Under the pieces are notes generated by a model. It worked only from the letters and a program-made list of their open reading frames with translations, did not search any database and was not told where the DNA came from. Positions 1-35,002 of a DNA stretch of 35,002 bases are shown piece after piece. The position numbers and the translations under genes were made by a program. This stretch comes from a virus. The stretch covers positions 1-35,002 of the IMG/VR virus record IMGVR_UViG_3300033153_010704. One strand, written 5' to 3'. The first letter of the stretch is position 1. Each line of letters opens with the position of its first letter.

Positions 1-160
1 ACGTCTTTTCGGCCTCGGCGATCGTGTAGCTCCACCGCCCGGACCCCAGCGAGGCGCTCGAGCTGATCGTCGCCCAAAAGACGTCGTCGACCACGGGCGG
101 CGCCGGCGGCTCGGGCGGCGGCGTTTTTTGGTATGGGCTGCTGTCGTTTCGTGCGTTCAT
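1..160 (-). CDS. Tail-associated protein, N-terminal fragment (cut by window edge)
   Basis: A minus-strand reading frame opens at an ATG whose first bases overlap the TGA of the preceding gene (ATGA, 157-160) and runs open to the left edge, giving about 53 residues. The start reads MNARNDSSPYQKTPPPEPP. A proline-rich linker is followed by a segment resembling the beginning of a beta-rich domain (VDDVFWATISSSASLG). The position at the end of the tail-fibre cluster suggests another tail-tip or fibre protein. The family cannot be named from this fragment. Confidence 0.6.
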   Translation of the reverse strand, partial: MNARNDSSPYQKTPPPEPPAPPVVDDVFWATISSSASLGSGRWSYTIAEAEKT

Positions 161-816
161 GCCTGGCTGGCCTCCACCAGCGTGACTTCATCGGGGGCCG
201 TCGAGTCGGCCACGATCGCCGCCAGCACCAGCGCGGGCCCGTAGATCGGCGAGCCGCCGCCGGTCGACGCCCTGGCCGCCAGGCGGACGGTCTGGCCGTC
301 TGAAAACACGTCGTCGAACGTTTGGGCGGCGGTCCCGCCGCCGTCGATCGCCATCGTGCCCAGGGCGTTGGCCCAGTCGCCCTCGCCGTCGACGACCTGG
401 GCGACCTGCACCTCCGACGCGGCGGCGGCCCGCGGCTCGCCGAGCCGGTCGTAGCGGGCCGTGACGCGGACCGTTCCGCCCGCCGCCGCTTCGGCCCAGG
501 CGTCCGCCAGGGCGTTGGGCCGGGCGTAGACCACGTTGCCCTCGGCGTCCTTCTCCACGCAGATCGCCAGCGGGGCGCTCTCGACGCCTGCGGCGCTCAC
601 GGCCGTGATCTCGTAATAGACCGTCGTCGAGTTGGCCTGGGGCGTCGTGAACTGGGCCACGCCGGCGGCCACCGTGTCGACCAGCGTCAGGTTCTCGGGC
701 GACGGCCCGGAGTAGATCCGGTACTCGCCGGTCTCGTCGGCGACCCCGACGCCGGCGGGCCGCACCGCCGACGGCGGCCCGGCGAACAGAAACGGGACCA
801 GGCGTTTGGTGATCAT
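157..816 (-). CDS. Tail protein with fibronectin-III-like segments
   Basis: This predicted protein of 219 residues starts MITKRLVPFLFAGPPS at 816, where its ATG overlaps the stop of the beta-helix gene (ATGA). Residues about 20-90 have an FN3-like look (EYRIYSGPSPENLTLV, then TTVYYEITAVSAAGVES), and a second beta-rich segment follows. Such domains are common in phage tail-tip and fibre proteins, where they support weak carbohydrate or surface binding. The ATGA couplings on both sides place it in the late adhesin series. A longer upstream start is possible but would overlap the neighbour more. Specific function is unknown. Confidence 0.65.
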   Translation of the reverse strand: MITKRLVPFLFAGPPSAVRPAGVGVADETGEYRIYSGPSPENLTLVDTVAAGVAQFTTPQANSTTVYYEITAVSAAGVESAPLAICVEKDAEGNVVYARPNALADAWAEAAAGGTVRVTARYDRLGEPRAAAASEVQVAQVVDGEGDWANALGTMAIDGGGTAAQTFDDVFSDGQTVRLAARASTGGGSPIYGPALVLAAIVADSTAPDEVTLVEASQA

Positions 817-2858
817 GACGCCGAGTCCCTCGACAGCGGCACGCGCCACGTGCGGGTCGCCGCGTCGATCGTGGCGGTGACCGAAACCAGTACGCCCTCG
901 CCGGCGGTGGTCCGCTCGGCGGTCACCGCGTCGTACTTGTACGCCCCGGCGGTGATCGTGCTCATGGCCGTATTGGCGATCAGGTCGGTCCCGTCGGCCC
1001 GTTTGATGACCTGGAGTTTAGGCACCGTCACGCCCGACGTCAGGGGGACGCCGTCCTTGAACCACTGGACGATGTACTCGTCCTTGCCGTTCGTCACGTC
1101 GATCGACAGATCGACGGTGGCGGTGTAGATGCTGACGTCGGTCACGGCCTTGATCGCCGCGCCGGGCGGCACTTCCGTGATCGTGCCGCTGGTCTTGGCC
1201 GTGTCGTATCCGGCGCCGTCGACGAATAACTGCCCCGATCCGCTCTGGGCCAGGTCCAGTGCGGTCGCCGCGCCTGTTGCCGCCGTGTGGATCTTGACGT
1301 CGTTCAACTGGATACGACTGGTGCCCGCCGCCAGAACGCCGGTGACATGCTTGTCGGGATAGGTCCCCGAGGTCGTTACGACGCTGATTTGCCCGCCGTT
1401 CATCACGATGTCGCCGGCCGTGGCGTGGAGGCCGATCGCGCCGTTGGCCCCGGAGAGGTCTTCACTCGTATTGACAATGACATGGCAGTTGTTCAGGACA
1501 ACCGAACCCGGCGACGCGTTAATGAGGCCCCTGGCGTCCTGGGCGCCGCTGTCGTAGCCGCCGTCCGAGAACAAGACGCAATCGTTCAAGGTCATGCCGA
1601 CGGCCCCGCTGCTGTTGAGAGCGTCGAATCCGGACGCGATATAGCACCTGTTCACCGTCCAGTTGCGGCCGCCCTGGTTGACCATCCCGTCCCAGCGGCC
1701 CGTGATAATGCAATCTTCGAGCAGGATGTCGTGTTTTGCGGCGGCCGTATGGACCGCGATCCCGTTGGCCGTTTCGGACGTGGCGTCGATGCCCAGACCG
1801 ATCAGCCTGCACCCGGATTCGAGGATGACGGGTTTGACCGTGTTCTGGATTATCGTTGCGGCGGGACCGTGAACGCCAATGAGCGACAGGCCCTTGTTGG
1901 CGGTGTCGAAGTCCACCTGTTCGCTGTACGTGCCGCGCTCGAGTTTTACCGTGTCGCCGTCGGCCGCGTCGCCCATCGCCGCGCCAATCGTTGCCTCGGC
2001 GTCCGCCCATGCGGTTCCGCCGTTTGCATCGTTGCCGTTTGTGTCGTCGCCATACCACGTGTTCGGCGTCTCACGCGCCAGAAGGGCGTGGGCCGCGTCC
2101 ATCTCGGCCTTGGCGGCGTTGGCCTCGGCCGCCGAGAGGTCGTTCAGCGCGTCGATCAGGCCGGGGATCGTCGTCGACGTGCTGGTGACGATCGTGTCGC
2201 ACAGGGCGTCGATGAGGTCCTGCTTGGCCTCCGTGGCGAGCAGGCCGTGGGCGGCGTCCATCTCGGCCTTCGTCGGCGGGTCGTAGTCGCTCAGGGCCGT
2301 GTCGGCCTCGGCGTTGACCTCGGCCTTCATGCCGGCGGACATCCCCCCGAGGCCGGTGAGGCCCGCGCCGGCTGCGCCGATGCGGGCGTAGGAGTCGCCC
2401 GTCTGGGCCGTGTGGCCGTCGAGGGTGTTTACTTTGGTGAGGTCGCCGTCGGACTCGACGCCGAGCCTTCGTCCGGCGGCGGCGGGTTTAAGCAACCGAC
2501 CGACGGTGAAGCGGAACGTCATCTTGACCGTCTTCGCGTTAACGGTAATCGCGTTAATGTGAATCCAGAACGTTGACTGCGAGTAGAACGAGGCGTGGGA
2601 GTTGTCCCCCAGGTCCACGCTGAACCCGTGCAGCCCCGTCGAACCGTCGAAGTCGGTCCCGTCAGTGTCGAGCAGCCCGTATCCGTTATCGCTCGCTCGC
2701 TGGGTAGTCGCGCCGTCCTTGTAGATTTCGATGTCGGTGACGGCCAGGCCGGCAATCGTAACGGACTCCATGTCGGCGTCGTACGTATCGAACGGGATGT
2801 ACAGGACATCCCCATCCGAATAGTCGGCCGCAACCCAGTAGTCGCCGAGGTCGATCAT
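813..2858 (-). CDS. Tail fibre/receptor-binding protein with parallel beta-helix domain
   Basis: This 681-residue protein has three visible parts. Residues 1-130 form a beta-rich head that includes IEIYKDGATT. Residues about 130-265 are alanine-rich and helical, with recurring KAEMDAAHxLLA units (TKAEMDAAHGLLATEAKQ, AKAEMDAAHALLARE), which look like a trimeric stalk. From about 270 onward a pectate-lyase-like right-handed beta-helix begins at TWYGDDTNGNDANGGTAW and shows repeated short rungs such as LLEDCIITGRWDGM and MTLNDCVLFSDGG. The C-terminus is a small beta domain. This build is typical of receptor-binding tail fibres or tailspikes. Whether it has polysaccharide lyase activity cannot be judged. 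It is probably the main host-recognition protein in view. Confidence 0.75.
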   Translation of the reverse strand: MIDLGDYWVAADYSDGDVLYIPFDTYDADMESVTIAGLAVTDIEIYKDGATTQRASDNGYGLLDTDGTDFDGSTGLHGFSVDLGDNSHASFYSQSTFWIHINAITVNAKTVKMTFRFTVGRLLKPAAAGRRLGVESDGDLTKVNTLDGHTAQTGDSYARIGAAGAGLTGLGGMSAGMKAEVNAEADTALSDYDPPTKAEMDAAHGLLATEAKQDLIDALCDTIVTSTSTTIPGLIDALNDLSAAEANAAKAEMDAAHALLARETPNTWYGDDTNGNDANGGTAWADAEATIGAAMGDAADGDTVKLERGTYSEQVDFDTANKGLSLIGVHGPAATIIQNTVKPVILESGCRLIGLGIDATSETANGIAVHTAAAKHDILLEDCIITGRWDGMVNQGGRNWTVNRCYIASGFDALNSSGAVGMTLNDCVLFSDGGYDSGAQDARGLINASPGSVVLNNCHVIVNTSEDLSGANGAIGLHATAGDIVMNGGQISVVTTSGTYPDKHVTGVLAAGTSRIQLNDVKIHTAATGAATALDLAQSGSGQLFVDGAGYDTAKTSGTITEVPPGAAIKAVTDVSIYTATVDLSIDVTNGKDEYIVQWFKDGVPLTSGVTVPKLQVIKRADGTDLIANTAMSTITAGAYKYDAVTAERTTAGEGVLVSVTATIDAATRTWRVPLSRDSAS

Positions 2859-2860
2859 GG

Positions 2861-3328
2861 TCAGCTCCCGGCGTCCGCGTTGTCGATGCTCTGTTCGGCC
2901 TGGGCGTCATTGAGCACCTTTGCCGCCGTGGTCAGCGCACGATTGTTGCGGATCGCCTCGGTTTTTAGGCGGTTGGCGCGGGCCGTTTCGGCGGCCAGTT
3001 TCGCCCCGAGGGCCGCGGTCTCGTCGGCGCGTTGGACCTGCGCGGCCTCGGCGGCCTGTGCCAGGGCGTCGCATCGTTCGGCCAGTCGTTGCGCCGCCGC
3101 CATGGCCTCGTCGGCCTTTTGGGTGGTCGCGTCGAGTCCCGTCCGCAGGGCGGTGATCGTCTTGCCCTGCTCGGCGAGCTTCTCGTCGCGCCGCTTGGCG
3201 TCGGTGCGGGCCTGCACGTACCGTGCGGCCAGGTCGGCCGGCGGCTCGGCATTCAACGCCTCGGCCAGTTCGGCGCTTCGCGCCTTGAGTTCGTCGGCCG
3301 TCATGTTTTCGATGTCGTGGATCTTCAC
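2861..3328 (-). CDS. Coiled-coil protein in tail-fibre cluster
   Basis: This 155-residue protein starts at a GTG preceded by GAGGAG with six bases of spacing, which fixes the start. The sequence is VKIHDIENMTADELKARS followed by an almost uninterrupted alanine- and charge-rich helix up to about residue 145 (AEQGKTITALRTGLDATTQ, AMAAAQRLAERCDALAQAAE). A long coiled coil between a LamG-type gene and a beta-helix fibre gene suggests a structural stalk, a fibre chaperone or a trimerisation factor. I do not recognise a family. The start lies against the stop of the upstream gene (TAGTG), implying translational coupling. Confidence 0.65.
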   Translation of the reverse strand: MKIHDIENMTADELKARSAELAEALNAEPPADLAARYVQARTDAKRRDEKLAEQGKTITALRTGLDATTQKADEAMAAAQRLAERCDALAQAAEAAQVQRADETAALGAKLAAETARANRLKTEAIRNNRALTTAAKVLNDAQAEQSIDNADAGS

Positions 3329-4140
3329 TATGCGCTCCTCTGTAATGGACCGGCAAATGGTCCGCTGAATGGTCCGACGAACGGGCTGCCGCCCGCGCCC
3401 CCGCCCGGCGGGGCCCCCGCCGTCGCCGCCGCCCACAGTGCGATGTTGTCGGGCATGGTTATCAGGGCGTAGGGCTCGCGGTAAAGCCATTCGACTTCGC
3501 CAGCGCACAGAGTGCGAGACCAGAACATACACGCCAGGATATCCCCTTCATAGCAATAGGAATTGTTCGGATCGGGTTTCCCCATATAAAATGTATCAAC
3601 TAAATCATTAACCGATCCTGTCGTTAATGTAATGACCTCAACGCCGTCAACATAACCCAAGAACGCACCACCGCCTTTGAGTGTAATCGCAATCTGATGA
3701 GCCTTGCCGTCATTTAGGGCGGGGCCACCAGCGGCGTAGACGCCGTCGCTCCCATCATCAATTTTTATCAGCAGATTGTCAGCCGCGACGTCCACCCGCG
3801 CATACCACCCGTCGCTAACGTCAGTGCCCAATATGTAATTATCGCCATCTGTCGTCGTTCTGATCCATGCTACTATTGACCAATCGACAGTATCCGCCCG
3901 AAAATCAAATATGCTGCCCACGTCCACATACTGATCTGTTCCGTTGAAGCGCAAACCATCACCGAGCCATATAGGCGAGCCGACAAGCGGGCTATCGTGC
4001 CCATTCCCCGACACGTCCATCACCTTGTTGCCCGAACCCTCCCACATCGGCCAATAGCCGACAAGGCCCACACCACGCCCGCGCGCCCCGACGCGGTTGA
4101 TTCCCATGCCGTGCATCGACGGTGTACGTTGCGCAATCAT
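3328..4140 (-). CDS. LamG/concanavalin-A-like lectin-fold tail protein
   Basis: This 270-residue protein contains a LamG-like jelly-roll from about residue 25 to 210: GLVGYWPMWEGSGNKVMD, DVSGNGHDSPL, LRFNGTDQYVDVGS, WSIVAWIRTT and IAITLKGGGAFLGYVDGVEV are signature pieces of the LamG_3 type. The tail end is glycine/proline rich (GAPPGGGAGGSPFVGPFSG). Such modules in phage tails bind glycans. The gene is clearly more AT-rich than its neighbours (for example 3540-3930), suggesting recent acquisition of the lectin module. Its ATG overlaps the stop of the gene upstream (ATGA at 4137-4140). Confidence 0.7.
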   Translation of the reverse strand: MIAQRTPSMHGMGINRVGARGRGVGLVGYWPMWEGSGNKVMDVSGNGHDSPLVGSPIWLGDGLRFNGTDQYVDVGSIFDFRADTVDWSIVAWIRTTTDGDNYILGTDVSDGWYARVDVAADNLLIKIDDGSDGVYAAGGPALNDGKAHQIAITLKGGGAFLGYVDGVEVITLTTGSVNDLVDTFYMGKPDPNNSYCYEGDILACMFWSRTLCAGEVEWLYREPYALITMPDNIALWAAATAGAPPGGGAGGSPFVGPFSGPFAGPLQRSA

Positions 4141-4739
4141 GCCACAGCCCCGACCTCGACAACACGTGCGCGGGTAAACACGGTCGCGCCGTCGTCGTCG
4201 TAGGTGTTGTCGTACAGCACGCGCGCGAGAATGATTCCCAGCGGCAAGAAAATCTCGTACGACTTCGCAATGTTCGACAGCACGGACGTGTTTGCGTGCT
4301 CTCGGACCGTCCCGTCAAGGACCGTGAGGTCTGTGTTCGAGGTAAAGTCCGTGAGCATTAGCAGTTCCGAGTTCGCGGGCGTGTTGTCCTTGAGAAAGAT
4401 TTCCAGGACGCCCTCCGCTTCATAACCCGTCGTGCTCGCGACCGTGATCGTCTTTGCGCCTTGCGCGAGCGGATTGTTTGTGACCGCTTCGAGATTGGCC
4501 GTTCCGACAGGGCCGACAAAGTCCAGGTAATTCGTCCAGAACTCGTCGCCGCCCGCATCGGAAGCTGTCTGCACGATAATGCGCGTGCCGTTGTGGACAC
4601 CGGCGCTGGTCAGGGCGATGTCGATATGCAGCGCCGACTGGTACGAATTGGACAAGACGACCTCCGCGCCTTCCCGGACCGTATCTTGCGCAACTTCCGC
4701 CCACACATCAAGCTCAGCAGGTGTTTGTGTAAGTCCCAT
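4137..4739 (-). CDS. Hypothetical tail protein, 200 aa
   Basis: I do not recognise this protein. It starts MGLTQTPAELDVWAEVAQD and looks like a compact soluble beta-rich protein, with a central stretch ANLEAVTNNPLAQGAKTITV and a region that could be an exposed loop (LLMLTDFTSNTDLTVLDGT). It lies one base from the stop of the 99-residue gene upstream and overlaps the LamG gene downstream, so it is translated with the adhesin set. Base composition is slightly more AT-rich than the head genes. A tail-tip or fibre-base role is inferred from position only. Confidence 0.6.
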   Translation of the reverse strand: MGLTQTPAELDVWAEVAQDTVREGAEVVLSNSYQSALHIDIALTSAGVHNGTRIIVQTASDAGGDEFWTNYLDFVGPVGTANLEAVTNNPLAQGAKTITVASTTGYEAEGVLEIFLKDNTPANSELLMLTDFTSNTDLTVLDGTVREHANTSVLSNIAKSYEIFLPLGIILARVLYDNTYDDDGATVFTRARVVEVGAVA

Positions 4740-4740
4740 T

Positions 4741-5040
4741 CTATTCTCCGAGCGCTTCGTTGAGGCCCGTCAGCAGCGACGCTTCCCAGCCAGTAAGGGT
4801 TGTCTGCAAGGCGGCCTCTTTCGCCCTGGCCGCAACGTCCCGGTCAAACCGCCTGGTCAGGGCGGCGATGACCTCCCGGCGGATCGTTGCCAGGGGCCGC
4901 ATGGGCTTGGCGTCCATGTTCACGCCGTGCAGCGTAAACACGCGCACGTCCTCGCCGTCCGCGATTGTGCCGACGACCTTGGCGAGTTTCCTGTCCCGGT
5001 CAGTGACCGTCAGCGTTACGTTTGTCCATTCAAATGCCAT
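4741..5040 (-). CDS. Small hypothetical tail-region protein, 99 aa
   Basis: The protein starts MAFEWTNVTLTVTDRDRKLAK. It has a beta-strand-like N-terminal half (residues 1-45) and a helical, basic C-terminal half (ATIRREVIAALTRRFDRD and AARAKEAALQTTL). No family is recognised. The ribosome-binding site must lie inside the preceding 19-codon frame (GGAG about a dozen bases upstream), consistent with coupled translation. It occupies the position of small tail-tip accessory genes. Confidence 0.6.
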   Translation of the reverse strand: MAFEWTNVTLTVTDRDRKLAKVVGTIADGEDVRVFTLHGVNMDAKPMRPLATIRREVIAALTRRFDRDVAARAKEAALQTTLTGWEASLLTGLNEALGE

Positions 5041-5045
5041 TGGTT

Positions 5046-5105
5046 TTACACTCCGTCATCTTGGTATCCGGTAGTCGGGTCGTGTCTTTTCGGCGGGGTC
5101 GGCAT
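5046..5105 (-). CDS. Putative 19-residue micro-protein
   Basis: An ATG at 5105 is preceded by a textbook Shine-Dalgarno (GAGGAG, six-base spacing) and opens a 19-codon frame ending TAA: MPTPPKRHDPTTGYQDDGV. The next gene begins five bases after this stop. The strong initiation site argues that it is translated, either as a real micro-protein or as a leader that couples translation of the 99-residue gene. The peptide is hydrophilic with no visible motif. Confidence 0.4.
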   Translation of the reverse strand: MPTPPKRHDPTTGYQDDGV

Positions 5106-5119
5106 GTTCTGCTCCTCTA

Positions 5120-5945
5120 TCAGTTCCCTGTGATTGCTACGCTGCCGGTGTAGATCCGGCCGTCGAACTCGACCATGACGTAGACGGTCTTGTCGGCGGC
5201 GGTGTCGATGTTCATGGTGATCGTGGAAGGCGTCCCGGCGTCGGAGATGACCTCGTAGTCCGCGTTGGCCTCGATCTGGCGGAGCACATCGCCGGTCGTC
5301 ACCGAAAAGCCCGTCTGGGCGTCGGGCTCGGAGTACTCGGCGTCTGCGATCCAGATGCGGGCGAGGAACCGCCCGGCCAGGTTGTTGCCCGCGGCGTCCT
5401 TGAACTCGACCTCCGCCCAGCCCGTCCCGTCCTCGTCGTCGTGCGTGGTGATGGTCACCAGCGGGATGGCGTCCTGCAGGGCGGCCGCCAGGCCGGCCGC
5501 CGCGTGGACGTGCAGCGCGTCGGCGTTCGAGCCGGCGACCAGCGTGTTGCGATTGGCGCCGGTGTCGGCGGCCAGGACGTTGAACAGGCAGGCGAAGCGG
5601 TAATCGGTCAGGTCGCCCTCGGCCGGGTCGGCGTCGTAGTCGCCGTCGGCCGTCACGATCGTCGCCAGCCGCACGTGCGGCGTCGACGACGGGTCCGGGA
5701 AGCCCGTGATGTTGACCGTCAGCGCGCCGGCCGCCGTCAGGTAGAGCCCGCAGCCCGAAGGTCAGCGCCCCGTCCTTATAGATCTGCAGCGCCGAGACGG
5801 ACCGGCCCAGCAGTTGCCACATCGTCTTGTACGCCTCGGCAAGGTGCGGGTTTGCATATGCGGTCTGGAACACGAACCCGGTGTCGGTGTCGGTCGATTC
5901 GGACTTGGCCTCCAGCGCCGCGTCTGTCGGGAATGTTTCAGCCAT
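5120..5945 (-). CDS. Tail fibre-type protein split by a +1 frameshift
   Basis: Two minus-strand frames make one sensible protein. The first opens at 5945 (MAETFPTDAALEAKSESTD) and reads well to about 5755 (LLGRSVSALQIYKDGALTF), then degenerates into arginine-rich nonsense. The other frame takes over as SGCGLYLTAAGALTVNITG and continues through VRLATIVTADGDYDADPAEG to the stop at 5120. The receiving frame has a TGA just before the junction, so the switch must fall within a few codons around 5750-5765. Combined length is about 274 residues. An assembly indel, a true mutation or programmed +1 slippage are all possible. IYKDGA also occurs in the beta-helix fibre, suggesting related N-terminal heads. 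Confidence 0.6.
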
Positions 5946-5958
5946 GTCGTTACCTCGT

Positions 5959-6459
5959 CTACGCGCCGTCGTCGTCGGCGCTGAGTGTCCATGTGAGTTT
6001 CACGTCGCCCGAGTCGTCCTCGGCGGCGGCGTTGGTCGGCGGCCTCGGCGTGCCGGCCAGGGCCACGGAGGCCTCCGCCGCCGGCGGGGTCGTCGCGTTG
6101 CCCGCCGCGTCGTAGCTCACCACAGTGAACGTCCACGTGCCGTCGGCCAGCTTCGGCGTGCGGATCGAGACCAACTGGCCCCCGACGCCAAAGGGCCCGA
6201 CGCCGAACGGGAAGTTGCCGAACCCGGGCCCGGCGGCCTCGCCGATGCCGAACGGCCCGGACCCGAACGGCCCAATGCCGAAACCGTGGCGGCCCTGCAG
6301 GTCCCGCCAGGCCGGAATCGGAGCGGCCGTCACGCGGTGGTCGCCGTCGAACACCACCGTCCCGTCACGATCGTCGCGAAACGCGTGGTAGTACCCGCCC
6401 GGGGCGACGCCCTGCGGCTCGGCGAAACGGATCTCGGCCCTGCTCCTGGCGGCAATCAT
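5959..6459 (-). CDS. Glycine-rich tail-tip protein with FN3-like C-terminus
   Basis: This 166-residue protein starts at ATG 6459 (MIAARSRAEIRFAEPQG). An upstream extension would only translate the repeat element at 6480-6591. Residues about 40-85 contain a low-complexity stretch with repeated GxGPFG units (GIGPFGSGPFGIGEAAG, then FGVGPFGVGG). The remainder resembles an FN3 domain (GTWTFTVVSYDAAGNATTPP and VKLTWTLSADDDGA at the end). Glycine-rich repeats followed by an Ig-like fold suit a flexible tail-tip adhesin. The gene lies between the tail hub and the frameshifted fibre gene. Confidence 0.6.
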   Translation of the reverse strand: MIAARSRAEIRFAEPQGVAPGGYYHAFRDDRDGTVVFDGDHRVTAAPIPAWRDLQGRHGFGIGPFGSGPFGIGEAAGPGFGNFPFGVGPFGVGGQLVSIRTPKLADGTWTFTVVSYDAAGNATTPPAAEASVALAGTPRPPTNAAAEDDSGDVKLTWTLSADDDGA

Positions 6460-6479
6460 GAGAGCACCCCCACGGGGGG

Positions 6480-6591
6480 CGATTGACGATTGATCCGCCG
6501 AAGGCGGAACGATTGACGATTGGCCTGCAGGCGAAGCGCCCCCGGCCGTTGGTGCCAATCGTCAATCGAAAATCGTAAATCGTAAATCATA
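6480..6591. repeat. Composite inverted repeat, 7-mer GATTGAC type
   Basis: The left arm (6481-6523) is tandem GATTGAC units interrupted by a small palindrome (ATCCGCCGAAGGCGGAA). The loop contains CCGGCCGTT (6542-6550). The right arm (6555-6590) is made of the complementary units CAATCGT/AAATCGT. Transcribed in either direction the arms could form a long stem. It fills the gap between the hub gene and the glycine-rich tail gene. Confidence 0.8.
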
Positions 6592-8578
6592 CAACGCCCG
6601 CCTTCCTGTCGGTGTCCAGGGTGAGGACCGTGTTGTAGGTCTCGGGCGTCAGGTTGCGCTCGATGGCGATCACGCGGGGGTACTGCGCGGCGGGCCCCAC
6701 GTTCGTGCCGAGCGCCACGTCGATGCCCTCGATCCGCTCGATCCGGTCGCCGAGCGAGATCTCCGCGTCGGCCCACTCGATCGGGACCGACGCCTCGATG
6801 TACCGCCCGGCGTTGGCGTCGGCGATCAGGCCGGCGGCCCTGGTCAGGTCCGCCTCGGCGGCGCTTGCGGTCTCGTCGGCTGCCAGGCCGAGGCCCGAGA
6901 AGCGGCTGGACGAAGCGACCGTCCGCTCCTCGGACAGGTCGCCCCGATCGAAAAACCCGGTCATGTCGAACACCGACCCGCCGGGGCGCGTGACGGACGC
7001 CGAGACCGCCCTCTCGGGCGAGGCGACGGTGCAGGTCAGGCGCATCTTCACCGTCGACGGCGCGTCGACCAGGCGCTTGAACAGGCACCACGACTTCCAG
7101 TCCGTCGCTTTGTCCGCCCTGACGATCTCGGCCAGGTTGGCGGCCGTGAGCCGAACGGCCAGGCGGTCGCGGGCGGGCGTCACGCCGGTCACATGCTGCC
7201 AGGTGGTCCCCGAATCGAACGAAATCTCGACATAGAGCCCAAAGGCCTTGCCGTCGTTGAAGGCCGCGGAGGGCTGCGAGAGGCAGTCCAGGGGCCGAAA
7301 CGCCATCAGGGGCCAACTGTCGATCGTCTGGCCGCACAGGAGTGCCACGTCGGGCACGGCGGCCTCGTACGGCGCGGCGGAGAACCGGCCGTCCGTGTTG
7401 GCGTCCCACAGCCGCCCGACGTCGGCGTACAGGTGGAAGCTCGAGCCGCCGACGACGTATCGCCGGCAGTACGCCTCGGAGGCCATCTGCGGCGCCTTGG
7501 CCTTGTGGACGATCTGGCTGCCGGCGGGGACCTCGAGGCGGGCCGGGTCCCAGGCCGGCTGCAGGGGGATGGTGATCTCGTAGAGCTTGCGGCCGCCGAC
7601 GACCACCGGCGCGTTGACGCAGGACGAGACGTTTTCGGCGATCGACGTACTGAACAGGTCCGTCTCGTCGAGGTCGAGCACCGGCCGCGCGCCGTCGGCG
7701 GCCGGGGCCTGGTGCTTCACCGTCCGCAGCGTGCCGGCGCCGCGCCTGACGATCGCGATCCGGCTGGCGACCGTATGCCACTCCCGCGCGCCGAGCGAAA
7801 AGGCCTCGAAGACGTCGACCCCCGCCCGCGCGCCGAGTTCGCCCAGTGCCTCCCAGAGGCTGAGGCCCTCGCAGTCGACCACGAGGGGCACGCCGGCGGC
7901 GTAGTCGTCCTCGGTCGGCTCGGCGTTGGCGATGTACGTCTGCGAGGCGTTGTATCGCCACTGGAGGTAATCGAGGGCCGTCGCGAACGTCCAGAACTCG
8001 GCGTCGGCGGCGCCGGCGTCGGTGAACAGCGGAATGCCCCGCGCCGGCCCGGCCTCGTTGGCGCCGACGGCCTGCCTGGCCGTCGAGCAGTTGGGCCTGC
8101 CGCCGGCGTTGAAGGCGCACGGCAGGCCCGAGAACAGGGCCGTCGACGCCCCCGCCACGGCCCCCCGCGTGGCCCGCCACTGGCCGTAGACGAGGTGGCC
8201 GCGATCGCGGAGCAGCCGCCAGGCGTTGGCCCGCGCGGTGAACACGGCCTCCTCGCCCGTGCCGAACTCCCAGTCGGCGTCGACGACGAAACCCGAGAAC
8301 AGGGCCATGCGGTCGGCGCGGCGCGGCGGCGCGGTCACCAGCGCGACGCGGTCGTCGAATCCGACCAGCCGCCGCCAGTCCCATGCCCTGATCGCCACGC
8401 CGGCGGCGTCTCGCACAGGGGCCGCGTCGATCTTCAGGGCCGAGACCTCCGGCGCGATGGCGTGGCGGACCTGCGAGGCCGCCAGCCACGGCACGTGGCG
8501 GGCGGGCCCGTACCCCACGCCCACCCGCTGGCGGCGGGTCAGCCTGGTTGCCACGGCAGTTCTCGTGTGCTCAGACAT
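6587..8578 (-). CDS. Putative tail hub/tip protein
   Basis: This 663-residue protein starts MSEHTRTAVATRLTRRQRVG. It is rich in beta-strands with many tryptophans, and has stretches typical of tail-hub proteins that handle local geometry (IRAWDWRRLVGFDDRVALV, FSGFVVDADWEFGTGEEAVF). The C-terminus ends LTPETYNTVLTLDTDRKAGV, a type of ending seen in phage tip proteins. It follows the tape measure and one small gene, where the distal tail and hub proteins of siphophages lie. No catalytic motif was seen. The start at 8578 was chosen because upstream sequence is repeat. The exact hub family is inferred from size and position. Confidence 0.55.
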   Translation of the reverse strand: MSEHTRTAVATRLTRRQRVGVGYGPARHVPWLAASQVRHAIAPEVSALKIDAAPVRDAAGVAIRAWDWRRLVGFDDRVALVTAPPRRADRMALFSGFVVDADWEFGTGEEAVFTARANAWRLLRDRGHLVYGQWRATRGAVAGASTALFSGLPCAFNAGGRPNCSTARQAVGANEAGPARGIPLFTDAGAADAEFWTFATALDYLQWRYNASQTYIANAEPTEDDYAAGVPLVVDCEGLSLWEALGELGARAGVDVFEAFSLGAREWHTVASRIAIVRRGAGTLRTVKHQAPAADGARPVLDLDETDLFSTSIAENVSSCVNAPVVVGGRKLYEITIPLQPAWDPARLEVPAGSQIVHKAKAPQMASEAYCRRYVVGGSSFHLYADVGRLWDANTDGRFSAAPYEAAVPDVALLCGQTIDSWPLMAFRPLDCLSQPSAAFNDGKAFGLYVEISFDSGTTWQHVTGVTPARDRLAVRLTAANLAEIVRADKATDWKSWCLFKRLVDAPSTVKMRLTCTVASPERAVSASVTRPGGSVFDMTGFFDRGDLSEERTVASSSRFSGLGLAADETASAAEADLTRAAGLIADANAGRYIEASVPIEWADAEISLGDRIERIEGIDVALGTNVGPAAQYPRVIAIERNLTPETYNTVLTLDTDRKAGVV

Positions 8579-8579
8579 T

Positions 8580-8612
8580 CGATTGCGGATCTCGGATTTC
8601 GGATTTCGGATT
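8580..8612. repeat. Single-arm 7-mer repeat, GGATTTC type
   Basis: Four or five consecutive GGATTKC/GGATCTC units lie between the hub gene and the 129-residue gene upstream of it. No complementary arm is present nearby. The 3' end of the array supplies the stop codon of the 129-residue gene. Confidence 0.75.
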
Positions 8613-9000
8613 ATACATACGGCCCTCCGGTGCGCTCGGTGGCCTCGACGGTGTACCTCTGCCAGATCGCGCCGCCCGAGGCGGCGACCTCGCGCCTGCC
8701 GGGGACGAACCGCTCGAGCACCAGCGCCGTGCCGGTGTTGCCCTGGTCGTCGACCCACGCCGAGGGCGTGCGCTCGCTGCACAGGGCCTCGATGGCCTGC
8801 CGCAGGGTCAGCATCTCCGCGTTGGAGGCGGCCTTCAGGATGCCGGTGATCCGAACCGGGCACGGCCCGGTCGCCGTGGGGATCCCCACGCCGCCGATCG
8901 TGCCGGTGGTGACCAAAACCTTCTCGTGCGTCCGCGGCGAGCCCCAGGCCCACCGGTGCCCGCCCGACCCGAAAATGTCATTCCCGCCGACGCTGCTCAT
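8611..9000 (-). CDS. Minor tail protein, 129 aa
   Basis: The protein starts MSSVGGNDIFGSGGHRWAWG at an ATG preceded by GAGG. It is a compact beta-rich protein with VLVTTGTIGGVGIPTATG, VRITGILKAASNAEMLTLR and LVLERFVPGRREV. Its place between the tape measure and the tail hub is where siphophages keep distal-tail or minor tail proteins, although it is shorter than a typical Dit protein. The assignment rests on position. The last residues (TERTGGPYV) end at the repeat array. Confidence 0.55.
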   Translation of the reverse strand: MSSVGGNDIFGSGGHRWAWGSPRTHEKVLVTTGTIGGVGIPTATGPCPVRITGILKAASNAEMLTLRQAIEALCSERTPSAWVDDQGNTGTALVLERFVPGRREVAASGGAIWQRYTVEATERTGGPYV

Positions 9001-9020
9001 GGCGTCACCTCGTGACGCCT

Positions 9021-9154
9021 ATTGCGGATTTCGGATTTCGGATTGCGGAATACTCCATTGCGGATTGCGGATTGCGGATTGCGGATTCCGCGCGCCGCGC
9101 AGAGCGTTTCTGTCTGTGCCAATTCCGCAATCCGCAATCCGCATTCCGCAATTG
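9021..9154. repeat. Composite inverted repeat, 7-mer GGATTGC type
   Basis: The left arm (9021-9088) holds about nine GGATTGC/GGATTTC units. The central segment is GC-rich (CCGCGCGCCGCGC). The right arm (9120-9154) has four complementary GCAATCC-type units. The gap holds no other gene. It separates the tape measure gene from the 129-residue minor tail gene. Confidence 0.85.
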
Positions 9155-9157
9155 CCA

Positions 9158-10753
9158 TCATTCCATCCCCGTCCTTCTCCGCCGCCCGGCGGGGTCCTTT
9201 TTGTTGTAGTTGTTGTACTGCACGCCGTGGTTGTTGATGACGGTCTGGCCCCACCGGGCCCGGGCCGCCACGTCGCCGGAGTGCGTGCCGTAGTACGTGT
9301 AGCCGTAGAGCTTGCTGAACGGATCGGACCTGTCCCAGTCCTCGGCGGCCTCGCGGATAGATTCCGGGACGTCCGGATCGGCCGCGATGGCCCGCATCTG
9401 CCGCCTGATCTCCTCGGCCACCAGGTGGCGGACGACCGTCTCTTTGCTGTAGACGTCCTCCCAGATGCCGGGGATGTCCTCGCCCCGGGCCCGCATCCGC
9501 GTGTACGTGGCCTCGGCCCGTTCCTGCATGGTGTGCAGCGCGGCCCGCCTGCGCGATTCGGCCTGCCTGGTCGCCTGGCCGGCGATCCGGGCCCGGTATG
9601 CCTCGGCCTCGGGCGTGCCGGTGACCTCGGCGTAGCGGCCGGCGATCGCCCCCTCCCACGTCGCGGCCGAACCGGTGGCGGCCAGGCCGGCCATGCGGGC
9701 CTGTACGGCCTTGTCGAATGCTGCTGCGTACGTCTGGGCCAACTCGGGTGGGATGCCGAGTTCCTCGGCCGCCTTCGCCCCGCCGGGCAGGCCGCCGGCG
9801 GCCTTGGCGGCGGCGATGATGTCGCTCTGAAGGACCATCCTCTCGACGGCCGACATCTCCGCCGCGTCGCGCCCCATCTTCTCGGCCTCGGCCGTCATGC
9901 GATCGCTGGACGTGCCCGCCGCGCGGATCATCTGCTCGAGGGCCGTCCGGAGTCGGCCGGGCTCCTTGATGCGAAAGCTCATCGCCGCCGCCATCGACAT
10001 GAACTGCGCTTCGGTCATCCCGGCCGAGACGGCCGCGGGAAGGAGCGTCCCTGCGACGTCGGCCAGTTGCTCCAGGCTCACGCTGGACTGTTTGGCGTAG
10101 GTCGATGCGCGGGCGAAGAACGCGCGGAACTGCGCGGGCGTCGAGGCAATGCCCGCCTCCGTCGCCGCGATCGTCAGGCCCGACAGCGCCCGGCCCGACG
10201 CCCCGGTCACTCGCATCGTCTGGAACGCCGCGGTCTCGATCGCCTCAAGGCCCGCCCGCCCGCCGACGGCGGCCGGGTCGAGGCCCGACTCGATGGCGAA
10301 CGCGGCGTCGCGGGCGTCCTCCGGCCGGATGGTGTGCCTGCGGGCCTGCTCGAGCATCCACCGGACGGTCTCGGCCTCTCCCGCCCCGCGGATCTGCGCG
10401 AGCTGCTGCGTCTGGGGCTGCATCGACAGGTCGACGAACTGGCGATAGTACTGCCGCAGCTCGCGATTCAGTTCCTTGACGGTTGCCAGCGCGTTCCTCA
10501 CGACCGAGACCACCGCCATGACCGCCCCGACTGCGCCCATCTGCCACGAGCGGAACAGGGACGTATTGACGCCGACGGCGCTGCCGAGCTGGTCGAGGGC
10601 CTGGCGGCTGTCGTCGGCGCCCTTCTTGACGTCGCGCCCCGCCTTGCGGCCGGAGGCCGCAACGCGGCCCTCGGCCTGAGCCACGCCCTTCAGGTCGCTC
10701 GCGGCCCGCTTCGCGCCGGGCGCGCTGACTTGGATTTTGACTTCATCCGGCAT
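9158..10753 (-). CDS. Tape measure protein
   Basis: This 531-residue protein starts at ATG 10753 (MPDEVKIQVSAPGAKRAASD). Features are alanine-rich long helices, a hydrophobic segment near residues 70-90 (MGAVGAVMAVVSVVRNALA), and repeated helical blocks such as LEQLADVAGTLLPAAVSAG. It follows the tail-tube gene and precedes tail-tip genes, the usual place of a tape measure, which sets tail length and spans the tail lumen. The length is modest and predicts a short tail, roughly 80 nm at about 1.5 angstrom per residue. The C-terminus is basic (KKDPAGRRRRTGME). No peptidoglycan hydrolase motif was seen. Confidence 0.75.
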   Translation of the reverse strand: MPDEVKIQVSAPGAKRAASDLKGVAQAEGRVAASGRKAGRDVKKGADDSRQALDQLGSAVGVNTSLFRSWQMGAVGAVMAVVSVVRNALATVKELNRELRQYYRQFVDLSMQPQTQQLAQIRGAGEAETVRWMLEQARRHTIRPEDARDAAFAIESGLDPAAVGGRAGLEAIETAAFQTMRVTGASGRALSGLTIAATEAGIASTPAQFRAFFARASTYAKQSSVSLEQLADVAGTLLPAAVSAGMTEAQFMSMAAAMSFRIKEPGRLRTALEQMIRAAGTSSDRMTAEAEKMGRDAAEMSAVERMVLQSDIIAAAKAAGGLPGGAKAAEELGIPPELAQTYAAAFDKAVQARMAGLAATGSAATWEGAIAGRYAEVTGTPEAEAYRARIAGQATRQAESRRRAALHTMQERAEATYTRMRARGEDIPGIWEDVYSKETVVRHLVAEEIRRQMRAIAADPDVPESIREAAEDWDRSDPFSKLYGYTYYGTHSGDVAARARWGQTVINNHGVQYNNYNKKDPAGRRRRTGME

Positions 10754-10758
10754 TCGTC

Positions 10759-10851
10759 GATTTCCAATTTGCAATTTCCAATTTTCAATTTGCAGTCGAC
10801 GGCGAATCCGGGCCGTTCAATTGCCAATTGGAAATCGGAAATCGGCAATTC
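10759..10851. repeat. Composite inverted repeat, 7-mer TTTCCAA type
   Basis: The left arm (10759-10793) is tandem TTTCCAA/TTTGCAA units. The loop has GGGCCGTTCAA (10810-10820). The right arm (10818-10851) has complementary TTGGAAA/TCGGAAA units. It fills the whole gap between tape measure and tail tube, where tail-assembly chaperone genes would normally lie. Confidence 0.85.
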
Positions 10852-10853
10852 TT

Positions 10854-11285
10854 CTACGCGTCCTCCGCGTCGACGATCATCAGTGCGACGGTGTCGGCGT
10901 CGCCCCACTCGGCGTCGCCGGTCAGGGAGAAGGCCGGCACGTTCCCGCCGGCGTCCCTGGCCTTGGCATTAGCGGCCACCCCGCCGGTGAACTGGACGTT
11001 CTTGAACGTCCGCTTCTTGAGGGTCCCGCCGGCGCCCTTGTAGCCGCAGACCAGGTTCGCCGCCGCCGCGCCGATCAGGCCGAGCAGGACCATGTCGTCC
11101 TGGCTGTAGACCGTCACGCCCAGCCGGTACTGCGTGATGACCTTCTCGACCTCGCCGGGTGCGGCCGCGTCGCCGGGGTCCGTGCTGGCCACGGGCACCA
11201 GCGAGTAGCCCCAGTGCGTGGCGCCTTCCACGTCGACGCTGTTGAACTCCACTCGCGTCGCGGCATGAATCACTTCCTTTGCCAT
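10854..11285 (-). CDS. Tail tube (major tail) protein
   Basis: This 143-residue protein starts MAKEVIHAATRVEFNSVDVE with AAAGGA upstream. Short alternating strands (VITQYRLGVTVYSQDDMVL, LKKRTFKNVQFTGGVAAN) and a C-terminus mentioning small residues (DADTVALMIVDAEDA) suit the beta-barrel fold of siphophage tail-tube subunits. Size is at the low end for the family. Position between the tail terminator and the tape measure is the strongest argument. The exact subfamily is not identified. Confidence 0.6.
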   Translation of the reverse strand: MAKEVIHAATRVEFNSVDVEGATHWGYSLVPVASTDPGDAAAPGEVEKVITQYRLGVTVYSQDDMVLLGLIGAAAANLVCGYKGAGGTLKKRTFKNVQFTGGVAANAKARDAGGNVPAFSLTGDAEWGDADTVALMIVDAEDA

Positions 11286-11341
11286 CTTTCAACGTCCTTT
11301 CCACGGCCCGTTGTTGGGCCGTTAATCGCCTGTCAAAGACC

Positions 11342-11446
11342 CGGAGGAACCGCAGATTCCGCAGATTCCTCAGATTGAATTCGGAGTTCATTCCGGCCGT
11401 TTCTTGTTCTCATCTGCGCCATCTGCGTAATCTGCGGTTACCTCTT
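11342..11446. repeat. Composite inverted repeat, 9-mer CCGCAGATT type
   Basis: The left arm (11342-11375) is GGAGGAA followed by three 9-mers of the CCGCAGATT type. The loop contains CCGGCCGTTT (11393-11402). The right arm (11411-11446) has the complementary ATCTGCGNN units ending in GGTTACCTC. Pairing extends beyond the 9-mers into the flanking GAGGAACC/GGTTACCTC. Confidence 0.85.
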
Positions 11447-11458
11447 GTCCGTTCTCCG

Positions 11459-11893
11459 TTACGTTCGTTTCAGCGGGCCGTCGAACGAGACCCGCAGCGA
11501 GCCGACAGCGCCGACGGGCAGAAGCCGGTTGTTCTTGCCCGCCACGGCCCAGTACCGCCAGCGGTAACGGTCGACCGAGCAGTGATTGCCGCCGCCGGCG
11601 TCCCACGCCTCGATGGCGGCGTCGACCTCGGCGATCACCTCGCTGACGGTCTCGAACCGGTCGGCCTTGCCGTCGCCGCAGACGGCCAGCGGCAGGAACA
11701 CGTCCATCTCCCACGACCGCTCGCCCGCGGACCCGCCGGTGCGGTACACCTCGGACGGCAGGACCCCCAGTACGAGCGTCTCGTTCGGCAGGACGTCGCG
11801 TTCGACGACCTGCCGGAGGGTCTCCGCCGCGACGAGCGCATCCAGCGCCGGCTTGAGCGAGTCCAGGATCGTGTTGACGATGTATGTTGCCAT
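11459..11893 (-). CDS. Tail terminator-like protein
   Basis: This 144-residue protein starts MATYIVNTILDSLKPALDAL. An N-terminal amphipathic helix is followed by alternating strands (LVLGVLPSEVYRTGGSAGER, MDVFLPLAVCGDGKADRFE) and a second helix (VSEVIAEVDAAIEAWDAGGG). This alpha-beta arrangement with a long helix, together with the place between the gp10-like closure protein and the tail tube, fits the tail terminator/minor tail U fold that caps the tail. The similarity is structural guesswork from the sequence pattern. Confidence 0.6.
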   Translation of the reverse strand: MATYIVNTILDSLKPALDALVAAETLRQVVERDVLPNETLVLGVLPSEVYRTGGSAGERSWEMDVFLPLAVCGDGKADRFETVSEVIAEVDAAIEAWDAGGGNHCSVDRYRWRYWAVAGKNNRLLPVGAVGSLRVSFDGPLKRT

Positions 11894-11895
11894 TT

Positions 11896-11952
11896 TCGAT
11901 TTACGATTTTCGATTGTCGATTACGGACTACTGACTACTGATTACCGACTAC
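11896..11952. repeat. Single-arm 7-mer repeat changing unit along its length
   Basis: Upstream of the tail terminator start the array begins as CGATTTA/CGATTTT units and turns into ACTACTG/ATTACCG units, keeping the 7-base step. It lies between the tail terminator and the gp10-like gene. The change of unit without loss of period is notable. Confidence 0.7.
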
Positions 11953-12539
11953 CATTCGTTTGCGTATTCGTCCATCCTGTCCTCGAACGCGTCGGCCATG
12001 ATCTGGGCGGCGGCGCGGGCCCCTTCGCTGAGCCAGTTCGAGGCGGGGATCGTCACCTGCGCCAGCAGGACCCAGTGCGCGATCATCGTGCCCCGCTTGC
12101 GGACCTCGGCCAGAAGGGGCGGCTTGCCCTTGCGTTTGATGAACGTCAGGTTCTCCATGTCGCGCGGCGAGCTGTACTGCCTGGCCTTGTCCGTCAGCGG
12201 GACCGACAGGGCCCCGCCGGGCTTCGCGCGAATGACCCCGCCGTGCTCGTGGATGGCGGCGTACGGATGTCCCGGCGTGCCGCGCCGCACGCCCAGCGCC
12301 GCCAGCGGCGCCGAGCGGTCGATCATCCAGCCGGACACCGACGAGCCCAGGCCGGCCCCCTGGTATTGGGAGCGGATGTCCAGCTCGCCCATGTTGAGTT
12401 GCCGGGCGACGTCCTCGGCCCCGGCCCGTGCCGCCGAGTGGACCCCGTCGGCCATCGCGTCGGGCGCCCGGCCCGCCAGGGCCCGGTGCCTCGCGATCGT
12501 CCGCCGCGTCTCGGGCGAGATGTCAATCGTTACAACCAT
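11949..12539 (-). CDS. HK97 gp10-like / virion morphogenesis head-tail closure protein
   Basis: This 196-residue protein starts MVVTIDISPETRRTIARHRA at 12539; further upstream the frame only translates repeat sequence. HPYAAIHEHGGVIRAKPGG (about residues 92-110) is the most recognisable element and resembles the YAAxxEfGt signature of HK97-gp10-like and Mu gpG-type proteins, which join head to tail or complete the tail. Long helices at both ends (RAPDAMADGVHSAARAG, then ARAAAQIMADAFEDRMDE) fit the same family. Gene order supports it. Confidence 0.7.
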   Translation of the reverse strand: MVVTIDISPETRRTIARHRALAGRAPDAMADGVHSAARAGAEDVARQLNMGELDIRSQYQGAGLGSSVSGWMIDRSAPLAALGVRRGTPGHPYAAIHEHGGVIRAKPGGALSVPLTDKARQYSSPRDMENLTFIKRKGKPPLLAEVRKRGTMIAHWVLLAQVTIPASNWLSEGARAAAQIMADAFEDRMDEYANEW

Positions 12540-12580
12540 TTCCGATTTCCAATTTCCGATTTCCAATTTCCGATTTACGG
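12540..12580. repeat. Single-arm 7-mer repeat, TTTCCGA/TTTCCAA type
   Basis: Five to six alternating TTTCCGA and TTTCCAA units fill the junction between the gp10-like gene and the 109-residue gene. No complementary arm is present. Two small perfect stems follow within the neighbouring gene (CCTGCC/GGCAGG at 12597-12613 and GTCAGCC/GGCTGAC at 12624-12640). Confidence 0.75.
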
Positions 12581-12904
12581 AGCCGGACTGGCCGCACCTG
12601 CCGAACGGGCAGGCAGGGATTCCGTCAGCCTTCGGCTGACAGATTCGTCTTGAGGAACAAGCGGGGGCGCCGGCGGCTCGTTGATAACGGCAACGCCCTT
12701 GCCCGCGATGCGCCTCAGGTTCAGCACGAGGACCCGGCCGTGGCTCGGCTCCCGGCCGGCGTCGCAGTCGGCCTTGAACCGTGTCGCGGCGGCCAGAGGC
12801 GACTCGAAACGCTGCGGGTTCTCGGCATACTGCCCCATCAGGTCGTTCAGGGCGACGATCAGCTCCTCGTCCGTCCAGGTTGTCGCGTCCGCCTGCTCTG
12901 CCAT
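12575..12904 (-). CDS. Hypothetical head-tail region protein, 109 aa
   Basis: The start at 12904 has GGAG upstream and reads MAEQADATTWTDEELIVALN. Residues 1-85 look like a small soluble helical protein (DLMGQYAENPQRFESPL, RVLVLNLRRIAGKGVAV). The last 25 or so residues (SVSRRLTESLPARSAGAASP) are low-complexity and coincide with small palindromes and the repeat array, so the C-terminus may have been extended by repeat insertion. It lies between the gp6-like connector and the gp10-like closure gene. Function unknown. Confidence 0.55.
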   Translation of the reverse strand: MAEQADATTWTDEELIVALNDLMGQYAENPQRFESPLAAATRFKADCDAGREPSHGRVLVLNLRRIAGKGVAVINEPPAPPLVPQDESVSRRLTESLPARSAGAASPAP

Positions 12905-12913
12905 GTCCGTATC

Positions 12914-12942
12914 TCCAATCCGTGTAATTCGTGTAATCCGTG
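12914..12942. repeat. Single-arm 9-mer repeat, TCCGTGTAA type
   Basis: Three 9-base units (TCCGTGTAA, TTCGTGTAA, TCCGTGGAC) lie between the connector gene and the 109-residue gene. The period matches the CCGCAGATT elements elsewhere but the unit differs. Confidence 0.6.
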
Positions 12943-12957
12943 GACAACCTCTTTCCG

Positions 12958-13575
12958 TCACACCGCCTTTCGCCGGAACGTCTGGCAGACGGCCTTGACG
13001 TCGGGCAGGAGTTTGTAGGCGCCGGCCCACTGCACGCCGCCGCCCTGGCCGGCGTCGATGCCGGTGGCGCCCATGTCGTCGCGGCGCTGGGCGAGGTACT
13101 GGCACTGCTGGATCGCGGCGTCGACCAGGTCGTCCGGCAGGGCGGTCTCGCCCTCGCCGACGTCGTCGCCGGCGGACGTGTAGCCGCCGATATAGATCAC
13201 CTGGACGGTCCGGGGCCCGTGCAGCCATGCCCCGCCGATCCGGTGGAGGGTCCCGCGGTCGAGGTCGGCGTGGTAGCTCGTCCCCTCGACCAGGGCGTCG
13301 GAGTCGGTGAAATCGCCGTACAGGCCTTCCTTGACCGACGTGATCGACACGACGGGAAAGGCCCGCAGCATCAGCATGGCCTGGTCGTGGTCGACGGCCG
13401 AGAGGACCTCGGTCAGCGACGCCTTTTCGAGGCACGGCGCGCCGGTCCGCGTGGCGCGGCCGCACGCCCGGGCGATCCGCGCCGAGACGCCGGTGATGAT
13501 CGCCGTCAGCAGCGCGTCGTCGTCGTCGACCGCCACGCCCATCCGGGCCTTCAGTTGTGCCAATGTGCAGAGCAT
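12958..13575 (-). CDS. Head-tail connector, gp6-like
   Basis: This 205-residue protein starts MLCTLAQLKARMGVAVDDDD at 13575, with GAGGAG nine bases upstream. The opening (LaqlKarmgv...DDaLLtaiI) is the classic start of phage gp6-like head-tail connectors, which form the adaptor ring under the portal. Middle strands (FPVVSITSVKEGLYGDF, RTVQVIYIGGYTSAGDD) and a C-terminal helix (LVDAAIQQCQYLAQRRDD) fit the phiE125 gp8/HK97 gp6 pattern. An in-frame extension upstream to 13653 translates only repeat and is rejected. Confidence 0.75.
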   Translation of the reverse strand: MLCTLAQLKARMGVAVDDDDALLTAIITGVSARIARACGRATRTGAPCLEKASLTEVLSAVDHDQAMLMLRAFPVVSITSVKEGLYGDFTDSDALVEGTSYHADLDRGTLHRIGGAWLHGPRTVQVIYIGGYTSAGDDVGEGETALPDDLVDAAIQQCQYLAQRRDDMGATGIDAGQGGGVQWAGAYKLLPDVKAVCQTFRRKAV

Positions 13576-13590
13576 GTCGCTGCGCTCCTC

Positions 13591-13668
13591 GGATTGACGA
13601 TTTACGATTGACGATTGACGATTAGCGCCCGGTCCGGGCAGTTCAATCGACAATCGACAATCGACAAT
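13591..13668. repeat. Composite inverted repeat, 7-mer GATTGAC type
   Basis: The left arm (13591-13624) is GATTGAC/GATTTAC units. The loop is GCGCCCGGTCCGGGCAGTTC. The right arm (13643-13668) is three TCGACAA units. It has nearly the same loop as the element at 15316-15395, showing that these are copies of one element. Confidence 0.9.
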
Positions 13669-13672
13669 GCCG

Positions 13673-13861
13673 CTACTTCGTAGCGGCCGCCTTGGCCTGC
13701 TTGTCGGCGGGGGTCTTGCCGACTTCCTTGACCACGCCCGCGTCGACGTGCGGCTGGACCAGCGACTGTTCCATCATGAACTTCTCGCCGGCCGCGTGCT
13801 GCGTGCCGTCGTCCTTGACCCTTGTCAACGCCTCGACCTCGACCATTGTTCGCTTTGCCAT
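13673..13861 (-). CDS. Small head-region protein, 62 aa
   Basis: The protein starts MAKRTMVEVEALTRVKDDGT and ends in a lysine/alanine-rich helix (KTPADKQAKAAATK). The beta-strand start followed by a charged tail resembles small phage head proteins of the Mu gp35/gp38 kind only in size and place. The N-terminal pattern (a basic short strand, then a TQHAAGEKFMM segment) is similar in layout to the 90-residue protein at 14134-14406, so the two might be related. Function unknown. Confidence 0.55.
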   Translation of the reverse strand: MAKRTMVEVEALTRVKDDGTQHAAGEKFMMEQSLVQPHVDAGVVKEVGKTPADKQAKAAATK

Positions 13862-13881
13862 TTTCGTTCTCCTGTGTCAGA

Positions 13882-14050
13882 GTTAACCGCAGATTCCGCA
13901 GATTCCGCTGATTTCAAACGGCCCGTCACGGACCCGTACAGCCGCGAACGAACAGCGTGGCCATAACGGCGATCACGCCGATCACCACATACCACCACGG
14001 AATCATCTTGCCGTTCCTTTCTGCGCAATCTGCGTAATCTGCGGTTACTC
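13882..14050. repeat. Inverted pair of 9-mer arrays flanking a micro-gene
   Basis: The left arm (13882-13914) is GTTAACCGCAGATT continued by CCGCAGATT and CCGCTGATT. The right arm (14020-14050) has CTGCGCAAT, CTGCGTAAT and CTGCGGTTA. The arms enclose about 105 bases that contain a 26-codon membrane-peptide frame, so this copy carries a small gene in its loop. Confidence 0.75.
13926..14006 (-). CDS. Putative 26-residue single-pass membrane peptide
   Basis: The start at 14006 has AAGGAA about nine bases upstream. The peptide is MIPWWYVVIGVIAVMATLFV plus a six-residue tail (RGCTGP), one continuous transmembrane segment with a short basic/cysteine end. It sits entirely inside the loop of a 9-mer inverted pair. 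A membrane mini-protein amid head genes is unexpected; it might be a small holin-like or accessory peptide, or chance coding. The longer reading of this frame to 14117 translates repeat and is not preferred. Confidence 0.4.
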   Translation of the reverse strand: MIPWWYVVIGVIAVMATLFVRGCTGP

Positions 14051-14083
14051 TGTTTCCGTTCGTTCTTCGTTCAGGGCCGCGGG

Positions 14084-14118
14084 CGTGGCCCCGGAGGGGG
14101 CAAGGCCCCGGGGCCACG
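14084..14118. other. Perfect 11-bp GC-rich hairpin
   Basis: CGTGGCCCCGG (14084-14094) and CCGGGGCCACG (14108-14118) form a perfect stem with a 13-base loop just downstream of the 90-residue gene. No T-run follows on the minus strand, so it is not a standard intrinsic terminator. It could pause or stabilise the late transcript. Confidence 0.5.
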
Positions 14119-14133
14119 GGGGCCGGCCGGCGA

Positions 14134-14406
14134 CTAGGTTTTGTCGTCGCCGGCCTGGCCGCCTTCGCCTGCAGCGGGCGATTCGTCCGCGGCGTCGTCC
14201 AAGGTCTCGATGATCTCCACGTCGTCGGGGCCGTGTGCCCGGGCCCGCTCGAGCGGGATCACCGCCTCGACGGGAATCGTCTGCGTGCCGTCGACTGTCG
14301 GGGCGTACCGAATGCCGCCGACGCTGACGGCCCGCTTGACCAACACTCTCGCCATGCGCCCGTCGTCAACCGGCCGGGCCCTTCGGTCTCGTCTGTCTCT
14401 TGCCAT
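14134..14406 (-). CDS. Small head-region protein, 90 aa
   Basis: The start at 14406 has a GGAGAG-type site upstream and reads MARDRRDRRARPVDDGRMAR. A shorter start at 14355 (MARVLVKRAVSVGGIRYAPT) gives a cleaner domain but has no visible binding site. The core is beta-rich (TVDGTQTIPVEAVIPLERA) and the C-terminus strongly acidic (ETLDDAADESPAAGEGGQ). It lies between the capsid/decoration genes and the connector, a usual place for small head-completion proteins. Family not recognised. Confidence 0.55.
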   Translation of the reverse strand: MARDRRDRRARPVDDGRMARVLVKRAVSVGGIRYAPTVDGTQTIPVEAVIPLERARAHGPDDVEIIETLDDAADESPAAGEGGQAGDDKT

Positions 14407-14495
14407 GTCCGTTCTCTCTCTCCGGCCCGTTGGGCCTCAAACGCGGGCCGGTGGCCCGCCGCTAAACGTTGCTTGCGTCGTCCGCCGCCGGCGGA

Positions 14496-15296
14496 CTACT
14501 GCGAGATCTCCGGCGGGGCCGCCACGCCGGCGGTGCCCATGATCACCCAGCCCTCCGAGCCGTCGATGTACCGCAGCGTGGCCGTATCGCCGGCGTCGGC
14601 GAACACGATCGTGCTGAAGCCGCTGGCCGTGGTGGGGGTCAGCGTGCCGGTCCCGCCGCCGTCGGTGGCCAGGACGATCGTCAGCACCTGCCCCGGCGAG
14701 CCGTCGGCAAGCGTCAGCGCCTCGGCGTCGGCGCCCGTCGTCTTGAGGACCACGCTGTCGGTGATCGGGATGGCCAGCGAGTCGGCCGCCGACGTGGTGG
14801 AGCCGACGACCACCTGGCGGCGCTGCACGGGGGCGGCGACGACGATGCAGGTTACGTCCTCATCGGCGCCGCTGGCGGCGGTCAGGGCGACGGCCGCCAC
14901 CTGCTGGCTCAACGCGTCGGCGGCGTCCAGCACGAACGCCTTGGCCCCGGTGCCGGCCGTCAGCCTGTCGCCGACGGAGATCGCCTCCCCGCTGGTGACG
15001 GTCGTCTGCGTGCCGATCGGGGCGTAGCGCGTCATGGCGCCGGCGGCGGCGGTCAACTCGCAGACGCCGACGACGTTGTCGGTCACCGCGGTGGCATTGA
15101 CGATCGTATCGGCCGCCGACAGCTTGACCAGCAGCCCCTTCGTGACGCCGCCGGATCCGGCCGTGGCCCGCGCGGCGCCCAGCAGCGGCGTGGCAGCCTC
15201 GGCCGCCGGGCGGGTGTTCATCACGGGCAGGACAATGCAGGCGATCAGCGCCGCCAGGAGGATCATCGGTACGGCAAATCGTTTCACTTGTTTCAT
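14496..15296 (-). CDS. Capsid decoration-like protein with N-terminal membrane segment
   Basis: This 266-residue protein has a basic N-terminus and one hydrophobic helix (KRFAVPMILLAALIACIVL, residues 5-23), then an alanine/threonine-rich beta protein. Residues about 50-135 (GLLVKLSAADTIVNATA, VVGVCELTAAAGAMTRYAP, GEAISVGDRLTAGTGAKAF) match the style of DUF2190-type capsid decoration proteins. The C-terminal half repeats strands and ends GSEGWVIMGTAGVAAPPEIS. Lying directly after the capsid gene supports a decoration role. The membrane or signal-like N-terminus is odd for a virion protein, and the start with GAAACA upstream is not strongly marked. Confidence 0.6.
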   Translation of the reverse strand: MKQVKRFAVPMILLAALIACIVLPVMNTRPAAEAATPLLGAARATAGSGGVTKGLLVKLSAADTIVNATAVTDNVVGVCELTAAAGAMTRYAPIGTQTTVTSGEAISVGDRLTAGTGAKAFVLDAADALSQQVAAVALTAASGADEDVTCIVVAAPVQRRQVVVGSTTSAADSLAIPITDSVVLKTTGADAEALTLADGSPGQVLTIVLATDGGGTGTLTPTTASGFSTIVFADAGDTATLRYIDGSEGWVIMGTAGVAAPPEISQ

Positions 15297-15315
15297 GATG
15301 CGTCCTTTCGTTTGG

Positions 15316-15395
15316 TGATTTACGATTTACGATTTACGATTGTCGATTAGCGCCCGGGCGGGCCGTTCAATCGACAATCGTCAATCGACATTCGG
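15316..15395. repeat. Composite inverted repeat, 7-mer GATTTAC type
   Basis: The left arm (15316-15349) is four GATTTAC-type units. The loop has GCGCCCGGGCGGGCCGTTC. The right arm (15366-15395) is TCGACAA/TCGTCAA units. It separates the capsid gene from the decoration-like gene and is a sister copy of the element at 13591-13668. Confidence 0.9.
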
Positions 15396-15403
15396 CATTT
15401 CCT

Positions 15404-16729
15404 TTACGACGCGGCGGTCTTGGCCACGACGATCGCGTCGACGTCCGCCTCGGCCATGTCCACGTGCATGATCCCGCGGATGGCGGCCTGGTCGCTGACG
15501 AAAAACGCGTGGTCGCTCCTGTCGATCGTCACGTCCCGGAGCATGCCGACGATGTGGCTGATGCCGAGGTCGCCGAACCAGGCGTACTTCGTGCCGGCCG
15601 AGACGCTGCCGACGGCGATCATCCGGTTGCCGTAGGTGAACGGGTAGCCGTCGATGTTGGCCGGCATCTGCCCGTTGGCCCGCTCGAACACGGGTATGTC
15701 GTTGGCGTTGCGGAGCGAGCGGAGCGCCATGAGCACGCTGAGCGACAGGCCCCACCGCGGCCCGCGGAATCCGTAGTCGACCGTCATTCCGGCGATGACG
15801 TTGGAGATGTCCTCCGGGTCGAGCGTTGCTATGGTCGTGTTGCCCGACGCGGCCGCCACCGACGAGATGTTGGCCGACTCCATGATGCCGGTGATGGAGC
15901 CGTAGGCGGCCGTCCCGTCGCCGTTGATCAGGGCGTCGTCCAGGGCGTAGGACATCGCGTAGACCATCTCCAGGGCGATGAAGTTCCCCAGGTCGATCAG
16001 CAGGGCCGACCGCGCGAACTCGTTGGGGATCACCGTCAGCGCCATCAGCTTCTGGGGGGTCAACTGGATCAGGTCGAACGTCGGGGTCGACGTGGTGCCC
16101 TGGGCGGCGGGGGCCGTCCAGTAGGCCGTCAGGCCGCCCGTTCGCTTGGGGATGCTCGTCACGCCGCCCGTTACCAGCGGCAGGCGCCGGGCCAGCGGGA
16201 AGAAGACGCCGGTGGCCTCGACGTTGCGGATCAGTTCGGAGCGGAACTCGTCGGGAATCACGTAGCCGCCGGACGCGTCGACGTCGGGGTCCATGTCCTT
16301 GACGACCTCCTGGGCCATGTCCGCAACGTAGGCGGGGCACCGGTCGGCCTTGCCGTTGAGGCTGAATCCCACGAACGCCATGTACGCCCCGAACCGCTTG
16401 GCGGTCTCGTCGTCCACGAACGCCCGCTGGTCCTCGAGCATCTGCCGCCTGGCCCGCAGGCCGCCGGGGACGACGATCTTCCCGGCGCTCACGCCGAGGC
16501 CAGATCTCTGGATCCGGCGGACGGCCTCCTGCTCGGCGGCCAGGTCGTTCTTGAGCTGCTCGATCTCGGCCACGCGCTCGTCGATCTCGCCCAGGGCCCT
16601 GCCCTCGGGCGACTCGAAGAAGGTAGTAGTGTCCTTGAGCGTTTTCGCCAGCTTCTCGTCGTCGCGCTGGTCGACCGGAACGGTCAGCAGCGCGCAGATC
16701 GCGGCGAACATCTTCATGAGTTTTTCCAT
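15404..16729 (-). CDS. HK97-type major capsid protein
   Basis: This 441-residue protein starts MEKLMKMFAAICALLTVPVD. Residues about 20-85 are a charged coiled coil (RALGEIDERVAEIEQLKNDL), the scaffold-like delta domain. The HK97 fold proper follows: GGYVIPDEFRSELIRNVEAT (N-arm/E-loop side), LTPQKLMALTVIPNEFARSA (the conserved strand and helix in PF05065 capsids), LDDALINGDGTAAYGSITGI, and a C-terminal part ending DHAFFVSDQAAIRGIMHVDM. The length fits the family. The protease encoded directly upstream would remove the delta domain. Confidence 0.9.
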   Translation of the reverse strand: MEKLMKMFAAICALLTVPVDQRDDEKLAKTLKDTTTFFESPEGRALGEIDERVAEIEQLKNDLAAEQEAVRRIQRSGLGVSAGKIVVPGGLRARRQMLEDQRAFVDDETAKRFGAYMAFVGFSLNGKADRCPAYVADMAQEVVKDMDPDVDASGGYVIPDEFRSELIRNVEATGVFFPLARRLPLVTGGVTSIPKRTGGLTAYWTAPAAQGTTSTPTFDLIQLTPQKLMALTVIPNEFARSALLIDLGNFIALEMVYAMSYALDDALINGDGTAAYGSITGIMESANISSVAAASGNTTIATLDPEDISNVIAGMTVDYGFRGPRWGLSLSVLMALRSLRNANDIPVFERANGQMPANIDGYPFTYGNRMIAVGSVSAGTKYAWFGDLGISHIVGMLRDVTIDRSDHAFFVSDQAAIRGIMHVDMAEADVDAIVVAKTAAS

Positions 16730-16759
16730 AATGTCTCGACTCCCGTCTTTCTTTTCGTT

Positions 16760-17539
16760 TTACCTGGTTGTGTCGGCGCACGCGGCCAGCAGTCCGTCCG
16801 CCGCCCGCGCCACTTCGCCCGGCTCGGCCTCGCCGGCGCCGTCAACGTCGTCTGACCCGTCCCCGGCCGGGGCGTTTTCTCTTTTTGCCGGGGGGGTCCG
16901 TTCGTTGACGGTCTCGCCGGTGAAGGCGCAAATCGTCTCTTCAATGTCCGCCAGCCGCTCGTCGAGGCCGGCGGCGAACTCGGCGAGGATCTTGCCGAGC
17001 TGCTCGACTACGGCCTTGGTGATGTCCTCGGCCTCGCCCGCGCGGCCCGGCCGGGGGGCGAACGCCGCCAGCTTGGCCAACGCGTCCTGGTTGCAGCCGA
17101 CGGCCACGGCGGAGACCTCGTACAGTTCCTGCGCCGTGTGGTGGTATCGCTTGCGGCCGCCCACGGTGCGGTTCTCGCCGGCCCTGGGCATGAAGCCCAC
17201 CGACACCGCACGCATGTGGCCGTCCCGATAGAGCGTCCGATACTCGCGGCCGAGTTCCGTGTCGGCGAACGCGACCTTGCCGACCAGCTCGCCGTCGACG
17301 ACGCCGATCTCCTTGAACGACCCGATCACCGGCGAGCGGCCGTCCGACAGGCGGTGCATGTGCGCGGCCATGAACACCGGGTTTTTGTTGAAGTTCTCGA
17401 GGTCCCAGCCGTCCTGCTCGATCACTTCATCCGAGCGGTCCACGACGGCCGTGCTGCAGACGAACTCCACGTCGTAGCCGGCGTTCTCGTCGCCCACGGC
17501 CTTGATGCGCCCGATTACGTACTTCGGTGTGACGTTCAT
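16760..17539 (-). CDS. HK97-type prohead protease
   Basis: This 259-residue protein starts at ATG 17539 (MNVTPKYVIGRIKAVGDENA) with GGAGA upstream. Catalytic candidates typical of PF04586 are visible: His60 (or His62) in NPVFMAAHMHR and Ser113 in MRAVSVGFMP, in the usual spacing. The domain occupies about residues 5-165, then a helical, acidic C-terminal extension (DITKAVVEQLGKILAEFAAG, DDVDGAGEAEPGEVARAADG). It would cleave the capsid delta domain during prohead maturation. It lies between the portal-MuF fusion and the capsid gene, the standard order. Confidence 0.88.
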   Translation of the reverse strand: MNVTPKYVIGRIKAVGDENAGYDVEFVCSTAVVDRSDEVIEQDGWDLENFNKNPVFMAAHMHRLSDGRSPVIGSFKEIGVVDGELVGKVAFADTELGREYRTLYRDGHMRAVSVGFMPRAGENRTVGGRKRYHHTAQELYEVSAVAVGCNQDALAKLAAFAPRPGRAGEAEDITKAVVEQLGKILAEFAAGLDERLADIEETICAFTGETVNERTPPAKRENAPAGDGSDDVDGAGEAEPGEVARAADGLLAACADTTR

Positions 17540-17556
17540 TTTCGTTCTCCCGAGCC

Positions 17557-17660
17557 GGAGGAACCGCAGATTGCGCAGATTTCGCAGATGGGTTTCCGGA
17601 TCTCCGTTCTGTCCGTTTGTTTCTTCATCATCTGCGCCATCTGCGTAATCTGCGGTTACT
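17557..17660. repeat. Composite inverted repeat, 9-mer CCGCAGATT type
   Basis: The left arm (17557-17590) is GGAGGAACCGCAGATT, then GCGCAGATT and TCGCAGATG. The right arm (17627-17660) has ATCTGCGCC, ATCTGCGTA and ATCTGCGGTTAC. The loop includes GTCCGTTTG. It fills the gap between the protease and the portal-MuF genes. Confidence 0.85.
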
Positions 17661-20367
17661 CCGATTCTCCGCCTTCGGCGGATTTCCGTGCGTCGCTCAT
17701 GTTCGCGTAGGTCTCGAATCCGCCGGCGGCCAGGCGGCCGGCCAGCTTGGCCAGCGCCTCGCCCGCGGCCTTGGGCGTTTTGGCCCGGCTGGCGATCGAG
17801 ATGCACTGGCAGTTGATCGTGTTGCCCGGCGAGCCGTTTCTGTGGTCGCGCGGGTACATCAGCGATTCGCCGTCGACGATGAACGGCTCGGCGATCGCAA
17901 TGGCCTTGCCGGGCCCGTAGACGCCCTCGGCCCGCACGTGGCCGGCGCGTCGCTCGCCGGGGCCGCGCGAGTGCAGCCACGCCTTGTGCGTCATCCCCGC
18001 GGCCTTCTGGGCGACGTGGCGCGAATCGCTCAGGGCCTGGCCCACGGCGTTGCGGGCCACGACCATCGCCGCCTTGCGGCGGTTGCCCATGACGGCCTGG
18101 ATACGGTCGGCCAGGAGCCGGACGTCCTCGCCCGCGTTCAGGCCGTCTGCCAGTTGGCCGCGGAGCAGTTTTCGGGTAAAGGCGTCGATCTTCGTCGAGA
18201 CGATGATGCTCTCGTGCCGGATCGCGGCCGCGATCGCGGGGTCGGACATGATCCGCTTGAGGGCCTCGGCCAGGGCGTCGCCCTCGAGGCCGGCCTCGAC
18301 CAGCGCCTGGCGGACGCCCAGCTCGTTTGCGTCCGTCATGAACGCCCGCATGCGGCTCTTGAAGCCCGGGTCGTTCGGGAACGCGTGCAGCAGCACGCGG
18401 CGGATGACGTCTGCGTCTTTGACAACGGAATCCGGAGGAACCGCAGATTGCGCAGATTCGGACGATTTCTGTCCGGCCTTCTCTGTGAAATCTGCGGAAT
18501 CTGCGGTTCCTCTTGTTCCGTTCTTTCCGAGCGCTTCGCGGAGTGCGGTCAGGGCGAGGGACTGCTGTTTCAGGTACCGGGCGCGGAGGAAGCCGCGCAG
18601 CCGTTTGGCCAGCGGGGACCACGACGCGGCCCAGCGCCGCCAGGCCGCTTCCGCCGTTTTTCGATCGACGGCGGCATGGATTGACGAATGACGATTGACG
18701 ATTGACGATTGGCTCGCGGGGCCGTTATGTGCGTGATCGCGCCCCGAACCAGCGGGGCGGTGTGCGCCTTCTGCCTCCGGCGAATCGTCAATCGTCAATC
18801 GTAATTCGTCAATCTCTTCCTCTTCCTCTTCCTGGCCGAGCCGGTCGGCGTCGTCGCCGCCGCCTTCGGGGGCGTCGTCGATCCCCGCCATTCCCGCCGC
18901 GACCTCGCGCGCGGGTGCGAGGCTCATGGGCAAAAAGCCTTCGTCGCCCCAGTCGGTCGGGCCCATGCCGAGGTCGAGGGCCTCGTCGATCCTGTTGATC
19001 GGCCAGCCCATCGCAAAGAACGTCTTGGCCGCGTCCGTCCGGGCCAGGCGCATCTTCTGGACGACGGGCTGGTCCTCGAGGTCCCACACGACGATAAGCG
19101 TCGGGTCGATCCGGCTGACGATCTCCTGGACGCCGGGCAGCAGGGCGTCCGTCGTGGGGAAAATGGTCTGTTCGTAGAACTGGGCCAGGGCGTGCTGGGC
19201 GTAGGCCGAGGAGTCCCCGGCCGACTCCACCCAGCCCGCGACGACCGGCGGCACGCCGTACAGCGCCGCGATCTCCAGGCGCGTGGTGCTTTTTGTCAGG
19301 TGGTGCTCCATGTCGCGGAGCGTCGCGCCGGTGGGGGCGACCGTGCCGCCGCCCTCCATGACGATGGGCTTTCTGGCCTTGCCCGCGCCCTGGTACCTTC
19401 GTCGCAGGGCCAGCTCGAACTCCTCGCGCTGATCGGGCGTCAGGCCGCCGGGGAACGTGAAGGCCGTGCCGATCTCGCAGCCGTTGGCAAGGGCCGAGGC
19501 GTTGAAGAGCGAGGCGTTGTAGTCGGTGGCCAGGGCCAGCCGGCCGGGGACCGACGGCGAGAGGCCCGCCAGGGGATCGTCGTCGTCGGACCACAGGTGC
19601 CAGTACTTGACCTCGTCGGGGGCGAGGGCCTTCCTCCGCCCGGTCCCCGGCGGGCGATACCAGTAGCCTTTGAGCAGCGGCAGGCCGTCGCCGTCGCGGT
19701 CGACCACGGGCGCAACGCGGCTGCGGCCGACGACGTGGATCTCCGCGGGCTTCCGGCCGGCCATCCGGCCGAGGACCCACGCGACGGACCCGCCGGCCAG
19801 CCTGTGGGCGACCGTCGAGCGGATGTTGTGCTCCATCCCGTCACTGTAGTTGTTGGGCCGGCCCAGGAGCTGCCAGGCCTCGCCCGACTCGACGTATTCC
19901 CCCTCGGCCGCCCGGCCGACCACCACGCCGCGGGCGCCCTTGACGAGGCGCAGCGTGCTGCGGGGATTCGCCGTCAGATACCCCCGCCTGACGGGTCGGA
20001 AGTCGGCGCGAAACCCCTTGGTGAGTTTCAGGCCGGTCCCGGACTCGGCGCGGACCAGCCGCAGCGGGATCCCCGCCGTCGTGTCGGCCACGGTGTTGAT
20101 GCAGCGGTTGGCCCAGAGGACGCGCTTGTGCGGATTGAGCGGGACGTTGAGCGCACCCGTCTCGCCGACGTCGGAGCCGGAGAGGAACCGCCGCGCCACC
20201 TCGCTCAGCGGCACGTCTTTTTGCTCGAGGCCCACGCCGCTTGTGACGCTCGTCACGGCGGAGCGAGACGTAGCCGGGTCGGAGCCCGGCGAAGACGCAC
20301 CGGCCATCGTGGCCAGCGCCGCCGCCGCGCCGTCGCGTTGGTTGTTGTTGACTCGTCTCGTCGGCAT
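17656..20367 (-). CDS. Portal protein fused to MuF-type head morphogenesis protein
   Basis: One uninterrupted frame of 903 residues starts MPTRRVNNNQRDGAAAALAT at 20367. Residues about 60-490 are an HK97-type portal (ANRCINTVADTTAGIPLRLV, WQLLGRPNNYSDGMEHNIRS, LEIAALYGVPPVVAGWVESA), forming the dodecameric DNA gate. A Glu-rich tract and two translated repeat elements (about residues 517-563 and 617-645) make the linker. From about 650 a MuF-like domain follows, with the hallmark end RRAGHVRAEG, FIVDGESLMYPRDHRNGSPG and NTINCQC near residue 855. In Mu and most phages these are two genes (gp29/gp30). A natural fusion, or two genes joined by repeat insertion, are both possible. Confidence 0.85.
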   Translation of the reverse strand: MPTRRVNNNQRDGAAAALATMAGASSPGSDPATSRSAVTSVTSGVGLEQKDVPLSEVARRFLSGSDVGETGALNVPLNPHKRVLWANRCINTVADTTAGIPLRLVRAESGTGLKLTKGFRADFRPVRRGYLTANPRSTLRLVKGARGVVVGRAAEGEYVESGEAWQLLGRPNNYSDGMEHNIRSTVAHRLAGGSVAWVLGRMAGRKPAEIHVVGRSRVAPVVDRDGDGLPLLKGYWYRPPGTGRRKALAPDEVKYWHLWSDDDDPLAGLSPSVPGRLALATDYNASLFNASALANGCEIGTAFTFPGGLTPDQREEFELALRRRYQGAGKARKPIVMEGGGTVAPTGATLRDMEHHLTKSTTRLEIAALYGVPPVVAGWVESAGDSSAYAQHALAQFYEQTIFPTTDALLPGVQEIVSRIDPTLIVVWDLEDQPVVQKMRLARTDAAKTFFAMGWPINRIDEALDLGMGPTDWGDEGFLPMSLAPAREVAAGMAGIDDAPEGGGDDADRLGQEEEEEEIDELRLTIDDSPEAEGAHRPAGSGRDHAHNGPASQSSIVNRHSSIHAAVDRKTAEAAWRRWAASWSPLAKRLRGFLRARYLKQQSLALTALREALGKNGTRGTADSADFTEKAGQKSSESAQSAVPPDSVVKDADVIRRVLLHAFPNDPGFKSRMRAFMTDANELGVRQALVEAGLEGDALAEALKRIMSDPAIAAAIRHESIIVSTKIDAFTRKLLRGQLADGLNAGEDVRLLADRIQAVMGNRRKAAMVVARNAVGQALSDSRHVAQKAAGMTHKAWLHSRGPGERRAGHVRAEGVYGPGKAIAIAEPFIVDGESLMYPRDHRNGSPGNTINCQCISIASRAKTPKAAGEALAKLAGRLAAGGFETYANMSDARKSAEGGESE
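18432..18514. repeat. 9-mer inverted repeat inside the portal-MuF frame
   Basis: The left arm (18432-18458) is GGAGGAACCGCAGATT plus GCGCAGATT. The loop has GTCCGGCCTT. The right arm (18487-18514) has ATCTGCGGA, ATCTGCGGTT and CCTC. It is translated in frame as a Ser/Ala/Asp-rich linker (GTADSADFTEKAGQKS and SESAQSAVPP). Confidence 0.85.
18678..18814. repeat. 7-mer inverted repeat inside the portal-MuF frame
   Basis: The left arm (18678-18712) has five GATTGAC/GAATGAC units. The loop of about 70 bases begins with GGGGCCGTTA. The right arm (18781-18814) has GTCAATC/GTAATTC units. It is translated in frame as part of the linker (DELRLTIDDSPEAEG and SQSSIVNRHSSI). Confidence 0.85.
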
Positions 20368-20387
20368 CCTTGCCTCGTAACTCCGGA

Positions 20388-20618
20388 TCAAAGACCCGGA
20401 GGAACCGCAGATTTCGCAGATTCGGAAGATTGGTTCGGGGAGGCGCTCGTGTCCCGGTGCCTCAGCGCGTTGCCATGGACGATGAAGTCGAGCGTCTCGC
20501 CGTCCCGGTCTGACGGATGGACGTAGAACGTCACGCCGAAGCCTTGGACCTCGCAACGCAACGTGTGGTCGAACCCGTCGTCCGCGGCGGCCGCTCTTAG
20601 GTACTCTTCAAAGGTCAT
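20388..20618 (-). CDS. Small hypothetical protein, 76 aa
   Basis: The start at 20618 has GGAG upstream and reads MTFEEYLRAAAADDGFDHTL. The core (EVQGFGVTFYVHPSDRDGET, LDFIVHGNALRHRD) looks like a small alpha-beta fold. The C-terminus (SPNQSSESAKSAVPPGL) is translated from the left 9-mer repeat arm. The gene sits between terminase and portal, where some phages keep a small accessory gene, and is framed by the two halves of a 9-mer inverted pair, as if it were cargo. Function unknown. Confidence 0.55.
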   Translation of the reverse strand: MTFEEYLRAAAADDGFDHTLRCEVQGFGVTFYVHPSDRDGETLDFIVHGNALRHRDTSASPNQSSESAKSAVPPGL

Positions 20619-20690
20619 CGTTTGCTCCGTTCTGCCCGTTGCCGTGCCAGAATCATCCGAATCTGCGTCATCTGCGGTTCCTCTTGGTTG
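20395..20690. repeat. Inverted pair of 9-mer arrays flanking the 76-residue gene
   Basis: The left arm (20395-20435) is CCGGAGGAACCGCAGATT, then TCGCAGATT and CGGAAGATT. The right arm (20648-20690) has ATCATCCGA, ATCTGCGTC, ATCTGCGGTT and CCTC. The arms are about 215 bases apart with a complete small gene between them. The outer GAGGAACC/GGTTCCTC ends are perfectly complementary. Confidence 0.75.
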
Positions 20691-20693
20691 TTA

Positions 20694-22199
20694 CTATTCG
20701 GGCACCCACATTCGTGCCTGGGCGGCCCGGTTCTTCGCCGCCATGCGGGCCAGGCAGAACGCGTAAAACACGTCGCAGTGGCTTTCCGGGCACAGCGGGT
20801 TGGCCGTCTCGACGAGCCTTAGCCTATCGCCGCCGCGGTCGGCCTGGACGGCGTAGATGTCCGTGCCGATCCACTTGGTCGCGCCCTCGAGGGGCGGGAT
20901 GACCTGGTCGGCGTCGTCGAACGCCGTGCGGGCCAGCGAGCCCATCTCGGCCTTGGACGCAGCGGTGAAGGTCACAGGCTGCCACCGCTCGCCGAACGTG
21001 GCGGCCAGCGTCTCGTTGGTGTCCATGCCCAGGCCGGTCGCGTCGCCGGCCCCGACGTTTCCGGGATTGGCCCGCATGGCCGACATGACGACCTCGCGCT
21101 GCAGCGCGAAGGTGCAGTCGCGCATGACGGCCAGGTAGCTGATCTCCCGCGCGGCCGCTCCGACGCGGTTGACCCAGACGACGGCCAGGTCGCTGTGGCG
21201 GGCCACGTCGTAGCCGATCTCGTGCCGCGCCGGATCTGCCGCCATCGCGTCGAAGAACGTCGGGTCCCAGCCGCCGTCGCCGGCGATCTCCAGGACCTCG
21301 AGGCCGCTCGCCGTGGCGGCGGCCATGAGTTTGGCCCAGGTGATCAGGGCCTCGAGGTCGCCGGTGAACTCGCACATGTACTCGCGCAGCCAGCCGACGT
21401 CGTCGCCGTAGAGTTCCTTGAACGTCTCGAGGTCGGTCGGATCGCCGTTGCCGTCCTTCAGCACAAAGCCCTCGGCGACGGACTTTTCGATGGTCTGCAG
21501 GTGGACGCTGTACCGTTCGGGCGCGTTGACCAGCTCGAAGTATTTTGTGTTTCGGCCGCGCGGCGTCGAGATGACGATGATCCGATGGCCGCGGGTGATC
21601 AGCGGGAACACGACGCGCCAGTGGTCGTAGCCGCCCCTGGCGAACAGGCCGAACTCGGTGAAGATGACGCTTCCCGTCAGGCCGGCCAGCGTGTCGGGGT
21701 CGCGGCCGGGCAGTGCCGTTACCGTCCCGCCGCCGGGCAGGTGCAGCGTCCGGGCGGTGCAGCGGAACGTATGGTCGAGCTGCTTGTCGTACTCGAAGTA
21801 CTCCCGATCGGTCAGTGTGATCTCGCCCTTCCTGCGGGCGACGCGTTTGAAGATGTCGGCGATCTGGCGGCACTTGGCGAACGTCTGGTCGGCCTGGCGC
21901 TGCGTCATCGAGACGATGTACCAGTCGGCGCCGTTGGTCAGCGCGTCGTCGACGGCCTCGGCGGCCGAGACGAAGTCCTTGCCGCCCTGGCGGTGGACGC
22001 AGCCGACCTTCACGCGGGCCTTGTCGTTGAAGAACCGCTGCTGCCACGGCAGGAACGTTATGACAGAATTGCGGATTTCGGATTTCGGATTGCGGATTCC
22101 GTGCACCGTGTCGCCCGCCGTCTCTGACGACAATCCCGCATTCCGCTCGTCACGGCGGAGCATGTCGTAGCCGGGCAATCCGCAATCCGCATTCATCAT
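20694..22199 (-). CDS. Terminase large subunit (Mu gp28-like)
   Basis: This 501-residue protein starts at 22199, where ATG overlaps the upstream TGA. The first 45 residues come mostly from a translated 7-mer repeat (GIRNPKSEIRNSV); the domain proper begins ITFLPWQQRFFNDKARVKVG. The ATPase part has a Walker-A-like segment at about 69-75 (HRQGGKD) and a Walker B GSVIFTEFGLF, with Thr in place of the usual first Asp but the catalytic Glu kept. The nuclease part has acidic positions in IGYDVARHSDLAVVWV, GAGDATGLG and HCDVFYAF. It would pump phage DNA into proheads and, as in Mu, cut host-flanked DNA. It follows the gp27-like gene. Confidence 0.85.
   Translation of the reverse strand: MMNADCGLPGYDMLRRDERNAGLSSETAGDTVHGIRNPKSEIRNSVITFLPWQQRFFNDKARVKVGCVHRQGGKDFVSAAEAVDDALTNGADWYIVSMTQRQADQTFAKCRQIADIFKRVARRKGEITLTDREYFEYDKQLDHTFRCTARTLHLPGGGTVTALPGRDPDTLAGLTGSVIFTEFGLFARGGYDHWRVVFPLITRGHRIIVISTPRGRNTKYFELVNAPERYSVHLQTIEKSVAEGFVLKDGNGDPTDLETFKELYGDDVGWLREYMCEFTGDLEALITWAKLMAAATASGLEVLEIAGDGGWDPTFFDAMAADPARHEIGYDVARHSDLAVVWVNRVGAAAREISYLAVMRDCTFALQREVVMSAMRANPGNVGAGDATGLGMDTNETLAATFGERWQPVTFTAASKAEMGSLARTAFDDADQVIPPLEGATKWIGTDIYAVQADRGGDRLRLVETANPLCPESHCDVFYAFCLARMAAKNRAAQARMWVPE
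22067..22194. repeat. 7-mer inverted repeat inside the terminase start
   Basis: The left arm (22067-22100) is GCGGATT/TCGGATT units. The right side has GCAATCC/GCATTCC units in two blocks (22131-22147 and 22175-22194). It encodes the first 45 residues of the large terminase and lies between its start codon and its ATPase domain. Confidence 0.8.
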
Positions 22200-22861
22200 G
22201 CCGCCTCCCCGAACACGGCGCTGCGGATCGCCGCGATGTCCTCGGCCGACAGCTTTCCATCGCCGGCCGACGTGGCCCGCTTGACCTGGCTGTCGAACTC
22301 GTTTCGCATTTCGCCCAGCTTGTGGCGGATCATTTCCGTTTCGGCGCCGCTCTTCTGGACCTTGGCCAGCGAGTTGAGGATCCGCGCCACGACCTCCGGC
22401 TTGTCGGTGTTCAGGTCTCCGGAGCGGAGTTCCATCAGGAGTTGAAAGACGAGCTGGTTGTAGCGCAGGCGGACCGCGCCGTACATCGCGTCTCCGCCTT
22501 CGGCGGCGGCCAGGTCGGAGTAGGCCTTGGCCTCGGCCGCGATCTGGGTCACCTCGCTCGTCGCCGCCCGCACGGCCCCGCGGGCCCGGTAGATGCTGTT
22601 GCGGCCGATCGGCCCGTAGGTCCGCTCGAACCACTCGTGCACGTGGTCGCCGGTGTAGCTGGCGTCCGACAGGCGGCGGTCGAACTCCATGCAGAGTTCG
22701 TCGCGTTTCTCGACGGCCTCGGGATTGTCCGCCACGCGGGCGACCAGGGCGTTGAGGTCCTCGGCCTTCATCCCCGAGGCCTCCGCGACGGCGGGCAGGG
22801 CCATGCCGACGGCTCGCCCGGCGTGAACCGCGATCAGATCGTATGCCTTGAGTCGTGCCAT
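22196..22861 (-). CDS. DUF3486/Mu gp27-like protein (candidate small terminase)
   Basis: This 221-residue protein starts MARLKAYDLIAVHAGRAVGM. An N-terminal helical segment with an HTH-like stretch is followed by long helices (NSIYRARGAVRAATSEVTQI, VARILNSLAKVQKSGAETEM). Helical content, size and the place immediately before gp28-like terminase match Mu gp27/DUF3486, thought to act as the small terminase subunit that recognises packaging DNA. The N-terminal half is not an obvious match, so the family call leans on context. Confidence 0.65.
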   Translation of the reverse strand: MARLKAYDLIAVHAGRAVGMALPAVAEASGMKAEDLNALVARVADNPEAVEKRDELCMEFDRRLSDASYTGDHVHEWFERTYGPIGRNSIYRARGAVRAATSEVTQIAAEAKAYSDLAAAEGGDAMYGAVRLRYNQLVFQLLMELRSGDLNTDKPEVVARILNSLAKVQKSGAETEMIRHKLGEMRNEFDSQVKRATSAGDGKLSAEDIAAIRSAVFGEAA

Positions 22862-22864
22862 CGG

Positions 22865-23182
22865 TCATCCCGTCCGGTTGCCGGTGAACTCGTCGATGCG
22901 TCCCCACGGGTAGTCGGCCTCGACGAAGTTGCGCCCCCTCGAGGCCATCTTGAACATGTCGCACCGCAGATCCTCGTCCCATTCACGGACGATTAGCTCG
23001 TCGTCAACCATGTCGTTGAGGGCGCGCCGAAGCTCGGCGTCGGAGGCCTCGTGCTGGCGGCGAAAGAACCCGGCCTTGACCTGAGACCACGTCATGCCGA
23101 GTCGCATCCCGGCCCCGTCGACGGCATAGAGCAGTCGCAGGATGATCTCTCTGATCCATCTACTCCGCGCGACGTCACTCAT
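22865..23182 (-). CDS. Winged-helix-like protein, Mu gp26 / VpaChn25_0724-like
   Basis: This 105-residue protein starts MSDVARSRWIREIILRLLYA. The pattern of a first helix (IREIILRLLYAVDGAGMRL), a recognition-type region (SDAELRRALNDMVDDELIVR) and a hairpin (CDMFKMASRGRNFVEADYPW) is that of a small winged helix. It resembles the protein family found between DUF2730 and DUF3486 genes in Mu-like phages. Its start overlaps the stop of the DUF2730-like gene (ATGA). Role in virion or packaging is not known. Confidence 0.6.
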   Translation of the reverse strand: MSDVARSRWIREIILRLLYAVDGAGMRLGMTWSQVKAGFFRRQHEASDAELRRALNDMVDDELIVREWDEDLRCDMFKMASRGRNFVEADYPWGRIDEFTGNRTG

Positions 23183-23655
23183 TTCGGCCCCTTTCCGGTG
23201 TGCTCTTCCACGCGCGTTATGCGCTCCTGCAGGCCGTCAATGCGGTTGTGCGCTTCGCCGACCGACTTGCGAAACGACGAAGCGATCTGGTCGAGTCGAT
23301 CCATCTGCTCCTTGCCGCCGGCGACGGCCTCGGTCAGCGTCATCGCGAACTCTTCGCGCGTCGCAAACGTCTTCTCCTGGACGCGCAGGTTCTCGGCACA
23401 CCGCAGCTCGCAGGCCATGCGTTCCGTTTCGGCGGCGGCGGCCCGGTCGCCGAGGTCGCCGACCGTCTTGGCCACCTCGGCCAGCCGGTCTCGCATGTCG
23501 CGCATCTGGCTCTTGAGCACCTGGACCGTCACGTAGCCGATGATGCTGGCGGCCAGGACGATCGTCGCCAGCCGCTCGGCCACGCCGGCCCACGTGAACT
23601 CGCCGGCGGCGGCCAGGGCCGACGCCGAAAACGCGGACAGGGAGGCGACCGTCAT
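23179..23655 (-). CDS. DUF2730-like membrane and coiled-coil protein (Mu gp25-like)
   Basis: This 158-residue protein has a membrane segment at about residues 27-47 (RLATIVLAASIIGYVTVQVL), preceded by a short, possibly signal-like N-terminus (MTVASLSAFSASALAAAGEF). The rest is an extended charged coiled coil (SQMRDMRDRLAEVAKTVGDL, RLDQIASSFRKSVGEAHNRI) ending KGPK. It is the first gene of the long late operon, and the order DUF2730, gp26-like, gp27-like, gp28 copies Mu. Function is unknown in Mu; a role in lysis or packaging has only been guessed. Confidence 0.65.
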   Translation of the reverse strand: MTVASLSAFSASALAAAGEFTWAGVAERLATIVLAASIIGYVTVQVLKSQMRDMRDRLAEVAKTVGDLGDRAAAAETERMACELRCAENLRVQEKTFATREEFAMTLTEAVAGGKEQMDRLDQIASSFRKSVGEAHNRIDGLQERITRVEEHTGKGPK

Positions 23656-23730
23656 GATCGCCTCCCCGTCGCTTGCCGGCGCGTCCGTGCTCTACGCATC
23701 GCATCGCCTTCCGTGATCTCGATACCGTCT

Positions 23731-23750
23731 GCCCGGGTTGTGCCCCGGGC
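23731..23750. other. 7-bp GC hairpin in late leader
   Basis: GCCCGGG (23731-23737) and CCCGGGC (23744-23750) flank TTGTGC. It lies in the 195-base gap before the late operon, between the possible late promoter and the first late gene, where it could act as an attenuator or protein-binding stem. No T-run follows. Confidence 0.4.
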
Positions 23751-23761
23751 GTGCCACTAGA

Positions 23762-23791
23762 AAAGTATCGGGACCGGGAAGGGGATTGCAA
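23762..23791 (-). promoter_or_regulatory. Weak candidate late promoter
   Basis: On the minus strand TTGCAA (23791-23786) and TACTTT (23767-23762) are separated by 18 bases, upstream of the gp25-like gene. Mu-type late promoters usually need an activator and have poor -35 boxes, so this is only a candidate. Confidence 0.25.
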
Positions 23792-23794
23792 GAG

Positions 23795-23819
23795 AAAATC
23801 TTGGGACAACCAAGATTTT
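23795..23819 (-). terminator. Stem-loop terminator after the membrane-anchored accessory gene
   Basis: A perfect 10-bp stem, AAAATCTTGG (23795-23804) and CCAAGATTTT (23810-23819), with loop GACAA lies 30 bases beyond the stop of the gene ending at 23850. On the minus strand the second arm ends in TTTT, as expected for an intrinsic terminator, though the stem is AT-rich. It would insulate the repressor and accessory gene from the late operon. It could equally be an operator. Confidence 0.5.
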
Positions 23820-23849
23820 ATTTGGTCTAATCGGTATTACCCGTCCGGG

Positions 23850-24467
23850 TTATCCGCCGCTTGGCGGGGGAACCCAGAGGGCTGCCAGCTTGTGGGCAAT
23901 CCACACCGAGACGCAGCAGGGCGCATTGTTGCTTGGGTCGTAGGGCTTGCCGCCCTTTGTGACCAGCGGCGATATATGGCCGCCTTTGGCCCGGCATCGC
24001 CAGTTGGTCGTGCGAGCAGACGCCGAGCGCTCATACTGCAGGCTGACGCTTGATGGCTTGCCTCTGCCATCGCACTCAAGAGGGAGCCATGGCCCCTCGC
24101 TAATATACACCTCGCCCGCCTGGTCCATCACCTCGACCGCATACGGACCGACGAACCACTTTCCGCCCCGTTTCTGCTGGTGCCGACTGATGATGCTGTA
24201 GGAGTCCCGCGCACCCGCCTCATCCGAGATCAGCCAGCAGATGCGGCCTGAAACACTGCCCCATCGCCACGCGACATCTCCAACCTTCCGTTGCCACGCC
24301 TCCTCCCGGGGCGTCGGGGGCCGGTCGCCCCACGGGCTGCTTCCCCGCACGGGCAGCGCCGGTGCTGCTTTGGGCTCGCCCTTGCCCAAGAACGGAAGAA
24401 GACAAAGGCACATCACGAACCCGACGGCCCCCGCAAACAGCACTCGATTCGACAGTGCATGCAACAT
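23850..24467 (-). CDS. Membrane-anchored or secreted accessory protein (moron candidate)
   Basis: This 205-residue protein starts MLHALSNRVLFAGAVGFVMC at an ATG preceded by AAGGAG with six-base spacing. Residues 8-27 form a signal anchor, followed by a proline-rich linker (ALPVRGSSPWGDRPPTPREE) and a soluble domain with many Trp and four or more Cys (VYISEGPWLPLECDGRGKPS, TTNWRCRAKGGHIS, SNNAPCCVSVWIAHKL). It lies between repressor and late operon on the repressor strand, with its own strong ribosome site and terminator-like stem, and is more AT-rich. That suggests expression in the lysogen and an effect on the host envelope, such as superinfection exclusion. No family recognised. Confidence 0.6.
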   Translation of the reverse strand: MLHALSNRVLFAGAVGFVMCLCLLPFLGKGEPKAAPALPVRGSSPWGDRPPTPREEAWQRKVGDVAWRWGSVSGRICWLISDEAGARDSYSIISRHQQKRGGKWFVGPYAVEVMDQAGEVYISEGPWLPLECDGRGKPSSVSLQYERSASARTTNWRCRAKGGHISPLVTKGGKPYDPSNNAPCCVSVWIAHKLAALWVPPPSGG

Positions 24468-24506
24468 CGTACACTCCTTTCTCTTTTGCGTTCTGCGTCC
24501 GGCCCG

Positions 24507-25436
24507 TCACTCCCGCACGATCAGGGGGAGGTGGGCCACGATGGGGAAGCGCCCGACGACGGCGTCGACGCCGACGGGCTCCGGCGCGTATCGCGGATCG
24601 GGGTTCAGAGACTCGAGGACGACCCGGCCGCCGTCCAGGCGGGGCCGCTTGAGGCGGGCCTCGACGGTATCGCCGGCGCGGACCATCACGCAGCAGATCT
24701 CGCCGAAGTCGGCCTCGCCGGCGGGGTCGACGACCACCATGTCGCCGTCGCGAAAGTCGGGCCCCATCGAGTCGCCCTTGATCCGCACGGCCACCGACGT
24801 GTCGGGCGCATCGTCGTAAACGACAAACTCCGCCGCCCAGCCGGGCGGATATTCGGTGGCTTCCACCGTGTCGGTGTCCAGGCCCTGGCCGGCGGCGATC
24901 CGCCCGACGATGGGCACGTAGTGCTTGTGCCAGTCCTGCGCCGACGGTACGTCCTCGGGCGCGACGGTGCGGTAGCCCCGCCGTGCGGCCGGGCGGCGCG
25001 GCTTGCGGCGTGCGGGCCGGTCCGCCTCGGGTGGCGGGGTCATCGACTCTACCAGGGCTTTGCGGGCGTCCGGATCGCCGGCCGTCTTGATCAGGTCCGA
25101 CACGACCTGGGACTGAACGGTGAGCCGCGCGAACTCCTTCATCAACTCGTCGTGCGACGCCTCGCCGAGGTCCGCAAACGTGGGGTAGGCCGTCTCGCTG
25201 GACGGTTCTTCGCCCTCCATGAGCCAGTTGGCGTCGTGGAGGTGTTCGCGCGCCAGTTCGATCAGGCCGCGAAGGACGCCCAGGTTCGCCCGGTTGCTCG
25301 TGCCGTTCTCCAGGCGGGTGATGCTGTCGGGGCTGTCGAGGCCGAGTTGGGCGGCCAGTTCCCGCTGAGTCATTCCGGCCAGCCGCTTCCGGAGGTAGCG
25401 GATACGCTCGCCCAGCTCTTTCGTCCACTCAGACAT
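24507..25436 (-). CDS. LexA/CI-type phage repressor with S24 peptidase domain
   Basis: This 309-residue protein starts MSEWTKELGERIRYLRKRLA. Residues about 10-62 are an XRE-type HTH (MTQRELAAQLGLDSPDSITR) followed by DANWLMEGEE at 68-77. The linker is basic (ARRKPRRPAARRG). The S24 domain runs about 173-309: a cleavable Ala182-Gly183 in GRIAAGQG, nucleophile Ser223 in IKGDSMGPDF and general base Lys263 in EARLKRPRLD. It should keep the lytic genes off and self-cleave with RecA during DNA damage, making the phage SOS-inducible. Mu's own repressor lacks this peptidase. GAGG lies four bases before the start. Confidence 0.9.
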   Translation of the reverse strand: MSEWTKELGERIRYLRKRLAGMTQRELAAQLGLDSPDSITRLENGTSNRANLGVLRGLIELAREHLHDANWLMEGEEPSSETAYPTFADLGEASHDELMKEFARLTVQSQVVSDLIKTAGDPDARKALVESMTPPPEADRPARRKPRRPAARRGYRTVAPEDVPSAQDWHKHYVPIVGRIAAGQGLDTDTVEATEYPPGWAAEFVVYDDAPDTSVAVRIKGDSMGPDFRDGDMVVVDPAGEADFGEICCVMVRAGDTVEARLKRPRLDGGRVVLESLNPDPRYAPEPVGVDAVVGRFPIVAHLPLIVRE

Positions 25437-25444
25437 GACGCCTC

Positions 25445-25480
25445 AAGTTTTTGAAACTATTTGAAAAAAGATTTTGGTTT
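25445..25480. promoter_or_regulatory. AT-rich operator candidate
   Basis: In a GC-rich window this stretch is strikingly AT-rich and has two similar boxes in tandem, TTTTTGAAAC (25449-25458) and ATTTGAAAAA (25459-25468); GTTTTTGAAAC is a partial palindrome. It lies directly upstream of the repressor and of the early promoter, where repressor or the small HTH protein would bind. Confidence 0.5.
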
Positions 25481-25484
25481 AACC

Positions 25485-25513
25485 TTGCCTTCGTCCGATG
25501 AAACCAATATTAT
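25485..25513 (+). promoter_or_regulatory. Early promoter candidate
   Basis: TTGCCT (25485-25490) and TATTAT (25508-25513) are separated by exactly 17 bases, close to the sigma-70 consensus. Transcription would begin near 25520 and leave a leader of about 50 bases before the ATG at 25570. It supports that start over the ATG at 25498, which would lie upstream of the -10 box. Confidence 0.55.
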
Positions 25514-25569
25514 TACCGGTGAACCACGACACAGTCCGCTCCAACGGCCCGCAAGGCCAGAGGTCAACG

Positions 25570-25848
25570 ATGCCACAAAGCACGAAACAGGATAGACCGA
25601 ACTCAAGAGTTTTAGCACGCACGGACGGCCGGGTCAAGGGGAAAATCGTAGCGGCCGGAATTCGCCTCGGCGAGTTGGCCCACGCGGTGGGCTTAACATC
25701 GTCGGCCCTGACCCTTTACGTCCAGGGCAAGTGCGGCAACCGAGCGCGGCAGGAACAGATCTACGTCGCCTTCCGCGCGCTGTCGCAATCGGACATCACC
25801 CTCGAGGAGTTCTGGGGCGAGCTGTTGAGCGAAAGGATGGCGGGATGA
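25570..25848 (+). CDS. Small HTH regulator, Ner/Cro-like position
   Basis: The start at 25570 has AGAGGT upstream and lies downstream of the promoter. It gives 92 residues: MPQSTKQDRPNSRVLARTDG, then an HTH-type core GIRLGELAHAVGLTSSALTL and YVQGKCGNRARQEQIYVAFR. First gene of the early operon, divergent from the repressor, it has the place of Mu ner or lambda cro, and would turn down repressor or early transcription. It resembles XRE-type DNA-binding domains rather than the Ner family in detail. Confidence 0.7.
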   Translation: MPQSTKQDRPNSRVLARTDGRVKGKIVAAGIRLGELAHAVGLTSSALTLYVQGKCGNRARQEQIYVAFRALSQSDITLEEFWGELLSERMAG

Positions 25849-25854
25849 ATCCAT

Positions 25855-25889
25855 TGTCGATTTACGATTTACGATTTTCGATTTGTGCC
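25855..25889. repeat. Single-arm 7-mer repeat, CGATTTA type
   Basis: Four units (TCGATTT, ACGATTT, ACGATTT, TCGATTT) fill the gap between the small HTH gene and the first tandem paralogue. No complementary arm is present. Confidence 0.75.
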
Positions 25890-25909
25890 GGACGGGAGGG
25901 GGGTGAGCG

Positions 25910-26149
25910 ATGATCGCGGCGATTGAATTCGGACAGCGAGTGGCCGACGCCCGCAGGGGCCTGGGGCTGTCGGTGACCGAGGCCGCAGAGCAGACCGGCG
26001 TGGACGAGAGCGAGTGGGACGTCCTGGAGGTGGACGCCGCGTTCGTCAGCACGGAGATGGGCCTGGGCATCATGCGGTTCCTCGTCGCCGCCGGGGTCAG
26101 CGCACGCTGGCTGATCACCGGCGAGGGCGATATGGGAGGGCAGGCGTGA
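25910..26149 (+). CDS. Repressor-like mini-protein, tandem paralogue 1
   Basis: This 79-residue protein starts MIAAIEFGQRVADARRGLGL with a GGGAGG-type site upstream. The helices RVADARRGLGLSVTEAAEQT and DESEWDVLEVD form an XRE-like HTH, with VSARWLITGEGDMGGQA at the end. The final motif resembles residues 68-77 of the phage repressor (ANWLMEGEE), so it looks like a repressor DNA-binding half without the peptidase half. It overlaps paralogue 2 by one base (TGATG). It could bind the same operators or form mixed oligomers; this is inference. Confidence 0.65.
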   Translation: MIAAIEFGQRVADARRGLGLSVTEAAEQTGVDESEWDVLEVDAAFVSTEMGLGIMRFLVAAGVSARWLITGEGDMGGQA

Positions 26150-26656
26150 TGGACGGCCGCTACACGAGTTTCTGCGCGCGGATCAAGGCCGCCCGGGAGA
26201 GCCTGGGCAATGTGCCGTTGCCGGTCATACCGCCGGAGTCGACATGGCGCGCGATGATCTCCTGCACGGCGGCGTCAATGCCCCCGATCCAGATCTTCGA
26301 CATGCTACAGGTCCTCGTCGAACGTGGAATCAGCGCCCACTGGCTGATCACCGGCGAGGGCGAGATGGGAGAGGAACGATGACATTGCCGATTGCCGATT
26401 CGGAATGCTGCAGTGACGTCGCAATGAGGAACCAGCGCGTCCGGATTGCTTTCGGGGGAGCAGTAACCGATGCCCGCGAAGGCCTGGCCCTGAACGTCCC
26501 GGCCGCCGCCGAACAGGCCGGGGTGTCGGCGTCCGCATGGCTGAGCATTGAGCTAGGCTGCGGTACGCTGGCGAGTTCCCTATTGGCGATGCGATCCCTC
26601 GTCGCGGCCGGCGTTTCGGCCCACTGGCTGATCACCGGCGAGGGCGAGATGGGAGG
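26108..26656 (+). repeat. Three near-identical 32-bp direct repeats at the paralogue 3' ends
   Basis: Copies at 26108-26139, 26341-26372 and 26625-26656 read TGGCTGATCACCGGCGAGGG followed by CGAKATGGGAG. They differ by only a base or two while the rest of the paralogues has diverged. The repeat encodes WLITGEGEMG and its last bases (GGGAG) serve as the ribosome site for the next gene. Confidence 0.85.
26149..26382 (+). CDS. Repressor-like mini-protein, tandem paralogue 2
   Basis: This 77-residue protein starts MDGRYTSFCARIKAARESLG. The N-terminal helix fits the HTH family but the centre (VPLPVIPPESTWRAMISCTA) is diverged, with proline residues where the recognition helix would be. The end is again ISAHWLITGEGEMGEER. 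The loss of a clear recognition helix with an intact C-terminal motif suggests a protein-protein role rather than DNA binding. The GGAG of paralogue 1's end motif supplies its ribosome site. Confidence 0.6.
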   Translation: MDGRYTSFCARIKAARESLGNVPLPVIPPESTWRAMISCTAASMPPIQIFDMLQVLVERGISAHWLITGEGEMGEER

Positions 26657-26663
26657 CGACTGA
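26379..26663 (+). CDS. Repressor-like mini-protein, tandem paralogue 3
   Basis: This 94-residue protein starts at 26379 (ATGA overlap with paralogue 2). The first 15 residues (MTLPIADSECCSDVAM) come from a 7-mer repeat (GCCGATT units); an alternative start at 26424 gives MRNQRVRIAFGGAVTDARE. The core VTDAREGLALNVPAAAEQAG with SASAWLSIELGCGTLAS is the clearest HTH of the trio after paralogue 1, and the protein ends VSAHWLITGEGEMGGD. The three paralogues lie head to tail without gaps. Confidence 0.62.
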   Translation: MTLPIADSECCSDVAMRNQRVRIAFGGAVTDAREGLALNVPAAAEQAGVSASAWLSIELGCGTLASSLLAMRSLVAAGVSAHWLITGEGEMGGD

Positions 26664-26669
26664 TCAATG

Positions 26670-26698
26670 CAAATTGGAAATTGGAAATTGGAAATTGA
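26670..26698. repeat. Single-arm 7-mer repeat, TTGGAAA type
   Basis: Four consecutive ATTGGAA units precede the start of the 128-residue gene. This is the complementary orientation of the TTTCCAA arrays at 10759 and 12540. Confidence 0.8.
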
Positions 26699-26709
26699 AA
26701 GGGCCACTG

Positions 26710-27096
26710 ATGGGACTTTTTGATTGGATCAAACGTGCGGCGCGAGGCGGGTACGCCCGGGTCGAGATGACGCTGGCCACGGGCCAGCAGATCGAGGCCG
26801 GCAACCTGACGATCTCGGCCGCCGGCGACGGGCAGATCATGGTCGAGGTCGGCGGCCGGTTCGCCGCGATCATCACCGGGGCCCCGACGCGCCGCTACCA
26901 CGTCATTTGCCACACGGACGGGCGGCGACTCCTGCGGCGCACGAGGACGCCCGTCGGGCCGCTGCTGATCCTCGGCCCCGGGGGCGACTACCGCGACGAA
27001 CGGTACAGCGACCACATCGGCGGCGATCCGGAGACGGATCCGCCGAAGGCGGAGCAGATTTCGCAGATTGCGCAGAGGGAGACGGGCAAGACATGA
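26710..27096 (+). CDS. Hypothetical early protein, 128 aa
   Basis: The start at 26710 reads MGLFDWIKRAARGGYARVEM; an upstream TTG at 26674 would only translate repeat. Residues about 15-95 are beta-rich (MTLATGQQIEAGNLTISAAG, IMVEVGGRFAAIITGAPTRR), like a small barrel. The C-terminus (PPKAEQISQIAQRETGKT) is translated from a 9-mer repeat (CGCAGATT units at 27052-27075). The stop overlaps the transposase start (ATGA). Not recognised; an early accessory or DNA-binding role is only a guess from place. Confidence 0.55.
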   Translation: MGLFDWIKRAARGGYARVEMTLATGQQIEAGNLTISAAGDGQIMVEVGGRFAAIITGAPTRRYHVICHTDGRRLLRRTRTPVGPLLILGPGGDYRDERYSDHIGGDPETDPPKAEQISQIAQRETGKT

Positions 27097-27148
27097 GCAG
27101 CTCGTCAGCGCAGAAATCCGCAATCCGCAATCCGCAATCCGCAATTCC
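27052..27148. repeat. 9-mer and 7-mer repeat tracts at the transposase start
   Basis: Two short arrays lie either side of the transposase ATG: a 9-mer tract (27052-27075, CGCAGATTK units) in the end of the upstream gene and a 7-mer tract (27116-27148, GCAATCC units) in codons 8-19 of the transposase. Both are single arms and are translated. Confidence 0.75.
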
Positions 27149-29222
27149 GGAAGGCTTCATTCCGGCGACGCTGGCGGCGTCGATCAAGGGGGTGCACGTG
27201 CGGACGATTCGGCGGCGGTGCGCGGCGGGCGAGATGGCGGCCGTCCGGGTCGACGGTTTTTGGTACGTGGACCCGGCCGCCGATCCGGCCCTCCGCCTGG
27301 CCACCGGCGAGACCGCCCCCGCCCCGGCGGCGGCGGGCGACGACCTGGCGGGCCTCAGCCAGGCCCAGCGCGAGCGGGCCTTTGCGCGAATGACGATGGC
27401 CCGCCGGTACCTCGCGGCGCTCGAGCACAAGCCGGCGGGGATGACGAGCCGCGAGTTCTCGCTGCAGTTCGCCGCCCAGTGGTCGGCCGAGAACCCGGCC
27501 AACAAGACGGGCCGCTCGGCGCTGCTGGGCTGGGTGGCGGCGTGGAAGGCGAAGGGAATCGCCGGACTGGTGGACAGGCGGGGCGGGGCACGGACGCCCG
27601 CCCCGTTCACCGCCGAGGCCAAAAGCTTCCTGCTCGGGCTCTACGCCGACCAGCACCAGTTGACCATACCTTATATATACACGGTCCTGCTCGGCGAGGC
27701 CGAACAGCAGGGCTGGAACGTCCCGGCGCTGCGGACCGTCCAGCGGTGGATTCGGAAACACGTCGACCCGAAACTCGTGGCCGCCGGGCGCGACCCCAAA
27801 ATGTTCCGCGACCGCATGACGCCGGACATTCGGCGCGACTGGACGCTGGTGGAGGCGATGACCGCATGGGTCGCCGACCACCGCCAGGCGGACGTCTGGA
27901 TACCGCGGCAGGATGACAGGACGCTCGAGTGGTCTTGGGCCCGGCCGTGGCTGACGATGTTCCTCGACTGCCGCTCGTGGTTCCCGGTCGGCTACGCGAT
28001 CGAGTTCGACTCGCCCGACGCCAACCGCGTGATGGGCGTGTTCGGCTCGGCCATCGAGGCCTGGGGGGCCCCGGTCAACGTCATCCTCGACAACGGCAAG
28101 GACTTTCGCGCCCGCGACGTGGCCGGCGGGCGGCCCAAGCGCAAGAAGGCCGAGCCGAAACTGTTCGACGAGAAGCGGCACACGAACCTGATGGAGGGCT
28201 GCGGCATCCACCCGGTCTGGGCCATGCCGTACAATGCCCGGGCCAAGATCATCGAGCGGTTTTTCGCCATCATGGCCGATGCGTTCGACCGGACGTGGCC
28301 GACGTACTGCGGCAACTCGCCCGACAGGCGGCCCGAGCAGCTCAAGGGCCTCAAGGCCGGCCAGGTGGACACCGGCCTGCTGAACATCGACACGTTTCGC
28401 GCGGCGTTCGGCCGGTGGCTTCTGGACGACTTTTCGCTCGCCCCGTCCCCGGCCGTCGCCGCGCGAAAACTCTCGCCCCGGCGGGCGTTCATGGAACTGA
28501 GACCCAAAAACTTCGTACCGGCCAGGCCGTCCGCCGAGACGCTGAGCCTCCTGCTGACGCGGTCCCGGCGGGCGGTCGTCGGCAAGGACGGCGTGTACGT
28601 CCGGGCGTTCATGAACCACTACTGGTCCGACGCGCTCGAGGACCGCCGCTGCGCCTCGGGGCGCGACATCGGCCGACACGTCGTCTATCGCTACCGCCCG
28701 GGCGATCCGAGCAAGATCTGGGTGTTCGACTTCCGCAGCGACAGGTTCCTCTGCGTGGCCGAACCGTACGCCGGCGCGGGCCTGCACCCGCTGGCGGCGA
28801 GCGACGACGACCGCGACAAACTCGCCGGCGCGATCGCCCTGCAGCGGCGGACGGCCCGCGCGGCCAACGCCACGGTGAAGGCCGTGCGGGCCGCCAGCCG
28901 CAACGTCCTGGTCGAGGCCCACCGTCGCGGCCAGGAATCGCGCGGGATCCTCGACGACCCCGCCTCGATCAAAAAGGCCCCGCCGCCGGTGATCAAGCTC
29001 ATGCCGGGCGGGCAGATGGACGCCGCCGCGCAGGCGGGCGTCGAACACGACAGGCGGAAAGAACAAACACGCGCCGCCGCGAAGGACCTGGCGGCGCTTC
29101 TATCGACAGGCACGGACGCCGCAGACGCGCGGCCGGCCGGGCCTTCCCAAGGCGAAGAGTTTTCGCCGTGGGAGGCCCTGGCCGCCGCGGAGGACGGCGA
29201 TGGGCAACAAGGCGAGTCTTGA
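27093..29222 (+). CDS. Mu A-type DDE transposase
   Basis: This 709-residue protein starts at 27093, overlapping the previous stop. It is the only ATG before the N-terminal DNA-binding domain (FIPATLAASIKGVHVRTIRR, residues about 22-61). Further HTH-like domains follow (LSQAQRERAFARMTMARRYL, AALLGWVAAWKAKG region). The catalytic core shows Asp262 (WVADHRQADVW), Asp333 (VILDNGKDF) and Glu388 (AKIIERFF); the D-70-D-54-E spacing is very close to MuA's 269/336/392. The C-terminal part is helical with KKAPPPVIKLMPGGQMDAAA, where MuA has its ATPase- and ClpX-contact region. It should carry out integration and replicative transposition. Confidence 0.93.
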   Translation: MSSSSAQKSAIRNPQSAIPEGFIPATLAASIKGVHVRTIRRRCAAGEMAAVRVDGFWYVDPAADPALRLATGETAPAPAAAGDDLAGLSQAQRERAFARMTMARRYLAALEHKPAGMTSREFSLQFAAQWSAENPANKTGRSALLGWVAAWKAKGIAGLVDRRGGARTPAPFTAEAKSFLLGLYADQHQLTIPYIYTVLLGEAEQQGWNVPALRTVQRWIRKHVDPKLVAAGRDPKMFRDRMTPDIRRDWTLVEAMTAWVADHRQADVWIPRQDDRTLEWSWARPWLTMFLDCRSWFPVGYAIEFDSPDANRVMGVFGSAIEAWGAPVNVILDNGKDFRARDVAGGRPKRKKAEPKLFDEKRHTNLMEGCGIHPVWAMPYNARAKIIERFFAIMADAFDRTWPTYCGNSPDRRPEQLKGLKAGQVDTGLLNIDTFRAAFGRWLLDDFSLAPSPAVAARKLSPRRAFMELRPKNFVPARPSAETLSLLLTRSRRAVVGKDGVYVRAFMNHYWSDALEDRRCASGRDIGRHVVYRYRPGDPSKIWVFDFRSDRFLCVAEPYAGAGLHPLAASDDDRDKLAGAIALQRRTARAANATVKAVRAASRNVLVEAHRRGQESRGILDDPASIKKAPPPVIKLMPGGQMDAAAQAGVEHDRRKEQTRAAAKDLAALLSTGTDAADARPAGPSQGEEFSPWEALAAAEDGDGQQGES

Positions 29223-29241
29223 ATTTCTGAGGAGCAACGGC

Positions 29242-30336
29242 ATGGACGCCACGAGAGAACTGAGCGGGCAGGAACAGAGCGAGATCGTCCGCCGCGTGCG
29301 CGAGGCCCAGGCGGCGGACGGGATCTCGAACGAGACGATCGCGCAGATCCTCCAGTGCAGCTCGTCGACGTGGTCGCAGATCCGCAACGGCAAATACGCC
29401 GGCGACACGGAGAGCTACCTGCGGGCGGCGAGGTCGTGGCTGGACCGCAAGGCCCTCGGCGCCGAGGTCCCCGACACGACGTTCGTCAAGACGTCGATCG
29501 CGCACCAGATCATGATGGTCTGCAGCCGGGCCTGGTCGATGCCGACGGTCGGCCTGGTCATAACGCCGACCGGCCTGGGCAAGACGTCGGCCCTGCGCGA
29601 GGTCAAGCGGACGCACGGGCGGCGGTGCATCTACGTCCAGGCCGGCCAGATGATGCGCACGCCGCTCGGGCTGCTGGGCGAACTGGCCCTGCAGCTCAAC
29701 GTCTCGGTGCCGCCCACGACGTGCGGCTCGGCGATCTACCAGCAGGTCCGCAGCCGCCTGGCCGGCATGTACGCCAAGGGCCTGGCCGACAGCCCGCTGG
29801 TCCTGATCGACGAGGCCACCACGCTGACGCCCGGCGCGCTCAACATGCTGCGCAACCTGCACGACGATCCGGCCTGCAGGCCGGGGATCGTCCTGGCCGA
29901 CACGTGGCGGCTCGACCGCGAACTCAAGACCCGCCGCGTTCGCGGCATGGCCGGCGGATACGAGCAACTGACCGGCCGCAGCGGCGTGGCGTTCAGCATG
30001 GACGCGAGGTCCGAGATCAGGCAGGCCGACGTGACAAAGGTCGCCAAAAGCATCATGGCGTCGATCGGCTTCGACGGGCGCGTGGGGCCCAGCACGTACG
30101 CCTACCTGGCCTCCCTGGCCCGCCGGGCCGGGGGCTTTCGCAACGTGCTGCACCGCCTCTGGGTCTGCAACGACCTGGCCGAGAACCTCGGCCACAAGGC
30201 GCGATTCACCGTCGAGGAACTCGACGCCGTCGCCCCGATGGTCGGGGACGAATGCACGATGGAACACTCGGCCCCCGGCCCGTTCGGGCGACCGGCGTTG
30301 TCTGCGAAACCGTCAAGGTTAACTAAATCCGCGTAA
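29242..30336 (+). CDS. MuB-like target-selection AAA+ ATPase
   Basis: From the ATG at 29242 the protein has 364 residues (MDATRELSGQEQSEIVRRVR). Residues about 15-60 are an HTH like that of MuB (ISNETIAQILQCSSSTWSQI, RNGKYAGDTESYLRAARSWL). The ATPase has Walker A at 108-116 (TPTGLGKTS) and Walker B with Asp190-Glu191 (LVLIDEATTL). It would bind DNA, choose targets and stimulate the transposase. GAGGAG lies seven bases before this start. A second ATG at 29200, also with GGAGG, would add 14 residues and overlap the transposase. Confidence 0.9.
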   Translation: MDATRELSGQEQSEIVRRVREAQAADGISNETIAQILQCSSSTWSQIRNGKYAGDTESYLRAARSWLDRKALGAEVPDTTFVKTSIAHQIMMVCSRAWSMPTVGLVITPTGLGKTSALREVKRTHGRRCIYVQAGQMMRTPLGLLGELALQLNVSVPPTTCGSAIYQQVRSRLAGMYAKGLADSPLVLIDEATTLTPGALNMLRNLHDDPACRPGIVLADTWRLDRELKTRRVRGMAGGYEQLTGRSGVAFSMDARSEIRQADVTKVAKSIMASIGFDGRVGPSTYAYLASLARRAGGFRNVLHRLWVCNDLAENLGHKARFTVEELDAVAPMVGDECTMEHSAPGPFGRPALSAKPSRLTKSA

Positions 30337-30366
30337 TCCCCGGCCCGTGGGGCCGCGGTTCCTCTT
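30322..30366. repeat. Short composite element after the ATPase gene
   Basis: AAATCCGCGTAATCC is followed by a small stem (CCCCGGCCCGTGGGG) and GCCGCGGTTCCTCTTG. It matches the ends of the 9-mer elements (GGTTCCTCTTG) with a much reduced array. It fills the junction between the ATPase and the next gene. Confidence 0.6.
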
Positions 30367-30379
30367 GCAGGAGAACGAG

Positions 30380-30670
30380 ATGGCGACGGAATACGAGATC
30401 TGGCGGATCAACGGGCCGCACGGGCCCGCGGTCCTGTTCGACCTCGGGGAGATGAGGCGGGAGGAGGCCGAACGGTGGGCCGACAAGCAGATGCGGAAAC
30501 GCCGGTGGTTCGCCGTGGGCGTTCGGCCCAGAAGCCGCACGGTAGGACCGTGGAGCTACCTCAACACGCTCGATCCCGACCCCGAGCCGATCGACGTGCC
30601 GCCCCCGCCCGCCCTGCAGCCGCTGCCCATGAGAGACAACCCGGCGGTCAGCCGAAGGCCGACCGCCTGA
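30380..30670 (+). CDS. Small early protein, 96 aa
   Basis: The start at 30380 has AGGAGA upstream and reads MATEYEIWRINGPHGPAVLF. The N-terminal 50 residues are charged and helical (GEMRREEAERWADKQMRKRR), the C-terminal part proline-rich (EPIDVPPPPALQPLPMRDNP). A GTG 33 bases upstream is in frame but lies in the repeat. Position just after MuB is that of small, semi-essential early proteins. No family recognised. Confidence 0.6.
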   Translation: MATEYEIWRINGPHGPAVLFDLGEMRREEAERWADKQMRKRRWFAVGVRPRSRTVGPWSYLNTLDPDPEPIDVPPPPALQPLPMRDNPAVSRRPTA

Positions 30671-30685
30671 AGGAAGGAAAGCGAC

Positions 30686-30907
30686 ATGAGCGACTTGAAC
30701 TACGAAACGGAACTCTGTTCGGCCCCAAGCGGCCGGCACTACGTCGAGATCTACGACATCGCCGGCGGCGGGCGGCGGCTGGCCCACACGACGGCCCGGC
30801 GCGACACGCCGGGCGAGGCGCGGGCCCTGGCGTGCGACTGGATCGCGTTCGTCGCCCGCGCCGCCGCGACGGGCCGAACGGGCGAGGCCGTGCCGGAGGT
30901 CGCGTGA
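30686..30907 (+). CDS. Small early protein, 73 aa
   Basis: The protein starts MSDLNYETELCSAPSGRHYV with AAGGAAAG upstream. A strand-rich first half (YVEIYDIAGGGRRLAHTTAR) and a helical second half (EARALACDWIAFVARAAATG) suggest a small alpha-beta protein. Its stop overlaps the next start (TGATG). Function unknown. Confidence 0.55.
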   Translation: MSDLNYETELCSAPSGRHYVEIYDIAGGGRRLAHTTARRDTPGEARALACDWIAFVARAAATGRTGEAVPEVA

Positions 30908-31746
30908 TGGGAACGTACCGGGGCAACGTGCCGCAACTCGAGGCCGACGCCGAATCGATCGTGCGGCGGTACCTGGCCGGCGAGGCCGGCGTGGCAGAAC
31001 TCATGCGCGAGTACCACGTCGCGTGGCCGTCCATCAACCGCCTGCTGCGGAGGCACACCACCGCCGCGCAGAGACGCCGCGTAACGAAGCGGACCCGCGC
31101 GCGCTGCCTCGGCGGGCGGTTCCAGAAGGGCAACGTGCCGTCGCACAAGGGGACCAAGGGCGTCATGAAGGCCAACAGCGGATCGTTCAAGCCCGGCTGC
31201 CTGCGCGGCCAGGCGGCCCGCAACTACCGCGCGGTCGGCGCGATCGTCACCCGGTACGACAGTGTGAAGAAGAAATGGCGCGGCCGCCGGCCGAAACGCG
31301 GCCGCCCGCGGCTGTGGATCAAGATCTCCGACGACGCCCCGCGCGCGCGCGACAACTGGATCCCCCTGGCCCGTCACGTCTGGCTCGCCGCGGGCCGCAC
31401 GGTCCCCGATGGCTGCTTCATCGTCCACTTCGACGGCGACACGCTCAACTGCAAGCTCGACAACCTCCGCTGCGTCGACCGCCGCGGGCACCTGGCCCTG
31501 CAGATCGCCCGCAACCCCGAGCAACTGGTCAAGCAGCGCCGCAACGCCGGCGAGGCCAACCGGCAGCGCCACGCGGCCAACCGCCGCCGCAAGAAGCTGT
31601 TTGATCATGATCCGCCCGTGATCGTCTGGGAGTGTGCCGCGTGCGCCGGCGACGTCGACGGGCGGCGGCCGCCCGAGCGCTGCGCCAAGTGCGGCTCGTG
31701 GACGTTTATCCGGCGAGCACTGCGCCCGAAACGGAGGGCGATATGA
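30907..31746 (+). CDS. HNH-like endonuclease with C-terminal zinc ribbon
   Basis: This 279-residue protein starts MGTYRGNVPQLEADAESIVR. The N-terminal part has an HTH-like segment (GEAGVAELMREYHVAWPSIN). The centre, about residues 155-200, resembles the phage HNH_3 pattern: WIPLARHVWLAAGRTVPDGC, then IVHFDGDTLNCKLDNLRCVD, with the second His and Asn-rich DGDxLNxxLDNL in the usual order. The C-terminus has two CxxC knuckles (WECAACAGD and ERCAKCGSWTF). It may be a homing-type or packaging-associated HNH enzyme, or a Mu-type early protein that has taken up an HNH domain. It overlaps both neighbours. Confidence 0.65.
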   Translation: MGTYRGNVPQLEADAESIVRRYLAGEAGVAELMREYHVAWPSINRLLRRHTTAAQRRRVTKRTRARCLGGRFQKGNVPSHKGTKGVMKANSGSFKPGCLRGQAARNYRAVGAIVTRYDSVKKKWRGRRPKRGRPRLWIKISDDAPRARDNWIPLARHVWLAAGRTVPDGCFIVHFDGDTLNCKLDNLRCVDRRGHLALQIARNPEQLVKQRRNAGEANRQRHAANRRRKKLFDHDPPVIVWECAACAGDVDGRRPPERCAKCGSWTFIRRALRPKRRAI

Positions 31747-31955
31747 CCGCCGCCAGACAGGCGATCCGGGCACTGCTGCAGGCGCTGCTCGAGACGGGCC
31801 TGCCCCGAAACCAGAGGCTGCTGCTGATGCTCTACGCCGACGAGCGCGACTTTTCGCTGCGGGAGATCGCCCAGGTACTCGGCGTGGACGAAGACCAGGT
31901 CGTCGAGTCGCTCAAGCAGTTCATCGACGCCGTGCGGCGGGGAGGTGCGGCGTGA
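31743..31955 (+). CDS. Sigma-region-4-like HTH mini-protein
   Basis: This 70-residue protein starts MTAARQAIRALLQALLETGL (ATGA overlap). Residues about 24-65 match the region 4 pattern of sigma factors (NQRLLLMLYADERDFSLREI, AQVLGVDEDQVVESLKQFID), which reads -35 DNA or binds RNA polymerase. No other sigma region is present. In a Mu-like phage this place would suit a transcription regulator for middle or late genes, an analogue of Mor/C but from a different fold. It may equally be a generic HTH. Confidence 0.6.
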   Translation: MTAARQAIRALLQALLETGLPRNQRLLLMLYADERDFSLREIAQVLGVDEDQVVESLKQFIDAVRRGGAA

Positions 31956-32284
31956 AGATTCGATTCGTTTTTGCGAGGGATGACGGCGTGTGCCCCGTGT
32001 GCGAGCGGCCCTATCGGCAGGGCGAGAAGATGGTCCGCCTGAACGGGCGCGAGCGGGTCCACGGGCGGTGCGCCGAGGCCAGGATCAGAAAGGCCCGAAA
32101 CCACCTCGCCGGCGTCCTGGGCCGAGTGACGCGGGAGTTCGGCCTGAAGCGCAAGGCCAAGGCGCCGCCCCCGGCGTGGAGCGGCAGGGTCGTCGGCTAC
32201 TCCAAGGGCCAGCCCGTCTTCCTGAAGGAAGACGGCCGGACCGCCCGGGCCAAACGCAATCCGCAATTGAAGGAGGTGCGATGA
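31952..32284 (+). CDS. Zinc-finger-like basic protein, 110 aa
   Basis: The start is GTG at 31952 with GGAGG six bases upstream, overlapping the previous stop (GTGA). The protein reads VKIRFVFARDDGVCPVCERP and has CPVC with HGRC (residues about 14-42) as a possible zinc site, then a basic helix (KARNHLAGVLGRVTREFGLK) and a lysine-rich end. KRNPQLKEVR at the C-terminus comes from a 7-mer repeat (32255-32269). A nucleic acid-binding role is likely, the target unknown. Confidence 0.6.
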   Translation: MKIRFVFARDDGVCPVCERPYRQGEKMVRLNGRERVHGRCAEARIRKARNHLAGVLGRVTREFGLKRKAKAPPPAWSGRVVGYSKGQPVFLKEDGRTARAKRNPQLKEVR

Positions 32285-33042
32285 TGGGCCTGACGAATCG
32301 GCAGAAGCAGCTCCTCCACGTCGTGCCGGCCGCGCTCGGGATCGACAAGACCGCCCGCCTGATGATCCAGCGGACCGTGGGCGGGTTCGAGTCGGCCGCC
32401 GACGCGGCTGCCACGCACGAGGGGTTCGCCGCCGTAATGGCCCATTACGAGGGCCGTAACGGGGGGTCACTGCCACGTTACACGCCGGGCTACTGGAAGG
32501 CCTCGCACGAGCGGAACGAGCGCGAGGGCGGCGACCCGCAGCGGCTGCGGCACGTGATCGTCGAGCGGGCTGCGGACATGGGCTGGAGCCGATCGGACGT
32601 CGAGGCGTTCCTGGTCGGGCCGCACGTCTCCGGCGGCAAGGTCGCGTCGCTTGCCACCGCCTCGGCGTACTGGCTGGACAGGTGCCTTACGGCGATCACG
32701 GCCATCGCGGCCCGCAAGGCCAACGCGGAGTTCCTGGACGCGCTGGAGACGGTCAACAGGCTCAGTGAAGAGCCGCCCACGCCGGGCGAGATCGTCGCCG
32801 GCGTGCGGGCCTGGATGTCGGACGACCACCCGTACGTCGACCTGCTCGACTTTCCATTCAGCGACAAGACGATGGCGTTCCTCGACGACTGCGCCGACCG
32901 GATCGCCCAGCGCGGCGAGGGGGCCCGGTTCAGCGACCGGCAGGTGAGTTACCTGCGCGATATCTGGCGGGAAGCCGTCCACGAGATCAAGCTCAACGCG
33001 AGGCACGTCGCCAAGCAGCTCGAACGGGAGGGCGTCGCGTGA
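32281..33042 (+). CDS. GemA/gp16-like early protein
   Basis: This 253-residue protein starts at one of two adjacent ATGs (32281 or 32284; GGAGG upstream favours the second). The opening TNRQKQLLHVVPAALGID, LMIQRTVGGFESAADAA and GFAAVMAHYEGR follows the pattern of Mu GemA/gp16 (DUF1018): a short conserved N-terminus in which IhvarreLGlddd leads to a domain of three helices. The C-terminal part is helical with DKTMAFLDDCADRIAQRGEG. GemA modulates host gene expression and DNA topology in Mu. Later residues are not a close match. Confidence 0.55.
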   Translation: MMGLTNRQKQLLHVVPAALGIDKTARLMIQRTVGGFESAADAAATHEGFAAVMAHYEGRNGGSLPRYTPGYWKASHERNEREGGDPQRLRHVIVERAADMGWSRSDVEAFLVGPHVSGGKVASLATASAYWLDRCLTAITAIAARKANAEFLDALETVNRLSEEPPTPGEIVAGVRAWMSDDHPYVDLLDFPFSDKTMAFLDDCADRIAQRGEGARFSDRQVSYLRDIWREAVHEIKLNARHVAKQLEREGVA

Positions 33043-33332
33043 CGGACAAGACCGAACCGCAGATTACGCAGATTCCGGGCCGATTCGCCACGGACTCGCC
33101 GCACCACACGGCGTCGGAAGAGGAGATGCTGGCCAACCGCGTGACGATTCGCCTGCAGGGGCGAGAGATCCTCGAGCAGTTGGCCTGGGACCGCGGCAAA
33201 GCACCACGCGTGACGTGCCGCTGCGGCAAGCGGCTGTCGGTCCTGATGGCGTTTCGGTGCTTCTATTGCGGCGTATGGTTCTGCAAGGAATGCGCCGCCG
33301 AACACTTCGCCGGACAGGAGGGCGGCGAGTGA
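33039..33332 (+). CDS. Zinc-ribbon mini-protein, 97 aa
   Basis: The start is GTG 33039 (GTGA overlap). The first residues (MTDKTEPQITQIPGRF) are translated from a 9-mer repeat. The C-terminal half has CRCGKRLSVLMAFRCFYCGV and WFCKECAAEHF, a double CxxC ribbon or B-box-like cluster. It could bind nucleic acid or host protein; nothing more specific can be said. Confidence 0.55.
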   Translation: MTDKTEPQITQIPGRFATDSPHHTASEEEMLANRVTIRLQGREILEQLAWDRGKAPRVTCRCGKRLSVLMAFRCFYCGVWFCKECAAEHFAGQEGGE

Positions 33333-33583
33333 TCATCGGCGGCTACGTCATCGTGCGGGCGGACGGCAGGCCGTTCTACGGCCTGGGTGGCGGGATCCAG
33401 ATGCGAACAGACGCCGCCCAGGCGGCCCGCAGTGCCAAGACGCTGTCCGTCCCGGACGGCAACACCGGCACGCTGCACGTCCGGCCGGCCGAGTTGCACA
33501 TTCTCGAGCCGATCCCTGAACCGAACGACTCGTGGCAAGGGTCCGACGAAAGCGAGGGCGGCGATGACGCAACGGCCCTTTGA
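33329..33583 (+). CDS. Small early protein, 84 aa
   Basis: The start is GTG 33329 (GTGA overlap), reading VIIGGYVIVRADGRPFYGLG. A small beta-rich fold (RTDAAQAARSAKTLSVPDGN, TLHVRPAELHILEPIPEPND) with an acidic end (SDESEGGDDATAL). The last 20 bases overlap the next gene. No family recognised; the acidic tail could mimic DNA, which is a common strategy of anti-restriction proteins, but this is speculation. Confidence 0.5.
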   Translation: MIIGGYVIVRADGRPFYGLGGGIQMRTDAAQAARSAKTLSVPDGNTGTLHVRPAELHILEPIPEPNDSWQGSDESEGGDDATAL

Positions 33584-33782
33584 CTTCACGTACGATCAGG
33601 ACAAGGCGAACTGGGCGGCCAACTGTGCCCACAGCGAATGCGGCAGCATCGGACCGATGCGAGCGGTCTACCTCTGCCTGTGTCGCAAGGTCCGCAGCGT
33701 CGCGTGCGTGGGGCCGCTCTGCCCGCTGCGCGTCGAGTGGTTCGGCCACGAACGCATCGACCCGGTCGAGGGGGCACCGTGA
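33564..33782 (+). CDS. Cysteine-rich mini-protein, 72 aa
   Basis: The start at 33564 has GAGGGCGGCG upstream and gives MTQRPFDFTYDQDKANWAAN. Five cysteines and a histidine (NCAHSECGS, LCLCRKVRSVACVGPLCPLR) suggest a metal-binding fold. It overlaps both neighbours. This is the fourth Cys-rich small protein in a 2-kb stretch. Function unknown. Confidence 0.5.
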   Translation: MTQRPFDFTYDQDKANWAANCAHSECGSIGPMRAVYLCLCRKVRSVACVGPLCPLRVEWFGHERIDPVEGAP

Positions 33783-34051
33783 TGGGATTCTTCGAGGTGA
33801 CCACGACAGGCCGGGGGCGCGAGCTGCAGGTGCGGTTTCGCCTGGTGGGCGTCCATGGTCAACTCTACCACGCGGAGATCGTCGCGTCGGCGGCGGGCGT
33901 CGAACTCGAGGGCGGATGGCCGGTGATGAACCCGTTCCAGGTGCTGAAGCTCGCCGAGTCGCTGATTGTTGCGGCGGCGGTCGCCGACGAGATCGCCGCC
34001 GGGCGGGCCGAGCAGTTCGACAAGAAGTTCCTGAGGGAGTCCAACCGATGA
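33782..34051 (+). CDS. Small early protein, 89 aa
   Basis: The protein starts MGFFEVTTTGRGRELQVRFR (TGATG overlap). A strand-rich N-terminus (LVGVHGQLYHAEIVASAAGV) is followed by helices (PFQVLKLAESLIVAAAVADE, AEQFDKKFLRESNR). No motif is recognised. It lies between the Cys-rich protein and the winged-helix-like gene. Confidence 0.55.
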   Translation: MGFFEVTTTGRGRELQVRFRLVGVHGQLYHAEIVASAAGVELEGGWPVMNPFQVLKLAESLIVAAAVADEIAAGRAEQFDKKFLRESNR

Positions 34052-34854
34052 CGACGGCCACACGGACCAAGCCGGCCAACATGCCGACGCGGCGTCCGCT
34101 GCCGGCGACGGGCGGCGAATACAAGACCAACGCAGACCGCGTGCCGGCCGACCCGATCGGCCTGCGCGGCCTGCCCGACGATCGCGAGGGGCTCGACGGC
34201 CTGGTCGTGGACCTCTGCCGCCTGCTCAAGCGGGCCCGAGAGTTCGGTCTGACCGGCCGCGCGGTGGCCAGGGCGCTGGGGCTGACGGGCACTCGAGCGG
34301 TCCGGCTGTTGGCCGCCTACGCCCGAGTCCACAAGGCCCGGCGGGAGATCCTCGGCATGCCGGGCACGGGCTACTTCTGGGCCCCGGCCGTGCCGGACGC
34401 GAGGATCCACATGATCGCCCACAGCCGGCGGATGGGCCGCTGCTGGATGTTCCTGTCCGCGCTGTATCGACGGGGCGACGTCGCGGCGACCGTGGCCCAG
34501 ATGACGTTTGAGTTCATGGAGGGGGCCGATGGGTCGGCTGCCGACGAACTGGCGGCCATGGTCCAGGCAGAGGGGGCCACAGCTTGTCAGCCGGATGAAA
34601 CAGACGCCCGAGGGCCGTGCCGCCCTGGCCGCCGTCGCCCGGCGGCACGGCGATGTCCTCCTGCCGTCCGCCGTCCGCAACGAGCTGCTGGCCGCCACCG
34701 ACCGTATCCGCGCCACGCTGGCCGCCCTCGACGCGGGGCCCGGCGTGGTCCATCCCGGGACAGACCCCGGCCAGGCCCCTCCGGCCCCCGCGGACAAACC
34801 GCGGACATTGGCCGGACAGCCCGCGGACACGAAGGCCCGTTAACAAGGAGTTAA
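34048..34854 (+). CDS. Putative winged-helix regulatory protein (3' part doubtful)
   Basis: The start at 34048 (ATGA overlap) gives MTTATRTKPANMPTRRPLPA. Residues about 50-110 form a helix-turn-helix plus hairpin (LVVDLCRLLKRAREFGLTGR, AVARALGLTGTRAVRLLAAY, ILGMPGTGYFWAPAVPDARI), the GYFW ending being typical of a winged helix. Residues about 120-182 look native (MGRCWMFLSALYRRGDVAAT). After about 34590 the frame turns arginine/proline-rich, like out-of-frame GC-rich DNA, while another frame becomes protein-like. The true end, or a frameshift, is near 34580-34600. Confidence 0.55.
   Translation: MTTATRTKPANMPTRRPLPATGGEYKTNADRVPADPIGLRGLPDDREGLDGLVVDLCRLLKRAREFGLTGRAVARALGLTGTRAVRLLAAYARVHKARREILGMPGTGYFWAPAVPDARIHMIAHSRRMGRCWMFLSALYRRGDVAATVAQMTFEFMEGADGSAADELAAMVQAEGATACQPDETDARGPCRPGRRRPAARRCPPAVRRPQRAAGRHRPYPRHAGRPRRGARRGPSRDRPRPGPSGPRGQTADIGRTARGHEGPLTRS
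34595..34843 (+). CDS. Overlapping or frameshifted 82-residue continuation
   Basis: In the +1 frame relative to the preceding gene an ATG at 34595 gives MKQTPEGRAALAAVARRHGD, VLLPSAVRNELLAATDRIRA and TLAALDAGPGVVHPGTDPGQ, a helical protein with a low-complexity end. It has protein-like residue use where the other frame does not. It is either a separate gene overlapping the end of the winged-helix gene or its real C-terminus after a +1 shift near the GGGGG run at about 34571. No ribosome site is clear. Confidence 0.45.
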   Translation: MKQTPEGRAALAAVARRHGDVLLPSAVRNELLAATDRIRATLAALDAGPGVVHPGTDPGQAPPAPADKPRTLAGQPADTKAR

Positions 34855-34855
34855 C
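34839..34855. other. Two GTTAAC sites at the gene ends
   Basis: GTTAAC occurs at 34839-34844 and 34850-34855 with AAGGA between. The first gives the TAA of the 82-residue frame, the second that of the longer frame. The sites may be no more than closely placed stop codons. Confidence 0.4.
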
Positions 34856-34922
34856 CCCCGATTCCCGCGGCCGTCCAGTTTTGCTCTCCCCGGCCTCTTC
34901 GGCGTCTCTAACCCCTTGCCAG

Positions 34923-34978
34923 TCCCGCCAAATACCGCCTCATCCCGCCCCGTCCCGCTTTCCCCTGCGCGTTATAGA
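34923..34978 (+). promoter_or_regulatory. Four 10-bp-phased repeats ahead of a -10-like box
   Basis: TCCCGCC-type heptamers begin at 34923, 34933 (TACCGCC), 34943 and 34953 (TCCCGCT), exactly one helical turn apart, and TATAGA follows at 34973-34978. No -35 consensus is present. Such phased sites suggest a protein bound along one face of DNA: an activator at a middle promoter pointing right, or a transposase/end-binding site at the phage terminus. Apart from this the 148 bases after the last gene hold only pyrimidine-rich sequence and no gene. Confidence 0.45.
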
Positions 34979-35002
34979 AGCCGTTGTGCGATGCGACCGT
35001 CC

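Follow-up and report, generated by a model that had tools for sequence, protein, structure and literature searches.

Convergent tandem 7-mer and 9-mer arrays of a Mu-like phage belong to a dispersed repeat class that is widespread in bacterial chromosomes

The STRR heptamers of cyanobacteria are tandem 7-mer repeats that occupy junctions between genes, in many cases close to a start codon, and have a patchy distribution over lineages. The TAACTGA repeats of the Beggiatoaceae are likewise tandem 7-mers of junctions, often near start codons and patchy; a single inverted case is reported for BOGUAY beside 169 direct sets (PMC4679880). Heptamer over-representation in bacteria has been on record since 2007 without an accepted explanation, and among long simple repeat units the 7-mer is the most frequent in the majority of bacterial genomes according to Mrazek et al. 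(2007), as that work is summarized in PMC4679880 and PMC4692102. The nearest known parallel is found in the convergent GGGAATC heptamers of Xanthomonas. These, like the GGGGA(C/T)T repeats of Nostoc, are degenerate 7-mer tandem arrays that are dispersed and mostly intergenic, and the 70-75 convergent inverted pairs per Xanthomonas genome are unexplained in function and mechanism (PMC4692102). REPINs, which are mobilised by RAYT transposases, are non-autonomous extragenic inverted pairs that form a hairpin with their spacer and are dispersed as a unit (PMC3116915). Rickettsia palindromic elements (RPEs) are palindromes of about 100-150 bp that are tolerated in frame inside proteins (PMC10969869).

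The window analysed here is the whole 35,002-nucleotide stretch of a Mu-like phage record (IMGVR_UViG_3300033153_010704). The first-pass annotation listed ten loci with tandem 7- or 9-mers in inverted arms, and a scan of the window recovered all of them, with offsets of a few bases. There are 19 period-7 arrays and 9 period-9 arrays, where Markov controls give 0.10 and 0; one period-6 array was found, and none in the window with periods of 5, 8 or 10-13. Twelve elements are paired, with fold z scores of -2.4 to -12. The unit families are GATTGAC, ATTGCGG, ATTTCCA and CCGCAGATT. Since two 9-mer pairs (13884-14047 and 20399-20683) and the single arrays of Table 1 were found in addition to the ten loci, the feature extends to about 27.15 kb. 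An assembly artefact was rejected on two grounds: the same elements turn up in the assemblies of many independent projects, and L171, a phage contig 98.4% identical to the window, repeats the window's junctions.

Table 1. Paired elements and single arrays of the phage, in window coordinates; strand is unassigned (.) throughout.
Position	Feature	Remarks
6482..6588	7-mer element, GATTGAC family	loop with GGCCGTT at 6544; CCGCCGAAGGCGG hairpin near 6497
8581..8612	single 7-mer array, GATTTCG	between stop codon and ATG at 8578, minus-strand genes
9021..9152	7-mer element, ATTGCGG/GATTTCG family	left arm double; fold z -8.4
10758..10849	7-mer element, ATTTCCA family	loop GGCCGTT at 10811; occupies most of a two-gene gap
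11348..11439	9-mer element, CCGCAGATT family	GGCCGTT at 11395
11892..11953	single array, GATTTTC/GATTTAC passing into second 7-mer family TACTGAC	adjoins start codon
12538..12576	single 7-mer array, ATTTCCG/ATTTCCA	adjoins start codon
12917..12942	single 9-mer array, AATCCGTGT	
13592..13668	7-mer element, GATTGAC family	loop AGCGCCCGGTCCGGGCAGTT
13884..14047	9-mer arms around 26-codon ORF	ORF at 13926-14006, minus strand
15317..15399	7-mer element, GATTTAC/GATTGAC	GGCCGTT at 15361; loop related to that of 13592-13668
17561..17656	9-mer element, end of portal gene	portal stop codon at arm edge
18435..18512	9-mer element, in frame within portal ORF	missing from L171
18679..18814	7-mer element, in frame within portal ORF	second unit GAAT- in either arm
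20399..20683	9-mer arms around small ORF	ORF start 20618, minus strand; between terminase and portal
22067..22191	7-mer element, small/large terminase junction	right arm translated as terminase N-terminus IRNPKSEIRNS
25858..25884	single 7-mer array, CGATTTA	early region
26671..26697	single 7-mer array, AAATTGG	early region
27054..27145	single 9-mer array, CAGATTGCG, and single 7-mer array, AATCCGC	near MuA ORF start

The two arms of a locus had been described as matching one another and so co-varying. The match holds at the level of unit family, families being assigned from the short arm sequences: the own-arm score in the window is 252 against a permuted mean of 139, and the best of 20,000 permutations scores 233 (permutation P < 5e-5). 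Strict co-variation does not hold. No locus-specific match was found in the GATTGAC family, where 14 of 24 permutations score as well, and among the 9-mers it is slight (2 of 120 permutations). At 97 loci drawn from many genomes, the variable units show no more mirrored order than shuffles do (526 vs 519 +/- 7), and all three ways of looking for mirrored order were negative. Because the order is unmirrored and the GATTGAC family lacks a locus match, the arms are seen to share a unit vocabulary rather than to co-vary strictly. The GGCCGTT-like loop motif noted in the annotation is above chance: five of the ten plus-strand GGCCGTT copies fall within 693 nt of loop, against an expectation of 0.2. 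Among loop pairs of genome G003, 12% are similar compared with 2% in shuffles (maximum 5.6%) and none between genomes, and one loop is common to three loci in genome G276. Arms and loop are copied together in some genomes; loops appear unrelated in many others, so that some elements are not whole copies.

Nine or more phyla or candidate phyla have the same hairpins in their chromosomes. Convergent arrays were found in at least 120 chromosomal stretches from many phyla, in a survey of sampled stretches, and three viral contigs are among the matches listed. Each lineage has its own vocabulary of a few unit families, and the same families reappear in distant phyla. Polarity is nearly fixed, with the GATT array on the left and the AATC array on the right: the order GATT..AATC gives 263 matches in 294 planctomycete genomes (29 of which have it) and AATC..GATT gives 3, and the arrangements in unselected stretches are 15 '+-', 1 '++' and 0 '-+'. 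Most other families likewise hold one polarity; G227 has a single reversed locus, which is GGGAATC-like. The outer end is phased in 43% of arms, and families often have a fixed outer end in addition to their near-fixed polarity. The repeats constitute a dispersed chromosomal class that is widespread over many bacterial phyla and largely undescribed. They resemble the Xanthomonas type in their tandem 7-mers, convergent pairs, fixed order and intergenic location, but the window units are not of the G-quadruplex-capable GGGANTN type, and GATTKNC, the most frequent family, carries GATT in its left arm. The Xanthomonas report describes one G-rich family (PMC4692102), whereas the present elements have many families with 7-, 8- and 9-mer units and go beyond that report in their many phyla, their phages, their in-frame insertions and their shared loops. 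Comparison with cyanobacterial heptamers, made in the first-pass annotation, is a good analogy; those repeats and TAACTGA are, however, mostly direct repeats of one sequence while the present elements are mostly inverted pairs, and the Xanthomonas pairs are the closer precedent.

Relatives of the window phage were retrieved from IMG/VR by terminase alignment; capsid, MuA and tail protein baits found none there. L171 differs from the window mainly at the elements, and no other near-identical phage pair with arrays was found. The small/large terminase junction is empty or has other families in related phages, and the portal linker, with two in-frame elements in the window, has other families or none in relatives. 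Elements also occur between ribosomal-protein genes of one operon. When the Acidobacteria ribosomal-protein operon of G010 is compared with those of relatives, the same junction is empty or has unrelated families. For most sites in these comparisons, whether an element was gained or lost is judged from most relatives being empty. Elements land repeatedly at the same gene junctions, even inside proteins, and they appear and vanish at junctions and at permissive protein linkers.

Presence and absence at orthologous junctions, different families at a single junction, and shared loops in G003 and the window phage fit a modular, non-autonomous mobile element, which had been one suggestion of the annotation. 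These features lead us to favour, with a probability of roughly 60%, a non-autonomous dispersed hairpin repeat (REPIN-, MITE- or RPE-like) that was acquired by the phage; most likely it is a small DNA element that hitch-hikes, and not a conserved RNA. The likeness to REPINs lies in the inverted pair with its spacer hairpin and in the extragenic, dispersed location, but REPIN arms are single conserved 16-mers and the present arms are tandem 7-9-mers. For dispersal as a unit the evidence is divided: G003, G276 and some window loci have loops in common, and many other genomes have unrelated ones. Counts over 61 genomes revealed no dependence on RAYT (Y1_Tnp against array counts, rho 0.22, P 0.08). 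Some array-rich genomes have no Y1_Tnp match, G451 with its 221 array matches being one; element-rich planctomycetes do carry Y1_Tnp. RPEs, compared by description, share the in-frame insertion seen in the portal linker, but are long conserved sequences and not degenerate, mainly intergenic tandem arrays. Inverted arms are present as in MITEs, but target-site duplication does not exceed shuffles, the counts identified no linked transposase, and no transposition event was observed in the sampled data, all of which count against the favoured reading.

An origin in place, in which 7-9 nt polymerase slippage makes an array and fold-back template switching copies the inverted arm, is unlikely. Fold-back of existing arrays predicts both polarities, of which one is almost missing, and it does not fit the unmirrored order of variable units, the phased outer ends, the same families in distant phyla or the loops common to several loci in G003 and G276. 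It would agree with the abundance of 7-mers, for which slippage has been proposed (Mrazek et al. 2007, via PMC4679880 and PMC4692102), with loops that tend to extend the palindrome (mean z -0.8 to -1.3 vs about 0 in controls), with unrelated loops in most genomes and with the absence of target-site duplication. The annotation's simpler version, template-switch correction, explains neither fixed polarity nor phased ends.

The annotation had also considered a structured RNA between late genes, that is, a transcribed hairpin that stabilises or insulates mRNA and whose arms are kept matched by compensatory changes. In its favour are strong predicted folds and a location after one gene's stop codon and ahead of the following ribosome-binding site, but this reading is improbable. 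It is unsupported because orthologous junctions in relatives are empty or have unrelated families, because gene orientation is background-like, elements being neither clearly more nor clearly less frequent between divergent genes (7/32 vs 33/179 gaps, on rough gene calls), and because two elements lie within an ORF. Pairing at variable positions is no better than in shuffles, and the elements match no Rfam family. A role as transcription terminator or promoter was rejected on account of the sites inside operons and ORFs and of the background-like orientation. An intrinsic terminator has a GC-rich stem with a T run behind it and stands after an operon's last gene; the elements lie between genes of one ribosomal operon and within the portal ORF, and no T run was seen at arm ends on reading the window sequence.

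Least probable is end addition, in which a telomerase-like or other templated activity would extend both 3' ends of a break by 7-9 nt units before the ends are joined. The arms would then be convergent and of one family, their order unmirrored and the loop between them arbitrary. This reading predicts fixed polarity, phased ends, frequent unrelated loops and no target duplication, but it requires several templates per genome, does not fit the loops common to loci in G003 and G276, and calls for an end-adding enzyme of which we know no example in these bacteria.

Each hairpin has a short loop flanked by two tandem arrays that converge on it, with a unit of 7 nt or, less frequently, 8 or 9 nt. 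On the favoured reading, phage copies would derive from host chromosomes, and the hairpin would be copied as a unit by a putative trans-acting activity. Its spread would be mostly neutral and restricted to sites tolerating 60-130 bp, with unit slippage reshuffling the arms afterwards. More tentatively, the repeats may represent a very large unnamed hairpin class of many phyla and phages, mobile or self-generating, in which a putative enzyme builds or copies convergent 7-9 nt arrays with fixed polarity, phased ends and lineage vocabularies. Fixed polarity, phased ends, convergent arms and lineage vocabularies, together with empty and filled ribosomal-operon sites and in-frame phage portal insertions, now make the bacterial heptamer excess a defined object whose properties can be tested. 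For genome annotation, N-terminal peptides such as IRNPKSEIRN originate from the repeat. For phage mosaicism, the repeats occupy junctions where small accessory genes appear exchanged, and they are plausibly recombination boundaries for such genes. In L171, arms similar to those of 22067..22191 enclose an ORF of about 90 aa.

The window, 35,002 bases long, makes up the whole of a stand-alone virus record. Its GC content is 68%, against which the AT-richer repeats are conspicuous. With genes for a MuA-type transposase and a MuB-type protein, the phage is Mu-like and transposable. Its minus-strand late genes include terminase, portal, head protease, capsid and head-tail adaptor, the portal being fused to a head-morphogenesis domain. 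All ten composite inverted repeats described in the first-pass annotation are present. Autocorrelation finds 19 period-7 arrays (0.1 in controls) and nine of period 9 (0 in controls), one of which, 6720-6749, is ordinary coding sequence; periods 5, 6, 8 and 10-13 give at most one array each. Counting two additional pairs and several single arrays, the feature reaches 27.15 kb.

Inverted arm pairs beyond the ten loci, and small ORFs between inverted 9-mer arms, in the window
Feature	Position	Strand	Length
Additional inverted arm pair	13884-14047		
Additional inverted arm pair	20399-20683		
ORF between 9-mer arms	13926-14006	-	26 codons
ORF between 9-mer arms	20433-20618	-	at least 62 codons

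The proposal that the two arms of a locus co-vary stands at the level of the unit family. Left and right arms at each window locus share a family (own-arm score 252, permuted mean 139), a score attained by none of 20,000 arm permutations. However, unit order shows no mirroring in excess of shuffles at 97 loci whose left and right arms both contain variable units, with which a second test agrees, and no locus-specific match within a family was found for the window 7-mers. The arms thus draw on a common vocabulary of units and are not strictly paired. GGCCGTT is indeed enriched in the loops, whose 693 nt hold five of its ten plus-strand copies, and loop self-complementarity exceeds that of shuffles.

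Two convergent GATT arrays (left arm GATT, right arm AATC) were matched in at least 120 chromosomal stretches, nearly all metagenome-assembled, and in three IMG/VR contigs. Record titles name Planctomycetota, Acidobacteria, Chloroflexi, Bacteroidetes, Verrucomicrobia, Omnitrophota, NC10/Methylomirabilota, Desulfobacterales and other Deltaproteobacteria, and Patescibacteria. In four of the five genomes whose unselected stretches were analysed, period-7 arrays far exceed controls, with fewer of periods 8 and 9; the many unit families there include GATTKNC, GATTCGA, GAATTAC, TTGGAAG, GTTTCCC, CAGTNGG and GGATGATT. Unit dialects differ by genome, and array matches in sister species vary from none to hundreds.

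The elements are best explained as non-autonomous dispersed hairpins, which fits the non-autonomous mobile element offered as one reading in the first-pass annotation. The hairpin would be copied, at least partly, as a unit and tolerated at gene junctions and protein linkers, and the phage may have picked up its elements from host chromosomes. In one bacterial genome (G003, sequences first listed rather than randomly sampled), a TTGGAGAA-type loop recurs at eight or more loci spread over different contigs and a GAAAAGAAA loop at further loci; another genome has one loop common to three loci. Similar loop pairs make up 12% within G003 (2% in shuffles, maximum 5.6%), and that comparison found none between genomes. 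Loops appear unrelated in many other genomes. Array counts do not track Y1_Tnp/RAYT counts (rho 0.22, P 0.08), and no Y1_Tnp hit occurs in one genome, G451, that contains 221 array matches; array counts do follow genome size (rho 0.44).

Arrays could arise or be reshuffled through slippage with fold-back, but fixed polarity and phased ends are left unexplained. Among 294 planctomycete genomes, GATT..AATC pairs give 263 matches in 29 genomes and AATC..GATT pairs three in two, both counts including overlapping matches; most other families also keep a single polarity. The units of one reversed locus (G227:C25:20113-20167) are GGGAATC, those of the Xanthomonas family, which hints that each family has a polarity of its own. 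Followed outward, arms of the GATT family end in 43% of cases exactly before the next unit's G, where the base is mostly A. Target-site duplications were looked for at the elements and none was detected.

An RNA role, the structured-RNA reading of the first-pass annotation, is disfavoured because the elements are dispensable at orthologous sites and inserted in ORFs, and gene orientation around them is background-like (on heuristic gene calls). The phage contig L171 (5.1 kb) matches the window at 98.4% identity across the main aligned stretch, and its differences cluster at elements. It lacks the portal-gene 9-mer element and about 90 nt adjoining it, with loss of frame; this deletion, around 4000, puts the portal and head-morphogenesis parts in different frames and is either genuine or an assembly error. 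The window's portal linker holds two in-frame elements, which are missing in four related contigs (L177, L179, L185, L188), and other families occupy the linker in L172, L173, L189 and L191. The junction of small and large terminase genes in related phages is empty or holds ATTGCGG, GTAGCCG, a CAGAGGTAG 9-mer or a ACGCGGAG 8-mer. There, arms similar to the window's enclose an extra ORF in L171, and a different small ORF lies between the arms in L173; the window ORFs in the table are likewise flanked by arms.

Chromosomes show similar turnover. In an acidobacterial genome (G010), elements follow the stop codon and precede the ribosome-binding site of the next gene at many junctions of what we take, from encoded sequences and their order rather than a family search, to be a ribosomal-protein operon. 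In relatives these junctions are short gaps or are occupied by the GATTTTG, AATGACC, GAATCCAA or CACAGAGGC families, and a few elements are common to sister species. Recurrence at one position arises mainly because most intergenic gaps there are short and tolerant sites few. At 5048-5118 and 13425-13506 of L213, nearly all units differ alike in both arms from those of sister species (L255/L256), GATT versus GAAT, a pattern suggestive of the replacement of entire elements or of concerted change.

By unit length the elements are related to cyanobacterial STRRs. The nearest described case is the GGGAATC repeats of Xanthomonas, for which Rehm and colleagues count 70-75 convergent pairs in each genome and offer no mechanism (PMC4692102). 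REPINs (PMC3116915) and Rickettsia palindromic elements (PMC10969869) are functional analogues; we do not assign the elements to the REPIN or MITE families. At three places in the window, near 6497, 17680 and 27043, arrays have a further short hairpin beside them, TCCGCCGAAGGCGGA in one orientation or the other. MacGregor's TAACTGA repeats of Beggiatoaceae (PMC4679880) are also related by unit length, and start codons are reported to abut them, as at 8578, 11893 and 12538 of the window, where 7-mer arrays directly adjoin start codons and leave scant space for a separate ribosome-binding site.
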